A stretch of 64,000 bases of DNA from Myxococcales bacterium (lineage in GTDB: Bacteria; Myxococcota_A; Polyangia; Haliangiales; Haliangiaceae), in NCBI GenBank assembly GCA_016720595.1, contig JADKKI010000028.1, forward strand, positions 1 to 64,000, in the 5' to 3' direction. Shown piece by piece: positions 1 to 64,000 of this stretch. Within the stretch, counting starts at the first letter, position 1. The number at the start of each line of letters is the position of its first letter. Made by a program: the position numbers and the translations under genes. The notes under the pieces are model-generated. The model did not search any database. It saw nothing but the letters and a program-made list of their open reading frames with translations, and was not told the DNA's origin.

Positions 1-288
1 AGCTTCGTCATCGATGATCAGCGAGGGGCGAATCAGCGGCTCGGTGCAGGTGCCGGTGAACCTGATGGCCAACCGTGGGTATCGCTCGGTGAGATCACGG
101 ATCGGCTCGAAGGCAGCATCATGCGTGGCGCCATGCCCAACCACGCGCGCCGTCCTGATCTCGGGGCTCCGAACCTCGGGCCGCACGATCTCGACCAGAC
201 AGACGAACTGCTCGGGAAACCGGGCGCAGATCTCCTCCCACCGCAGCGCTTCGGTTTCAACGGCCACCAGCTGTTCGGCAGCATCCAT
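1..288 (-). CDS. Conserved hypothetical protein, N-terminal part (runs off the left edge)
   Basis: The frame is open for 96 codons from an ATG at 288 to the window edge, so only the N-terminus is present. It begins MDAAEQLVAVETEALRWEEI and continues with a FVCLVEI segment and an ARVVGHGATHDAAFEP segment. This pattern (WEEI..RFP..FVCLVEI, then RTARVVGHG) recalls small conserved bacterial proteins of unknown function found in cyanobacteria and myxobacteria; this is recollection of the pattern, not a search. There is no signal peptide or membrane segment in the visible part. A purine-rich GGCGG lies just before the start. No function is proposed. Confidence 0.6.
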   Translation of the reverse strand, partial: MDAAEQLVAVETEALRWEEICARFPEQFVCLVEIVRPEVRSPEIRTARVVGHGATHDAAFEPIRDLTERYPRLAIRFTGTCTEPLIRPSLIIDDEA

Positions 289-368
289 CCGCCGATCATT
301 CCCGTCGAGCGCGGCGCATCAAGTTTCTTGCCGTCGGGGATCGACGAGAGCGCAATCGACTCCAGGGC

Positions 369-1325
369 TCACGGTGCCGGCGTGCCGAGCTGCGCGAGCG
401 TCGCGACGATCACGCCCGCGACCTTCGTCGTGAACGGCATGTACAGCGTGGCCGAGGTGTCGCTGACCTGGTGATAGTGCGGCGTGTCCTCGCCGGCCGA
501 CAGGTTGTGCGCCTCGACGCAGTCCATCGGCGTGATCGCCGGGAACCCGGCCTCCTGGAACATCGTGTGGTCATCGCCGTAGCAGTAGCCGTGCTGGATC
601 CACACCTTGTGCTCCACGCCGAGCTGCGTCGCTACCGCGGACATCTGATCGACCAGGAACTTCGACGCGTCGTCGCCCAGGATGTCGAACTTGTCGGCCA
701 TGCCGAGCGGCCAGTAGCCGATCATGTCGGGCGCGATCACGCCGCGCACGTCCACGCCGTCGGCCTTGAGCCACTGCGCCATGTGCTTGGAGCCGAGGCT
801 GCCCTGCTCCTCCGCGGCCGTGAACACGAACCACACGCTCGAGCGCAGCGAGCGCTGCGAGAGCACGCGCGCCGCTTCGAGCACCGAGGCCACGCCGGTC
901 GCGTTGTCATCCGCGCCGGGCGCGAGCGTCATCGGGGTGGCGGAGGTCGAGTCGTAGTGCGCCGAGAAGATGTAGACGACCTCGGGGGTCACCGTGCCGG
1001 GCAGCTTCAAGATCACGTTGGTCGCGGTCTGGCCGGCGACCTGGAACGGATCGAGCTGCGGCTCGAAGCCGAGCGCGCGGCCACGGCCGACCAGGTAGTC
1101 GCGCGCGGTCTCGTCGCCCTGGGTCAGCGTGTACCGCGTCGGCATCGCCGAGAGCTCGGCGATCGTCTTCTCGAGCTCGGGCTGCGAGACCTCGCTGGCG
1201 AGCGCGATCGGATCGAACGGCGGCGGCGTGGTGTCGTCACCGGTGGAGGAGCCCGAGCCGCCGCACGCGTTGGCGAGGACGAGGACCGAGGCGACGAATG
1301 GAACAGCGAGCGAGGTCGGGCGCAT
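369..1325 (-). CDS. Secreted M28-family zinc metallopeptidase, lipoprotein
   Basis: The 318-residue protein has a lipoprotein signal ending in LANAC (Cys21), so it is probably anchored in the cell envelope. The catalytic region has the M28 aminopeptidase pattern: SAHYDS (His123), GADDN (Asp139/140), AAEEQGSLGS (Glu172/173), APDMIGY (Asp200) and a C-terminal TPHYHQVSD histidine (283/285), which together would bind two zinc ions. The family includes bacterial leucyl aminopeptidases and glutaminyl-peptide cyclase-like enzymes; substrate cannot be told from sequence. A TANNNT box (TAAGGT) sits 9 nt before the ATG, so the mRNA may be leaderless. It follows the haem-protein pair with a 33-nt gap and has no obvious partner. 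Confidence 0.9.
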   Translation of the reverse strand: MRPTSLAVPFVASVLVLANACGGSGSSTGDDTTPPPFDPIALASEVSQPELEKTIAELSAMPTRYTLTQGDETARDYLVGRGRALGFEPQLDPFQVAGQTATNVILKLPGTVTPEVVYIFSAHYDSTSATPMTLAPGADDNATGVASVLEAARVLSQRSLRSSVWFVFTAAEEQGSLGSKHMAQWLKADGVDVRGVIAPDMIGYWPLGMADKFDILGDDASKFLVDQMSAVATQLGVEHKVWIQHGYCYGDDHTMFQEAGFPAITPMDCVEAHNLSAGEDTPHYHQVSDTSATLYMPFTTKVAGVIVATLAQLGTPAP

Positions 1326-1334
1326 GGGGCGCAG

Positions 1335-1340
1335 ACCTTA
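1335..1340 (-). promoter_or_regulatory. Putative -10 box (TAAGGT) of a leaderless promoter
   Basis: TAAGGT on the minus strand ends 9 nt before the ATG of the M28 peptidase gene. No Shine-Dalgarno fits between it and the start. It is one of a recurring set of TANNNT boxes in this window. Confidence 0.5.
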
Positions 1341-1358
1341 GCGAAGATCGCGCCGGGC

Positions 1359-2492
1359 TCACAGCCGATAGTGAAACTGGAGCAGCGAGTACCCGCCGGA
1401 CGGCCCGCCCTTGCCAAACGCGAGCATCTCGATGCGGTTGGTCAGCAGCAGCTCGACGTGCGAGTCCACGAACCAGTGGAGGTTGAGGTCCACGCAGTCG
1501 CGATCGAGGTTCTTGATCCGGAAGTTCGAGTCGTAGTGGCCGAGGCCCAGGTCGAGCAACAACGAGCTGCCGAGCATGCGCGAGGCGAGCAGGTAGCCCA
1601 CGAGCTTGAGCGGCGCGCCGCCGGCGGCGTTGGTGGGGCTGGTGTCGATGATCTTGTTCCCGTACTGGAGCTCGGCCTGCAGCACGAGCTTGGCCTCCGG
1701 CACGAACAGCTTGGCGGTGACGCCGCCGCCGAAGTCCTTGGCATCGGGGGAGCGCGTGAACATGCCCTCCCCGCCGAGGGCGAGGCGCTCGGTGGGCCGC
1801 ACCTCGGCATAAGCCATCACGCCGTTACTGTGCTCGACGGTGTCGATCAGCGGATCGCGGATGAAGCCGGTGAGGTGGCCCTCGTACTTCGGCTGGATCA
1901 GCGCCACGTGCGCGCCGTAGGTGTCGGCATACAGCTGCGTGCCGCCGTAGCGGCGCGTGTACACCGGGTGCTCGGCGAGCCGCAGGCCATAGACCGGCAT
2001 GAACCGGCCGACGCGCGCGTACACGCCGAAGTTCTCCCCCGGGTGCTGCTGCCACATCACATAGTGCTCGCGCGACCACACGTGCGTGGCGGCCTCGTTG
2101 CCGACCTGCGCGGGCCGCGGCGAGACGTTCGCGTGGATCGTGAAGTGCCCGATCGCGGCGTTCGCGTACGCCTCGTACTGCATCGGGAACGCGGTCAGCA
2201 CGCGGCTCGGTGCCTGGATGTAGCCGGCCGCGCTGCGGAAATCGCCGCCGAGGGTGAGCCAGCTCGGCGGGGTGAACGCGTTGTAGAAGAACTCGGGGGC
2301 CGTGCCCCACTGCGCCAGCGATTCGGCGACGGCGAGCCCGTTCTCGTTGAGGAGGTTCCCGCCCGCGGGCGAGATGTGACAGCCCGTGCAGGTCTGATCG
2401 CGATCGAGCTGGAACTGCGGATACGCCTGCGCATCGCCGGCGGTGGCCCACACCGTGAGCGCGAGCACGAGGAAGCCGAGGACGCGCTTCAC
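1359..2492 (-). CDS. Outer-membrane beta-barrel-like protein with one CxxCH haem motif
   Basis: The 377-residue protein starts at a GTG (MKRVLGFLVLALTVW...), chosen because it overlaps the upstream stop as GTGA and has GGGGAG upstream. A Sec signal ends near GDAQA. Right after the mature N-terminus is a single c-type haem motif, CTGCHISPAGG. The rest alternates short hydrophobic and polar strands and ends LLQFHYRL, as expected of an outer-membrane barrel. I do not recognise a named family; the CxxCH...GG..LLN arrangement is common in uncharacterised deltaproteobacterial and spirochaete envelope proteins. Coupling with the upstream haem lipoprotein suggests the two work together, perhaps in envelope electron transfer, which is inference. 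Confidence 0.7.
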   Translation of the reverse strand: MKRVLGFLVLALTVWATAGDAQAYPQFQLDRDQTCTGCHISPAGGNLLNENGLAVAESLAQWGTAPEFFYNAFTPPSWLTLGGDFRSAAGYIQAPSRVLTAFPMQYEAYANAAIGHFTIHANVSPRPAQVGNEAATHVWSREHYVMWQQHPGENFGVYARVGRFMPVYGLRLAEHPVYTRRYGGTQLYADTYGAHVALIQPKYEGHLTGFIRDPLIDTVEHSNGVMAYAEVRPTERLALGGEGMFTRSPDAKDFGGGVTAKLFVPEAKLVLQAELQYGNKIIDTSPTNAAGGAPLKLVGYLLASRMLGSSLLLDLGLGHYDSNFRIKNLDRDCVDLNLHWFVDSHVELLLTNRIEMLAFGKGGPSGGYSLLQFHYRL

Positions 2493-3022
2493 AGGCACTC
2501 CCCGGCGACGCAGGTCTTGCCCGTGGCGGTGCAGTTGTTGGCCTGGGTGAGCTTGCTCAGATCGTACGCGCCCTCCTCTCCCTTGCCGACGTCGGCGTGC
2601 TTGCAGGGCAGCTTGTAGTTGCCCAGGCACGCGGAGCCGCCGAGGTTGTTGCACACGCCCGGCGCGCCGGCGCGGAGCCAGTCCTCGATCAGCGCGACGT
2701 CGACATCGGGGAGCGGCGCGTTGTAAGGCATCCGCGGCGCCCCGGCTTGCTCGATCGTCAGGTTCAGGAGCAGCCCGGGAGTCTTGGTCGGATCGCTCTC
2801 CTCGAAGGCGATCAGCTGGATGTCGTTCTGGAACGTCGCTCGCGCGCCCTCGATCGAATCGAACACGAAGCCATCAGCGCCCTTGAAGGCGGAGTGGCAG
2901 GTCGCCGCTCCACAGCTCGGGACGAGGATGGCCTCGGTGATGTAGTCGAGGTTCCGGGGGCGCTCGTCTTCGCTCGTACCGCACGCGGCCAGTACAAGCG
3001 CGGCGATGGCAAGGCGCTGCAT
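2489..3022 (-). CDS. Cytochrome c-like lipoprotein with a CxxCH motif
   Basis: The 177-residue protein starts at MQRLAIAALVLAACG, a short lipoprotein signal with lipobox LAAC. The later of two in-frame ATGs is chosen because a TATCGT box lies 7 nt upstream of it. The mature part contains PSCGAATCHSAFKG, a CxxCH haem-attachment site followed by a small domain like those in planctomycete-type cytochrome c proteins. Near the C-terminus several Cys residues (CNNLGGSACLGNYKLPC) may form disulfides. It overlaps the downstream haem barrel gene by 4 nt. The partner redox enzyme is not in this window. Confidence 0.75.
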   Translation of the reverse strand: MQRLAIAALVLAACGTSEDERPRNLDYITEAILVPSCGAATCHSAFKGADGFVFDSIEGARATFQNDIQLIAFEESDPTKTPGLLLNLTIEQAGAPRMPYNAPLPDVDVALIEDWLRAGAPGVCNNLGGSACLGNYKLPCKHADVGKGEEGAYDLSKLTQANNCTATGKTCVAGECL

Positions 3023-3029
3023 GGAGCGC

Positions 3030-3035
3030 ACGATA
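3030..3035 (-). promoter_or_regulatory. Putative -10 box (TATCGT) of a leaderless promoter
   Basis: TATCGT on the minus strand lies 7 nt before the MQRLAI start of the haem lipoprotein gene and would drive the two-gene haem operon. It supports that start over the ATG eight codons upstream. Confidence 0.45.
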
Positions 3036-3070
3036 TCGCAGAGCACACCCGGCCGCGCGGAACGGCGCCG

Positions 3071-3607
3071 CTACTTGGTGGAGCGGGCGCGGACGCGGCG
3101 CAGAGACGATCCACCCCCACTGGCGCGCGCGATCCGCGGCGCGATCCGAGCGGTGGGACGACGCGTGCGGCGGGAGACCATCGGCGGTTCGGCGCGATAC
3201 GCCATCGCCTCGCGGATCTCTCCGCGCAGGACCAGGCGCACACCCGAGTGCAGATCGTCGATCGAGCAGACCTTGTTCATCGTCATGCCGGCGGCGAGCG
3301 CGATCCGCTGGACGACGTCATGGGTGATCTCGTACGCGCGGCGGCAGTTCCGGCGCCACGCGACCCAGAACCCGCCTGCAGGGTGAAGCCGCCCCACCAC
3401 ATCGGTGACGCGCCGCTCGAGCTCGGCCAGGGAGTCGACGAACAGGATCACCATGTCGACCGGCGGCAGGCGCAGGTCGTGGGTGATGCGGACGTCATCG
3501 CTGATCAGCGTGCGCTCGAACGCACCGGGGGCATTGAGCAGGCACACCTTGTGGCCTGCCTTGATCCCAAGCTTCTTGGGCAATGGATGTCCCGGGTACC
3601 CAGCCAT
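3071..3607 (-). CDS. DUF3052 family protein
   Basis: The 178-residue protein starts MAGYPGHPLPKKLGIKAGHK, the characteristic opening of DUF3052 proteins. The central region (DMVILFVDSLAELERRV...LHPAGGFWVAWRR) matches the remembered family pattern. About 40 C-terminal residues are rich in Arg, Ser and Ala and form a basic tail beyond the usual domain, possibly contacting nucleic acid. The family has no established function. It is divergent from hemH across a 235-bp gap and is probably monocistronic. Confidence 0.85.
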   Translation of the reverse strand: MAGYPGHPLPKKLGIKAGHKVCLLNAPGAFERTLISDDVRITHDLRLPPVDMVILFVDSLAELERRVTDVVGRLHPAGGFWVAWRRNCRRAYEITHDVVQRIALAAGMTMNKVCSIDDLHSGVRLVLRGEIREAMAYRAEPPMVSRRTRRPTARIAPRIARASGGGSSLRRVRARSTK

Positions 3608-3842
3608 GACGAACGGATAATGCAGCCGCCACGCGGGAGGTCAAACAGGAAGCCCAAAACATCTTTCAAGAAGCTGAGATCGTTCACTTCACGCGCGATC
3701 CCACCGCTCCCGGTTTTTGGTGAGGCCCGGCACGCTTCGGCCCGCCGATCTGGCTCGTTTCAGTGCCTTCTCAGAAAGCTGCCCCAAGGGTCGGTCCCTT
3801 CCTTGACATTCGGGGTCCGGTTCGCCAGACCGGGGTCTCCGC

Positions 3843-4888
<1,046 letters not shown>

Positions 4889-4892
<4 letters not shown>

Positions 4893-6031
4893 AGCCGCTC
4901 GAGGATGTCTACGGCGAGCTGTTGATCGTCCGCCCGCCGGTCCCCGCGACCGTCAACAAGGCCGGCGCCAACTACAAGAGTGAGGTCACCCACCTCACGT
5001 ACTCGCCGCGGCGCGCGTACGACGAGTGGCTGTCGATCCTCGATGCGATCGTCGCGTGCGGTGGCGATGCGATCGTGCAGTTCGAGGCCGCCGACGATCC
5101 GTTCCTCGATCACGACACGCTCGAGGTCGATGGCGCCGGCGGGATCCACCCCGCGGGCTCGCGCGAGCTGCTCGGGACGATCGATGCGGTGATGACCGGG
5201 CGGGTGTTCGCCGCGAACGGCCCGTGGGTGACCGTGCGCGATCACGTGCTGCGCGCGGTGATGCCGCACATGCTCGAGCATCGCCGCGCCGAGGTCCCCT
5301 ACTACGAGGCGATCCTGGCCGCGCTCGCCGACGACGCCGGCCTGGCCCTCGAGATCACGGCGAACCCGCATCGCTGGGAGGGCATGGCGGACGTCGCCAC
5401 CGTCGGCGATCACGTGGTGCTGACCTATGCGGTCCCCGGTCACTACGATGCGCAGACCACGCCGAAGAGCTCGCGCTCGACCCGCGCGGGCGTGGCGTTC
5501 GCTGCGGATCACGCCGGGGTCCCGGAGGCCGCGCGGATCTACGCCGAGCTGGTGTATCCGCACTTCCACGGCGACACCGTCCAGTTCGGCGCGCGGCCGC
5601 ACGCCGGGCCGGCGGTCCTCGCCCACTACGCCCAGGGGCTGTACGGCGACGGCGCCGAGATCGTCGCCGGGGTGCTCGGCGCCGAGCGGATCCTGCCGAT
5701 CGATCGTGACGACGCGGTCGAGCAGTACGCCGGCAACTCGCGGCAGGTCGCGGGCGGCGTGCTGGTCCCCGATGGGGTGTCCGCCGCGTTCGTCAGCGCG
5801 CTGGAGGGACTGGGCCTGGTGACGCACCGTGTCCCACTGTTCGAGCTGTTCGGCAAAGCCGGCGGCGGTCCCGCGTGCGCCACGCTCTATCTCCCGCGAT
5901 CGATCTCGGTGTCCGAGAGCCTGCCCTTGCGGTACTCGGTCAGCCGATCGCAGATCCGGGATCGGCGCGAGAGGATTCCGCAGACGTTACGTGTGGATCC
6001 GGCCTTCTTCGCAAACAAGCCACGGGGCTGA
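4889..6031 (+). CDS. Amidinotransferase / dimethylargininase-fold enzyme
   Basis: The 380-residue protein starts at GTG overlapping the hemH stop. It has guanidine-modifying superfamily signs: an N-terminal QFEAADDPFLDHD stretch, a central YPHFHGDTVQFG segment supplying the catalytic His, and a C-terminal GGGPACATLYLPR loop with the nucleophilic Cys330. The fold includes arginine deiminase, dimethylarginine hydrolase and amidinotransferases; the exact substrate is not predictable. About 45 residues follow the catalytic loop, longer than usual and rich in Arg/Ser, so the stop may belong to a lengthened C-terminus. The link to hemH is translational only; no pathway connection is evident. Confidence 0.8.
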
Positions 6032-6173
6032 AGGGCGATCGCTCCGATCAACTAAGTTGCCGCAAGATCTGGAAATCGCTTCCCCGAGGGGATATCAACG
6101 CGGCATACGAGATGGTCCGATCCCCCTCGCACGTCGGGACCGGCCGGAACGACAACAAAGGATTGTCTTCACA

Positions 6174-7646
<1,473 letters not shown>

Positions 7647-7667
7647 CTCGTCCGCCACTGCGGTAGC

Positions 7668-7698
7668 GAAGGCCTCCCCTGGAGGCCTTCTGCTTTTT
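7668..7698 (+). terminator. Rho-independent terminator after the OmpA gene
   Basis: A perfect 10-bp stem (GAAGGCCTCC paired with GGAGGCCTTC) with a CCT loop is followed by TGCTTTTT. It lies 22 nt past the OmpA stop and is the clearest intrinsic terminator in the window. Confidence 0.93.
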
Positions 7699-7714
7699 CG
7701 GCTACGAAGCAGGC

Positions 7715-7942
7715 GTGCTTTCCCCCGATCTCCTCGCGGTCCTGGTCTGACCGGTATCCAAGCAGGGCCTGATCTACTTCCCGAGCGATGACGTGCTGGT
7801 CTGCCCGGCCTCGCGGCTCCGCTACCGGATCGACAATGGGGCGCCGGTGATGCTCGCAGAGGAAGCGGTTGCCCTCTCGGAGGTCGAGGTGTCGCAGCTG
7901 ATCTCGCGGGCCCGTGATCTCGGGTTGCGCATACCTACGTGA
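7715..7942 (+). pseudogene. UPF0434/Trm112-like small protein with in-frame TGA at a conserved Cys position
   Basis: Read through one stop, this frame gives a 75-residue Trm112/YcaR-like protein: LLAVLV-stop-PVSKQGLIYF, then DVLVCPASRLRYRIDNGAPV, MLAEEA and an acidic helical C-terminus ending LGLRIPT. The stop is TGA at codon 12 (7748-7750), exactly where the family has Cys in the LVCP motif. Family proteins are about 60-75 residues, so the rest is intact. Three readings are possible: a TGC-to-TGA nonsense mutation, a base-call error, or selenocysteine. I found no convincing SECIS hairpin just after the TGA. Trm112-type proteins act as zinc-binding partners of methyltransferases. The GTG start is the only one available upstream of the TGA. 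Confidence 0.7.
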
Positions 7943-7970
7943 TTTTCGGGCGTTAGCCACAAGATGGTGC

Positions 7971-8000
7971 TTGACGTGAAGCGCCATAAAACGGTAGATC
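7971..8000 (+). promoter_or_regulatory. Possible promoter upstream of prs
   Basis: TTGACG (7971-7976) is followed after 18 bp by TAGATC (7995-8000). The -35 match is good and the -10 is weak. It is the best candidate for transcription of the prs-rplY-pth block after the upstream terminator. Confidence 0.35.
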
Positions 8001-8024
8001 GCGAGTCCTCCACGGAGCCTATAG

Positions 8025-8972
<948 letters not shown>

Positions 8973-9021
8973 TAGACCTCTGCGCCCGAGACCGTCGATA
9001 CCCCCGAAGAGAGAGAACGTC

Positions 9022-9801
9022 ATGGAAGTCGGAAAGCTCACTGTCGAAGTTCGCACCAGCGTCGGCCACAAGGGCGCGTCGCGCTCGCTCCGCAACAAGG
9101 GGAAGGTCCCCGGGGTTTGCTACGGAGTGTCGGTCAACGGCAAGATCGCTCCGCTGCCGATCATCATCGACGTCAAGGCGCTCAAGGGCGCGCTCGACCC
9201 GGTCCGCAAGCAGAACACCGTCATCGATCTCACGATCGAGGGCGACGGCAAGAAGACCTCGCTGCACGCGCTCGTGAAGGAGTACCAGCTCCACCCGCTG
9301 CGCCGCGAGATCACGCACGTCGATCTCCTCGCGATCGATCCGAACAAGGAAGTCCTCGCCGAGGTTCCGCTCGAGTTCATCGGCAAGCCGAAGGGCGCGA
9401 TCGACGGCGGCCAGATCCGCATCGTCCTCCGCAAGCTCGAGGTTCGCGCGAAGCCGAGCGACATCCCGGTCAAGCTGACCATCGATGTCTCGCCGCTCGA
9501 GATCGGCGACGTGTTCCACGTCTCGACGATCGCGCTCCCCGCGGGCGTGACGTCCGTGACGCTCCGCGACCTCGCGATCGTGACCTGCGCGGCTCCGGAA
9601 GCCGATGTGGTCGCGACCCCGGCCGACGGCGCGGCTCCGGCCGATGGCGCGGCGGCGGCTCCAGCAGCAGCTGGTGCGGCGGCGGCTCCGGCGGCAGCTG
9701 GCGGCAAGGCTGCGGCTCCGGCGGCTGGCGGCAAGGCCGCGGCTCCGGCAGCTGGCGGCAAGGCCGCGGCTCCGGCGGCCAAGGCTCCCGCGAAGAAGTA
9801 G
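9022..9801 (+). CDS. rplY: 50S ribosomal protein L25/TL5/CTC family with Ala-rich tail
   Basis: L25 binds 5S rRNA. The protein opens MEVGKLTVEVRTSVGHKGAS and contains RNKGKVPGVCYG and LHPLRREITHVDLLAID, typical of the two-domain CTC form, with the TL5-like beta domain to about residue 195. Residues ~195-259 are a low-complexity Ala/Pro/Gly/Lys tail encoded by tandem DNA repeats and probably disordered. A GAAGAGAGAGAA purine stretch precedes the ATG. It lies between prs and pth as in many genomes. Confidence 0.95.
   Translation: MEVGKLTVEVRTSVGHKGASRSLRNKGKVPGVCYGVSVNGKIAPLPIIIDVKALKGALDPVRKQNTVIDLTIEGDGKKTSLHALVKEYQLHPLRREITHVDLLAIDPNKEVLAEVPLEFIGKPKGAIDGGQIRIVLRKLEVRAKPSDIPVKLTIDVSPLEIGDVFHVSTIALPAGVTSVTLRDLAIVTCAAPEADVVATPADGAAPADGAAAAPAAAGAAAAPAAAGGKAAAPAAGGKAAAPAAGGKAAAPAAKAPAKK
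9700..9780 (+). repeat. Three 27-bp tandem repeats in the L25 tail
   Basis: Units start at 9700, 9727 and 9754, and each encodes GGKAAAPAA. They differ by single silent changes, indicating recent duplication. A looser Ala-rich stretch precedes them. Confidence 0.85.
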
Positions 9802-9819
9802 TCGGTCGGAAGCGTCGTC

Positions 9820-10428
9820 ATGTGGTTGGTCGTCGGGCTCGGGAATCCGGGCTCCAAGTACGAACGCAACCGCCACAACATCGGGTTCCGCGTCGTCGAC
9901 GAGCTGGCTGCCAAGCACGGACTTCCCTGGAAGACCGGCGGCAAGCTCGGCGGCGACACCGCCAGTGGCATCGTCACGACCGAGCGCGGCCGCGAGCGGT
10001 GCGTGCTGCTCCGGCCGATGGAGTTCATGAACCTCTCGGGGTTCGCGGTCCAGCGCACGGCGCAGTTCCACTCGATCGAGGTGCCCAACATCCTGGTCGT
10101 CCACGACGAGCTCGACCTCGAGTTCGGGATCGTGCGGCTCAAGAGCGGCGGGGGCCATGGCGGCCACAACGGGCTACGGTCGATGATCGAGCAGCTCGGC
10201 GAGCCCGGCTTTGCACGGGTGCGCATGGGCATCGGCCGGGACCCGAAGGCGCCACCTGGCGCCAAGGACGCCGCCGGCTGGGTGCTCTCCGACTTTCCCC
10301 AGGCGCAGGCCCAGGCGCTGACCGCCGTGATCGCAGCGGGTTGCGAGGACGTCGAGTGCGTCCTCGCCAAGGGCATCGGGCCGGCGATGAATCAGCACAA
10401 CGCCCGTTCCAATCTCGCAACCCCGTGA
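9820..10428 (+). CDS. pth: Peptidyl-tRNA hydrolase
   Basis: Pth releases peptides from stalled peptidyl-tRNA. The 202-residue protein has all bacterial Pth motifs: VVGLGNPGSKYERNRHNIGF with catalytic His19, FMNLSG, VHDELDLEFG and GGHGGHNGLRS. The length is standard. It starts at an ATG 18 nt after rplY and ends about 70 nt before rpsF. Confidence 0.97.
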   Translation: MWLVVGLGNPGSKYERNRHNIGFRVVDELAAKHGLPWKTGGKLGGDTASGIVTTERGRERCVLLRPMEFMNLSGFAVQRTAQFHSIEVPNILVVHDELDLEFGIVRLKSGGGHGGHNGLRSMIEQLGEPGFARVRMGIGRDPKAPPGAKDAAGWVLSDFPQAQAQALTAVIAAGCEDVECVLAKGIGPAMNQHNARSNLATP

Positions 10429-10499
10429 TATAGACCGCCCCCTACAAGACCTCGCTCGCCCCCCGCCAGGGACGGGCTTCACACCCAAGAGGAAGCTAC

Positions 10500-11069
10500 A
10501 TGGCACGTCTGCAGAGTCAGAAAGACAAGCCGAACACGGCTCGCGAATACGAGACCACGTACATCCTGCGTCCCAACACGTCCAACGAGGGCGTCGCCGA
10601 GGTGAACACCCGCATCAAGGGGATCATCGAGGGCATGGGCGGCAAGATCGTCAAGGTCGACAACTGGGGCAAGCGCCGCCTCGCCTACGAAGTCGCCAAG
10701 GAGCGCAAGGGTATCTACCTGTACTGGCAGTACCTCGCGCAGCCGGGCGTCGTCGAGGAGACCGAGCGTAACCTCCGCATGCTCGATTCCGTGATCCGTT
10801 ACCTGACGGTCAAGGTCGACGAGGATGTCGATGTTGGCGCGCGTCCGTCGGAGATCGACGACACGTCCTACGAGAAGGCGGCCCAGACCGCGGCCGACGA
10901 GGAGGACATGTTCCTCTCGCGCGGCGGCGATGGCATGTCGTCTGACGAGAACGACCTGTACGGCGACGATGATGACGGCGATGTGATCCCGGGCTCGAAG
11001 AAGCCCGTTGCCGAGGCAGTCGAGGCTCCGGCCGCGGCCGCCGAGCCTGCCACCGAGGACAAGGAGTAA
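10500..11069 (+). CDS. rpsF: 30S ribosomal protein S6 with acidic C-terminal extension
   Basis: S6 binds S18 in the 30S platform. The core (about residues 15-115) shows YETTYILRPN, GGKIVKVDNWGKRRLAYEV and ERNLRMLDSVIRYLTVKVDE. A tail of about 75 residues is Asp/Glu-rich, including NDLYGDDDDGD, and ends Ala-rich; it is absent from E. coli-length S6. GAGGAAG precedes the ATG. A TATAGA at 10429-10434 may be a -10 element just past pth. It is the first gene of the conserved rpsF-rpsR-rplI-dnaB cluster. Confidence 0.96.
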   Translation: MARLQSQKDKPNTAREYETTYILRPNTSNEGVAEVNTRIKGIIEGMGGKIVKVDNWGKRRLAYEVAKERKGIYLYWQYLAQPGVVEETERNLRMLDSVIRYLTVKVDEDVDVGARPSEIDDTSYEKAAQTAADEEDMFLSRGGDGMSSDENDLYGDDDDGDVIPGSKKPVAEAVEAPAAAAEPATEDKE

Positions 11070-11072
11070 GCC

Positions 11073-11396
11073 ATGACGACTCGTATGGATGCACCCCGCG
11101 GTGAGCGCGGCGGCCCGCCCGGCGGCGGTGATGATGACCTCGATCGCGATGGCGATGATCGCCGCGGCGGCAAGGGCCGCGGCGGTACGGGCAAGCGCAA
11201 GCTGCTGTCCGACGAGATCGTCGCGAAGATCGATTACAAGAACCCGCAGATCCTGCGGTCGTTCGTCACGGACCGCGGCAAGATGATCCCGCGTCGCATC
11301 AGCGGCGCGAGCGCTCGCCAGCAGCGCGTGATTTCCACGGCCCTCCGGCGGGCGCGCATGCTTGCGCTCCTGCCGTTCTCGGTGACGGGAGACTAG
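11073..11396 (+). CDS. rpsR: 30S ribosomal protein S18
   Basis: The 107-residue protein has a Gly/Asp/Arg-rich N-terminal extension of about 40 residues followed by the S18 core: KLLSDEIVAKIDYKNPQILR, FVTDRGKMIPRRISG and RRARMLALLPF. It is three nt from rpsF and three from rplI. The mixed-charge extension is coded by simple GGC/CGC-rich DNA. S18 pairs with S6 on the ribosome, matching gene order. Confidence 0.96.
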   Translation: MTTRMDAPRGERGGPPGGGDDDLDRDGDDRRGGKGRGGTGKRKLLSDEIVAKIDYKNPQILRSFVTDRGKMIPRRISGASARQQRVISTALRRARMLALLPFSVTGD

Positions 11397-11398
11397 TC

Positions 11399-11854
11399 AT
11401 GGCGATGCAAGTGATCCTCACGCAGGACGTCGACAACCTCGGCAAGGCCGGGGAGCTCGTCTCCGTCAAGCCCGGCTTCGGCCGGAACTACCTCGTGCCG
11501 CGCGGCCTCGCCGTCAGCGCCACGGTCCGCAACAAGAACCGCCTCGAGCACGAGAAGGTTCTGATCGAGCGCCGCGTGACCAAGGAGCGGGCGACCGCGA
11601 CCGAGCTCGCAGCGAAGATCAACGTCATGACGCTCCAGTTCGAGCGCAACGTTGGCGAGGACGAGAAGCTGTTCGGCTCGGTGACCAACCGCGACATCCA
11701 GGAGCAGCTGAAGCGCGCCGGTGTCGACATCGATCACCGGATCATCCAGCTCGACACGTCGGTGAAGGCGCTCGGCAAGTACGAGGTGCCCGTGCGCCTC
11801 GCGGCCGGCGTCATCGCGAATCTGAAGTTCTGGGTCGTCGGTAAAGACAAGTGA
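11399..11854 (+). CDS. rplI: 50S ribosomal protein L9
   Basis: L9 (151 residues, normal length) has the N-terminal RNA-binding domain MQVILTQDVDNLGKAGELVS with VKPGFGRNYLVPRGLA, then a long helix and the C-terminal domain ending FWVVGKDK. Starts at ATG 11399 and 11405 are both possible. A strong hairpin follows the stop by seven bases, separating it from dnaB. Confidence 0.96.
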   Translation: MAMQVILTQDVDNLGKAGELVSVKPGFGRNYLVPRGLAVSATVRNKNRLEHEKVLIERRVTKERATATELAAKINVMTLQFERNVGEDEKLFGSVTNRDIQEQLKRAGVDIDHRIIQLDTSVKALGKYEVPVRLAAGVIANLKFWVVGKDK

Positions 11855-11860
11855 GCGCCG

Positions 11861-11897
11861 GGCTCGAGTCGCTCTCTACGTGAGAGCGGTTCGAGCC
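11861..11897 (+). terminator. Strong hairpin between rplI and dnaB (no U-tract)
   Basis: GGCTCGA pairs with TCGAGCC and CGCTCTC with GAGAGCG around a 5-nt loop, with a GT/GT internal loop: 14 base pairs. No T-run follows. It could be a terminator lacking a U-tail, an mRNA 3'-end protector or a partial attenuator before dnaB. The next gene has its own -10-like box. Confidence 0.55.
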
Positions 11898-11932
11898 GAG
11901 CTTCGCAGGTAGGCAGCCCCACCGGGGCGGTG

Positions 11933-11938
11933 TACCTT
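11933..11938 (+). promoter_or_regulatory. Putative -10 box (TACCTT) before dnaB
   Basis: TACCTT ends 7 nt before the dnaB ATG with no ribosome-binding site between. It suggests dnaB is separately transcribed from a leaderless start after the rplI hairpin. Confidence 0.45.
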
Positions 11939-11945
11939 GTCCGCA

Positions 11946-14591
11946 ATGTCACGCGACCGGAGAGTGCTTCCGCACAACCTGGACGCCGAGGCCTCGATCC
12001 TCGGTGGCGTGATCTTGCGCAACGAGGTGCTGACCAACCTCGAGTCCGTGGAGGTCGATGACTTCTACGACATGCGCCACAAGGTGGTGTGGCAGGCGAT
12101 CCGCAACCTCGAGGCGACCGCGAAGCCGATCGATGTCGTGACCCTCGAGGTCGAGATCGAGAAGCAGGGCAAGCTCGATGCGATCGGCGGCATCTCGTTC
12201 CTCGGTGAGCTCGCACTGCGCGTGCCCACCGCGGACAACGTGGCCACGTACGCGGAGATCGTCACCGACAAGCACCAGGCCCGCAAGCTGATGCTCGCGA
12301 CCAACGAGGTCCACGAGCGCGGGTACGAGGATGGCCTCGAGGTCCGCGACTACCTCGATGACGCCGAGGCGAAGATCTTCGAGGTCACGCAGCGCAAGGA
12401 CAAGGCCGGCCCCGAGCCGATCAAGTCGCTGGTCAAGAAGGTGTTCAGCTCGCTCGACGAGCGCTTCAAGTCCGCCGGCGGCATCACCGGCGTGCCGACC
12501 GGGTTCGCCGACCTCGACGCCAAGACCGCCGGCCTGCAGCCGACGGAGCTCATCATCCTCGCGGCACGTCCCGCGATGGGGAAGACCTCGTTCGCGCTGT
12601 CCCTCGCGCAGAACGCAGCCACGTCGGGCGGCTGGCCCTGCCTGGTGTTCTCGCTCGAGATGTCCTCGACCCAGCTCGCCGAGCGCATGCTGTGCTCCGA
12701 GGCGCGCGTCGATTCTTCCGCCCTGCGCCGCGGCCAGCTGCAGCGGCAGGACATGACGAACCTGACCTACGCGGCGGCCACGCTGTCGAAGGCGCCGATC
12801 CTGATCGATGACACCCCCGCCCTGTCGCTGCGCGAGGTCCGCGCGCGCGCGCGCCGGTTCCGCCAGAACAAGGAGCTGTTCGGCGACAAGAAGTTCGGCC
12901 TGATCCTGATCGACTACCTCCAGCTGATGCGCGGCTCTCCGCAGGCCGCGAAGGCCTCGCGCGAGCAGGAGATCAGCGAGATCTCCCGCGGCCTCAAGAG
13001 CCTCGCCAAAGAACTGCACTGCCCGGTGCTCGCGCTCTCGCAGCTCAACCGCTCACTCGAGCAACGCACCGACAAGCGGCCGCAGCTCTCGGATCTTCGT
13101 GAGTGCGTCACCGGCGACACCCTCGTGGCGCTCGCCGATGGGCGCCACGTCCCGATCGAGTCGCTGGTCGGCACCACGCCCGAGGTCATCGCGATGACCC
13201 CGGAGGGCCGGCTCACCACGGCGCACAGCGACAAGGTCTGGTGTGTCGGCACGAAGCCGATCTTCGAAGTGAAGCTGGCGAGCGGACGGAGCATCCGATG
13301 CACCGGCAAGCACCGCCTCTACGGCCCCGACGGATGGAAGCGCGTCGAGGAGCTAGCGGCGGGCGACCGCCTGGCGATCGCCCGCAGGCTCCCCGCGCCC
13401 GCCAAGCCGAAGCGCTGGACTGACGCCCGGGTGGCGCTGCTCGGCCAGCTGATCGGCGACGGCAGCTACCTGAATCAGCAGCCGATGCGTTACACGACGG
13501 AATCCGAGGACAACGCGCAGGCGGTCATCGAAGGCGCGACCGAGCTCGGCTGCACCGTCAAGCGCTACGCGGGTCGGCGAAGCTGGTTCCAGCTGCTGAT
13601 CAGCGGCAACGGAAACCGGTGGCACCCGGCCGGCGTCAACAAGTGGCTGCGCGGGCTCGGGGTGTTCGGGCAGCGTTCGCACGAGAAGCGCGTTCCGAGG
13701 GAAGTGTTCCAGCTCGACAACAAGCAGATCGCGCTGTTCCTGCGGCATCTGTGGGCCACGGATGGCTGCATCTGGAACGCGGTCCACGAGGACAGCTCCC
13801 GCGTCTATCTCGCGACCAGCAGCCTCGGCCTCGCCCACGATGTGGCGACCTTGCTGGCGCGGCTCGATATCGTGGGTCGAATCCGGCAGATCGCACAGGG
13901 CAAGTACAAGCCGCAGCATCCCGTCGACATCTACGGAGTCGAACAGCAACGTCGGTTCATCGAGGTGGTGGGGGCGTATGGCCCGCGCGTCGATCAGGCC
14001 GCAGCTCTCGAATGTTTCCTCGACGAGCAGCCGGTGTCGAACACGAACGTCGACACGCTTCCCATCGAGATCCTCGAGCGCGTGAAGCTCGTGATGGGGC
14101 AGCGTGGCATGGCGCCGATCCAGCTCGCACGCGCCCGAGGGCTCGCGTCCGCTGGAGGCATGTTCCGTCACGCACCCTCGCGCCCGCTCGTCGCCCGCTA
14201 CGCGGCCATCCTTGGTGACGATCAGCTCGCCCAGCGCGCAACCGACGATCTGTTCTGGGATCGCATCAAGTCGATCGAGCCTGCTGGCGAGGAGCCCGTG
14301 TTCGATCTGACCGTCCCGGAATTGAAAAGCTGGATCGCAAATAACGCTGTTATTTCACATAATTCGGGCGCAATTGAACAGGACGCCGACGTCATCATGT
14401 TCATCTACCGCGACGTCGTCTACAACAAGGACGCCGAGAACCCGAACGTCGCCGAGGTCATCCTCGGCAAGAATCGTCACGGCGCGACCGGCATGGTCGA
14501 GACCCACTTCGAGGGTCGCTACACGCGGTTCGAGAACCTGTCGCAGCGAACCGACGGCGGTGGCGGTGGCGGCGGCGGTGGCGGCTATTAG
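11946..14591 (+). CDS. dnaB: Replicative DNA helicase DnaB containing an intein
   Basis: DnaB is the hexameric replication-fork helicase. Of 881 residues, 386 (N-extein) plus 75 (C-extein) make the mature 461-residue helicase; residues 387-806 are an intein. N-extein features are [14 protein letters not shown], the Walker [21 protein letters not shown] and [11 protein letters not shown] ending SDLRE; the C-extein resumes [17 protein letters not shown]. The C-terminus is an unusual Gly-rich tail. ATG 11946 is preferred over the upstream TTG because it gives the normal [11 protein letters not shown] start and sits 7 nt after TACCTT. The gene is convergent with, and overlaps by 4 nt, the minus-strand PEGA gene. 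Confidence 0.97.
13104..14363 (+). mobile_element. DnaB intein with DOD (LAGLIDADG) homing endonuclease domain
   Basis: The 420-residue intein begins with Cys ([17 protein letters not shown], block A), has a TGKH block B, and ends AVISHN before extein Ser, the expected splice junction. Two endonuclease motifs are intact: [11 protein letters not shown] and [11 protein letters not shown], each with an acidic residue. It sits between SDLRE and SGAIEQDAD, the site used by the Synechocystis and Rhodothermus DnaB inteins. The 3' end (about 14321-14380) is strikingly AT-rich for this genome, and the bias continues into the first six extein codons, pointing to acquisition by homing with co-conversion of flanking DNA. 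Confidence 0.96.
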
Positions 14592-15903
14592 AACTTCTTC
14601 GCGACCGACGCGGCTCCGCCGGCGGGGACGTCGACCTCGGCGGTCTTGGCCTTGCGCGAGGTGATCTCGAGCAGCGTGATCTTGTGGCTGCCCGGGGACA
14701 GGCTCAACGTCTTCGGCGTCATCTGGTTGGTCGAGCGGCCATCGACGTAGATCAGCGCGGACGGGCTGCTGGTGATCGTGAGCTTGCCGGGGCCGGTGCC
14801 CGAGCCCTTCGCCGGGGACCGGGTCTTCGTGGGCTCGGCGAGCGCGACGGCGATCGGATCGGCGCCGCGCCGCGGCTTCGCAGCAGCGACCGGCTTGGGC
14901 TCGGCGCGCGCGACGCGGGCCATGGTGCGCGACGACGCGACGACGACGATGACGACGATGACCGCGATGATGACCGCTTGCTCGCGCGGTGGTGCTTGAC
15001 CACGGTGGTCGGCGCCATCTCGATCTCGGCTTCTGCGTCTGCGTCGGCTGCGACATCCGCGGCAGCGACGACCTCGCTGGTCGGCTCGGCCGCCACCTCG
15101 GCTACGGGCGCGACCGTGGCGACCGGCGCGACCGCCGCGACCTCGGCGACGGGTACGACCGCGGCGCCCGCGGCCGCCTCGGGTACCGGCGACGCGACGG
15201 GCGCTGGTGGTGACTCGACCGCCGGCGGCGACACCGTCATCACGATCGGGACCTCGCGCTTGTGGCCGCCCTGCCCGTTGTGGACGACGTAGCCGCCGAC
15301 GAACATCATCACGACCGCGAGGCCGGCGAACGGCAACGCGAGCTGCGACAGGATCGCGCGCAGCTCTCGCAACTCTCCGGCCGTGCCGGGTTCGGGCTCG
15401 GCGGCGGGAGGCGGCAGCGCCGCGACGCGCACGGTCTCGAGTCGATCGAACGGCCCTGCCGAGCGTGGCGGCGGCGCCTGGCGCGCGTGCCACTCCATCG
15501 CGGGGAGCGGGTCGTACTGCGCGACGCGCTCGGTGGCATCGACGGACGCGTGATACGGCATCGGAGGCAGCGGCGCCGGCGTCGGATACGCGTACTGCGG
15601 GAGGATCGGCTGCGGCATCGGCTGCGGCTGTGGCAACTGCTGCGGAGCGCTGCCCGCCGCGAACCTCGCCATCGCATGCGGATCCACCTGGGTCTCGGAG
15701 TCATCGTCCGCGTAGTCCTCGATCGGGACCGCGGGTGGCGTGGCATTCGGCGCGCGGCGACGTGGCAGCGGCGCCGGCATCGCGTGGGCTGGGGGCGCGG
15801 TCACGAACAGGTGGTCGTGCGCGACGTCCTCGCCGTGGTCGATGATCCGCCCCTGGACGAGGTGGATCAGGTCGTTGATCGCGGTCGATTCTTGCTTCGC
15901 CAT
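14588..15903 (-). pseudogene. Membrane-anchored PEGA-domain protein, apparently frameshifted
   Basis: From ATG 15903 (CGGAG upstream) the frame gives MAKQESTAINDLIHLVQGRI, a long Pro/Ala-rich region, a membrane segment LPFAGLAVVMMFVGGYVV (near residue 190) and another Ala/Pro/Val-rich stretch. Around 14930-14990 the frame enters a TCG/TCA repeat reading poly-Ser and becomes implausible. A second frame from the same point gives ARVARAEPKPVAAAKPRR and a PEGA domain (KLTITSSPSALIYVDGRS, LSPGSHKITL) ending at 14588. The intact protein would thus be a cytoplasmic-linker, membrane and PEGA protein of about 437 residues. It may be a genuine mutation, a slippage site or a base-call error. It overlaps dnaB's end on the opposite strand. 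Confidence 0.7.
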
Positions 15904-16063
15904 GTCAACTCCGGCCACGGAGGGCTGCATGGGATGGACCACATGAGGCGTGCGCAATCTCGGTGGGTTCGCTAGGGATCTGTGGCTGGCGAGCCTGCGC
16001 TGGCAACCCGACCTGCCGGAGACTCTCGAACCCAGCAACGCGCAACCACACGCTTTCATGGGA

Positions 16064-16069
16064 TAAGAT
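16064..16069 (+). promoter_or_regulatory. Putative -10 box (TAAGAT) of a leaderless promoter
   Basis: TAAGAT ends 6 nt before the GTG of the Ser/Thr kinase gene, in the 172-bp gap shared with the divergent PEGA gene. Confidence 0.5.
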
Positions 16070-16075
16070 GACGAC

Positions 16076-17626
16076 GTGCCGAATCCCCAGCCCGGAACGA
16101 TCCTGGGCGCCTATCGCGTCGAGGGAACGCTCGGCTCGGGCTCGATGGGTGAGGTGTTCAAAGGCGTCGACACCGGCCTCAATCGCCGCGTCGCGATCAA
16201 GATCCTCAGCGAGAAGCACAAGGACAGCCCGGAGCTCCGCGCGCGGTTCGTGCGCGAAGGCCGCGCGGTCGCCGCGATCAGTCACCCGAACGTCGTGCAG
16301 GTGTTCGCGAACGGCCAGTTCGACGAGCGCCCGTACATCGCGATGGAGCTCCTCGACGGCACCGATCTCGGCACGACGATCGAGAAGAAGGGCCCGCTCG
16401 ATTCGCTGTCCGCCGCGCACGCGGTGCTCGATGCCGCGCAGGGGCTCGCCGCCGCTGCGAAGGCCGGCCTGATCCATCGCGACGTCAAGCCCTCGAACCT
16501 CGTGCGCCAGAGCGATGGTCGCGTGAAGGTCACCGACTTCGGCCTCGCCAAGCCCGTCGATCCGGGCGCCGAGCCGGCGCTCACCGCGATGGGCGTCGTC
16601 GTCGGGACGCCCGACTACATCGCGCCCGAGCAGGCGCGCGGCGAAGCGATCGACGAGCGCGTCGACATCTATGCGCTCGGCGGCACGCTGTACTTCCTCC
16701 TCGTCGGGATCCCTCCGTTCCGCACGGGCAAGCCGCAGGAGGACAAGTACCTGAAGGTCGTCGCACGGCACCTGCGCAATCCCGCGCCCGATGCGGCGGT
16801 GGCCAACCCATCGGTGGATCCCGAGCTCGCCGCGCTCGCACGCACGATGATGGGCAAGAAGCCCGCCGAGCGGCCGAACTACCCCGAGCTCATCGAGCAG
16901 CTCTCGGGGATCGTCGCGCGCCTCGATCCCGGCTCGGTCCCGATGCTGATCAACTCGGCGCGTGAACGCTCGCGCCCGAACATGATCCTGTCGCCCGACG
17001 GCGGCGCGCCGCTACAGAGCGCGCTCGATCAATCGGCGACGATCAGCGATGGCGGGCACGACTTCGCGACCCCGCGCGCGTTCCCGGGCTGGCTCGTGTT
17101 CGTCACGCTCGCGAGCCTCGCGCTGTTCGCGGCCGGCCTCGTGGTGTATCTGCGCCGCGGCACGGGCTCCTCCCCAGGAACCGCACCGCCCACGCCGGCC
17201 GACGCCGCGGTGTCTGCCGGAAGCGCCGATGCGGGCGCCAAGCCGGTGGCCCCGATCGGGATGCTCGCGGTGAAGAAGGCCGACGGCACGGTCGCGTTCT
17301 ATGTCGATGCGCAGCCGCTGGCCGTCAGCGTGTTCAAGAAGTTCGATCCGAAGCACGAGCAGGACGGCAAGCCCGACGCGCCGGTGGTCAACGTCTCGTA
17401 CAACCAGGCCCGGTCCTACGTGACCACCCGTGGTGGTCGGTTGATGACGAGCGCCGAGTGGGAGGCGGCCGCGGTCACCCCGGGCTTCATCATGCCGCCC
17501 AGCATCCTCGAGTGGGTGGACTCGCCCGACGAGAAGAACAAGACCGCGCGCTCCCATGGCAAGACCGTGATCCGGGCCGACGAGACCCAGAAGGACGTCA
17601 CGTTCCGCATGGCCCGGAACCCCTGA
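16076..17626 (+). CDS. Transmembrane Ser/Thr protein kinase with degenerate FGE-sulfatase-like sensor domain
   Basis: The 516-residue protein has a PknB-type kinase: [11 protein letters not shown] loop, VAIKIL lysine, HRDVKPSN (catalytic Asp near residue 136), DFGLAKP and [14 protein letters not shown] membrane helix lies at about 336-358 ([20 protein letters not shown]). The C-terminal ~130 residues, outside the membrane, carry pieces of the formylglycine-generating-enzyme fold: [35 protein letters not shown] and FRMAR. This domain is much shorter than a full FGE domain and has no Cys, so it is probably a binding or sensing module, not an enzyme. It is divergent from the PEGA gene. Confidence 0.92.
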
Positions 17627-17679
17627 GATCACGCCCCGGTACAGCCCGGGGGCGCTTCCTCGCCCGGTCGCTCGGGGCG

Positions 17680-17685
17680 TATAGT
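17680..17685 (+). promoter_or_regulatory. Putative -10 box (TATAGT) before deoC
   Basis: TATAGT ends 9 nt before the deoC ATG and would drive the five-gene nucleoside operon. It is close to the consensus TATAAT. Confidence 0.55.
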
Positions 17686-17694
17686 TCCGCGGGT

Positions 17695-19943
<2,249 letters not shown>

Positions 19944-19947
<4 letters not shown>

Positions 19948-20801
19948 GTGGCGAGCCGGTCGACACGCTGTACGACCGCGTCCAGGCGGCGGTGACAGCG
20001 GTGCGCAAGCGCACCGACTTCGTCCCGCAGGTCGGGCTGATCCTCGGCTCGGGGCTCGGCGGCTTCGCGGACTCGCTCGAGCAGCCGGTCGCGATCGACT
20101 ACGGAGACCTCCCGCACTTCCCGCGCTCCCACGTGGCGGGTCACAAGGGGCGGCTCGTGCTCGGCCGCCGCAGTGGCGCCGCGTGCGTGGCGATGCAGGG
20201 TCGCGTGCACATGTACGAGGGTCACAGCGCCGCGGTCGCCGCGTTCCCGGCCCGCGTGCTGATCGCGCTCGGCGCCAAGATCGTGATCGTCACCAACGCC
20301 GCGGGCGGGCTCAACCCGTGGTGGTCGCCGGGCACGTTGATGCTGATCCGCGATCACGTCGACTTCCTCCGCGATCACGCGCTGCGCGGCCCCAACGACG
20401 ACCGGCTCGGGCCCCGGTTCCCCGACATGACCACCGCGTACGCGCCGGAGCTGCGCGCGCTCGTCAAGGACGTGGCCGCCAAGGCGAGCATCCCGCTCCA
20501 GGAGGGCGTCTACGTCGCGATGCCCGGCCCGACGTACGAGACGCCCGCCGAGGTCAAGATGCTGCAGACGATCGGCGCGGACGCCACCGGCATGTCGACG
20601 GTGCCCGAGGTCTGCGTCGCGCGACACATGGGCGCGCGCGTGATCGGCATCTCGTGCATCACCAACCAGGCCGCCGGCATCACCGGCGCGGCGCTGTCGC
20701 ACGACGAGGTCACCGAGACCGCGACCCGGGTCCGGGCGACGTTCGAGGGGCTGCTCGATGGCATCCTCGCGGCGCTCGCCACCCGAGGAGAGCTCGCGTG
20801 A
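19944..20801 (+). CDS. punA: Purine-nucleoside phosphorylase (trimeric, PNP class)
   Basis: PNP phosphorolyses inosine, guanosine and their deoxy forms. The 285-residue protein has the phosphate-binding GLILGSGLGGFAD, GHKGRLVLGR, MQGRVHMYEGH, VTNAAGGLNPWWSPGTLM and ADATGMSTVPEV motifs, and the length of the trimeric class. ATGA overlap with deoA and GTGA overlap with cdd show tight coupling. Confidence 0.95.
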
Positions 20802-21202
20802 GCAAGGACGATCTGGTCGGCAAGGCGATCGAGGCGCAGCGCGGCGCCTATGCGCCGTACTCGAAGTTTCGCGTCGGCGCCGCGATCCGCGTCAGCGGCC
20901 AGGTGTTCACAGGGGCCAACATCGAGAACGCCTCGTACGGGCTCTCGATGTGCGCCGAGCGGACCGCGATCTATGCCGCGGTCAATCACGGCGCGCTCGA
21001 GCTGCAGGAGGTCGTCGTGTCCACCGATGCCTCGCCGCCGTCCTCGCCGTGCGGCGCGTGCCGTCAGGTCCTGCTCGAGTTCGCCGCCGATCCCGCGAAC
21101 GTCACCGTCACGTCGGTGAACCCCGCCGGTGAGCACCGGAGCTGGACCCTCGCGCAGCTGATCCCCGATGGCTTCAACGGCCGCGAGCTCCCGCCCACGT
21201 GA
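20798..21202 (+). CDS. cdd: Cytidine deaminase
   Basis: Cdd deaminates cytidine and deoxycytidine to uridine forms that deoA can use. The 134-residue protein is of the homotetrameric type with a zinc site formed by the Cys in GLSMCAERTAI (which also provides the catalytic Glu) and SSPCGACRQVL. AYAPYSKFRVGAA and FTGANIENASYG are also present. It starts at GTG overlapping the punA stop and overlaps the next gene by 4 nt. Confidence 0.96.
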   Translation: MSKDDLVGKAIEAQRGAYAPYSKFRVGAAIRVSGQVFTGANIENASYGLSMCAERTAIYAAVNHGALELQEVVVSTDASPPSSPCGACRQVLLEFAADPANVTVTSVNPAGEHRSWTLAQLIPDGFNGRELPPT

Positions 21203-22527
21203 GTGAGCTGATCCTGAGAGGCGGGACGATCCTGACGATCGACCCGGCGCACCGCGTGCTGGCCGGCGATGTCGCCAGCGTCGATGGCGTGCTCGTCCAC
21301 GTGGGCGGCACCTATACGCCGCAGACCTCGGACTACCAGATCGTCGATTGCGCGGGCTGCATCGTGATGCCCGGCCTGGTCCAGGCGCACGTCCACACCT
21401 GCCAGACGCTCGCGCGCGGCCGCGCCGATGACATGGAGCTGCTCGACTGGCTGCGCACCGTGATCTGGCCGTACGAGGGCAAGCTCGACGAGGCCGCGGC
21501 CACTGCGAGCGGCGAGCTGGCGTGCGCAGAGCTCCTGCTCGGCGGCACGACGTCCATCCTCGACATGGGCACGGTCCATCACACGGACCAGATCTTCGCC
21601 GCTGCCGAGCGCTCCGGGATCCGCGCGACGATCGGCAAGGCGATGATGGACGCCGACGATCCGCAGATCCCGGTGGGGCTCCGCGAGTCCACGCACGGCT
21701 CTCTCGATGCCTCCGCGAAGCTCATCGCGCGCTGGCACGGCGCCGCCGAGGGCCGCCTGCGCTATGCGTACGCGCCGCGGTTCGTGCTGTCCTGCACCGA
21801 CGAGCTGCTCCGCGAGGTGGGCGTGCAGGCACGCGCGAAGGGCGTCCGGATCCACACGCACGCGAGCGAGAACCAGGGCGAGATCGCGCTGGTCCGCCAG
21901 CGGTTCGGCAAGGACAACATCCTGGTGCTCGACGAGCTCGGCCTGCTGGGCGAGCACACGTGCATCGCGCACTGCATCCACCTCTCCACGGAGGAGAAGC
22001 GGCTGCTCGCGGAGCGCGGCGCCCACGTGTGCCACTGCCCGTCATCGAACCTGAAGCTCGCGTCGGGCCTCTGCCCCGTGCCCGAGCTGATCGCGGCGGG
22101 CGTCGCCGTGGCACTGGGAGCGGATGGTGCGCCGTGCAACAACAACCTCGATGGGTTCCTCGAGCTCCGGCTCGCGGCGCTCCTTCACAAGCCCCGGTTC
22201 GGGCCGCGCGCCCTGCCCGCGCCCGAGGTCGTGCGGCTGGCGACCCTGGGAGGCGCCGCCGCGCTCGGCCTGGCCGACACCATCGGTTCGCTTGAGCTCG
22301 GCAAGCGCGCGGACGTGATCGCGGTGGACGTCAACGCCCTCCACACCGTGCCCACGGGATCACCCTGGTCGACGATCGCGTATGCCGCGCAGGCGTGCGA
22401 CGTACGTCACGTCGCCGTCGATGGGAAGCTCGTGGTCCACGACCGCGCGCTGCAGACGCTCGACGTCGGGAAGGTCCGAGATCGCGCGCGTATGGCCGCC
22501 CAGCGGCTATTTCCCCTGGTTCCGTAA
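21199..22527 (+). CDS. Amidohydrolase, adenosine-type deaminase (MTA/SAH or 5'-deoxyadenosine deaminase-like)
   Basis: The 442-residue protein belongs to the metal-dependent amidohydrolase family that includes MTA/SAH deaminase and guanine deaminase. Metal ligands are visible: MPGLVQAHVHTCQT (HxH), HTHASENQGE, AHCIHLS and GADGAPCNNNLD. The NNNLD loop is typical of the SAH/MTA deaminase group. Being last in a nucleoside catabolic operon fits deamination of adenosine-like nucleosides to inosine-like products for punA; exact substrate is inference. It overlaps cdd by 4 nt. Confidence 0.88.
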   Translation: MSELILRGGTILTIDPAHRVLAGDVASVDGVLVHVGGTYTPQTSDYQIVDCAGCIVMPGLVQAHVHTCQTLARGRADDMELLDWLRTVIWPYEGKLDEAAATASGELACAELLLGGTTSILDMGTVHHTDQIFAAAERSGIRATIGKAMMDADDPQIPVGLRESTHGSLDASAKLIARWHGAAEGRLRYAYAPRFVLSCTDELLREVGVQARAKGVRIHTHASENQGEIALVRQRFGKDNILVLDELGLLGEHTCIAHCIHLSTEEKRLLAERGAHVCHCPSSNLKLASGLCPVPELIAAGVAVALGADGAPCNNNLDGFLELRLAALLHKPRFGPRALPAPEVVRLATLGGAAALGLADTIGSLELGKRADVIAVDVNALHTVPTGSPWSTIAYAAQACDVRHVAVDGKLVVHDRALQTLDVGKVRDRARMAAQRLFPLVP

Positions 22528-22631
22528 GCCCCTACGTAACTGGACGGATCGGGAGGTGCGTGGTACACGAATCACACGTTCGAACGGGGGTCGCTGGGAG
22601 CGGCCGAGGGCGAGCGCACCCTGGAGTCACC

Positions 22632-22883
22632 ATGGAAACGCTACGCCTGCGCGGAAATCCTGATCGCATCTTCATCTCGGTCGACGAGAGCACCGGGAAG
22701 TCGACGGTCTCGTTCTTCCCCACCGACTGCGGCTCCCCGTTCCAGCACGACGATGACCGCGATGGACAGCGCGCCCTGAAGGACGCGAAGTCGATCGTCG
22801 CGAAGTACCCGACCTGCTCGATCCACGGCCCGCACTTCCACGCCGCGCGTCCGCCCAAGGCCCGCCCGCGTAAGCGCGCGTAG
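22632..22883 (+). CDS. Small hypothetical protein
   Basis: An 83-residue protein starting METLRLRGNPDRIFISVDES, with GGAG six bases upstream. It contains one Cys in TDCGSPFQHDDDRDGQ, another in PTCSIHGPHFH, several His residues and a basic tail ending ARPRKRA. I do not recognise a family. It lies 104 nt after the nucleoside operon and converges with the damaged macro-domain gene, 3 bases between stops. Confidence 0.55.
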   Translation: METLRLRGNPDRIFISVDESTGKSTVSFFPTDCGSPFQHDDDRDGQRALKDAKSIVAKYPTCSIHGPHFHAARPPKARPRKRA

Positions 22884-22886
22884 GCT

Positions 22887-23378
22887 TCACGTCATTCGTA
22901 GTGCCGCGTGAACGCGGTGGATCTGGTCGAAAGATGGGATCCGCGCCGGTTTCCGCACTTGCTCCAGCGCGACCCGCATCTGGGCGGCGCAGCGGGCCGG
23001 CTCCATGCCACCGATTCCGGTGGCGAGCCCGCAGCACACCAGTGAGCGGATCGGGGGGGGGGGGGGGACCCAGGAGCGTTGAGGAGGAGCAAGGGGCGTG
23101 GCGCCACCACAGCCAGGGCCAGCGTGCTCCCGGACCACACTCGGGGAGCTCACCAGGTGCTCGTGCTGTGCGTCCCGGACGTCGAATCCGAGGGTGTCTC
23201 GGATGACGAGATCGAGCCCACCATCCATGATCCCGAAGCTGTTCGCCGGGCTCACCATCGCGTCGGCCGGCGTCGCGAAGTAGTCGCCTTCGATCACCTC
23301 GACGTTCTCGACATCCGCGAACGTCCGCTCCCAGGCACGGACCGTGGGAGCGTGGTGGTCGACCAGCCGGATCATCAT
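22887..23378 (-). pseudogene. Macro-domain protein with scrambled central region
   Basis: The start ATG 23378 lies 7 nt after TATGGT. The N-terminal half is a recognisable macro domain (ADAMVSPANSFGIMDGGLD with the ADP-ribose-binding Asn/Gly loop), and the C-terminal part (LVCCGLATGIGGMEPARCA) is also family-like and in the same frame. Between them, about 23050-23160, the reading frame gives a Pro-rich stretch unrelated to macro domains. Other frames there show fragments such as GELP and LLLLNAPG, suggesting compensating indels, and a run of 15 Gs lies inside. Either the gene is broken or the sequence is wrong here. An intact protein would bind ADP-ribose. Confidence 0.6.
23053..23067. repeat. 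Homopolymer run of 15 G
   Basis: The run sits inside the scrambled part of the macro-domain gene. Such runs are unstable and hard to sequence; it is the likely cause of the local frame damage or a marker of poor assembly. Confidence 0.9.
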
Positions 23379-23385
23379 GGTGTCC

Positions 23386-23391
23386 ACCATA
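23386..23391 (-). promoter_or_regulatory. Putative -10 box (TATGGT) of a leaderless promoter
   Basis: TATGGT on the minus strand ends 7 nt before the ATG at 23378 of the macro-domain gene, back to back with the promoter region of the ferritin-like gene. Confidence 0.45.
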
Positions 23392-23455
23392 CACGAACCG
23401 CCACGCGAAGGCGCAGTTCCTTCCTGGGGTTCCGGGGTATCCTCACCCTAGCGAA

Positions 23456-24355
23456 ATGTTGCTGACCCGCGAGGAGATGACCTTCGACTTCGGAGGCGCG
23501 AAGCTGGACCCCTCTGCCGACCGCGAGGTCCTCGAGTGGATGCTGAACCAGTTCCTCTATGGCGAGGTCACCGGCATCCAGGTCGGGCACTGGCTGTACG
23601 AGGCGCCGGACTTCGATGCGGCCAAGTTCCTCGCGCGGCAGTCGCTCGAGGAGATGCAGCACGTCGATAACTTCCTGCGGATCATGGCGATGCTCGGCTG
23701 CGCGCCGAAGCCCGCCCACGCCGCGGTGCGGTTCCTCGCCACCGGCATGATGGGTGGGTCGTGGGCCGAGCACGTTGCGCTGGAGATGGCGCAGGGCGAG
23801 GGCTTCGTCCTCCAGGCGTTCTATGCCGTGATCGACACGCTCGATCACAAGCCGTCCGTGGACATCCTGCGCCGCGCGGTGAAGCAGGAGGAGCGGCATG
23901 TCGAGTTCGGCGAGACCCAGACCATGAAGGCGATCGAGGGCAAGCCGTGGCTGCGCCGCCGCCTGCTCGGCCTGTCCTTGGTCTCGATGTGGGGCGTGCG
24001 CCGGATCGCGAGCTACATCGAGAAGCGGCTCCCGGCCGACCACGTGGTGATGAAGCATCTGCCGGCCTTCCTCTCGCACGCGAATCACTGCGCCGAGCTG
24101 CGCCTGCAGCGGATCGGTGTACTCGATCGCCCGCTCGCGGAGATCGGTGGCGCGAAGCGCGCCGCGCTGGTCGCCGAGGCCTACGGCGGCAAGCTGATCG
24201 GTGGGATCGGATCGCTCTTGATGACGCCGCTGCGGATGCTGCCGTTCTGGCCGAAGAAGAAGCGGCTGACGGATACCTATCTGCGCGACGGGCACATCAT
24301 GGGGTACCTGTCGCCGCCGCCGCCGGACGCCGAGGCGCAACTTCAGGAGCCGTGA
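23456..24355 (+). CDS. Ferritin-like di-iron family protein
   Basis: The 299-residue, mostly helical protein carries ferritin-like metal motifs: FLYGEVTGIQ, SLEEMQHVDN (ExxH), MAQGEGFVLQ and KQEERHVEFGE (ExxH), consistent with a four-helix di-iron site in the first ~170 residues. A more basic and hydrophobic C-terminal part includes LLMTPLRMLPFWPKKK. The reaction is unknown; relatives include ferritin-like oxidases and hydroxylases. TATCCT lies 12 nt before the ATG. Its last 59 bases overlap the opposite-strand lipoprotein gene. Confidence 0.8.
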   Translation: MLLTREEMTFDFGGAKLDPSADREVLEWMLNQFLYGEVTGIQVGHWLYEAPDFDAAKFLARQSLEEMQHVDNFLRIMAMLGCAPKPAHAAVRFLATGMMGGSWAEHVALEMAQGEGFVLQAFYAVIDTLDHKPSVDILRRAVKQEERHVEFGETQTMKAIEGKPWLRRRLLGLSLVSMWGVRRIASYIEKRLPADHVVMKHLPAFLSHANHCAELRLQRIGVLDRPLAEIGGAKRAALVAEAYGGKLIGGIGSLLMTPLRMLPFWPKKKRLTDTYLRDGHIMGYLSPPPPDAEAQLQEP

Positions 24356-25505
24356 GCGGCGCGCGCCCATCGGGCGTATGGCCGTCATCGCAGGTGACCT
24401 TGAGGGGCTCGCCGCTCTCGAGCGCGGTCGAGGTCAGCGCGGTCCCGAACACGCGGGTCGCGAGATCCTGATCGCCGATCGGCTGGCTGACGTGGGCCTG
24501 CACCAGCACCCACTTGCAGTCCTTGGCGTCCACGCCGCATGACTTGCCCTCGAGCCGCTGCGTGGGCTCGGGCTTGCGATCGGGGACGACCGTGACGAAC
24601 CGACGCTTCTCGAACACGAGCGTGGCGCGGAGGCGAGCCTTGCCGGCGGCCACCCCCGGGCGCGCGGGGAGATCCGCGATCACGTTGCCGATCCAGTAGG
24701 CGACCGTCGACGTGCCCGGGCTCCGCCCGACCGTGCCGATCCGCCGATCCTCGGCGGTCATCCGCCCCGGCGCGAGCTGCGCGTGGAGCACGTCCACGCC
24801 GTGCCACTCGGCCGTGACATCCGGGCCGAGCAGCATCGCCTCGGGACCGGTAGCGACCACGCTCGGATCGCGCGCGAGCTGGTTGAACAGCACCGGAGAC
24901 GCCACGCGAGACAGCGCATCGCGGAGATCACCGGAGACCACCGCCGCCGGGATCGTGGTGCCATAGAGCTGCCCGTCGTGATGCGGCGCCGGGGCGTGCC
25001 CGAACGAGGTGTGCTCGAACACCGGCACCCAGCGATCTCCATCGCGCGCATACAGCATCGTGATCCGCAGCGGGATCACGGTGGTGCGCCCACAGAACGA
25101 GATCCGCCACGACAGCTCGTCGGCGACCCACGCGGCCGAGAGATCCTGTGCGAGGTGGGTCTCGAGGCGCTTCGACCGGACCTCGGTGACCGTGTCGCGA
25201 TCCACCCGGAGCGGCCACCGGCTCGGCGCGCGCTCGAGCTCGCCCGCGATCAGCACGTCGCCCGGGCCCACACCGATCCGCGCACCGCCGATCGCGGGCG
25301 GGATCATGCCGGTCTCGATCTCCGGAGGCTCGTCGCGCTCGTATGCCGTGAGCACGTCGTCCTGCAGCTCCGCGATCATCGCCGCGATCACGCTGGTATC
25401 ACTGCCTGCCACGGTGTCCGCGAGCGGCGCGACGATCTGCGGGCGGCGCGATGTACACGCTGCGAGGGCGAGCACCGCCGTGAGTGCCGAAACCACGCGC
25501 CTCAT
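24297..25505 (-). CDS. Hypothetical lipoprotein (SnoaL/NTF2-like segment possible)
   Basis: The 402-residue protein begins MRRVVSALTAVLALAACTSR, a lipoprotein signal. The ATG overlaps the stop of the MocA-like gene (ATGA). The mature chain alternates beta-rich segments, e.g. WRISFCGRTTVIPLRITMLY and AEWHGVDVLHAQLAPGRMTA, which could be NTF2-like folds, but this is not firm. It ends in a Pro/Ala-rich tail overlapping the end of the ferritin-like gene. It is translationally coupled to XdhC and MocA genes, so may act with the same envelope or oxidoreductase system. Confidence 0.65.
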   Translation of the reverse strand: MRRVVSALTAVLALAACTSRRPQIVAPLADTVAGSDTSVIAAMIAELQDDVLTAYERDEPPEIETGMIPPAIGGARIGVGPGDVLIAGELERAPSRWPLRVDRDTVTEVRSKRLETHLAQDLSAAWVADELSWRISFCGRTTVIPLRITMLYARDGDRWVPVFEHTSFGHAPAPHHDGQLYGTTIPAAVVSGDLRDALSRVASPVLFNQLARDPSVVATGPEAMLLGPDVTAEWHGVDVLHAQLAPGRMTAEDRRIGTVGRSPGTSTVAYWIGNVIADLPARPGVAAGKARLRATLVFEKRRFVTVVPDRKPEPTQRLEGKSCGVDAKDCKWVLVQAHVSQPIGDQDLATRVFGTALTSTALESGEPLKVTCDDGHTPDGRAPLTAPEVAPRRPAAAATGTP

Positions 25506-26110
25506 CGGAGCTCCCCCGAAGCTGCGAGGTCGGCGAGATCGGCGACCGTATCGACATCCCGGACCACCGCGCGATCGGGGACCGCGATCCGCACCACGTC
25601 TGCCGTGGCCAGCACCGCACGTGCGCCACCCTCGAGCGCGTCGCACGCCGCGAGGCGCGACCACACGGCACGCGCGACCAGCGGTGGGTGCCCGCCGCGC
25701 TCGCCGAACCGCGGCTGCGCGACCTCGTGACTGCCGAGCCCTGCGATCAGCGTCTCGAGCGTACGCACCTCGACCGCCGGATGATCCACCGGCCACAGCC
25801 ACGCCGCATCGAGATCGTACGCGCCGATCGCGGCGAACCCGAGCGCGATCGAGCTCGCCATCCCGCGCTCGGGGTGCGGGTTGATCACGAGGTCGAGATC
25901 GCGGTCGAGATCAAGCGCACGGGCGGCGGCGCTGACCTGCTCGGCGTGCGGGCTGCCCACCACCACGACCAACCGCGAGGTGCCGGCGCTGCGTGCGATC
26001 CGTGCGATCCGTGCGAGGTAGCTCTCCGCGCCGATGCGCAGCAGCGCCTTGGCGACGCCGCCGAGCCGCGAGCCCGCACCGGCCGCCAGGATCACCGCGC
26101 CGAGCCTCAC
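25502..26110 (-). CDS. MobA/MocA-like nucleotidyltransferase
   Basis: The 202-residue protein has the NTP_transf_3 opening AVILAAGAGSRLGGVAKALL and a WPVDHPAV metal-binding Asp. MobA/MocA enzymes join GMP or CMP to molybdopterin. Pairing with an XdhC gene (ATGA overlap) supports a molybdenum-cofactor role. No molybdoenzyme is in the window, so the client must be elsewhere. Confidence 0.85.
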   Translation of the reverse strand: MRLGAVILAAGAGSRLGGVAKALLRIGAESYLARIARIARSAGTSRLVVVVGSPHAEQVSAAARALDLDRDLDLVINPHPERGMASSIALGFAAIGAYDLDAAWLWPVDHPAVEVRTLETLIAGLGSHEVAQPRFGERGGHPPLVARAVWSRLAACDALEGGARAVLATADVVRIAVPDRAVVRDVDTVADLADLAASGELR

Positions 26111-27105
26111 GCCGGCTCCGGGCGCCGCGGGGTCCAGTCACCGACCCTGCCCGCGCTGCGGCGGCGCGCCACCAGCTCCGCCGCGATCGCGATCGCGATC
26201 TCCTCGGGAGTCTCCGCGCCGAGATCGAGGCCGATCGGTGCACGCAGGCGCGCCCATCGCGCCGCGCCGAGCTCGCCGTCGAGCAGGCCTCGCGCCTCGA
26301 GCCGCTTGCGGAACCGCCCGACCTTGCCGCGGCTGCCGATCATGCCGAGGTAGCCGAGCTCGTCGTGAGCGATCAAGGCCTCGAGCAGGCGCTGATCGAT
26401 CGCGTGATCGCGGGTCACGATCAGCACGTGATCCTCGGGGCCAAACCCCTGCACGAGCCGCTCGACCTCCGCGGCATCGAAGGTCTCGTGGACCTCCGTC
26501 GCCCACGCCGGCCGCTCGCCGGTGGCGCCGGTCTCGCCATCGTCACAGGCGATCACGGTGAAGCCGAGGTTCGCCAGGAGCGGCCCCAGGTTCCGCGCCA
26601 CATGCCCGAGGCCGAACACGATCGCGCGCTCGGTGGCGCCCACGCGCTCGAGCATCACGCCATCGCGCAGCTCGGGCTGATGCGGCTGCGGATCCCCGGG
26701 GCGCGGCGGCCGCACCGAGAGCGGCTCGCCTTCGATCGGCGTCAGCAGCACCTGCGGCGCGAGGGAGCTGGTCACCGCGACGAGCGTGGCGCGCGACGGC
26801 CCGGCGGGCGTCAGCACCACCTCCATCGAGCCTCCGCAGCACATCGCCAGATCACGGACCAGATGCTGGCGAACCACACGTGGCGCAGCGCCGCCGGCGA
26901 CCTCGCGCGCGGCGAGCACCACGAGCTGCTCGATCCGACCTCCTCCGACCGTCCCCCACTGCTCGCCATCACTCGCGACCGCCATCCGCGCGCCGAGGTG
27001 GCGTGGCGTGGAGCCGTGCGCACCGATCACGCTCGCGATCGCCACGCCGCGCCCCGCATCGAGCGCCCGCAGCGCCTGGGCGAAGACGTGGGTTCGCGGC
27101 GACAT
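26107..27105 (-). CDS. xdhC: XdhC/CoxI-family molybdenum-cofactor insertion protein
   Basis: XdhC proteins bind and sulfurate Moco and deliver it to xanthine dehydrogenase-type enzymes. The 332-residue protein has GVAIASVIGAHGSTPRHLGA, GTVGGGRIEQ, MCCGGSMEV and a C-terminal Rossmann-like part with VFGLGHVARNLGP and LGYLGMIGSRGKV. The ATG at 27105 is preferred over the upstream one (27126) because TAGGTT lies 7 nt before it. It overlaps the MocA gene by 4 nt. It is divergent from the zinc-ribbon gene with back-to-back -10 boxes. Confidence 0.88.
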   Translation of the reverse strand: MSPRTHVFAQALRALDAGRGVAIASVIGAHGSTPRHLGARMAVASDGEQWGTVGGGRIEQLVVLAAREVAGGAAPRVVRQHLVRDLAMCCGGSMEVVLTPAGPSRATLVAVTSSLAPQVLLTPIEGEPLSVRPPRPGDPQPHQPELRDGVMLERVGATERAIVFGLGHVARNLGPLLANLGFTVIACDDGETGATGERPAWATEVHETFDAAEVERLVQGFGPEDHVLIVTRDHAIDQRLLEALIAHDELGYLGMIGSRGKVGRFRKRLEARGLLDGELGAARWARLRAPIGLDLGAETPEEIAIAIAAELVARRRSAGRVGDWTPRRPEPA

Positions 27106-27112
27106 CGGCGGA

Positions 27113-27118
27113 AACCTA
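27113..27118 (-). promoter_or_regulatory. Putative -10 box (TAGGTT) of the xdhC leaderless promoter
   Basis: TAGGTT on the minus strand ends 7 nt before the xdhC ATG. It lies only 12 bp from the opposing -10 box at 27131, so the two divergent promoters cannot easily be occupied at once. Confidence 0.5.
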
Positions 27119-27130
27119 CCATGCACGCGC

Positions 27131-27136
27131 TATGAT
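27131..27136 (+). promoter_or_regulatory. Putative -10 box (TATGAT) of a leaderless promoter
   Basis: TATGAT ends 6 nt before the ATG of the zinc-ribbon gene, facing away from the xdhC box. Confidence 0.5.
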
Positions 27137-27142
27137 GGGCCG

Positions 27143-27613
27143 ATGGCGAAGAAGCGCTCGCTCCTGTGTGTCGCGTGCGGCAAGCCCCTGAACGCCGCCG
27201 GCAAGACCTGGCGCTGCGCGTGCGGCGGAGCGTGGGTGACCGAAGCGTGGCTCGTGGACATGGCGGAGCAGCAGAAGGGAGCGTTCGCGAAGCTGCCGTG
27301 GGAGGACCGCACGGGCACCCCGCGCGCATGCCCCGAGTGCGCGACGCCGATGCAGACGGTCGCGCTCGCCGGCATCGAGCTCGATCGGTGCGGTGTGCAC
27401 GGCATCTGGTTCGATGCCCAGGAGCTCCCGGCGGCGCTCGCCAAGGCCAAGTCGTTCCCGGTGACCAAGCCCGACGAGCCGCGCCCGATCCCGGTGTTCG
27501 CGCCGCACGTGCACCAGCCAACGGAGAACAAGCACTACCTGCGGCCGGACTATTCGTCGGGCGACAGCGACCAGCCCTTGCTGGGTGTCCTCGCCAAGAT
27601 CTTCGAGATCTGA
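27143..27613 (+). CDS. Zinc-ribbon (zf-TFIIB-like) protein
   Basis: The 156-residue protein has two Cys-rich modules. One is CVACGKPLNAAGKTWRCACG near the N-terminus. The other is PECATPMQTVALAGIELDRC followed by GVHGIWFDAQEL, the bacterial zf-TFIIB pattern (CP.C...L.G..LD.C....G.W.D). The C-terminal third is Pro/His-rich and ends GVLAKIFEI. The function of these proteins is unknown; zinc binding is likely. Confidence 0.75.
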   Translation: MAKKRSLLCVACGKPLNAAGKTWRCACGGAWVTEAWLVDMAEQQKGAFAKLPWEDRTGTPRACPECATPMQTVALAGIELDRCGVHGIWFDAQELPAALAKAKSFPVTKPDEPRPIPVFAPHVHQPTENKHYLRPDYSSGDSDQPLLGVLAKIFEI

Positions 27614-27646
27614 GAGCCAGCGTCGTCGACCGCGGCGGACATCCCC

Positions 27647-27671
27647 GCGCCGACGCGCCCTCGCTCGGCGC
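27647..27671. other. Weak hairpin in a convergent gap
   Basis: GCGCCGA pairs with TCGGCGC over an 11-nt loop between the convergent zinc-ribbon and HAD genes. There is no U-tract in either direction, so a terminator role is uncertain. Confidence 0.3.
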
Positions 27672-27680
27672 GACCGGCGC

Positions 27681-28460
27681 TCAGCGCGCGCGCAGCGTCA
27701 TGATGTGCCCGATCAGCTCGCGCAACCCAGCGCCCTCGGGCCGCTCGGTGAGATACGCCGGCTTGAACGCGAGCTCGTCCCACCACGCCCGGATGTTCGA
27801 GACGCCGACCGAGGTCGGGAAGCCGCCAAACATCGGCGCGTCGTTGAGCGCATCGCCCACGAACACGTACTGCGAGAGATCGTTGGCATCGCCGCCGAGC
27901 ACCTGCCGCACGACGGTCATGCAGGCGCTCAGCTTGTCGAAGTGCGGCGGGCCGAAGTTGATGTGAACGCTCGAGCGCACGGCGAGAAAGCCCGCCTTCG
28001 AGAGCACGCGGACGCAGTGGTCCGCATCCTCCTTGGACAGCGAGCACTCCTCGTTCCAGTCGATCGCGAGATCGACCTCGCGATACTTCGAATCGGACGA
28101 CAGCCGTGCGCCCGGGACCTTGCTCATGACTTCTACGGCGGCGTCGTTCATCCGGCGTCGCCACTCGGGGAGACTGGCCGGCGGGACGCCGTAGATCTTG
28201 GTGAGCTTGCGCCCCTCGCGCACGAACGTGACGCCGCCGTTCTCGGTGACGACGGCGAGCACCGGCGTCATCTTCATGAACGCGTAACCAAACCCCGCGG
28301 GTCGACCGGTGACCATCACCACCGGCACCCCTGCCTCGCCCAGCCGCTCGAGCGCCTCGTAGGTCGAGGCCTCGATCCGGTCGCCCGTCGTCATCGTTCC
28401 ATCAACATCCGAGAACAACGCGCGTACCGGGCCGCGCAGATCCGAGAGGGGCCGAGTCAT
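27681..28460 (-). CDS. HAD-superfamily phosphatase (Cof/MPGP-like)
   Basis: The 259-residue protein has the HAD motifs LFSDVDGTMTTGD (nucleophile Asp), MVTGRP, a Lys in the cap region (FGPPHFDKLSA) and VFVGDALNDAPMF. The C2-cap arrangement and length resemble Cof-type or mannosyl-3-phosphoglycerate/sucrose-phosphate phosphatases; the sugar-phosphate substrate is not clear. The ATG is preferred over a GTG six codons upstream. TATCAA, a near match to the -10 box, lies 8 nt before the ATG. Confidence 0.85.
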   Translation of the reverse strand: MTRPLSDLRGPVRALFSDVDGTMTTGDRIEASTYEALERLGEAGVPVVMVTGRPAGFGYAFMKMTPVLAVVTENGGVTFVREGRKLTKIYGVPPASLPEWRRRMNDAAVEVMSKVPGARLSSDSKYREVDLAIDWNEECSLSKEDADHCVRVLSKAGFLAVRSSVHINFGPPHFDKLSACMTVVRQVLGGDANDLSQYVFVGDALNDAPMFGGFPTSVGVSNIRAWWDELAFKPAYLTERPEGAGLRELIGHIMTLRAR

Positions 28461-28511
28461 GGGGGCGCTTGATAGCACGCGCCCTCACGGGAACAGCCCC
28501 GCGCACCGTGA

Positions 28512-28751
28512 TTACGCGATGAGGCGCAGACCGAGATCCTCGGTGGTCTGAGCCGGCACCGGGCGGTGCATCGAGCGCTCGCGCTGACGCGCCAGCCAGT
28601 CCTCGAGATCGAGGTGATTGAGTCGGACGATCCCGCCGACCTTGAAGACCGGAAGCGGATCACCCGCACGACGCGCCATATACCGGCACCAGCGCTCCGA
28701 GCGTCCAAGTGCAGTGGCGATGCCCTTCCAGGTCTCGACGAAATTCGACAT
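28512..28751 (-). CDS. Small helix-turn-helix protein (AlpA/excisionase-like)
   Basis: The 79-residue protein, MSNFVETWKGIATALGRSER..., has a winged-helix MerR/excisionase-type domain: WKGIATALGRSERWCRYMAR, then PVFKVGGIVRLNHLDLEDWL. Such proteins bind DNA. The start is fixed by a perfect GGAGG (28759-28763) seven nt upstream. The following 110 bases upstream are less GC-rich than the surroundings. No phage or integrase gene is adjacent, so it may be a chromosomal regulator. Confidence 0.8.
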   Translation of the reverse strand: MSNFVETWKGIATALGRSERWCRYMARRAGDPLPVFKVGGIVRLNHLDLEDWLARQRERSMHRPVPAQTTEDLGLRLIA

Positions 28752-29001
28752 GTGCATTCCTCCGTGCCCCGACCTTTGTGCAGTGCGTGTGCCGAGGTCC
28801 GACCAGTCGCGCAACCCATCGAATTCCAAGCAACTACAGGTGGATCCCGGCCTAGGCAATTGACGGAGGTTAACCACCCGCCACGGATATCCGACGCAAA
28901 ACCTGACACAGTTGTCGCAACCTTGCCGCACCGCGGCTCGGATGGGCACGCAGGGGCTGAGGTCGCGCCCCGCTCCACTGGCAGAACCTCCCAGCGGCCA
29001 G

Positions 29002-29007
29002 TATCCT
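29002..29007 (+). promoter_or_regulatory. Putative -10 box (TATCCT) before the S55 protease gene
   Basis: TATCCT ends 8 nt before the ATG. A GGAG also falls in the gap, so here either a leaderless start or a very short leader with a ribosome site is possible. Confidence 0.4.
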
Positions 29008-29015
29008 GTGGAGAC

Positions 29016-30902
29016 ATGCGTGGATTGTTGCGGCTTTGCGCCGCTGGGGTGTGCGCGACGATCGGTGTCCTTTGGTGCGCCGCCCCCGCGCACGCTGCAC
29101 CCGCCGAGACCTATCCCCTCGCCAAGGTCCAGCGAGGTCAGACCGGCTACGGCATGACCACGTTCGCGGGCACCACGCCGGAGCGCTTCAGCTTCGAGAT
29201 CGTGAGCGTGGTGAAGAACTTCCTGCCCAAGCAGGACATCATCCTCGTCAAGTCGAACGATCCGAAGCTCGCCGTGTCGGGGTTCTGGCAGGGCATGTCG
29301 GGGAGCCCGCTCTACCTCGATGACAAGCTGCTGTGCGCGTTCTCGTACGGCTTCCGCTTCAACAAGATCGCGCTCGGTGGCTGCACGCCGATCGAATACA
29401 TGAAGAAGGACGGCGACGCGTATCGCCGCAATGCGCCGGTCCAGGCCGCTGGCAAGACCGGCCCGCGGATGGTGATCGCGGCCTCGTCCTCGTCGATGGC
29501 GGACTGGCGACGGCTGACGCCGAACGTCGACGTCACCGAAGCGATGAACGCGCTGGGCCCTGCACATCGCAGCTGGCTGCTGTCGGCGCCGCTGCCTCCT
29601 GCCCTGCCGAAGACCGCGCCGGTCGATGGTGACCAGGTCATGCAGGCCTCGGTGCCGCTCTCGATCTCCGGGTTCTCGGCGCCAGCGTTCAGCCAGCTCG
29701 AGAAGATGTTCGGTGATTCGAGCCTGGTCCCCGTTCGTGCGGGTGCCGGCGGCGGAACCGGCAAGGCCGAGACTGGCCCCACCAAGTTCGTGATGGGCGG
29801 CTCGATCGCCGTCGAGCTGATCCGCGGAGACATGTCCGCGGCGGCCGTCGGCACCGTGTCCTATGTCGACGGAGACAAGGTCCTCGCGTTCGGCCACCCG
29901 ATGTTCCAGACCGGCGAGACCTATGCGCCGGTCTCCACGGTGTACGTCCACACGGTGATCCCGTCGGCGATGTCCGCGTTCGTGATGGGCAGCCCGGTCA
30001 ACGAGATCGGCACGCTCGTGCAGGACCGCCAGTCCGCGATCATGGCCGACACCAGCCTGCGCACCCCGACCATCCCCGTCGACATCTCGATCACGAGCTT
30101 GTCGGGCAAGCACACCGAGAGCGGCACGTTCCACGTCGAGCTGCTCGCCAACAAGTTCCTCACCCCTTCGCTGGTCGGCGCGGCGCTGATGAACGCGATC
30201 AACTACTACCTGCCGGATCGCGATGATGTCACCGCACGCGTCGAATCCACCGTGCGCGTGAAGGGCACCGAGCCGATCGTGTTCGTCGATTACCTGCACG
30301 CCAACGATGGGGCCGGCTCCGTGATGGGGGCGGTGCGCGGCTTGCGAGTGATGGTGCCGCTGATGCTGAACCCGTTCGCGCCCGTTCAGGTCGAGCGCAT
30401 CGATCTCAAGGTCGACCTCAAGTTCGAGGCGAACTTCGGCGAGATCAAGGAGATCAAGATCCCCACCGGTGATCTGATCGCCGGCGAGCGCAACCAGATC
30501 AAGGTCCTGATGAGCACCTGGGATGGCAAGGACGTCATCGAGGACGTCCCCGTCGACGTGCCCGCGAACCTCGCAGGCGGCATCGTCACGCTCGAGGTCA
30601 CCTCGGGCGATTCCGCGAAGCTCGACGCGGCGCCCCCCGTGGACCTGCCCTCGCTGCTCGCCGCGTTCCGCAAGCTCCTGCCCGGCAACGTGTGGGCGGT
30701 GACGCTGTATCCGGCCGACGAGGGCGTGGCCCTCGAAGGCAAGCTCGTGCGCGACCTCCCGGCGAGCGCGCTCGACAAGCTCCACCCGCAGACCCACACC
30801 CAGCGCGCGCAGGTCTACAAGCCGGTGGCGCGCACCGTGGCGCCCGCCAAGCGTGTCATCGAGGGCAGCACGTCTGTCCTCGTCCGCGTCCGCGCGCGCT
30901 AG
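29016..30902 (+). CDS. SpoIVB-type (S55) serine peptidase-like exported protein
   Basis: The 628-residue protein has a signal peptide (CAATIG...APAHA). The mature N-terminus, QRGQTGYGMTTFAGTTPERF, then GFWQGMSGSPLYLDDKLL, is the S55 pattern with the likely nucleophile Ser in GMSGSPLY; a later VSYVDGDKVLAFGHPMF is also shared with SpoIVB. A beta-rich C-terminal half follows. Outside spore formers this family is abundant in myxobacteria with no defined role; a processing function for envelope signalling is inference. The next gene, a secreted propeller, follows by 42 nt and may be coexpressed. Confidence 0.85.
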   Translation: MRGLLRLCAAGVCATIGVLWCAAPAHAAPAETYPLAKVQRGQTGYGMTTFAGTTPERFSFEIVSVVKNFLPKQDIILVKSNDPKLAVSGFWQGMSGSPLYLDDKLLCAFSYGFRFNKIALGGCTPIEYMKKDGDAYRRNAPVQAAGKTGPRMVIAASSSSMADWRRLTPNVDVTEAMNALGPAHRSWLLSAPLPPALPKTAPVDGDQVMQASVPLSISGFSAPAFSQLEKMFGDSSLVPVRAGAGGGTGKAETGPTKFVMGGSIAVELIRGDMSAAAVGTVSYVDGDKVLAFGHPMFQTGETYAPVSTVYVHTVIPSAMSAFVMGSPVNEIGTLVQDRQSAIMADTSLRTPTIPVDISITSLSGKHTESGTFHVELLANKFLTPSLVGAALMNAINYYLPDRDDVTARVESTVRVKGTEPIVFVDYLHANDGAGSVMGAVRGLRVMVPLMLNPFAPVQVERIDLKVDLKFEANFGEIKEIKIPTGDLIAGERNQIKVLMSTWDGKDVIEDVPVDVPANLAGGIVTLEVTSGDSAKLDAAPPVDLPSLLAAFRKLLPGNVWAVTLYPADEGVALEGKLVRDLPASALDKLHPQTHTQRAQVYKPVARTVAPAKRVIEGSTSVLVRVRAR

Positions 30903-30944
30903 TCATCATCTCCGTGTTCGACACCTCGTTTCCTTGGGGGACTC

Positions 30945-33110
30945 GTGAACTCTGATCGTCGGCCTCTCCGTGCTTCCGTCTCGCTGATCGCCGGGCTCGC
31001 GCTCGCCGGCCTGGCTCTCCTGGCTCCGCCCGCCTCCGCCGTCGTGACGGCGACCTGGACGGTCGAGACCTACGCGCAGTTCGACGCGGGGGATGCGAGC
31101 AGCGCGTTCATCACCTCGACCGGCGAGGTCCGTGCCGGCTGGGACACCAAGCGCACCGCGCTCGAGGGCGATGCCGTGTGGTCGGCCGTGAAGCTCGCGG
31201 ACGGCAGCGTCCTGCTCGGCTCCGACGCGGGTGGCGCGGTGTTCCGCGTGCAGGGCGACACCTCGAAGAAGCTGGTCTCGATCCCTGGCGCGATCGCCGT
31301 GGTCTCGCTGGTCCAGACCACCGACGGCAGCGTGTGGGCCGGCGCGATGCCCGGCAACAAGCTGTGGAAGATCGATGTCGCCGGCGGCAAGGCCACGGCG
31401 GGCCCGCAGCTCGGCAAGGACGCGAAGGACGTCGAGACGATCTGGGCGCTCGCTGCCTCGGGCAACACCGTCTACGCCGGCACCGGCCCGTCGGGCAAGC
31501 TGTTCGCGATCACCGGTGGCAACGCGAAGGAGGTGTTCGACACCGACGACAAGCGCATCACCGCGCTGACCGTGACCACCGACGGCAAGGTGTGGATGGG
31601 CACGTCGGAGCGCGCGATCGTGTTCCGCTTCGATCCGAAGGACGGCAAGGCCCGCGCGATGGCGGACTTCGCGGGGAACGAGGTCTCGTCGCTCGCGCCG
31701 TATCGCGATGGCGTGGTCGCCGCCGCCAACGATCTCGCCGAGCAGCCGGCCGCCCAGGGCAAGACGCCCGCGCAGGTCGAGGCCGCCGAGAAGCCGAACG
31801 CTGGCAAGGGTCAGGCGGCGAAGGCCCCCGACGTGGGCACCAAGCCCGGCGCCGACAAGGATCCGCCGCCCGTCACCGACCTCGGTCGCAAGGGCGCGAA
31901 GAAGGGCAAGGGTGCGCTGTTCAAGATCGGCGGCGATGGTCGCCTCGATCAGCTCCACGCGCTGACCCAGACGTACTTCACCTCGCTCGCCGTGGCCGCC
32001 GATGGCTCGGTGTTCGCCGGCGCGGCCGACAAGGGCCGCATCTACATGGTCGATCCGGACGGCGCCGTCGCCACCGCGTTCGACGTCGACGAGCGCTCGG
32101 TCTCCCAGGTGTGGGCCGACAAGGCCGGCATCTCGTTCGCCACCGACGACACCGCCGCGACGTACCGCACCACCGGCCGCGCCGATCAGGGGAAGTACAT
32201 GAGCGACGTCCTCGACGCGAAGGCCGTGTCGCGGTTCGGCAAGCTGAGCTGGCTCACCACGGGCAAGACCAAGGTCGAGACCCGCAGTGGCAACACCGCG
32301 AAGCCCGGCGTCGGCTGGAGCGAGTGGCAGGCGCCCACCCAGAGCGGCAAGCTCGGCGGGGGCGCCGAGGGCGGCAAGATCGCGAGCCCGGCCGGCCGCT
32401 ACCTGCAGTTCCGCGTGGCCCTCGAGGACGACGACGCGCGCGTCCGCCGCGTCACCGCGTTCTATGTCCCGCAGAACCTCGCGACGCAGATCCAGGACGT
32501 CTCGGCCGAGCTCGCCGCCAAGGAGAGCCTCCCCACCCTCAAGGACTCGGCCGCCAAGCCGCGCTCGCCGGTGATGAAGCTCAAGTGGAAGATCGAGAAC
32601 CCGGACTCGGACGATACGGTCTACACCATCGAGGCCCGCCGCGACGGTGAGGCCAACTGGCGCCCGGTCTCCACGGGCAAGGCGCCGCTCACGGCCACCA
32701 CGTGGGACTGGAACACCGAGACCTATCCCGATGGCTGGTACCGCGTGCGTGTCACCGCGTCGGACTCGGCCGCGAACTCCCCCGACCGCGCGCTCACCAC
32801 CTCGCAGACCACCACGCTGTTCGCGATCGACAACACGCGCCCCGGCATCGACAACCTCACGGTCACGTACCCGAAGGCCCAGGCCCGCGCGGCGGATGCG
32901 ATCAGCACGCTGAGCGAGATGTCGTTCTCGGTCGACGATGGTCCGTGGCAGCTCGGCACGACGGCCGACGGCCTCTACGACGACCTCTCCGAGGACCTGC
33001 GGATCGATCTGCCGACGGGCCTACCGCGCGGCACGCACACGCTCGCAGTGCGCGTGGCTGATGCTTCGGGCAACGTGGGCTCGACCTCGACGACGTTCGT
33101 CATCAAGTAG
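30945..33110 (+). CDS. Secreted beta-propeller protein with C-terminal Ig/FnIII-like region
   Basis: The 721-residue protein starts at GTG with GGGGGA upstream and has a signal peptide (LAPPASA-V). Residues ~50-420 contain repeated blades of the form DGSVLLGSDAGGAVFRV, TDGSVWAGAMPGNKLWKID and DGSVFAGAADKGRIYMVDPD, a WD/two-component-regulator-like propeller, interrupted by a charged linker near 265-325 (AEQPAAQGKTPAQ...). The last ~220 residues look like two Ig/fibronectin modules (TTWDWNTETYPDGWYRVRVT). Probably an envelope binding protein; the ligand is unknown. Confidence 0.78.
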   Translation: MNSDRRPLRASVSLIAGLALAGLALLAPPASAVVTATWTVETYAQFDAGDASSAFITSTGEVRAGWDTKRTALEGDAVWSAVKLADGSVLLGSDAGGAVFRVQGDTSKKLVSIPGAIAVVSLVQTTDGSVWAGAMPGNKLWKIDVAGGKATAGPQLGKDAKDVETIWALAASGNTVYAGTGPSGKLFAITGGNAKEVFDTDDKRITALTVTTDGKVWMGTSERAIVFRFDPKDGKARAMADFAGNEVSSLAPYRDGVVAAANDLAEQPAAQGKTPAQVEAAEKPNAGKGQAAKAPDVGTKPGADKDPPPVTDLGRKGAKKGKGALFKIGGDGRLDQLHALTQTYFTSLAVAADGSVFAGAADKGRIYMVDPDGAVATAFDVDERSVSQVWADKAGISFATDDTAATYRTTGRADQGKYMSDVLDAKAVSRFGKLSWLTTGKTKVETRSGNTAKPGVGWSEWQAPTQSGKLGGGAEGGKIASPAGRYLQFRVALEDDDARVRRVTAFYVPQNLATQIQDVSAELAAKESLPTLKDSAAKPRSPVMKLKWKIENPDSDDTVYTIEARRDGEANWRPVSTGKAPLTATTWDWNTETYPDGWYRVRVTASDSAANSPDRALTTSQTTTLFAIDNTRPGIDNLTVTYPKAQARAADAISTLSEMSFSVDDGPWQLGTTADGLYDDLSEDLRIDLPTGLPRGTHTLAVRVADASGNVGSTSTTFVIK

Positions 33111-33123
33111 CGCCGCGGGAACC

Positions 33124-33897
33124 TCAGCGGATGGTGAAGGTGCCGAGCGTGCCCATCTGCGGATCCGCAACGGGGGCGTCGCGGATCACGTAGTAGTAGC
33201 CGGCAGCCGTCCCCCCGAGCACGACCACCGAGGTCGCGAGCCAGAACCAGCCCGACGACAGGATCCCGCCGCGCTCTGTGGTCTTGTGTGGGGGTGGCAA
33301 CCCGGGCGGCTTTGGATCGCTGGGATCTGTCACCTTGGGTGGAGGGGCCACGAGCACGGTCTCGGCACGCGCTCCCCGCGGGATGGTCACCTCACGCGAC
33401 ACGAGCTGCTCGGTCCCGCGCGACGCCGAGATCGTATGCTTGCCCGGATCGACGGGAATCGGTGCGTCGAGATCGCTCGGCGGCAACGCGCGCCGGTCGA
33501 GCTCGACGACGATCGATGCCTTGAACCCAGTGACCGTGATCCGGATCGTCGGGATCTGGGTGTCGAGGTCCGCGAGCTTGCCATGGGCCACCTTCCGGAA
33601 CTTCTCGTTGGCGTCACCGGGCACGGTGATCTCGAGGAACTTGCGGTAGCTCACGCGTGCCTCGATCAGGAGGTCGGTCTGCTCCTGCGCCGCCGCCAGG
33701 TTGAACAGCGTCAGCGGCTTGGGGGCCAGCTGGTAGGACGCCTGGAACTTCTCGCGTGCGGAGGTCCAGTCCTTGTTCTTCGCCGCGGAGATGCCCTCTT
33801 GCTTGAGGGTCTCTGCATCAGGATCGGCCAGCGCGATGGCTGGGCCGACGGCACAGAACCCGACCACGAGGAACAGGCTGAGGGTGCGCATGATCAC
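33124..33897 (-). CDS. TPR/PEGA-type exported protein with C-terminal membrane helix
   Basis: The 257-residue protein has a signal peptide (VGFCAVGPAIALA-D), a TPR-like region (AREKFQASYQLAPKPLTLFN), a beta segment of PEGA type (VVELDRRALPPSDLDAPIPV then DPGKHTISASRG) and a C-terminal helix FWLATSVVVLGGTAAGYYY. It is the last of four overlapping genes headed by two lipoproteins and a kinase. Such TPR-PEGA proteins are common beside kinases in myxobacteria; the role is unknown. Confidence 0.75.
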   Translation of the reverse strand: MIMRTLSLFLVVGFCAVGPAIALADPDAETLKQEGISAAKNKDWTSAREKFQASYQLAPKPLTLFNLAAAQEQTDLLIEARVSYRKFLEITVPGDANEKFRKVAHGKLADLDTQIPTIRITVTGFKASIVVELDRRALPPSDLDAPIPVDPGKHTISASRGTEQLVSREVTIPRGARAETVLVAPPPKVTDPSDPKPPGLPPPHKTTERGGILSSGWFWLATSVVVLGGTAAGYYYVIRDAPVADPQMGTLGTFTIR

Positions 33898-35513
33898 TCC
33901 GAGAGGACCGTTCCGCCGACGTTGACCGGCCGCTTGGGGGCCTTGCGCTTCGCCGGCGGCGGCTTCAACGGCTTGCCTTTCGGTTGCGGTGTTTCGTCGG
34001 CGAGCACCGAACCATCGACATCGATCGCCTGAGGCTGTTGCGCTGCTGCTTCGGCCGAGGACTTGCCAACCCGCTTGGAGGGTGTGCGTGCCGGCGTCGA
34101 CGCGGCGGTGGGCGTGCGCGCGGATCCGACGGCCGTGCCCGGGATCGCGGGCGGCGAGACCATTGCCGGAGTGGCCACTGGTGGAGGCGTCGCAGGCAAG
34201 GGAGACGGAGGCGTCGCCACGGGTGATGCCGTGGGCGTGGCAGGTGGCCGGTTCGTCGACGTCGACACCGGAGGTCGCGATGGTTGGACCTCGGCCTGGT
34301 CAGCCCCGCCACCGCGGAGCGCGAACAACGTGATCACGAGCCCGGCGACGAGGACGCCCGCGGCGAACACGAGATAGCCGGTTGATCGAATCCGGGCGAT
34401 CGGCGCGGTCTGCACCTCGCCCGCTGCCCGCAACGACGAGGCCGCGCTCGGCGACGGAGGCAACATCGCGGTGTCGGCGTCATCGACGCCGGGCGGCGGA
34501 GTCTGTCGTGGCGGAGTGTTCGGCGTGGTCGCCTTGTCGTCCTCCGGCTCGCTGGGCGTCGGCGACGGCCCCATGGTCTCCCGGACCTTCGTCACCAGAG
34601 AGGGGATCGCCTCCTCGGGGATCGAGACCGCCGTCGGCACCGCGTGCATCAGCTGACGTCGAAACTCCTGCGCCGTCTGGAGTCGCTGTGCGGGATCCCG
34701 CGCCGTCGCTCGAAGCACGACACCATCCAACGCAGGCGGGACGCTGGGGTTCAGTCGCGACGGAGGCGGAATCTCGGGGTTGCGAACGAGCTCGAGCACC
34801 GCGAGATCATCCGTGCCCTTGAACAGCGGCTTGCAGGTCAAGAGCTCCCACAGCACCACGCCAAGCGCATAGACATCGGCGCTGCGGTCGACGTTCTTGC
34901 CCCAGGCTTGCTCCGGCGACATGTAGCGCAACTTGCCCTTGAGGCCCGACCCATCCTGGGTGGTGTTGAGCCGGTTGCGGGCCTTCGCGATCCCGAAGTC
35001 GATGACCTTGATGTTGCCGTCGCGGGTCAACAGGATGTTCGATGGCGAGACATCGCGGTGCACGATATTCAGCGGCTGGCCATCGGTGCCAAGTGTCTCG
35101 TGCGCCGCATGAAGGCCGGAGGCGGTCTCGATCACGATGTGCACGGCGACCTCGGGCGAGAGCAGCTCGCCGCGGCGGTTCATCGTCCGTAGCAGCTGAT
35201 CGACGGAGCAGCCGTCGACGAACTCCATCACGATGAAGTACACGCCGTCGTGCTCACCGAACCGCTCGACGTAGACCACATTCTTGTGGCTGATGTGCGA
35301 CGAGATCTGAGCCTCGTCGATGAACATCCGGACGATCAGCTCGTCCTCGGCGAGATGCGGATGGATGACTTTGATCACCACCGGGCGCGACACCCCCGCC
35401 GCGCCATGCCGGCGCCCGAGGAACAGCGTGGCCATGCCGCCCGCGCGCAGCTTCGAAAGGATCTCGTACTCGCCGATCCGGTCCCCCTTCTGGAACAGCT
35501 CACGCGCGCTCAT
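33894..35513 (-). CDS. Membrane-anchored Ser/Thr protein kinase
   Basis: The 539-residue protein has the kinase domain at about 15-275: GEYEILSKLRAGGMATLFLG, VVIKVI, VHRDVSPSNILL (HRD with Asp; Ser in place of the usual Lys two positions later, as often seen in myxobacterial kinases), VIDFGIAKAR and LRYMSPEQAWG. A membrane helix is near 380-402 (GYLVFAAGVLVAGLVITLFA). The outer ~135 residues are Pro/Thr-rich without a clear domain, so ligand sensing may be indirect via the coexpressed lipoproteins. The ATGA overlaps on both sides fix its place in the four-gene operon. Confidence 0.92.
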   Translation of the reverse strand: MSARELFQKGDRIGEYEILSKLRAGGMATLFLGRRHGAAGVSRPVVIKVIHPHLAEDELIVRMFIDEAQISSHISHKNVVYVERFGEHDGVYFIVMEFVDGCSVDQLLRTMNRRGELLSPEVAVHIVIETASGLHAAHETLGTDGQPLNIVHRDVSPSNILLTRDGNIKVIDFGIAKARNRLNTTQDGSGLKGKLRYMSPEQAWGKNVDRSADVYALGVVLWELLTCKPLFKGTDDLAVLELVRNPEIPPPSRLNPSVPPALDGVVLRATARDPAQRLQTAQEFRRQLMHAVPTAVSIPEEAIPSLVTKVRETMGPSPTPSEPEDDKATTPNTPPRQTPPPGVDDADTAMLPPSPSAASSLRAAGEVQTAPIARIRSTGYLVFAAGVLVAGLVITLFALRGGGADQAEVQPSRPPVSTSTNRPPATPTASPVATPPSPLPATPPPVATPAMVSPPAIPGTAVGSARTPTAASTPARTPSKRVGKSSAEAAAQQPQAIDVDGSVLADETPQPKGKPLKPPPAKRKAPKRPVNVGGTVLSE

Positions 35514-36634
35514 CGCGGCCGCAGCTCCACCACCGGGAACGGATCGACGATCCGTCGCGACGAGAACTCGGTGTAGCCACACGGCGTGACTCCGTCCGCG
35601 CACGTGCCCTCCGACGTGCACATCGCGGCGGAGCAGCCCTTGGCGGCCTTGTTGGTCACCCCGATCGTGGCGAACGCGCCCTTCGCGCGATCGACGTTCG
35701 GCACGGTGGCCGTCATCTCCGGGTAGCCCACGTAGACCCGATTCGTCGTCTCCTCGAGAGCCACACTGAACGTCAAGCGCCCTTGCGCCGCGTTGCCACA
35801 CGGCGCGCCCGACGTGAAGCACGCCTCCTTCCACGTGATCCACAGCAGGCGATTCGGCATCTCGCCGCTGACCACGAGACAGACCCCCTGCGGTCCAGTC
35901 TTGAGATCATCCCAGAACGGCAACACCCCCGCCGCCGCGAACCCATCCTCGCCCAGCGACCGCGGCGCCCCGACCGCCGAGATCAGGGCGTTGGGTGCGG
36001 TCGCCCCGAACCCGATGTAGCCGTTCGTTCCCACCCACAGCTGGTCCACGCGGGTGCCGTAGAACGAGAACGGAAACGGCATCGGTGGAACGAGCGGCGA
36101 CGACACTTCTGCTTCGTCGCTGCTGATCAGCACGCGTGCCGGCGTCGCCGACAGCCCACACGCATCGCGAATCGCGAACGTACTGGGCACACTCGCGTAG
36201 CGTTGTTCGCCGCAGCCTTCGCGCGCCACGGGTTCGGGCAGCCCGATGAAGCCGCCTGTCCCGACGGCGGGACAGGGCCCCGGCATGCACGTTCGATCGA
36301 GCACGAAGCGCAGCTCGACGCTCTGCTGGTCATCGAACCTCACCGAATCACTCGCGCTCGCCAGCGCCAGCCCGTCGCGCAGCCCGGTCACGGTCACGGT
36401 CGCGTCCGTGAGCCCCTCGCCAGGAAGCAGCGTGACCGACCCGGGCAGATCGGCTGCCGTGATCGGGATCTCCTCGACCAGCGGATCACCCTGCCCGGCG
36501 ATCTCGAACCGCAGTGTGTCGAGGGCGCAAGGCACGCCGAGGGTCGTGTCCACGGTGACCAACACCTCCGTCGCCGGATCCTCGGGCCGACACGCCGCGA
36601 GCAACATCAGGGCGAACGTCGCAGCGCGAATCAC
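35510..36634 (-). CDS. Hypothetical lipoprotein
   Basis: The 374-residue protein starts at GTG (MIRAATFALMLLAACRPE), a lipoprotein signal. The middle (FSFYGTRVDQLWVGTNGYIG, VLPFWDDLKTG) resembles nidogen-like extracellular beta domains, a resemblance only. Several Cys pairs (CGLSATP, CSAAMCTSEGTC) suggest disulfides, typical of secreted proteins. It overlaps the upstream lipoprotein by GTGA and the kinase by ATGA. Confidence 0.75.
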   Translation of the reverse strand: MIRAATFALMLLAACRPEDPATEVLVTVDTTLGVPCALDTLRFEIAGQGDPLVEEIPITAADLPGSVTLLPGEGLTDATVTVTGLRDGLALASASDSVRFDDQQSVELRFVLDRTCMPGPCPAVGTGGFIGLPEPVAREGCGEQRYASVPSTFAIRDACGLSATPARVLISSDEAEVSSPLVPPMPFPFSFYGTRVDQLWVGTNGYIGFGATAPNALISAVGAPRSLGEDGFAAAGVLPFWDDLKTGPQGVCLVVSGEMPNRLLWITWKEACFTSGAPCGNAAQGRLTFSVALEETTNRVYVGYPEMTATVPNVDRAKGAFATIGVTNKAAKGCSAAMCTSEGTCADGVTPCGYTEFSSRRIVDPFPVVELRPR

Positions 36635-37824
36635 GGACTGGCCACCCGCGGAGAGATCCGGAACCGGGACTGGAAGAACAGCGGCCCCGGGAAGCCAGCG
36701 ACGCCATCGATCAGCGTGTCCCCGAACGGCGGCATGCAGATCAGGTTCGCGAGCTGCGAGATGTAGTAGCCATCGTGGACCTCGGCCGCGCCTGTTGCGA
36801 CGATCGTCCCCGAGTCGGGGAAGCACGGCGTGGTCGCCGCGTTCGAGCAGTGACCGCGCTGCGTCGCCGGGTCCCAGACGCAGGTGCCTGGTGAGGCGCA
36901 GGCGTGGTTCGCCGTGACATATGCGACGTTGCCGGGCCCGGTGGCGGCCCCGCACGTGGTGTTGTTCGGGCAGTTGCTGTTGCTCTGGCACGGGTCGCCG
37001 TTGCTACACATGCCACACCAGCACTTCTGCGCCGTCCCTGTCGGAGAGGTGCACTTCGGCCGCGTGCTATCGAGCGTCCACGCACGGGATCCGGTGGTCG
37101 TGCCGTTCGCCGGGAGCGGGATCGTGATGCCTCCTGCGGACACCGGGCAATCGAAGCTCGTGAAGCTCGAGGTCTTGGTCCCGATGCCGTTGACGTCGCA
37201 CATGTTGCCACCGATGGAGCAGGTGCCGCCCTTGACGCCATCGAAGGTAGCCGGGTCACCGTTGCACTGCTTGCACTGCTCGAGCACGACCTTGACGGCC
37301 ATGTTCATCACGGACATGTCGAGCTCGCCCGTCGCGAGATCGATCACGCCCTGCATCGGATCCCCCGAGCCCACGCTGGATGCGGGCGGCTCGAAATAGA
37401 CGATCGCGCAGGTCGGGACGATCAGCATCGACGAGATCGGGGGAAAGATGAACCGACAGGCACCCGTCGGGCACTCCGCATCGGCGGTGCAGGTCTTGCT
37501 GATGTCGTCGAGGCAGCGCTGGGAGACCACGGGCTTGACCACGGGATCCGAGCGCACCGGGCCGCGGATCTTGCAGCGCCGACAATCGCTATCGCAGTCC
37601 GAGACCTTGACGGTCGTGTCCGATCCGATCGCGAGACCGAGACCGTGAGCGGCTCCCTTGTACCCGGGATCGAACCGCGAGTTCTGACCGATCAGCTCCA
37701 TCTCGAGGTGGGTCGGGCACGCTCGGGCGATCGCATCGCCGACCGGTGGGAGCGGAGCCTCGTGCGATCCACACGCAGCCCACGCGAGCACCGCCAGCAT
37801 CACCTGCAGTCGTACGAAAACCAC
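36631..37824 (-). CDS. Cys-rich hypothetical lipoprotein
   Basis: The 397-residue protein starts at GTG 37824 (MVFVRLQVMLAVLAWAACGS), chosen because TACAGT lies 8 nt upstream and because it gives a proper lipobox. Many Cys residues fall in short repeats with Asn/Ser/Pro (CQSNSNCPNNTTC), suggesting a disulfide-rich secreted protein. The C-terminal region, VATGAAEVHDGYYISQLANL, is less Cys-rich. No named family is recognised. It heads the operon with the second lipoprotein, kinase and TPR protein. Confidence 0.72.
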   Translation of the reverse strand: MVFVRLQVMLAVLAWAACGSHEAPLPPVGDAIARACPTHLEMELIGQNSRFDPGYKGAAHGLGLAIGSDTTVKVSDCDSDCRRCKIRGPVRSDPVVKPVVSQRCLDDISKTCTADAECPTGACRFIFPPISSMLIVPTCAIVYFEPPASSVGSGDPMQGVIDLATGELDMSVMNMAVKVVLEQCKQCNGDPATFDGVKGGTCSIGGNMCDVNGIGTKTSSFTSFDCPVSAGGITIPLPANGTTTGSRAWTLDSTRPKCTSPTGTAQKCWCGMCSNGDPCQSNSNCPNNTTCGAATGPGNVAYVTANHACASPGTCVWDPATQRGHCSNAATTPCFPDSGTIVATGAAEVHDGYYISQLANLICMPPFGDTLIDGVAGFPGPLFFQSRFRISPRVASP

Positions 37825-37832
37825 CGACTCTG

Positions 37833-37838
37833 ACTGTA
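37833..37838 (-). promoter_or_regulatory. Putative -10 box (TACAGT) of the kinase operon
   Basis: TACAGT on the minus strand ends 8 nt before the GTG start of the first lipoprotein. It supports that GTG and would drive the whole four-gene operon. Confidence 0.45.
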
Positions 37839-37893
37839 TCAAACTGGCGAGGCACAACGCGTGTAGGTGGGCTGAGTACAGCCACCAGCCGGC

Positions 37894-38505
37894 TCAGCGT
37901 GACGCCGCTCGGAGAGCGAGCAGTTCTGCTTCGAGCGCGGCGATCTTCGCATCACGCGCGGCAAGAGCCGCCGTCACATCCGCGGCCTCGAGACGCTGCG
38001 GGATGTGCTGGGGGCAGTTCGCGTCCCACGCGGTCACGTGGATCACGATCACTTGCTCCGGTCGGGCGTCGTACCCGGCGGGCGTCAGCGACCCGAGCAG
38101 CGCCGGGTCATCCTCCACCACCCGCGCCTCGCCCCAGATCTTCACCCGCTGCTTGTGCGCGTAGTCGATCAGGAACAGGTGGACCTTCGGGTTCTCGGTC
38201 AGGTTCCCCTGCGAGATGTACTGCCGGTTTCCGCGAAAGTCTGCGAACGCGAGCGTGTGCGGATCGAGCACGCGCAGGAACCCCGGTGGGCCACCGCGGT
38301 GCTGGATGTATGGCTGCCCGGCGGCGTTCGCCGTGGCCAGAAACCAGCTGGTCTGCTGCCCGATGAACGCGGCGAGGTCTTCATCGATCTCGGTCTGCCA
38401 GCCGCCGCGACGCTCCATCCGTGCGTAGGCCTCACGCGAACCCTTGCGGGCCTGGATCGATTTGACGGCGGAGGTGAATGCGACGTCGCTGGATGGCTGG
38501 GCCAT
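37894..38505 (-). CDS. Pyridoxamine 5'-phosphate oxidase-like flavin-binding protein
   Basis: The 203-residue protein has PPOX-family features: IGQQTSWFLATANAAGQPYI, HRGGPPGFLRVLDPHTLAFAD, NRQYISQGNLTENPKVHLFL and VKIWGEARVVEDDP. A C-terminal coiled helix (AALAARDAKIAALEAELLAL) is added. Such proteins bind FMN or F420 and reduce small molecules; the substrate is unknown. Starts at 38505 and, 14 codons upstream, 38547 are both open; the former fits family length. Upstream is the G/C tract. Confidence 0.85.
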   Translation of the reverse strand: MAQPSSDVAFTSAVKSIQARKGSREAYARMERRGGWQTEIDEDLAAFIGQQTSWFLATANAAGQPYIQHRGGPPGFLRVLDPHTLAFADFRGNRQYISQGNLTENPKVHLFLIDYAHKQRVKIWGEARVVEDDPALLGSLTPAGYDARPEQVIVIHVTAWDANCPQHIPQRLEAADVTAALAARDAKIAALEAELLALRAASR

Positions 38506-38596
38506 GGACGCAGGATCGGGCCGGATCGGCATCACAACAATCGCCATTGATCGCAAGTCACTGTTTCGATCTTTGCAATAACGCCCCGGGCCCGCG

Positions 38597-38680
38597 GAGG
38601 GCGGGGGGGGGGCGGGGGGGGGCGCGGCGGGGGGGCGGGGGGCGGGGGGGGGGGGGCCGCGCGGGCGCGGGGCCCGGGTA
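38597..38680. repeat. Pure G/C low-complexity tract with long G runs
   Basis: About 80 bases made of G and C only, in runs of 6-13 G separated by single C or CGC. It does not continue the codon pattern of either neighbouring gene. It may be a poorly resolved assembly stretch or a real G-quadruplex-prone element between two minus-strand genes. Confidence 0.85.
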
Positions 38681-38695
38681 GCAGGGCGCTCGCCG

Positions 38696-39088
38696 CTACG
38701 TGACGAGCGCCGCGTCGAGATCGAGGACGATCGCGTAGTCGCGCGGGGCCGCATCACCGCGCGCGGTCCACGTGGTGTGCAGCGTGCCGTGGATCCGCAC
38801 CTTGCCCTGCCCCAGCTCGGTGATCTCGAGCTCGGAGCGCGCGGGGACGATGGTGCCGGGTTCACCGTCGAGGGTGACCGTGCCCGGGCGATCGAGGTAA
38901 GCGACCACCAGCGGGCTCGGTCCAGGGAGCGCGGGCCGCGCGCCGGTGCCGGTCACCACCAGCTGCGGGATCGGACCTTCGAGGAGGACCTCGAGATCCC
39001 AGCCCGGCCGCGCCGAGTACAGGTGATAGAGGTCGAGGACCGCGCTCGTGACCTTCGCCCGCTGAGCTCCGAACAGGATCTCGCCCAC
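38696..39088 (-). CDS. Small hypothetical protein
   Basis: The 130-residue protein starts at GTG five bases after the previous stop: MGEILFGAQRAKVTSAVLDL. It is beta-rich (WDLEVLLEGPIPQLVVTGTG, TVTLDGEPGTIVPARSELEI) and ends IVLDLDAALVT. No signal peptide and no recognised family. It is last in the long lipoprotein operon. Confidence 0.6.
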   Translation of the reverse strand: MGEILFGAQRAKVTSAVLDLYHLYSARPGWDLEVLLEGPIPQLVVTGTGARPALPGPSPLVVAYLDRPGTVTLDGEPGTIVPARSELEITELGQGKVRIHGTLHTTWTARGDAAPRDYAIVLDLDAALVT

Positions 39089-39093
39089 GGGTG

Positions 39094-40059
39094 CTATGGG
39101 CTGCCGAGCTGGCCGATCACGAGCTGCATGATGTTGTTCAGCTGCTGCTCGTTCATGCCGAGCGCGACCACGAGGTCGGCGGCGTCGGTGGTGATGTCGA
39201 GCTTGTCGAACATCGCGCGCACCATGCCGATCTGGCCGTTGATCATCTGCTGGAGCTGCTGCGCCTGCGCCGCGCCTTCGAGGCGGAGGCGCATGTTCAT
39301 GGTCAGGCCGGCGGCCAGGTTGACCGAGCCGACGATCGCCTTCGGACGGCTCCCGAGCGCGCTCGCAGCCTGATCGAACACCGAGGAGCTGCCGTTCAGG
39401 ATCATCCACATCGAGCTCTCGAGATCGGTCAGCTTGACGAGCTCGTTGAACGCGGGCGAGGTCCGCAGCGGCACGCCGGCGGCGAGCACCGCCTGGAGCT
39501 GCGCCTTGCTCGCGGTGGGCCCGATCACGGCGACCACCGTCGAGGCATCGACGAACGCGAACGCGACCGTGCTCGGCGGGGTCTCGGTGCCGCGGATCGA
39601 GACGATGCCGTCCTCGATCACGACCTTCTGATCGCCCTTCTGCTGCGCCTTGGCCATGCAGCCCATCAGCTGTGGCCGATCGAGGCCGTGCACGACCATC
39701 ACGCCGTCGGGCGTGTTCTGCTTGAGGTTCTTGATGCCGATCGTGATCGCGTGGACCGTGGTCATCGGATCGAAGCCACAGGTCGCCTCGAACGCGCGGA
39801 GCCGGTCACCACCGGCGGTCGACAGCCGGCCCGCGAGCTGCGGCCACAGCGCACTCTTGCGCACCGAATCGACGTCGAGACCGAGGATGACCTCGGCGTC
39901 CACGGGCAGAAAGCCCAGCGGATCGGCGACCGTCGCGGTGTAGTCCACGGCCTTCGGCGCGACGGTGTTGCCCGGCGGCGGGGCAACGGTCGTCGTGCCG
40001 CCCCCCTTGAAGCAGGAGGCGAACACGAGGGAGCCGACCAGCAGCGCGCGCTTGAGCAT
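39094..40059 (-). CDS. Lipoprotein of a local paralogous family (copy 3)
   Basis: The 321-residue protein begins MLKRALLVGSLVFASCF, a lipoprotein signal. It shares the pattern of the first gene of the same operon: FLPVDAEVILGLD, CGFDPMTTVHAITIG, DGVMVVHGLDRPQLMGCM and, near the end, KLDITTDAADLVV. The family is unnamed to me; the three copies suggest a set of related envelope proteins. It follows the phosphoesterase gene with a 25-nt gap. Confidence 0.8.
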   Translation of the reverse strand: MLKRALLVGSLVFASCFKGGGTTTVAPPPGNTVAPKAVDYTATVADPLGFLPVDAEVILGLDVDSVRKSALWPQLAGRLSTAGGDRLRAFEATCGFDPMTTVHAITIGIKNLKQNTPDGVMVVHGLDRPQLMGCMAKAQQKGDQKVVIEDGIVSIRGTETPPSTVAFAFVDASTVVAVIGPTASKAQLQAVLAAGVPLRTSPAFNELVKLTDLESSMWMILNGSSSVFDQAASALGSRPKAIVGSVNLAAGLTMNMRLRLEGAAQAQQLQQMINGQIGMVRAMFDKLDITTDAADLVVALGMNEQQLNNIMQLVIGQLGSP

Positions 40060-40084
40060 GCCTAGAGGGGTAGCACGCGTGCGA

Positions 40085-41821
40085 TCACGGCCGCCACAGC
40101 CCAGACCGCGTGCACGGCTCCAGCAGCCGGCCATCTGCACGCCGCACGCACAGCTCGAGCTGGGTGCGGGTCAAGGTCACGGTCAGGTAGTGGTGCTCCC
40201 GGGCGATCGCGATCATCCCGTCGTCGACCTTGCAAGCCGGCTTGCCGGGGACGCCGCAGGTCATCGCGTACAGCGAGGCGCCACCACCGCCGGTGACCAC
40301 GTAGCGGAGGCCGCCGGCGAGCCCGCGCTGGTAGAGGTGATCGTGCCCGGAGAACAGATACTCGACATGCTGCTTCGCGAGGATCGGCACGTAGCGCGTG
40401 CGCGCGATCCCGTTGCCCTTGTGGTAGCCGCGCGAGTACGGGCCATCGTGGGTGAACGCGAGGATCGCGCGGACCTTGCGCGCACGCGCCGCGGCGAGAT
40501 CCTCGGTCAGCCAGGTCTCCTGCTCCACCCGCTCGTAGGCGTTGGAGTCGAGGAACACCAGGTGCACGTCCGCGAGATCGTAGCTGTACCAGAACGTCCC
40601 CGCTGGGCGGCCCGGAGGTCCCGGCGGCAGCGCGAAGATGTCCTCGGCGCGCGTGGCGTCATCGGCGCCATCCCAACCGAGATCGTGATTCCCGATCGCC
40701 GGCAGATAGGCGACCGAGGCGACCAGCGGTGCGGTGATCGTGAAGAACTGCTGCCAGTCCGCCTGGTCGGAGCCATGGAGCACCATGTCGCCGGTGACCG
40801 CGATCAGATCGAGAGGCTCGGCGAGCATCGCGTCGACGAGGCGGCGGTGCGTGGCGTGGCCACCGCGGACGTCGCCGTAGATCCCCAGGCGGATCGCATC
40901 CCCCGCCGCGGGGGCCGTGTGGAACGTGTAGGTCGGAGACTGCGTCGCGCCCGCACGGACGCGGTACCGGAGCTGCGAGCGCGGCGGCAGGTTCGCCAGC
41001 GCGAACATGTGGTGATGGCCCACCGGGCTCTCGGCATGTTGATCGAGCGCGTCTCCCACGCCCCACTCGATCGAGGCATCGGTGCCGAGATCAGTCTCCA
41101 CCGCGATCGTGGCCGTGGTCGCGCCCACGGCCGCGAGCAGCGGCCCGCGCACGATGCCGCGATCACGCCGCCCCACCAGCTGCGCGGCGAGCGTGGGCGC
41201 ATCGTGACGCCCGGCGGGATGCACCTCGATCGCGAGCGTGTTCGAGCCATGGCGGAGCAGGCTCGGCGTGACGGGGATGTAGAACGTCTCCCACTCGGGG
41301 CCGTGGGGCTGGCGCGCGAGCGCGGTGGGCGCCGAGCCCAAGGTCAGCGCGCGACGCGCGACCTCCACGCCGTTGATCCACGCCGCGAGGCCATCTGTGA
41401 ACTTCACCCGGAGCTCGAGCATCTCCACGCCCTGATCGGCCGCGCCCAGCGTGAACGCTGTGACGCCGTACCCCACGGCGACACGCTCGGTCTGGGTGGC
41501 ACCTGGCAGCGTGGCGACGCCGCGGTCGATCCCGAACGGCCACGCCTCCGGTGGCGCGCCCTCGCCGAGCACCGCGAGCGGTGCGTCAGCACGTCCAGCC
41601 GCGACCTCGAGACCGCTGATGGCGAGCGCGCCGATCTGCGACGGCAGCCGTGGTGCGGTGATCACCTGCCACCGCCACGCGGTGAGCGCGTACGGAGTCC
41701 CGCGCGCGGGTCCCGCTGGGGACACCGGCTCGCCAGGCTCGTCCAGGTCGGCGATCGCGACGGGCGCGGTCAGGACGAGGACGAGACCACAGACGAGGAC
41801 ACGACAGACTCTGCGCGACAA
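40085..41821 (-). CDS. Secreted metallophosphoesterase (purple acid phosphatase-like)
   Basis: The 578-residue protein has a signal peptide (VLVCGLVLVLTAPVAIA). The N-terminal ~270 residues include a carbohydrate-binding-like domain and a fibronectin-type domain (QLRYRVRAGATQSPTYTFHT). The catalytic domain follows: GIYGDVRGG, VTGDMVLHG, AIGNHDLG, AFTHDGPYSRG and FSGHDHLYQRG, the complete calcineurin-like metal set. The start is taken at TTG 41821; a CTG overlapping the upstream stop (CTGA) is the alternative. Substrate unknown; probably phosphate scavenging. Confidence 0.88.
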   Translation of the reverse strand: MSRRVCRVLVCGLVLVLTAPVAIADLDEPGEPVSPAGPARGTPYALTAWRWQVITAPRLPSQIGALAISGLEVAAGRADAPLAVLGEGAPPEAWPFGIDRGVATLPGATQTERVAVGYGVTAFTLGAADQGVEMLELRVKFTDGLAAWINGVEVARRALTLGSAPTALARQPHGPEWETFYIPVTPSLLRHGSNTLAIEVHPAGRHDAPTLAAQLVGRRDRGIVRGPLLAAVGATTATIAVETDLGTDASIEWGVGDALDQHAESPVGHHHMFALANLPPRSQLRYRVRAGATQSPTYTFHTAPAAGDAIRLGIYGDVRGGHATHRRLVDAMLAEPLDLIAVTGDMVLHGSDQADWQQFFTITAPLVASVAYLPAIGNHDLGWDGADDATRAEDIFALPPGPPGRPAGTFWYSYDLADVHLVFLDSNAYERVEQETWLTEDLAAARARKVRAILAFTHDGPYSRGYHKGNGIARTRYVPILAKQHVEYLFSGHDHLYQRGLAGGLRYVVTGGGGASLYAMTCGVPGKPACKVDDGMIAIAREHHYLTVTLTRTQLELCVRRADGRLLEPCTRSGLWRP

Positions 41822-41838
41822 CCCGCGCAGATCGTGAC

Positions 41839-42261
41839 TCAGGCGCGCGCGCGGCGCTCGCCCGACGTGGCGAGATCGACGAGCTGCGGCAGCGAATACG
41901 AATCGAGCTTGGCGAGGAAGTCCTTGTCCTTGGACTTGTTCTGGGCCGAGCCGATCGCGGCGATCAGCTTCTCGCGGTTGCCCCACTTCTTCTTCACGGT
42001 CTCGACGACGCGCTGGAGGCGGAGCAGCTGCTGGTTCGACGCGGTCTTCAGCTGCGTCTCGACATCGGCGGCGTCCTGGTTCGAGCGCGCGATGCTCCCG
42101 GCGAGCGCCTTCGCGAGATCGGCCTTGGTGCCGCTCGCGGCGACGCGCGCCTTGGGGTGACGCGGGCCCTGTGCGGCCTTCGCCGCCTTGGGAGCCTTGG
42201 GGGTCTTGGCGGCGGCCTTGGGAGCCGCTGCCTTGGTCTCGGTCGTCTTCTTCGTGGCCAT
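41839..42261 (-). CDS. Ala/Lys-rich histone H1-like protein
   Basis: The 140-residue protein has a ~45-residue N-terminal tail of Lys, Ala, Pro and Thr (ETKAAAPKAAAKTPKAPKAA) like a histone H1 tail. A helical C-terminal domain follows: NQQLLRLQRVVETVKKKWGN, then SKDKDFLAKLDSYSLPQL. The tail would bind DNA non-specifically. No family name is certain. It is out of place in an operon of secreted proteins. Confidence 0.65.
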   Translation of the reverse strand: MATKKTTETKAAAPKAAAKTPKAPKAAKAAQGPRHPKARVAASGTKADLAKALAGSIARSNQDAADVETQLKTASNQQLLRLQRVVETVKKKWGNREKLIAAIGSAQNKSKDKDFLAKLDSYSLPQLVDLATSGERRARA

Positions 42262-42270
42262 AGTCGGTTC

Positions 42271-43287
42271 CTACTTCGGTGCGTCGGGAGGCGGGGAAAC
42301 TTGCTCGGATGCTGGCTTTTCGTCAAGCACAGACAACAGTTGATTCACATCGTCGAGGGTCAGCGGCGCCCGGAACCTGACCACGGTGCCCTCGGCGGTC
42401 ACCACGACCTTCGCGACGATCGGGCCGAGCGCCTTCATCTGCGCGAGCATCGCGACGACCTTCAGCTCGCTGTTCGCAAACGATTCCAGCCCCTTGGCGT
42501 CTTCGGTGCTGGTCATCACCGCCCCGAGATCGACCTTGGCGCCGTTCGAGGGATCGATCGAGGCGACGATCGCGGTGGGTCCTGCCTTGAGGCGACCACC
42601 CGACGCGCCGACCAGCCCCTGCCGGACGCGCTCGTCGACCTTGCCGAGCGCCCAGACCGGCGCGTTCTGATCGGCGAGCTTGAGGAGCGACGCCAGCTCC
42701 GCGTTGTCGGCGGCCTTGGGCCCGGTGCCCAGAGCGTCGAGCACCCACGCCTCGTTGGTCCCGAGGATCACGGTGTCTGGTCGCCCGAACGCGAACACCA
42801 TGGTCCGGTTGCCGTCCTTGACCTGGTAGAGCGAACGGCCACCCACCGTCTTCACGGTCAGCGCCCCGCCACCCTTGCCGACCATCGTGCGGACGCAGGC
42901 CGTCAGATCGGCCTCCGCGATCGAGCCGGTCGCGACCATCAGCACGGGCCCCGTCCCGGTCGGCGCCGTCGCCGCGGGAGGGCCGAGCGCGAGCATCACG
43001 CGCTTCACCTGCTTGGTCAGGTCGAGCTTGCAGCTGGCCTGGACCTCACCCCACTTCGCCGCGAGCGTGGGGTCACGCATCAGCAGCTGGTCGACGGCGC
43101 GCGCGACGATCGGAGAGTCCGAGAGCCGTTGCACGTCCGCCGCGATCAGCACCTGCGCCGTCGCCGGCACCGCCGCGAGACCCGTGATCTCGGGCGATGG
43201 GCCGTTCGACTCAGCCGACTTCTTCTTGCCGCACGCCGCCGCGTGGAGACTCAGCACCAGGACAGCGATGCCGAGCCTCCCGCGCAC
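42271..43287 (-). CDS. Lipoprotein of a local paralogous family (copy 2)
   Basis: The 338-residue protein starts at GTG that shares one base with the upstream TAG stop: MRGRLGIAVLVLSLHAAACG, a lipoprotein signal. It has the same arrangement as copies 1 and 3 (VPATAQVLIAADVQRL, SCKLDLTKQVKRVMLALG, VLMVATGSIAEADLTACV) but is the most diverged. It ends with DDVNQLLSVLDEKP and a Pro tail. Confidence 0.78.
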   Translation of the reverse strand: MRGRLGIAVLVLSLHAAACGKKKSAESNGPSPEITGLAAVPATAQVLIAADVQRLSDSPIVARAVDQLLMRDPTLAAKWGEVQASCKLDLTKQVKRVMLALGPPAATAPTGTGPVLMVATGSIAEADLTACVRTMVGKGGGALTVKTVGGRSLYQVKDGNRTMVFAFGRPDTVILGTNEAWVLDALGTGPKAADNAELASLLKLADQNAPVWALGKVDERVRQGLVGASGGRLKAGPTAIVASIDPSNGAKVDLGAVMTSTEDAKGLESFANSELKVVAMLAQMKALGPIVAKVVVTAEGTVVRFRAPLTLDDVNQLLSVLDEKPASEQVSPPPDAPK

Positions 43288-44369
43288 TAGGGACCACCCA
43301 TGCCGGCGCCGCCGCCACCGCCGCCCATGCCGCCCATGAGGCCAGCGAACTGCTGGATCAGCGCCTCGAGCTTCTGGGTGGAGAGGGCGAGGTTGACCTT
43401 GACGTCCGCGGCGTCCGCGAGGATGTCGAGCTTGTCGACCATCTTCTGGAACTGCGCGACCTGGCCCTTGGCCATGTTCGCGAGCTGGGTCGCCTGGTCC
43501 GGCGTGTCGAGGCGCACGCGGAGGTCGAGCGTGAGGCCGTCGGTCACGTTGACCGAGCCGAACACGGCCTTCGGCTTGAAGCCCATCTGCGCGGCCTTGT
43601 CGAACGCCTTGGAGTTGCCGTTCATCAGCATCCACAGCGAATCGCCGGTCTGGATCTTCGAGTACATCTCGACGAACGCCGGCGAGGTCTTGAGCGCCGA
43701 GCTGCCCGACGCCGCGGCCTTGACGCCCGCGCTGTTCGCGTTCGCGCCGATCACGCCGACCAGGGTGTCATCCGTGACGTAGGTGAACGCGAAGTTCTCG
43801 CCGGTCTTGCTCTTGATGTTGACGACGTCGCCATCCTTCTCGATGGTGCTGCCGTCCTTGGCCGCCTCGTCCTTCATCTTGTCGAGGCACGCCATGACCT
43901 TGGCCTTGTCGGGGCCGTGGACGACGACGACGCCGTCCGGCTTGTCCGTGCCGCCCACGCCCTTGAGGCCCATCGACAGGCTCTTGATCGAGGCCATCGG
44001 ATCGAAGCCGCACTTGTCCTTGAACTCGGCGAGCTTCTTCTGCGTGTCGCCCTTCATCATCTGGGGCTCGACGAACTTCTTCCACAGCGAGCTCTGCTGG
44101 AGCTGCGAGAAGTTGAGACCCATCACGATCTCGGAGTCCACCGGGAGCAGCGCGAGGTCATCCGCGTTCGCGTTGACACTCGGCATCGCGCTCGGGGTCT
44201 GACCCGCGGGCTTCTCGGCGACCTTGTCCGGCGCCTTCTCGGCGGTCTTCGGTTCGCCGGTGGCCGGCGTTTCGGTCTTCTTCTCGTCCTTCTTGCATGC
44301 TCCGACGAGGCCCAGAGCGATCATGGGTGCGAGTGCGGCAACGAGCCAACCTTGGCGAATGCGAACCAT
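43287..44369 (-). CDS. Lipoprotein of a local paralogous family (copy 1)
   Basis: The 360-residue protein begins MVRIRQGWLVAALAPMIALG with lipobox LVGAC, and AGGAG eight nt upstream. A Lys/Glu/Pro linker follows, then a core with LLPVDSEIVMGLN, CGFDPMASIKSLSMGLKGVG, VVVHGPDKAKVMACL and KLDILADAADVKVNL. It ends Gly-rich (GGMGGGGGGAGMGGP). It is the first gene of a six-gene operon; clearly homologous to the copy at 39094-40059. Confidence 0.8.
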   Translation of the reverse strand: MVRIRQGWLVAALAPMIALGLVGACKKDEKKTETPATGEPKTAEKAPDKVAEKPAGQTPSAMPSVNANADDLALLPVDSEIVMGLNFSQLQQSSLWKKFVEPQMMKGDTQKKLAEFKDKCGFDPMASIKSLSMGLKGVGGTDKPDGVVVVHGPDKAKVMACLDKMKDEAAKDGSTIEKDGDVVNIKSKTGENFAFTYVTDDTLVGVIGANANSAGVKAAASGSSALKTSPAFVEMYSKIQTGDSLWMLMNGNSKAFDKAAQMGFKPKAVFGSVNVTDGLTLDLRVRLDTPDQATQLANMAKGQVAQFQKMVDKLDILADAADVKVNLALSTQKLEALIQQFAGLMGGMGGGGGGAGMGGP

Positions 44370-44475
44370 CTTTGTGTCTCCTTGGGTCCCCTGCGGACGA
44401 CGGGCTTATAACACGGGGATCCCCAACGGTCGATCCACACGATCGGCCGCCGGTTGACGCGAGTCTTCGTCGCAA

Positions 44476-44505
44476 TTGTCACGGCTCGCTGACAACTGAT
44501 AGGGT
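44476..44505 (+). promoter_or_regulatory. Putative promoter (TTGTCA-18-TAGGGT) of rnhA
   Basis: TTGTCA (44476-44481), an 18-bp spacer and TAGGGT (44500-44505) end 7 nt before the rnhA ATG. It is one of the few TANNNT sites here with a recognisable -35. Confidence 0.55.
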
Positions 44506-44512
44506 GCCGCGC

Positions 44513-45154
44513 ATGCCGTGGATGCCACATCGCCTGCGTGACGCGGACGTGTGGGCCAAGGTCGACGCCTCGGGAACCCTGATCAAGGACACCGAGGGCC
44601 GCGTCGAGGTGGTCTACAAGGCCGGCGCCGGCGCCAAGGTGTATCGCGCGGGTGCCCGGAACCTGACCGCCCTCACCGGCCCCGTCCTCGACTTCGAGGC
44701 CGGTGAGCGCGCCCCGGAGAAGGGGAAGGCCGGCGCCATTCCGGCGGTTCCAGACAATGCGATCCACGTCTGGACCGATGGAGCGTGCTCGGGAAACCCG
44801 GGGCCCTGCGGGATCGGCGTGATCGTGATCGATGGCAAGACCGAGCAGGAGATCTCCGAGTACCTCGGACAGGGCACCAACAACATCGCCGAGCTCACCG
44901 CGATCCTCCGCGGTCTCGAGAAGGTCAGCGATCGCAAGCGCCCGGTCGTCGTGTACTCCGACTCGGCGTACTCGATCGGCCTGCTCACCCAGGCGTGGAA
45001 GGCCAAGGCCAACAAGGAGCTCGTCGAGGAGCTGCGTGGCCTCACCAAGCAGTTCGCCGATCTCCGGTTCGTGAAGGTCGCGGGCCACGCGGGCATCGTG
45101 CTGAACGAGCGCGTCGATGTCCTCGCGACCTCCGCGGTCAGCCGCCGCCGCTGA
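44513..45154 (+). CDS. rnhA: Ribonuclease HI with N-terminal extension
   Basis: RNase HI cuts RNA in RNA-DNA hybrids. The catalytic domain (about residues 82-213) has WTDGACSGNPGPCGIGV (Asp), TNNIAELTAILRGLE (Glu), VVYSDSAYSIGLL (Asp) and LNERVDVLA (Asp). About 80 extra N-terminal residues (MPWMPHRLRDADVWAKVDAS and YKAGAGAKVYRAG) are not the usual hybrid-binding domain. It converges with the NodB gene with four bases between stops. Confidence 0.93.
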   Translation: MPWMPHRLRDADVWAKVDASGTLIKDTEGRVEVVYKAGAGAKVYRAGARNLTALTGPVLDFEAGERAPEKGKAGAIPAVPDNAIHVWTDGACSGNPGPCGIGVIVIDGKTEQEISEYLGQGTNNIAELTAILRGLEKVSDRKRPVVVYSDSAYSIGLLTQAWKAKANKELVEELRGLTKQFADLRFVKVAGHAGIVLNERVDVLATSAVSRRR

Positions 45155-45158
45155 GCCA

Positions 45159-46124
45159 CTACTGCGCGAGCTGGACGTCGGCCGCGACCTGGCCGAGCGT
45201 GACGAGCTCCCAGCGCTCGCGCAGGTCATCGAGGATCGCGCCGAGCCGCGACAGCTTGTCCGCGACCGGGATCCGCAGATCGTGCTGGCGCGTCACCAGC
45301 TCACCAGGGATGCCGTCCTTCTCCGCATCGGCGAAGTCGATGCCGTGGAGCTCGAAGTTGAAGAAGCTCCGCCGATCCATGGAAGCGACCACGTGGCGGC
45401 GGATCCGCTCGGGGAACGACAGCAGGGACGTCCCGATCGCGGGGATCCGCGTCCACGGCGTCACGGCGATCGGCAGCTCGACGAGCGGGGCCTGGCCACG
45501 ACGCCACGGCGCCGTCATCGCCGGACGGTACGGCTCGCTCGGCGCTGCGAGCAGCCGCGGGTTGGTCATCACCGCACCGCTCGGCCGGCGCAGCACGGCG
45601 AGCGCGGCCATCACGGCGGCCTTCGCCGCATAGTAGCCGGGCGCCGGAAACACCGACGAGTCGTAGCGATAGCCGCGGGTCGCGAGCGCATCGAGCATCG
45701 CCGGCGAGACGTCATATCCGGGAGCGCGAAACCCGCGGACCGGCACGCCGGTGATCGCGCGCAGCACGCGATCGCCCTCCGCGATCTCGGCGTCGATGAC
45801 CTCGGGCGTGAGGCGCGCGAGCTCGTAGGGATGCGAGTACGAGTGGTTGCCGAGCTCGTCCCCGCGCGCGTGCAGCTCGCGGAGCCGCGTGGCGTTCGCC
45901 GCGCGCGCCGAGCGATCGGGGAGCGCGGCGTCCGCGTCGGCATCACGGCCGACGACGAACCAGGTCACGTGGAGCCCCTTGTCGGCGAACAGCTTCGCCG
46001 CGCGCGGCAGGGCGCGCTCGAGGATCACGTGCTCGAGCTCGGGCGGAGAGGCGCCGAGACCGTGGATCCGGTAGTAGCAAGCGAGGCCGTCGAGATCGAT
46101 CGAGACGGCGCAGGGCGGCTTCAC
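45159..46124 (-). CDS. NodB-type polysaccharide deacetylase
   Basis: The 321-residue protein has the carbohydrate esterase 4 motifs: [12 protein letters not shown] (Asp), [11 protein letters not shown] (two His), [11 protein letters not shown] and later [10 protein letters not shown] (His). These enzymes remove acetyl groups from chitin, peptidoglycan or exopolysaccharides. It starts at GTG overlapping the glycosyltransferase stop (GTGA). No signal peptide is visible, so it may act on the cytoplasmic side on a lipid-linked sugar. Confidence 0.88.
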
Positions 46125-46852
46125 GGTTTTCCGCCGAACCGGATCACGTACGTCATCTTCGCGATCCCACGCAGCACGTTCGGGACACGCTTGACGAGGT
46201 TGATCGCCGGCGGGCGCTTCTCGTGGAGCCGGATCGGGATCTCGAGCACGTGCAGGCCCGCGTGCCCCGCGCGGATCACCAGCTCGCTCGCGAACAGATC
46301 CCGATCGATCACGCACGACTCCACCACCGGGAGCAGGGTCTCGCGGTGGAACGCCTTGAGGCCATGGGTGTCGGTGCCACGGAAGTCGAGGGCGACGCGC
46401 AGCATCGTGTTGATCACGCGGGTGGCGGCGCGGCGAAACAGCGGGCGCTCGTCGCTCGCGCCCTTCATGGCCTTGCTCCCCACGACCATCGCGCAGTCCC
46501 CGTGCAGCAGCAGCTCGAGTGCCCGGCGGTGGAAATCGCCGTCGCAGAGGTCGATCTCCTCGCAGATCACCCAGGTGCCCGTCGCCTCGAGGATGCCGCG
46601 CCGGAGCGCCTTGCCATAGTTCGGCTCGCCCAGCGAGAACGTGCGGACCTCGGTGCGCTCCTGTGCCAGGTGCTCGGCGAGCGCCGCGGTGCCGTCGCGG
46701 CTGCCGTTCTCGGCCAGGATCACCTCGAACGTGAGGTCCGGCATCTCGAGGGCGTTGCGGACGACCTCGAAGCCGTCGAGCAGCTCGGTGATGGCCTCCC
46801 GCAGGATGCCTTCCTCGTTGTAGACGGGAATGACGATCGAGACGTCGGGCAT
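46121..46852 (-). CDS. Family 2 glycosyltransferase
   Basis: The 243-residue GT2 enzyme opens [20 protein letters not shown] and has [29 protein letters not shown] and [15 protein letters not shown] (DxD-like). No membrane segments are visible, unlike dolichol-phosphate mannosyltransferases with TMs. It overlaps the MBL gene by one nt (TGATG) and NodB by four, suggesting a sugar-modification operon with the GT-C gene divergent to it. Confidence 0.9.
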
Positions 46853-47787
46853 CAGGTGCCCGGGTTTAACACACCCGCGGAGGCCTGCTCTACGAAGCGC
46901 TCCGTCTGTCCTGCCGCCATCAGCTGGATGTGCTCGCGGAGGCCACGCTGCGTGGCCAGCTCGATCAGCCACCGCGCCGGCTCGTCCAGCCGCTCGTAGG
47001 ACAGTGGGAACGCCCCGTGGTGGATCGGCACCAGCATGCGCGAGCGCAGATCCTCGAAGGCATACAGCGCATCGAGCGGAGACATGTGGCGCGCGCGGAA
47101 CGAGGTCGGCAGGAAGCCTCCGATCGGCAGGGCCGCGATGTCGGGGGCGTAGCGCGCGCCGATCTCGGCGAACCCGGAGAAGTACCCGCTGTCGCCGCAC
47201 AGGAACGCGCTCGGTCCGGGACCGCGCAGCACGTACGACAGGCCCCGCGCCAGCTCGGTATCCCCGTGCGCCGTCGCGGCCGCCACCACCTGCACCCCGC
47301 GGAGCTCGAGATCGGCCCCCGGCTGCAGCTCGACGACCCGGGCGAAGCCGAGGGCCCCGACCCATGAAGCAGTCCCCGCAGGCACGACCAGCGTCGCCGA
47401 GCGCGGGAGCCGCTTCAGCGTGGGCACGTGCAGGTGGTCCGCGTGGCGGTGCGAGATCAGGATCAGGCCGACGTCCGAGAAGTCGCCCGGCGCCAGGCCG
47501 GGCTCGACGGCGCGCCGCACACCGCCGATCCACCGCCCGAGCATCGGATCGAACGCGACCGCGAGCCCGGGATAGCGGACGATCACCGACGCGTGACCGC
47601 CAAACGTCAGCGCGAGCTCGCCGCGGCTGACCGGGGGTACCGGCTCGAGCTGGGCCGGCCGCGGGGCGCGGAACCACCGGGTCATCCAGTGCCCCAGCAG
47701 GCTCCGGTAGCGCTGGACACGGATGTCGCGGTGCAGACGGCCTAGCTCCGCCGCCCGAGCCCCGTGCTTGCCGCCTTCCGCTGACAT
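46852..47787 (-). CDS. MBL-fold metallohydrolase (NAPE-PLD/UlaG-like)
   Basis: The 311-residue protein has the beta-lactamase-fold metal motif [38 protein letters not shown] and [10 protein letters not shown]. This resembles N-acyl-phosphatidylethanolamine phospholipase D and UlaG-type hydrolases. The first ~40 residues are basic and may contact a membrane. It is the first gene of a three-gene operon ending in NodB. Confidence 0.87.
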
Positions 47788-47852
47788 GACCGCGATCACT
47801 GTCGCTGGGCTTTTCGTGGGGCGCAAGTCGAGGGTACGTTCGGGGTCCCGCC

Positions 47853-50192
47853 GTGCAGCCCGTCCGCAAGCTCTCTGTCCTGCTCGGCCGCTGGCCGGTC
47901 GCGCTCGCGACCGTCCTCGTGATGGCCGCGGTCCTGCTCCTCCCGGGCCTGGGTGGCAGCGGCCTGTGGGAGCCGCAGGAGCGGCAGCTCGCGGATCGGG
48001 TCGCGCCGCCGGTGTCGATCGAGGCTGCCAAGGTCGCCGAGCCCCCACAGCCCGCGCAGGGCGTGCCGCCTCCCGAGGAAGCCTGCGTGCGCACGCCGCC
48101 CAAGGATGCCAAGGCGCGCTCGCTGACTCCACGCGCGATCGTGTTCGGGCGCGACACGTTCGGCGACTCCGACGCCGGACGGCGCCTCCCCTTCGCCCTG
48201 ATGGGCCTGCTCACCGCGCTCGCGACCGCCGGGATCGCGCTCCGGCTCGGCCGGCCCCGCGCGGGCGTGATCGCCGGGCTGGTGGTCCTGTCGATGCCGC
48301 TGCTGCCGCTGCAGTCACGGATGTTGACGTCGGAGATCGGCACCGCGTGTGGTGGTGCGCTCCTCGTCTATGCCTTCCTGGCGCTCGCGCGGCTCGGCAG
48401 CGCGTACGGCACGGCGCTGGCGGCGGTCGATGCGGCCGTCAGCATCGCGGCGCTCACCGCGGGCGCCTACCTCGGCTTTCATGGCGGCGGCGCGCTGCTC
48501 GGGCTCGTGGTTCCGATCGGTGCGTGCGCGGCCGCCGGTGGCTTCGGCGTTGCGCCGCTGCTCCGCCGCGAGCGCGCAGCCAATGTGATCCCCGCGATGC
48601 TCGCGGCCGCGATCGTCGTGACCTTGATCGGGATCCTCGTCTACCAGCTGTACTCGCTGAAGACCCCGACGCCCGGGATGATGCCGCCCGCGAGATCCTT
48701 GTTCGGCAAGGCGATCGTCTCGGAGGGCTGCTGGTCGTCGGCGCTCGGTGGGATGTGGCGCCCCGACGACGACCTGCGGATGGTGTTCGATTCGATGTTC
48801 GAGCAGATCGCCTACGGCACGTTCCCGTGGGGCGTGCTCGGACCGATCGCGATGATCGCGCTCCTCCACAGCACCGACAAGGATCACCGCACCGCGGGCG
48901 CCGTCACGCTCGCGTGGGCGGGCGGTGCATGGATCGCTTGCGAGGTGTTCCAGCGCAAGGTCGGGTTCACGCTCTACGCCGGGTTCCCCGCGCTCGCCGT
49001 CGCCGTCGGTGTGTGGCTCGATGACGTGCTGACGCGCCGCGCCCGGGGAGATCGCGAGGCGATGCCCGCCGGCATGATGCTGCTCGGGCTGTTCTTCATC
49101 ATCGCCGTGCTCGATCTCGCGAAGGACATGCAGGGCTTCGCCGACCGCATCACCTCGCTCCTGATCGGCAACGATCAGCTGCCGTACCCCAAGGACTCGA
49201 AGCTCCTGTTCCTGCCGACCAAGCTGTGGATCCTCCAGATCGGCATGCTCGCCGGCCTCGGCTTCGGGCTGTCGATGTTGATCTGGCGCCCCGGCACCGA
49301 TGCGCGCGCCCAGAAGCTCCAGCGGATCGCCACGTGGTGCATCGGCGGCGCCTTCGCGGGCACCGTGGCGATCGCAGGGTTCTGGTCGTTCGTGTGGCAG
49401 CCGCGCCTCGCCTTGAACGTGTCGTCCAAGGCGATGTTCGAGAGCTACCAGGACCTCCGCGGTGCGGGGGATCAGCTCGTCATCATGGGGGACCTCGGGC
49501 ACGCGCCGCTCGCGTACGCCCCGGACACCAAGCCGGAGATGGTGAACACGCGCGATCAGGTCGTCACCGCGCTCGGTCGATCGAACCGCGTGTTCGCGAT
49601 CGCCCCGCAGAGCGAGCTGTGCACGCTTCACCGCGAGCTGGCCGGCAAGCCGTACTTCGTGCTCGACGATCGCAACGTGCGCAACCTGCTGCTCTCCAAC
49701 AAGGTCGACGGCACCTCGGACAAGAATCCGCTCGCGACGGCGATCCTCCACACCGAGCCCACGCAGTTCGGCGCGAAGCCCAAGGGGCGCGTGACCTGGG
49801 ACAACAAGATCCAGCTGCTCGGCTGGGACATCCCACAGACCATGGGCCGCGGCTCGAAGGTGACCGTGAAGCTCTACTACAAGATCCTCCAGCCCGTGGG
49901 CGGTGCGTGGAAGGGCCTCATGCACTTCGACGGGCCGCTCCGGTTCAACGGCGATCACGAGCCGATCAACGGGCGCTGCCCGACCTCGACCTGGCAGCCC
50001 GGGGACTTCATCGTCGACACCCTGACCATCACCGCGGGCGGTGGCGCGTTCCCCGCGGGCAAGTACGACGTCTGGATCGGGTTCTTCACTGGTTCGGCAC
50101 CGAACTGGAAGAACATGGTCGTCAGCGAGGCACCGGGCGACATGAAGGACACGGCAGATCGCGTGAAGATCATGTCGGTCAACCTCGACTGA
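47853..50192 (+). CDS. Multi-pass GT-C (ArnT/PMT-like) membrane glycosyltransferase
   Basis: The 779-residue protein starts at GTG with TACGTT 12 nt upstream. It has a first TM ([16 protein letters not shown]), then [11 protein letters not shown], a lumenal loop of the ArnT/PMT type with acidic residues, about ten further hydrophobic segments (e.g. [29 protein letters not shown]), and a C-terminal beta-rich soluble part from about residue 520 on. Such enzymes transfer sugar from a lipid carrier to protein or lipid A outside the membrane. The acceptor is unknown. It is divergent from the NodB/GT2/MBL operon. Confidence 0.82.
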
Positions 50193-50237
50193 TCTGTGCG
50201 CGCACGGGCCCACCAGGAGACCGTGGCGAAGATACGA

Positions 50238-50267
50238 TTGACGCCCGTCGCGAGAGAGGGTTATGAC
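50238..50267 (+). promoter_or_regulatory. Possible promoter (TTGACG-18-TATGAC) of the PilZ-Usp pair
   Basis: TTGACG (50238-50243), an 18-bp spacer and TATGAC (50262-50267), 9 nt before the PilZ ATG. The -10 lacks the final T of the common box. Confidence 0.4.
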
Positions 50268-50276
50268 GACCGCGCG

Positions 50277-50657
50277 ATGGGACCGAAGGCCAAAGGGGAC
50301 GTGATCGAGCCGGTCCCGGTGGCGATCAGCGATGCTGATCGGCGTCGGGCCCCGCGCGTCCTCCTGAACCTCGAGGTCGATTACGCGAGCGAGGAGAACT
50401 ATCTCTTCGCGTACATCACGGACATCAGCGCCACGGGCATCTTCGTCCGCACCACCACGCCGGAGCAGCCCGGCACGCACCTGAACCTCAAGTTCGGGAC
50501 GCTGGAGGTCGAGGGCCTGGTGATCTGGGTCAACCCGTACCGTCCCGGCACCCCCGATAACCTCCATCCCGGGATGGGCATCCGGTTCGTCGGGCTCGAT
50601 GATGACGTCCGCGATCGGCTCCTCGAGCTGATCCGGCGCTTCGCCTACCTCTCCTGA
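50277..50657 (+). CDS. PilZ domain protein
   Basis: The 126-residue protein is nearly all PilZ domain. It has the c-di-GMP-binding RxxxR in DADRRRAPRVLLN and DISATGIFV (the [D/N]xSxxG motif). The rest of the fold (LNLKFGTLEVEGLVIWV, GMGIRFVGLDDD) is present. It should bind cyclic di-GMP. It is coupled to the Usp gene by a TGATG overlap. Confidence 0.92.
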   Translation: MGPKAKGDVIEPVPVAISDADRRRAPRVLLNLEVDYASEENYLFAYITDISATGIFVRTTTPEQPGTHLNLKFGTLEVEGLVIWVNPYRPGTPDNLHPGMGIRFVGLDDDVRDRLLELIRRFAYLS

Positions 50658-51901
50658 TGCCGATCATCTGCGGTACCGATCTGTCCGCCGCGAGCGCGAG
50701 TGCGCTCGAGGTCTCCCGTGCGCTCGCCGCCATGCGGGGCGAGCGCGAGGTCGTGCTCGTGCACATCGCCGATCCCGACGGCTCCGCGGCCGCGCACCAG
50801 CGCGAGCGCGCCGAGCTCGATGCGATCGTGGCGAACACCACGGGCACCCCCACCGTGCGCGCGGAGATGATCGTCGGGAGCCCCGAAGAGGCGCTCGTGC
50901 AGTTCGCCGAGACCGAGGGCAGCAGGCTGATCGTGATCGCCGCGCGCTCCGCCGGATCCGGCCAGCACCTGGGCACCACCGCCTCGCGGGTGATCGCGCG
51001 GACCACCGTCCCCGTGCTCGTGATCCGCGATCCCGCACCGTGGATCGCCTATGCGAAGCGCGAGCGCCCGCTGCGCCTGCTCCTCGGCATCGACGACTCG
51101 GCGACCTGTGATCTCGGGATCCAGTGGACGCAGGCGCTCCGGATCGAGGGCCCGGTCGAGGTCGTGCTCGGGGCGATCTACTACCCGGACGATGCCGCCG
51201 CGCACTATGGCTTCGAGGCCAAGGCGCTGGTCGATCGCGATCCGCAGATCGAGGCGCTGATGGTGCGTGATCTGCTGCGGCGGTTCGGCGGCTCTCCCGA
51301 GCACGTCTCCGCCTACGCGCGCCGGGGCCTCGGTCGGATCGGCGACCACGTGCTCGAGCTCGCGAACGAGGAGAAGGTCGATGCGATCGTCGTCGGGACC
51401 GGCCAGAAGACCGGCCTCGGCCGGCTCGGCTCGGTGTCCTCGGTGATCGTCAACGATGCGCGGCAGTCCGTGGTCTGCGTGCCGCCGCAGGCCGCGATCG
51501 CCACGGCGACGGTGCCGCACCTGCGGTCCGCGCTGGTCCCCACCGATCTGTCCCCGTTCGCGAATCGCGCTGTCGCGTACGCGTACGCCATGATCCCGCC
51601 GACCGGCGAGGTCCACCTCGTCCACGTGCTCAAGGACGACGCCGAGGGCGACGAAGCTGACCTCGTGCGTCAGCTCCGTGCCCTCGCCCCCACGGGTTCG
51701 ACCCAGACCCTCCATGCCCATGTCGTCCGCGGTGACGATGCGGCGACCACGCTCGCCCAGTGTGCCGCACGGCACGGCGTCGACGTGATCTGCATCTCCT
51801 CTCACGGTCGCTCGGGCATCGCGCGCGCCCTCGTCGGCTCCGTCGCCGACCGCCTCCTCCGCGCGACTCGCCTCCCGGTCCTCGTCCTTCGCCCAGCGTA
51901 G
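50657..51901 (+). CDS. Triple universal-stress-protein-domain protein
   Basis: The 414-residue protein contains three Usp folds: about 1-130 ([20 protein letters not shown]...[10 protein letters not shown]), 140-285 ([34 protein letters not shown]) and 290-414 ([40 protein letters not shown]). The last has the best ATP-binding GxxGxx pattern. Usp proteins protect against stress. The link with a PilZ gene suggests c-di-GMP may affect it, which is inference. Confidence 0.9.
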
Positions 51902-51904
51902 CCG

Positions 51905-52408
51905 TCAGCGCAGCTCGCGCCGACCCTGGAGCTTCAGCAGGCCGCGCACCTCGACCTGCCGGATTCGCTCGCGGGTCAGGTTCGTGATGAGACCGATCTC
52001 CTCGAGCGTCAACGCCCCACGCTCCGCGACATCGAGCGCGCACGTGTGCTCGAGCTCCCACGGCTCCAGCTCGGGGAAGTTGATCTTGATCGAGCCGGTC
52101 TCCGGGTTGATGTCCAGATAGAGGTGGTGCTTGCACGCCACCCACGGACACGGCCGTGCCTCGTTCTTGCACTCGGCGCGCGTCTGCGGCCGATCGATAT
52201 CGAGCACCGGCGGATACATCAACGCGCCGGCATGAAGCTCCGCGCGCGTCATCCGCTTCATCGCGATCGTCTTGCTGCGCGGCCGCGTGCGCCGCGTGCG
52301 CCTTCGGACCTTCTGGCTGACCTCCGGAACTCCCTCCGCGGGGAGCGCCTGGATCTCCGTGGTCACGGACTCGTCAGTGAACTCCCCTTCACCATCCTCG
52401 GCGTTCAT
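51905..52408 (-). CDS. Sigma-70 region 4-like DNA-binding protein
   Basis: The 167-residue protein has a basic N-terminal part ([20 protein letters not shown]), a conserved middle ([39 protein letters not shown], containing three Cys) and a C-terminal helix-turn-helix ([20 protein letters not shown]) as in sigma region 4. No regions 1-3 are present, so it is not a full sigma factor. AGGAG five nt before the ATG (52408) sets the start. Proteins of this layout are common in myxobacteria, as far as I recall, with no known function. Confidence 0.8.
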
Positions 52409-52569
52409 GACTCTCCTTCGTTCCCCCCGATCGCCACCCGCGCTCGGTGAAGTCACCTTAAGGAACTAGTTACGAAAGTGACAAGTCTTCTGCACAGAAA
52501 GTTGATCGGGAGAGATCTCGGCGAAATCATATTGTACGTGGAGATCCTACACGCTACGGATCGCCGCCG

Positions 52570-53139
52570 ATGACGGGGACCACTCGTTCCGGTGGCTGGG
52601 GAGGCGCACGGCGCGGTGCCGGACGGCCCGCACGCGGCGCGATCGCGAGCGAACCCCACAAGGCGCGCGGCGACCTCGCTCCACGCCTCCCCGTCCACGT
52701 CACCGCGCGGATCCTCCGCGCACTCGGATCGCTCCGCCGCCGCCGCGCGTATGCCGCCCTTCGCCGCGCCGTTCTGACGTCTCTCGCGCGACCGGACTTC
52801 CGGATCGTCCGCCTCGCGCTTCACGCCTCGCGCGTCGAGCTGATCGTCGAGGCCGACGACAAGCTCGCCCTCGCCCGTGGCATGCAAGGCTTTCAGGTCG
52901 CTGCCGCGCGCGCGCTCAACGCCGCACGGCGGCGGCGCGGCACCGTGTTCCCCGATCGCTACCGGCCCACGATCCTGCGCACGCGCCATGCCGTCCGCCG
53001 CGCGCTCGCCGCCCTGCCCTCGCCGCACCCCGAGCGCGCCCTGCCCTCCGCGCCCGCTCCTGCCGTGACCTGGCTGCTGCGCATCGAGCTCGGCCGCGTG
53101 CGCCCGCGTCCGCGCAGGCGTGGCATCCTCGGCGCGTGA
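52570..53139 (+). CDS. REP-associated tyrosine transposase-like (RAYT) protein, probably inactive
   Basis: The 189-residue protein has an Arg/Gly-rich N-terminus and a Y1/RAYT-type core (APRLPVHVTARILRALGSLR, RAYAALRRAVLTSLARPDFR, GTVFPDRYRPTILRTRHAVR). The usual HUH metal motif (around LHASRVELIVEAD) lacks both His, and no terminal inverted repeats flank it. It is therefore likely a domesticated or degenerate copy. It overlaps the epimerase start (GTGA), giving translational coupling. Confidence 0.75.
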   Translation: MTGTTRSGGWGGARRGAGRPARGAIASEPHKARGDLAPRLPVHVTARILRALGSLRRRRAYAALRRAVLTSLARPDFRIVRLALHASRVELIVEADDKLALARGMQGFQVAAARALNAARRRRGTVFPDRYRPTILRTRHAVRRALAALPSPHPERALPSAPAPAVTWLLRIELGRVRPRPRRRGILGA

Positions 53140-54062
53140 AGCTCGTGGTGCTCGGTGCCGGTGGAGGGCTCGGCCGCAACGCGATCGATGCCGCGCTCGC
53201 GGCCGGCCACGAGGTGCGGGCGTTCGTCCGCGATCCCGCGAAGCTCGCGCTGCCTGGGGCGGTGACCGTGCTGACCGGCGACGCTCGGCGCGCGGACGAT
53301 GTCGGGCGTGCGCTCGCGGGCACGGACGCGGCGCTGTTCTGCGTCAACCCACCGATCACCGCCTGGCTCACCGAGTTCCCTCCGCTGATCGCCGCCGCGA
53401 TCGAGGGCGCCCGCCGGAGCGGTGCGCGGCTGGTGTTCCCCGCGAACGTCTGGATCTACGGCCGTGGCCGGCCCGGCGAGCTGGTCGCGGAGCAGCAGCC
53501 GCCGGCGCCGATCTCGCAACGCGGGCGGCTGCGGGCCGAGCTCGAAGCCGCGATCCGCGGCGCCGGGATCCGGTATGCGATGGTGCGCCTGCCGGAGTTC
53601 TACGGCCCGCACGTGGTGACCTTGACCCCGCGCGTGATCCGCGCGGCCCTCGAGGGAACGCGCGCGCGCTGGCCCGGGCCGCTCGATGTTCCGATCGAGC
53701 TGGTCTACATGCCCGATGCGGCGCGTGCGCTGGTCACCGTCGCCGCGCGCGACGAGGACGACGTCGTCCACCTCCCCGGCGTGCGCACCACGGCCCGTGC
53801 GCTGATCGCGGCGGCGTTCGCGGCGGTCGGACGGCCCCCGCGCGCGTCCGGAACGCCACCGTGGCTGCTCTCGATCGCGGGCCTGTTCGATGCGTCGATC
53901 CGGGCGGCGGCCGATATCAGCCACCTGTGGACGCATCCGATCCTGCTCGACGGCAGCCGCTACCAGGCGCGCTACGGACCACCGCCGATCACGCCCCTCG
54001 ACGCGGCGATGGCCACGACCGTCGCGTGGCATCGCGCGACCCCGCAGCTCCGCCTGCACTGA
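53136..54062 (+). CDS. NAD(P)-dependent epimerase/dehydratase-like protein
   Basis: The 308-residue protein begins MKLVVLGAGGGLGRNAIDAA, an NAD(P) Rossmann motif, and then PPITAWLTEFPPLIAAAIEG and FPANVWIYGRGRPGELVAEQ, typical of extended/atypical SDRs of the NmrA-type. The TyrxxxLys catalytic pair is not clear, so it may be a sensor or reductase. It starts at GTG overlapping the RAYT-like gene. Confidence 0.83.
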   Translation: MKLVVLGAGGGLGRNAIDAALAAGHEVRAFVRDPAKLALPGAVTVLTGDARRADDVGRALAGTDAALFCVNPPITAWLTEFPPLIAAAIEGARRSGARLVFPANVWIYGRGRPGELVAEQQPPAPISQRGRLRAELEAAIRGAGIRYAMVRLPEFYGPHVVTLTPRVIRAALEGTRARWPGPLDVPIELVYMPDAARALVTVAARDEDDVVHLPGVRTTARALIAAAFAAVGRPPRASGTPPWLLSIAGLFDASIRAAADISHLWTHPILLDGSRYQARYGPPPITPLDAAMATTVAWHRATPQLRLH

Positions 54063-54167
54063 CGTCCGGCGCATGTCCGATAGGCGGACGCGATGGCCGA
54101 GGGCCGGACACCGCCGATGACATCTCGCGGAGTTGCCTGCGGCGCGCGGCATGCAACGTCGCGGCAC

Positions 54168-54548
54168 ATGCACGTCACCGCCTTCATGATCATGCGCGAG
54201 CTCATCGAGAAGCTCGAGCACAACCGTCAACACCTCCGCGCCTCGATCACGGACAAGGCCGAGCGCGATCAGTTCGATCACCTCGCCAAGCTCACGATCC
54301 ACCGCGCGACCGGAGCCGTGGACATCTACGAGGAGGAGCCGTTCCGCGAACGGCCAGCGATCGGCGCGATGTACGCCGCGTGCGATGTCGCGCTGCGCCT
54401 GCTCCACGCCTTCGAGCAGGTGCCCGCGCGGGAAGGTGAACAGCAACGGCTCAACTGGGCGATGCGCGATCTCCGCATGCTGATCTCGGAGCTGTTCGAG
54501 TGGGTCGTGGTGCCCGGCGGCGAGCCGATGCTCGAGATCGAGCGCTGA
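54168..54548 (+). CDS. Hypothetical protein
   Basis: The 126-residue protein is mostly helical and acidic-basic: MHVTAFMIMRELIEKLEHNR, QHLRASITDKAERDQFDHLA, and a C-terminal LRMLISELFEWVVVPG. No family is recognised. An upstream ATG (54093) with a TAGGCG box six nt before it is possible, but the added N-terminus reads like non-coding DNA. Confidence 0.5.
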   Translation: MHVTAFMIMRELIEKLEHNRQHLRASITDKAERDQFDHLAKLTIHRATGAVDIYEEEPFRERPAIGAMYAACDVALRLLHAFEQVPAREGEQQRLNWAMRDLRMLISELFEWVVVPGGEPMLEIER

Positions 54549-54586
54549 TCGAGCGCTGATCGCCCTGCGGTGCTACACAGCTCGCC

Positions 54587-55338
54587 ATGTCCGGGAAGGT
54601 CCTGCTCGTCCACAGCGGTGGGCTCACCTCACGCCAGTGGCGGCGCCTTGCCCAGCAGCTCGCCCCCGATCACGAGGTCGTGATGCCGGACCTGATCGGC
54701 TATGGCGCGGCGCCCCGGTGGCCGGTCGGCACCCCTTTGACTTCCGCCGGGACGTCGAGCGGCTCGCGGAGCTCGTCGGCGACGTGCCGACTCACCTCGT
54801 CGGTCACTCGTACGGCGGGTTACTCGTCCTCCAGCTCGCGCTGCTGCGGCCGGGGAGCGTGCGCTCGATCGCGGCGTACGAGCCGGTCACGTTCGGGATC
54901 CTCGGCGACGACGAGGGCGACGCCCTTGCGCGCGCGGAGATCGCGCGTCTACCGCACTACGTCCCGGACGAGCGCGGCGTCGACGAGGCGTGGCTCGCCG
55001 GGTTCGTCGAGTGGTGGCAGGGCGCGGGCACGTGGGCACGGCTCGCACCCGAGACCCAGCAAGGGTTCCGCGACGTCGGCTGGAAGCTGTCCCAGGAGGT
55101 GGCCTCGCTGTCTGCCGATCACACGGATCGCGCGACCTACGCGACCATCACCGCACCCACGCTGCTCCTCGGCGGCTCGGCCACCCAGCCGGTCGAGCTC
55201 CACGTGCTCCGGCGGCTGGCCGCCGCGCTGCCGAACGCGACGCTCACGGTGTTCCCGGGCCTCGGGCACATGGGGCCGCTCACCCATGGCGCGCAGGTCA
55301 ACGCGGCGATCGCCGCGCACCTCACAGCCGCTTCTTGA
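54587..55338 (+). pseudogene. Alpha/beta hydrolase, apparently frameshifted
   Basis: The first ~50 residues read in one frame (MSGKVLLVHSGGLTSRQWRR, YGAAPRWPVGTP). From 54735 on the natural continuation (FDFRRDVERLAELVGDVPTH) lies in a frame one base away, with GHSYGGLLVLQ (nucleophile Ser), PTLLLGGSATQ and GLGHMGPLTHG (His). A one-base loss in the ACCCCTTTG stretch at 54731-54739 would explain it. The restored protein would be about 250 residues, a normal small hydrolase. Its end overlaps the opposite-strand SnoaL gene by 17 nt. Confidence 0.75.
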
Positions 55339-55747
55339 TCGCCCGCAGCATCGTCCCCACGACCGGCAGGGTCTCGTAGAACCCACCGGCGGCGTCGAAC
55401 AGATCCGTGTGGTGCGTGATCCGCCCGTCGGCATCGAACCGCAGGTGCGTGACACCCGGGACCGTCTTCTGCGGATCCTTGGCGCGCCGCCGCCACTCCC
55501 ACCGCCATCTCACGTACGACCCGTCGTCCCCGGTCGCGGTGTCCTCGACGATGAACCGACTCTCGTCGAGCGCCGTGAGCACCCGGCTGAAGTAGGCGCG
55601 CAGCGCGACGAAGTCTCCGCGGATCGCGTGGAACGCATCCTGGAACTCGAACCCCGGCGCGTAGAGCTCCTCCACGCGCTCGATCCACGCAGGGGAGAAC
55701 TCGTCATAGAACCGGCGGAACCGCGCGAGCGCTTCGCCCGCGCTCAT
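55322..55747 (-). CDS. SnoaL/NTF2-like protein
   Basis: The 141-residue protein matches the small NTF2-fold family: MSAGEALARFRRFYDEFSPA, GFEFQDAFHAIRGDFVAL, SYVRWRWEWRRRAKDPQKTV and HLRFDADGRITHHTDLFDAA. Members are cyclases, isomerases or ketosteroid-type proteins; the function here is unknown. The ATG shares one base with the stop of the upstream gene (TGATG). Confidence 0.82.
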   Translation of the reverse strand: MSAGEALARFRRFYDEFSPAWIERVEELYAPGFEFQDAFHAIRGDFVALRAYFSRVLTALDESRFIVEDTATGDDGSYVRWRWEWRRRAKDPQKTVPGVTHLRFDADGRITHHTDLFDAAGGFYETLPVVGTMLRAIKKRL

Positions 55748-56358
55748 CAGTTCCACAGCTTGTTCGAGAAGTTCGCGTGAGCGAGCTCGATCAGATCGGG
55801 CTCCTGGTGATACTCGGCGAGCGCGACCAGCAGCTCGCTGGCCTCACCAGCGGCGATCGCATCGGCCCACACGGTGTCCGACTTCGTGGCCCACATCAGC
55901 TCGAGGTTCGAGCGAACCTCGGCGCGGAACACGTCGGTCAGCAGCTCGGGCGGCGCGCCGAACCCGACCACGCGGCGGAGCAACGACCGGCGCAGAACCT
56001 CTGCCTCGCCGAGCCGGCCGGCGACGAACGTGACCATCAAGGCGCCGATCAGGCAGGCCCCTGCGATCGGGCTCATCCACAGGTACCGATCGTGGGCCCA
56101 GATCGCCGGAGCAGCGAATAGCAGCACCAGCGTCCAGCTGAGCCAGCGGGCGTACCCGAGCAGCACGGACTGCCGGTGCAGCGGGATCTTGATCCGCTGC
56201 TCGGACCCATCCGCGGCGCGGATCACGTACGCCGAGTGCTCCGGCCAGATCGGCAGGATCACCCGGTAGAAGCTGGTGACCACGGACTCGTGTTCGAGCC
56301 GATCGATGACGCCGTAGTCCTCGGTCCGGAGCCAGCTCTCGCCCTCGATCGTCTGCAC
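55747..56358 (-). CDS. Hypothetical protein with two membrane segments
   Basis: The 203-residue protein starts at GTG six nt after TAGCCT. It has a soluble N-terminal part (MQTIEGESWLRTEDYGVIDR), two hydrophobic segments, WLSWTLVLLFAAPAIW and AGACLIGALMVTFVAG, and a helical acidic C-terminal domain that may be cytoplasmic. No family is recognised. It is coupled to the SnoaL gene. Confidence 0.6.
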   Translation of the reverse strand: MQTIEGESWLRTEDYGVIDRLEHESVVTSFYRVILPIWPEHSAYVIRAADGSEQRIKIPLHRQSVLLGYARWLSWTLVLLFAAPAIWAHDRYLWMSPIAGACLIGALMVTFVAGRLGEAEVLRRSLLRRVVGFGAPPELLTDVFRAEVRSNLELMWATKSDTVWADAIAAGEASELLVALAEYHQEPDLIELAHANFSNKLWN

Positions 56359-56364
56359 GCCGAA

Positions 56365-56370
56365 AGGCTA
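56365..56370 (-). promoter_or_regulatory. Putative -10 box (TAGCCT) of a leaderless promoter
   Basis: TAGCCT on the minus strand ends 6 nt before the GTG of the two-TM gene. It faces away from the TAGGGT box at 56401. Confidence 0.45.
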
Positions 56371-56400
56371 GCACGGAGAGCGAGCGTCAGACCCCGTTGC

Positions 56401-56406
56401 TAGGGT
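56401..56406 (+). promoter_or_regulatory. Putative -10 box (TAGGGT) of a leaderless promoter
   Basis: TAGGGT ends 7 nt before the ATG of the 141-residue hypothetical gene, the same sequence and spacing as before rnhA. Confidence 0.5.
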
Positions 56407-56413
56407 CCGCCGC

Positions 56414-56839
56414 ATGACGATGGACGTCGACCCGACCTCGTGGCATCGGATCTCGCAGGTCGTGCTCGAGGCCGCGCGCGGAGACGAGCGCACGGCCCTG
56501 GCCCTCCTGCAGGGCTGCTACCTCGAGCTCGCGAGCCGCGTGGTCGTCGCCGAGCAGGCGAGCACGCACTGGCTCGATGGCATCGCCACGTTCTGCCAGG
56601 TCGCGGCTGATCGGCTCGGAGATGAGGCCAGCTACTTCGTCGGCGCCACCCGCGGCCAAGGGGTCCTCGACGAGGCCCAGCGCCTCGGCAAGCTGCAGGG
56701 CGCGCACGAGGAGGCCACCCGGTTCGCCATGCAGCTGCGCGCGCGGTTCGAGACCTTCGAGCAGACGCGGTCGCCCGGGCTCACGGACGAGCCCACGGAC
56801 GAGCTCACGGACGACAGCGCTGTTCTCGAGCTCGGCTAA
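56414..56839 (+). CDS. Hypothetical helical protein
   Basis: The 141-residue protein is largely alpha-helical (MDVDPTSWHRISQVVLEAAR, AALLQ-type helices, EEATRFAMQLRARFETFEQT) and ends acidic with DEPTDELTDD. No signal, membrane segment or family is recognised. It converges with the methyltransferase gene. Confidence 0.55.
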   Translation: MTMDVDPTSWHRISQVVLEAARGDERTALALLQGCYLELASRVVVAEQASTHWLDGIATFCQVAADRLGDEASYFVGATRGQGVLDEAQRLGKLQGAHEEATRFAMQLRARFETFEQTRSPGLTDEPTDELTDDSAVLELG

Positions 56840-56864
56840 GAGCCGAGCGCCATCGCGACCAAGC

Positions 56865-57554
56865 TCACGGGCCCGCGAACCCGCCGAACACGGTCATCGG
56901 ACCGCGGCGCCAGAAGCACTCCGGGCGCGCGAAGCCCGCCTCCGCGAGGAGCGCGAGCTCGACCTGCAATGGCAGATAGGTGTCCTCGCGCGACCACTGC
57001 GCGAACAGCGCGTCCGCTTCGCCGGGGCCGATGCCGTGGTCGAACATCCCCGCGGTCCACACGCGGTAGATCCGATCGTGCTCGGGGCCCGTGGGATGCA
57101 CGGTCGCATCGGCGCTGAGGAACACCCCGCCCGGGCGCAGCGCCTCGCGGATCCGCCGATACAACGCCCGCTTCGCGTCGAGATCCGGAACGTGGTGGAG
57201 GGCGAGCGAAGCGACGATCGCTTCGCAGTCGGGGAGTGGATCGGCGAACGCCGCGAGCCGAAGCTCGACGCGTGCACCGTGTGGAGCGAGCCGGGTACGC
57301 GCGACCTCCAGCATCGTCGGATCGATATCGATGGTCTGCACCCGTGCCCGCGGCACGGCGTCGAGGATCGCGCCCGCGAGCGCGCCGGTGCCTGCACCGA
57401 GATCGCAGACCAGCGGCGCCGCCGGCAGCACGTCCTCGAGCAGCGCGACGACCTGGCCGATCATCTCCTCGTAGCCCGGGATGAACCGGCGGATCTCGCG
57501 GTCGTAGGCGGCGGCGTCGATGCCGAGGTGACTCGCGACGCGATGGTCGCTCAC
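56865..57554 (-). CDS. SAM-dependent methyltransferase
   Basis: The 229-residue class I methyltransferase has the SAM motif VCDLGAGTGALAG, the acidic QTIDIDPTMLEV and EAIVASLALHHVPDLDAK with ALRPGGVFLSAD. The acceptor is unknown. It lies seven bases after yacG, and so is probably in the same transcript as the sigma-54 regulator. Confidence 0.9.
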   Translation of the reverse strand: MSDHRVASHLGIDAAAYDREIRRFIPGYEEMIGQVVALLEDVLPAAPLVCDLGAGTGALAGAILDAVPRARVQTIDIDPTMLEVARTRLAPHGARVELRLAAFADPLPDCEAIVASLALHHVPDLDAKRALYRRIREALRPGGVFLSADATVHPTGPEHDRIYRVWTAGMFDHGIGPGEADALFAQWSREDTYLPLQVELALLAEAGFARPECFWRRGPMTVFGGFAGP

Positions 57555-57561
57555 GTCTCGC

Positions 57562-57749
57562 TCACGTCTCGTCGTCCTCGCGGGTCGGCGGCGACGCGGC
57601 GGCGAGGTTCGGATCTGGCTCGCCGGGCACGCGGTACTCCTCGCCGAGCCACATGCCGAGATCCACGAGGTGACACCGCTCGCTGCACAGCGGCCAGAAC
57701 TTGTTGCCCTCCTTGATCGCGGGCTTCTTGCACAGCGCGCAGGCCCGGG

Positions 57750-57753
<4 letters not shown>
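57562..57753 (-). CDS. yacG: YacG-like zinc protein
   Basis: The 63-residue protein has the YacG zinc pattern C-x2-C then C-x3-C (MTRACALCKKPAIKEGNKFW, PLCSERCHLVDLGMWLGEEY, RVPG). In E. coli YacG binds GyrB and inhibits gyrase. Its ATG overlaps the stop of the PocR-type regulator by 4 nt (ATGA), an unusual neighbour for yacG, which elsewhere sits near coaE/zapD. Confidence 0.85.
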
Positions 57754-59201
<1,448 letters not shown>

Positions 59202-59209
59202 CGCGCGCC

Positions 59210-59215
59210 ACTATA
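59210..59215 (-). promoter_or_regulatory. Putative -10 box (TATAGT) of the sigma-54 regulator
   Basis: TATAGT on the minus strand ends 8 nt before the GTG start and overlaps the end of the neighbouring MBL gene. It would drive regulator, yacG and methyltransferase. Confidence 0.5.
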
Positions 59216-59217
59216 GC

Positions 59218-60096
59218 TCAACGCGACCACCGTGCATCGGCGTGGACCCGTGCTCGTCCTTCGGCGACGAGCTTGTCGAGGTGCGCGCGCAGCGAGCGTT
59301 CCGCGAGCGGCCACAGCACGCGCGGCGTGTCGCCATACGCCATCGGGAGCAGGTCTTCGAGCGTCTGCGGGACCTCGGTCAGGGCGAACACCACCCGCTC
59401 CTCGCGCATCCGGCGGTGTGCGAGATACTCGCGAAGCTTCGCCGGGCCATCAGCGATCGCCGGCCCGTGCGCCGGGAGCAGCGCGCCCGCCGGGCGGCCG
59501 AGCAACCGCTCGAGAGACGCGAGGTAGAGCGCCATGTCGCCCTCGCTCGGGTCGATCAAGATCGTCCCGAGGCCCGCCACCATGTCTCCGGCGATCGTGG
59601 CGGCCCCGCGCTCGAAGCACAGGTGGCCCTCCGCATGGCCGGGCGTGTGGAGGGCGGTGAGGCCGTGGACCTGCTCGCCATCCTCGATCAGCCGGGACAC
59701 CTCGACGATGCCCGCCAGCCGCCGTGCGGTCGCGGCGTGGGCGGCGATCGGCACGCCCCAGCGCTCCGCGAGCGCGGTCGCGCCCCCGATGTGATCGCCG
59801 TGGTGGTGGGTCAGCAGCACCAGCTCGATCGGCAGCTCGGCCAGGACCTCATCGAGGGCGGCCTGCTGATCCCCATACGGGCTCCCGGGATCGACAACGA
59901 CCACCGGGCCTGCGTCATCGGCCGGCCCGACCAGGTAGACGTTGGTGTGTGCGGCCGGCGGGAGTGTGGGGGTGCGGAGCGCAAGCACGCGAATCCCCGG
60001 CGCAACCTGCTCGAGCACGGGTGGCGCAAACGGGGCCGCTGCGGGAGCTGCGTTGCGCACCTGCTCGTACAGGGTCTCGATGGTGCGGTCGGTCAT
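59218..60096 (-). CDS. MBL-fold hydrolase (LACTB2/glyoxalase II-like)
   Basis: The 292-residue protein has the metal-binding LLTHHHGDHIGGATAL and GHAEGHLCFERG, GDMVAGLGTILIDP and LLPAHGPAI. The C-terminal helical part (LREYLAHRRMREERVVFALT) resembles LACTB2-type winged-helix domains. Substrate unknown. Its start is not preceded by a clear Shine-Dalgarno or TANNNT at the usual spacing. Confidence 0.9.
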   Translation of the reverse strand: MTDRTIETLYEQVRNAAPAAAPFAPPVLEQVAPGIRVLALRTPTLPPAAHTNVYLVGPADDAGPVVVVDPGSPYGDQQAALDEVLAELPIELVLLTHHHGDHIGGATALAERWGVPIAAHAATARRLAGIVEVSRLIEDGEQVHGLTALHTPGHAEGHLCFERGAATIAGDMVAGLGTILIDPSEGDMALYLASLERLLGRPAGALLPAHGPAIADGPAKLREYLAHRRMREERVVFALTEVPQTLEDLLPMAYGDTPRVLWPLAERSLRAHLDKLVAEGRARVHADARWSR

Positions 60097-60185
60097 ACGC
60101 TACGACACCCCAACGCTGCCCGAGTCCGCTCGCAAAGAGGGTGACGCGAGCGCGTGCATCTCCTAGACTATAGGCAAGCGACCCC

Positions 60186-60467
60186 ATGGTCAGCGTCACG
60201 GCCCGCAAGATTCGTGAGCTCGGTACCGAGAGACCGTCCGGCGCAAGCGGACGCCTCTACACCGGTTACCTCATCTCGTACCCATTCATCGGGCGCGGCA
60301 TGGTGATCTTCCGTGATCCGCACGGGCACCGGATGATCACCACCCCGGTCCGGCGCGTGCTGGGCGAGCCGGGCGGCAAGATGATCTACGTCGAGACCGA
60401 GAACAGCGTCTATCGCCTCGAGATCCACGGCGAGCCGCTGTTCCCGATGCGCGCCGCCGGCGAGTAG
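60186..60467 (+). CDS. Small hypothetical protein
   Basis: The 93-residue protein (MVSVTARKIRELGTERPSGA..., YPFIGRGMVIFRDPHGHRMI) is beta-rich with no signal or membrane segment. It looks like a single small domain. No family is recognised. It converges with the ArsA-like gene, six bases between stops. Confidence 0.55.
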   Translation: MVSVTARKIRELGTERPSGASGRLYTGYLISYPFIGRGMVIFRDPHGHRMITTPVRRVLGEPGGKMIYVETENSVYRLEIHGEPLFPMRAAGE

Positions 60468-60473
60468 CGCGGC

Positions 60474-61430
60474 CTACCGTGTCGTTGGTGCCGGCGGCAC
60501 CGGCGGCACCAGCATCTGGCCGAGGCCGCGGACCTCCGCGGAGCCGAGCGTCTTCACGAACAGCATCGGCAGCTCTGCGATCGGTGTCTTCGCGCGCTTC
60601 GCGAGCTCGCCGAGATAGTGCGCGTTGAGCGCGCGGCGATCGCGCGACAGGCTCCCGTGCGCGGCGACCTCCGCGAGCGGCGTCGCGAGCGTGGGATCCG
60701 CGAGCAGCGCATCGAGCACGCGCGCGAGCGGCGTCCCGGTGGGGAAGTGATCGGGATAGACCTGGTTGACCACCAGCTGCTGCGGGACGATGCCGATCGC
60801 GGACAGCTTGTCCTCGAGCTCGATCGCTTCGTTGACCGGCATCTCCTCGGCGAGCGTGACCAGCACCGCCGCGGTCTGCTTGGGATCGATGAGCAGGGTC
60901 TTGACCGCGCGAGCGTCGCGGGTGAGCGGACCCTCCGGAACGGTGTCGACGATCACCCACGGCACCTTGAGCATCGAGACCGAGTGTCCCGACGCGGGCA
61001 TGTCGAACACCACCGTGTCCCACACCGGCTTGCCCTTCTTCTCTTCCTTGGCGTGGAACCACGCCTTGCCGAGCAGTGCGTAGTCATCGAGCCCGGGGAT
61101 GGCGCGGAGGAACGCGCGGGTCACGCGGTTCTCGAACACCATCTCGTAGACGCTCTTGAACTTGAGGATCATGAGGCCGTACTCGGCGAGCGCCGAGGCC
61201 GGGGTCGCATTGACCGCCCACAGGTTCGCGGCGAGCTGCACGGGTTCGCTGCCTACCGGCGGCTTATCGAAGTAGTTCCCGAAGCGGTCGTTGGCGTTGG
61301 TCTCGTAGAGCAGGGTCTTCTTGCCCCGTGCAGCACACTGCCCCGCGATCGCCGCGGCCACGGTGCTGCGGCCCACGCCGCCCTTGCCGAGCACGAGGAT
61401 CAAGCGGCGGTCGTACAACGACGCGGTCAT
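60474..61430 (-). CDS. ArsA/GET3-family ATPase
   Basis: The 318-residue protein has the deviant Walker A LGKGGVGRSTVAAAIAG, where the P-loop Lys is Arg but the signature Lys earlier in the loop remains, as often seen in actinobacterial and myxobacterial ArsA-like proteins. Further motifs are VFDMPASGHSVSM and VVNQVYPDHFP. It lacks the second ATPase half of E. coli ArsA and may bind tail-anchored or other membrane proteins. It overlaps a lipoprotein gene by 4 nt (ATGA). Confidence 0.87.
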   Translation of the reverse strand: MTASLYDRRLILVLGKGGVGRSTVAAAIAGQCAARGKKTLLYETNANDRFGNYFDKPPVGSEPVQLAANLWAVNATPASALAEYGLMILKFKSVYEMVFENRVTRAFLRAIPGLDDYALLGKAWFHAKEEKKGKPVWDTVVFDMPASGHSVSMLKVPWVIVDTVPEGPLTRDARAVKTLLIDPKQTAAVLVTLAEEMPVNEAIELEDKLSAIGIVPQQLVVNQVYPDHFPTGTPLARVLDALLADPTLATPLAEVAAHGSLSRDRRALNAHYLGELAKRAKTPIAELPMLFVKTLGSAEVRGLGQMLVPPVPPAPTTR

Positions 61431-61843
61431 GGCGTCTTCGGAGCGGGCGCGGGCGTAGGTTGCACGGGCACGGCCACGGGCTTGTCCTCCACCACCACGG
61501 CTACCCCGGACGCCTCTGCGCTGCGGTACCCGAACAACCTTCGCAGCACCCACACGCCGTCGTCGGGGGTGATGTCGACCTGGATGTTGACGACCTTGTC
61601 GGCTCCGAGAGCCTTGGCGGCAGACAGCAGCATCCGGTTGACCACGCGATCGAGATCGACGTGGCCCGGGATCGGGATGAACAGGAAATAGGCGCTGGTG
61701 ACCTGCGCGTGGACCACCGCGATCGGTCGCAGGTTCGGGCCGACGTACAGGGACTCGGGCTGCACGCGTACCGTGGAGACCGAGGAGCAGGCCATCGCGA
61801 CGATCGTCACCATGGCGAGTGCGAGGCTCCGGGGCCAGGACAT
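61427..61843 (-). CDS. Hypothetical lipoprotein
   Basis: The 138-residue protein has a lipoprotein signal ending VAMAC. Its mature part includes a YFLFIPIPGHVDLDRVVNRM segment and LGADKVVNIQVDITPDDGVW, like other small lipoproteins of unknown function (possible DUF domain), and a Pro/Ala-rich end. TAGCGT lies 6 nt before the ATG. It is cotranscribed with the ArsA-like gene. Confidence 0.65.
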   Translation of the reverse strand: MSWPRSLALAMVTIVAMACSSVSTVRVQPESLYVGPNLRPIAVVHAQVTSAYFLFIPIPGHVDLDRVVNRMLLSAAKALGADKVVNIQVDITPDDGVWVLRRLFGYRSAEASGVAVVVEDKPVAVPVQPTPAPAPKTP

Positions 61844-61849
61844 GTGCGC

Positions 61850-61855
61850 ACGCTA
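61850..61855 (-). promoter_or_regulatory. Putative -10 box (TAGCGT) of a leaderless promoter
   Basis: TAGCGT on the minus strand ends 6 nt before the ATG of the lipoprotein gene, back to back with the TAGGAT box at 61882. Confidence 0.45.
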
Positions 61856-61881
61856 ACACGGCGACTCCGGGCCAGCGATGA

Positions 61882-61887
61882 TAGGAT
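61882..61887 (+). promoter_or_regulatory. Putative -10 box (TAGGAT) of a leaderless promoter
   Basis: TAGGAT ends 8 nt before GTG 61896 and supports that start over ATG 61878, which would place the box inside the coding region. Confidence 0.45.
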
Positions 61888-61895
61888 CCCTGATC

Positions 61896-62810
61896 GTGGT
61901 GCGGAGGTTGACGTCGCTCGTCCTGAGCGCACTCGTGATCGTGACGCCGGTGACGGCCGTCGCCCAACCTGCGCCCGCGCCAGCCCCGATCACCGGCCCC
62001 GAGGCGGCGCTCAACCTCAAGATCGCGGTCTGGCGGTTCGACGCCCTCGGGATCGAGCCCGAGCTGGTGGCGCGTCTCGAGACGCTGTTCAGGATGGAGC
62101 TGGCGCGGCTCTCGAAGGTCCCCCTCCCCACGCGGCGCGACATCGAGCGTGCGGTGACCGTCGACCAGCAGCAGTGCACCGGCGAGGAGAAGTGTCTCGC
62201 CGCCGTGGGCAAGAAGCTCGGGGTCGACATCGTGGTCACCGGGACCGTCGGCGCGATGGGCTCGGCCTACGTGCTCAACATCAAGGCCGTGGACTCGGCC
62301 ACCGCGAAGCAGGTCCAGCGCATCCAGAGCGATCCGCTCCGCGGCAGCCCGGACGAGCTGATCGAGGGCATGCGCGTCGCCGCGTACAAGTTGCTCGCCC
62401 CCGAACAGCTCCACGGGTCGATCCAGGTCCAGACCGACATGGTCGGCGCCGAGGTCCGGCTCGATGACAAGGCGATCGGCAAGACGCCGCTGCCCAACCT
62501 CGGCGTGATCGCGAAGCTCCCGCTCGGCAAGCACAAGCTGCGTGTCCAGGCGCCCGGCTACGACCCGTTCGACGACGAGGTCGACGTCCACTTCCAGAAG
62601 GTCAGCCAGGTCGGCGTCCGCTTGCTCGTCAGCAAGGACGTGACCGGCACCGGCAAGGTCGCGACGATCATCCGCAAGCCGTTCTACACGCGCACCTGGT
62701 TCATCGTCGCCGCAGGCGCGGCAGCGGTCAGCCTCGGCGCCCTGATCGGGTGGCAGATCGGCAAGGTCGATGTGGTGGACTGCGGTACGGGGAGCAACCC
62801 CCAGTGCTGA
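61896..62810 (+). CDS. Exported PEGA-domain protein with C-terminal membrane helix
   Basis: The 304-residue protein has a signal peptide (LVLSALVIVTPVTAVAQ), a domain with IAVWRFDALGIEPELVARLE and CTGEEKCLAAVGKKLGVDIV (as in TolB-N/GNA1162-like proteins), a PEGA domain (GSIQVQTDMVGAEVRLDDKA, LPLGKHKLRVQAPGYDPFDD) and a TM helix TWFIVAAGAAAVSLGALIGW. It overlaps the next gene by 7 nt. The pair is probably an envelope complex. Confidence 0.8.
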   Translation: MVRRLTSLVLSALVIVTPVTAVAQPAPAPAPITGPEAALNLKIAVWRFDALGIEPELVARLETLFRMELARLSKVPLPTRRDIERAVTVDQQQCTGEEKCLAAVGKKLGVDIVVTGTVGAMGSAYVLNIKAVDSATAKQVQRIQSDPLRGSPDELIEGMRVAAYKLLAPEQLHGSIQVQTDMVGAEVRLDDKAIGKTPLPNLGVIAKLPLGKHKLRVQAPGYDPFDDEVDVHFQKVSQVGVRLLVSKDVTGTGKVATIIRKPFYTRTWFIVAAGAAAVSLGALIGWQIGKVDVVDCGTGSNPQC

Positions 62811-63679
62811 ACCGCAGCGTCGTCGTGCTCGCGCTCCTCGCGAGCTCTGCCGCGTACGCGGATCGCGTCGTGGCGCTGGCGCCCCTGTCCACCCTCGGCA
62901 CCGAGGACACCTCGGCGTCGACCAAGAAGCTCACCGGTCAGATCGAGGTCGCGCTCGCCGCACTCCCTGGGACCAAGGTCGTGACCACCGCACAGGTCGT
63001 CGCGGCGATCACCAAGGCCAAGAAGCCGGCGCTCAAGCTGTGTGAGCGCGACCCCGCGTGCCTGGCGGAGCTCGGGAAGCTGGTCGGTGCCACGGTCGTG
63101 ATCGACGGCGAGGTCGGCGGCCTCGGAGAGTCCAAGGTGGTCTATCTCGGAGCCACCGATGTGGCCAGCGGCAAGGAGATGCGCTCCACCACGCTGCAGG
63201 TCGGCGCTCAGGACGATGGCGGCGGCCCCAGCGGTGCCGCGGTCCGGCTGCTCGAGCCCGATCGCTATCGCGGCGTACTCCGCTTCGCGATCGATGCCGG
63301 CGGGGCGACGATCTACGTCAACGGCAGCAAGGTCGCCCTCGGACCCAAGAGCGAGATCGCACTTCCGGTGGGCACCCAGGCGGTCCGCGTCACGCACCCG
63401 GAGTACCGGGACTTCGTGAAGTTCATCGACGTCTCGTACGGCAAGACCACCGAGGTCGCCGTGGGGATGACCCAGTACCCGATCATCCAGCACGATCTCC
63501 AGGGCAAGCCGATCAACAGCGATCGGATCACCTACATCGATCCGCCGTGGTATCGGCGCCCGATCGCGGTCGGCGTCGGGGCCACCGTGCTGCTGGTCGC
63601 CACCGCGATCATCGTGGGCAACATCGTCCACACGTTCCCCAGCGGAGAGTGTCGGCGCGTCGGCGGCGGAGCGTGTTAG
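62804..63679 (+). CDS. Paralog of the preceding exported PEGA-type protein
   Basis: The 291-residue protein starts at GTG overlapping the previous stop: MLNRSVVVLALLASSAAYAD, a signal peptide. Its layout parallels the previous gene: CERDPACLAELGKLVGATVV, GGATIYVNGSKVALGPKSEI (PEGA-like), and a C-terminal TM, VGVGATVLLVATAIIVGNIV, then Cys at the very end. Both proteins end in short Cys-containing tails. Confidence 0.78.
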   Translation: MLNRSVVVLALLASSAAYADRVVALAPLSTLGTEDTSASTKKLTGQIEVALAALPGTKVVTTAQVVAAITKAKKPALKLCERDPACLAELGKLVGATVVIDGEVGGLGESKVVYLGATDVASGKEMRSTTLQVGAQDDGGGPSGAAVRLLEPDRYRGVLRFAIDAGGATIYVNGSKVALGPKSEIALPVGTQAVRVTHPEYRDFVKFIDVSYGKTTEVAVGMTQYPIIQHDLQGKPINSDRITYIDPPWYRRPIAVGVGATVLLVATAIIVGNIVHTFPSGECRRVGGGAC

Positions 63680-63683
63680 CTGC

Positions 63684-63995
63684 TCAGCGAACGACGTTCC
63701 ACAGCTGGTTGATCTTCTTGTTCGCTCCACCGAAGTCCTGATCGCCGTACTTCTGGAGCACGTCCTTCAGGCCCTCGGTGAGCTGGGTCTGCGTGGCCTC
63801 GTCGACCTTCGCGCCCTTGACCCGGTTCTGCAGGCGCTGGACCTTGGCGCCGATGAAGCCGCGATTGACCTGGATCGCGTCGATGGTCTGGACCAGCTGG
63901 CTCGCGAGGATGAAGCCGCGGGTCCAGTCGCTCTCACCAAGTGCCTTGGTGACCTCGCCTTCGAGGTTTGACTGCGCTCCGAGATCGGCGTTCAT
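63684..63995 (-). CDS. Helical hypothetical protein, possibly the C-terminus of a longer protein
   Basis: The 103-residue frame starts at an ATG only five bases from the window edge, so it may be the end of a longer gene. It is strongly helical (LEGEVTKALGESDWTRGFIL, RGFIGAKVQRLQNRVKGAKV) and ends KINQLWNVVR. No family is recognised. Confidence 0.5.
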   Translation of the reverse strand: MNADLGAQSNLEGEVTKALGESDWTRGFILASQLVQTIDAIQVNRGFIGAKVQRLQNRVKGAKVDEATQTQLTEGLKDVLQKYGDQDFGGANKKINQLWNVVR

Positions 63996-64000
63996 GAGGC

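Follow-up and report, generated by a model that had tools for sequence, protein, structure and literature searches.

Leaderless genes in other bacteria

Leaderless gene starts are known from other bacteria and are little described in the myxobacterial group, which was formerly held in the class delta-Proteobacteria. In the available parts of their survey, Zheng et al. (2011; PMC3160421) describe leaderless genes in Actinobacteria and Deinococcus-Thermus that have TANNNT some 12 bp ahead of the start, with a mean leaderless share of 19.2% in Actinobacteria, and find such genes among the delta-Proteobacteria as well, in 8 of 33 genomes (mean 15.8%, 5.7–20.6). Neither Haliangium, Sorangium nor any name in Myxococc- occurs in the main text; that the eight genomes are myxobacteria is our guess. 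The preliminary description of the DNA treated here knew of no report for this group, a statement that is not entirely correct, since the survey had already covered the delta-Proteobacteria, though its main text does not name the species. Among the matches listed for leaderless genes in myxobacteria in open-licence PMC titles and abstract openings, this survey was the only one to treat the group, and the available part of PMC10783764 does not treat leaderless starts in the group.

In Deinococcus radiodurans, according to the accessible sections of its description, leaderless genes are reported by experiment to use a motif adjacent to the open reading frame as their -10 promoter element, and a GGAG motif marks the other class of starts (PMC12340547). 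Deinococcus differs from the present case in belonging to another phylum and in its higher leaderless share (about 30% of open reading frames in that phylum; PMC12340547). Mycobacterium tuberculosis has an extensive leaderless transcriptome, in the excerpted account of which TANNNT is mentioned; its leaderless starts rest on mapped transcription start sites, whereas those described below are deduced from sequence (PMC3898074).

Sixteen boxed starts in a Kofleriaceae-like window

The window, that is, the whole stretch of 64,000 nucleotides analysed (positions 1 to 64,000 of contig JADKKI010000028.1), is Kofleriaceae-like (Myxococcota), and its DnaB is 67–85% identical to those of four MAGs labelled Kofleriaceae. 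About one gene in six, dnaB included, has a TANNNT box so near to the start codon that the mRNA probably begins at the codon itself and is read without a leader, which would add a myxobacterial group to those, such as Actinobacteria and Deinococcus, in which leaderless genes of this class are known. The contribution made here is family-level detail together with footprints among orthologues, beyond a mere genome count.

All sixteen hexamers listed in the preliminary description are present at the positions and on the strands given there. An ATG or GTG follows each after 6–9 nt, in frame for 15 of the 16 with a gene called blindly, its start being chosen by codon usage alone without regard to the box. 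For 8 of the 16, blind calling arrived at that very codon. Four of these lie on the minus strand: TAAGGT (1335..1340), 9 nt before the ATG of an M28 peptidase-like gene (369-1325); TAGGTT (27113..27118), 7 nt before the ATG of an xdhC-like gene (26107-27105); TAGCCT (56365..56370), 6 nt before the GTG of gene 55747-56358; and TATAGT (59210..59215), 8 nt before the GTG of a sigma-54 activator-like gene (57750-59201). The plus strand carries TAAGAT (16064..16069), 6 nt before the GTG of a Ser/Thr kinase gene (16076-17626), a second TATAGT (17680..17685), 9 nt before the ATG of a deoC-like gene (17695-18618), and two copies of TAGGGT, each 7 nt before an ATG, at 44500..44505 (RNase H gene, 44513-45154) and 56401..56406 (gene 56414-56839, divergent from 56358).

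In seven further cases the two starts are 12–33 nt apart. On the plus strand, the blind start is 18 nt off for TACCTT (11933..11938), 7 nt before the ATG of dnaB (11946-14591), 33 nt off for TATCCT (29002..29007), 8 nt before the ATG of an S55-peptidase-like gene (29016-30902), and 12 nt off for TAGGAT (61882..61887), 8 nt before the GTG of a PEGA-domain gene (61896-62810). The minus-strand cases are TATCGT (3030..3035), 7 nt before the ATG of gene 2489-3022 (24 nt off); TATGGT (23386..23391), 7 nt before ATG 23378 of gene 22887-23378, which has a low coding score (12 nt off); TACAGT (37833..37838), 8 nt before GTG 37824 of gene 36631-37824 (21 nt off); and TAGCGT (61850..61855), 6 nt before the ATG of gene 61427-61843 (30 nt off). 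The box-bearing starts of the seven genes look plausible, with N-termini that by eye are signal- or lipoprotein-like (lipoprotein-like at 2489-3022, 36631-37824 and 61427-61843), and the dnaB start recurs in relatives. The last box, TATGAT (27131..27136, plus strand), lies 6 nt before the ATG of a zinc-ribbon gene (27143-27613) that is divergent from the xdhC-like gene and was missed by codon usage; its 156-aa frame matches Pfam Zn_ribbon_TFIIB (E 2.2e-8). Start prediction that ignores such boxes can err here, codon usage alone having chosen another codon for 7 of the 15 called starts.

Enrichment and position of the box

All counts exclude genes with open starts, genes that lie at the end of a contig and genes below a score threshold, as well as the all-N stretches L130 and L135; the threshold was 25 for the blind-start, pooled and -35/context counts and for divergent genes with start freedom, 15 for the window count with start freedom and 30 for preliminary counts. 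TANNNT stands 5–9 nt before the blind start in 9 of 61 window genes, against 0.98 expected, and each of nine A/T-permuted motifs does so in 1–3 genes. Eight of the nine boxed genes are among the sixteen above, the ninth having TAGTCT 7 nt before GTG 4889. When any in-frame start within 90 nt is permitted, the box is found in 15 of 65 genes (14 of the listed ones and that at 4889), compared with 1–5 for the permuted motifs and with 3, 4 and 8 for TANNNA, TANNNG and TANNNC. The strong enrichment first claimed is borne out by both counts, and the chance rate then proposed (one gene in 70) comes close to the background found in the relatives, 8.2/894 for a span of 4 nt or roughly 1 in 109. The gene at 4889 overlaps its upstream neighbour.

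A positional check set in advance was run on stretches of relatives and reveals a sharp TANNNT peak at 6–9 nt. In the pooled set, which unites the window with 11 relatives (12 sources, 894 genes), 150 boxes lie at this distance against 8.2 expected (first T at -12 to -15), the counts being dependent since the relatives have orthologues in common, and the blind starts including errors. Spacings of 6, 7, 8 and 9 nt account for 60, 39, 21 and 30 cases (background 2.37 per position), and TA[TC]NNT, which has no stop codon at its TA, for 29, 21, 13 and 19 (background 1.41). Among all three-letter patterns with gaps of 0–4 scanned in these genes, TANNNT at 6–9 nt ranks first. The share of boxed genes is 13–22% in the six sources with at least 60 genes; in this share (against 19.2%), in the distance and in the TANNNT form for GC-rich genomes, the Kofleriaceae-like set is like the Actinobacteria of the survey, as far as its available parts describe them (PMC3160421).

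Counted from the pooled boxes, positions -2 and -4 have raised G and positions -3 and -5 raised T, only modestly above controls: G at -2 accompanies 87 of 156 boxes and 50 of 117 TANNNT elsewhere upstream, some of which could be genuine promoters with a leader. There is a weak -35 signal, with TTG 24 nt upstream of 11/156 boxes and anywhere in -25..-21 for 17/156, against 15/117 in the same controls. A strict TRTG extended -10 and a TTGAC -35 were looked for at the boxes and each found at 1/156.

Could the peak be a product of chance or of start choice, GC-rich DNA offering many starts, or upstream TAG and TAA stops supplying the TA? The seven displaced starts and the uncalled gene speak for this explanation, to which we assign a negligible probability: the excess persists at blind starts and under full start freedom, TA[TC]NNT peaks as well, and the peak in relatives and the orthologue footprints count against it. 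Furthermore, the same caller yields no TANNNT peak in a Myxococcales MAG of 70% GC (MAG-90; 3/133 genes against 2.7 expected). Artefacts of start choice, stop codons and GC content were rejected on blind starts, permuted motifs, TA[TC]NNT and the start-freedom controls.

Gene placement and Shine-Dalgarno sites

Boxes favour divergent or spaced genes, being present in 69 of 275 divergent genes and 5 of 174 overlapping genes of the pooled set. With start freedom, TANNNT is found in 84 of 257 divergent genes, against 14.2 on average for the permuted motifs. Among unboxed genes, Shine-Dalgarno (SD) sites occur in 56% of the overlapping and 12% of the divergent ones. SD-like 4-mers precede 12/155 boxed genes and 244/739 others; they are found beside the nine permuted motifs in 41/161 cases. 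Because genes with T-ending permuted motifs have nearly as few (9/79), the depletion at boxed starts is partly mechanical and weak evidence for leaderlessness. It was dropped as independent evidence after this test, and confidence in the leaderless reading was slightly lowered.

Footprints among orthologues

Of the 96 orthologues compared for five window genes, 68 keep the box at 5–9 nt and 28 are without it, the window being counted once per gene and the counts omitting second copies per genome and loci without an N-terminus or a located start. By gene, it is present for dnaB in 19/25 genomes, rnhA (RNase H) in 13/22, xdhC in 14/22, deoC in 16/19 and orf56358 in 6/8. The control rpsF (10500-11069), preceded in the window by an SD-type leader without a box (10487..10499, plus strand), has the box in 0/23 genomes and an SD-like site in 23/23. 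The orthologues' flanks (-50..-7) are 28–35% identical, near random. Where the start codon is shifted by 9–24 nt, as extrapolated from BLAST alignments, the box moves along and the spacing is kept (xdhC in genomes G021, G023, G024 and G025; deoC in G006 and G021; orf56358 in G013 and G023). The dnaB footprint looks family-level, because just 5 of 33 dnaB loci outside the Kofleriaceae have the box at 5–9 nt from any candidate start within 75 nt. Two deoC loci left out of the counts (L274 and L275) have TATAGT shortly before an ATG just beyond the searched span.

The box as a promoter element

The position of the box, its rank among motifs, the placement of boxed genes and the footprints in orthologues all fit a -10 promoter box that would make transcription begin on the start codon or a few nucleotides from it, a reading to which we give a probability of about 0.86. 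On the same grounds, the leaderless interpretation of the boxed starts put forward in the preliminary description is well supported, with leaderlessness itself deduced. Ordinary housekeeping promoters (sigma-70 type) would have TANNNT as their -10 element, and RNA polymerase would start on the codon's first base or a few nucleotides from it. With six nucleotides after the last T, +1 would fall on the codon's A or G; at spacings of 7–9 nt, transcripts would begin at the start codon or carry a very short leader. Such an mRNA would have no SD leader, its 5'-terminal AUG or GUG presumably being read directly. Boxed starts would serve genes able to lead a transcription unit, and overlapping operon genes would use SD sites. 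Spacings of 8–12 nt may leave leaders of a few to several nucleotides in some transcripts.

It is conceivable, though unlikely, that transcription starts slightly before the codon, so that a -10 box directs SD-less messages with leaders of 3–15 nt. There is an excess at spacings of 10–12 nt (8, 8 and 9 against 2.4 per position in the 894 genes), and deoC has its box 10–12 nt away in G023, G024 and G019. However, the peak falls at exactly 6 nt (60 of the 156 boxes at 5–9 nt), the spacing that places +1 on the start codon, and an Acidimicrobiaceae control likewise peaks there (10/19). Still less probable is that the messages have normal leaders in which the box, rich in A and U, enhances translation, for instance by binding the ribosome or S1. 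The box does sit where a ribosome-binding site would, and SD sites are scarce at boxed starts; yet the permuted A/T motifs show a much smaller excess (the best of nine, TNNNAT, reaches 33 of the 257 divergent genes), and the box is scarce in overlapping genes, which need translation signals but no promoters.

Boxes in other lineages

The Acidimicrobiaceae positive control has the same profile as the Kofleriaceae-like set (19/81 genes; background 1.6), which Clostridia lack (5/75; background 17.5). Outside the Kofleriaceae clade, sampling covers 9–133 genes per genome. In the Myxococcota G053 (1/39 genes) and G129 (1/33) the box is at background level, and the named Myxococcales loci L009 (0/9) and L014/L015 (0/14) have none among gene numbers too small to judge. 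We lean slightly towards a split of initiation modes by gene position in the Kofleriaceae, with unit-leading genes leaderless and SD sites mainly for overlapping operon genes, and with the mode varying among Myxococcota lineages. If so, the phylum could show leaderless initiation gained or lost box by box in orthologous genes, and members with and without boxes would give a comparative test of such gain and loss. Within the Myxococcota, G031 carries the box in 10 of 65 genes.

TANNNT boxes at gene starts

All sixteen TANNNT hexamers that the preliminary description had placed before gene starts in the 64-kb window (GC 69.0%) were verified, with 6-9 nt between the box and an ATG or GTG. The proposed enrichment also holds for blind starts, chosen from codon usage with upstream signals ignored: TANNNT lies 5-9 nt before 9 of 61 genes, where the background would give 0.98, and eight of these boxes belong to the sixteen. 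The ninth, TAGTCT at 4876-4881 (+), lies 7 nt before the GTG at 4889 of a gene overlapping the ferrochelatase end and is an internal promoter or a chance match. With start freedom allowed, TANNNT was found in 15 of 65 window genes, compared with 1-5 for nine permuted (A/T-rearranged) motifs. Judged from sequence, the boxes are real and strong and the starts most likely leaderless (probability about 0.86).

In the pool of 894 genes from the window and 11 relatives, 156 boxes occur in 155 genes at 5-9 nt, against 11.8 expected. The counts (genes with a box/genes, background in brackets) are 38/197 (2.5), 30/134 (2.2), 26/206 (1.6), 5/40 (0.1), 11/73 (1.6), 21/96 (1.0), 3/17 (0.4) and 1/10 (0.4) in genomes G004, G017, G022, G021, G010, G009, G024 and G025, and 2/17 (0.2) and 4/19 (0.2) at loci L001 and L007. 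G006, the sole lower-GC source (57%), has the box too (6/24; 0.5), though only 24 genes were sampled. In the small samples taken for breadth, G031 (10/65; 1.7), G027 (4/15; 0.1), G037 (3/23; 0.2), G035 (2/11; 0) and G038 (3/21; 0.8) lie above background and G041 (3/133; 2.7), G053 (1/39; 1.2) and G129 (1/33; 1.0) at background, while G029 (2/48; 0.5), G034 (0/13) and G032 (0/11) fall in neither class. Among the controls, boxes precede 19/81 genes in Acidimicrobiaceae (1.6), 4/51 at three actinobacterial loci (0.3) and 5/75 in Clostridia (17.5).

Gene placement and Shine-Dalgarno signals

When all three-letter patterns with gaps of 0-4 were scanned upstream of starts, TANNNT at 6-9 nt ranked top, both for the whole pool and for divergent genes taken separately; SD-like patterns (GAG, GNAG, GGA) lead in overlapping genes, and GAG and GGA in "Myxococcales bacterium isolate new MAG-90" (G041). 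Boxes precede 25.1% of divergent genes (n=275), 2.9% of overlapping genes (n=174), and 20.0%, 22.4%, 16.8% and 14.1% of genes with gaps of 1-20 (n=115), 21-50 (n=76), 51-150 (n=143) and >150 nt (n=99). Because boxes in the 1-20 nt class also occur just behind a same-strand neighbor, we can only infer that boxed genes are the first of their unit. Boxed genes start with ATG (104) or GTG (51) and never with TTG, which the gene caller penalizes. Among unboxed genes, an SD precedes 12% of divergent and 56% of overlapping ones. At 6-9 nt, unboxed divergent genes show raised TANNNC (20 vs 4.5) and TANNNA (10 vs 1.7); degenerate boxes may therefore enlarge the class, and leaderless or SD-free starts in the Kofleriaceae pool may exceed those that TANNNT alone reveals.

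Would the scarcity of Shine-Dalgarno sites itself argue for leaderless starts? An SD-like 4-mer precedes 12/155 boxed genes and 244/739 others. For comparison, such a 4-mer precedes 41/161 genes with a permuted motif at the same position and without TANNNT, and 9/79 under the four T-ending motifs (one gene may fall under several motifs). The depletion is thus largely due to any A/T motif in place and is not relied on as support for the leaderless reading; being partly mechanical, it lowered our confidence from 0.88.

Orthologous starts

Five boxed window genes were traced into up to 24 relatives, with boxes scored at 5-9 nt. The box is kept in 19/25 sequences for dnaB, 13/22 for rnhA, 14/22 for xdhC, 16/19 for deoC and 6/8 for orf56358; the SD-type contrast gene rpsF has 0/23 boxes and 23/23 SD sites. 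Flanks (-50 to -7) are 28-35% identical, against about 28% from base composition alone by our own arithmetic, and therefore the box and its distance are what is conserved. The bases next to the box (-6 to -1) agree at 29-43%, and at 70% in the six orf56358 rows. In orthologs with a protein start displaced by 9-24 nt, the box has shifted along. Identity in the T, A and T columns is built into the scoring, which does not apply to the middle of the deoC box (TATAGT), conserved at 77-88%. Before rnhA in several relatives, a ttataaca or ctataaca block (L207, L208, L209, L211, L212, L213, L218, L220, L228) lies upstream of the TANNNT box or replaces it, possibly as a second -10 or an operator.

Affiliation and earlier reports

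In the NCBI lineage, Kofleriaceae fall under Myxococcota, Polyangia, Haliangiales. The window DnaB extein is 67-85% identical to that of four Kofleriaceae-labeled MAGs (L001, L005, L006, L007), 76-89% to L002-L004, labeled only Myxococcales or Deltaproteobacteria, and up to 95% to other compared genomes. A DnaB tree of 23 rows places the window together with G010 and G009 (support 95/93), within a ten-row clade (100/98) that also holds G004, G006, G017, G021, G022, G024 and G025. G006 is the genome of a Kofleriaceae-labeled MAG, and we infer that the remaining genomes of the clade are Kofleriaceae too. A tRNA search of the 64-kb window found none.

The TANNNT leaderless signal was described by Zheng et al. 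(2011, PMC3160421), whose counts include leaderless genes in 8 of 33 delta-Proteobacteria genomes (mean 15.8%). The preliminary description knew of no report for this group, which is not entirely accurate, since that class then included the myxobacteria. At the family level, a search of open-licence literature found no account. The StartLink paper (PMC9581028) cites Lomsadze 2018 for leaderless transcription predicted in 21.6% of bacterial species, and in Deinococcus an ORF-adjacent -10 motif is reported, by experiment, to be a promoter element of leaderless genes (PMC12340547). This kind of start is already known, and the window's group adds a probable case.

Pfam matches show the window dnaB (11946-14591, +) to be interrupted by an intein that includes a LAGLIDADG endonuclease domain. 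Comparably long DnaB frames occur in G004 (880 aa) and G016 (908 aa), and DnaB has 455-533 aa in other relatives among the near-full matches listed (identity at least 67%); from these sequences, intein distribution seems patchy. Low-complexity frames that the gene caller resolves poorly lie 3' of dnaB (14588-15292), including a Ser/Ala/Thr-rich one at 15005-15292.
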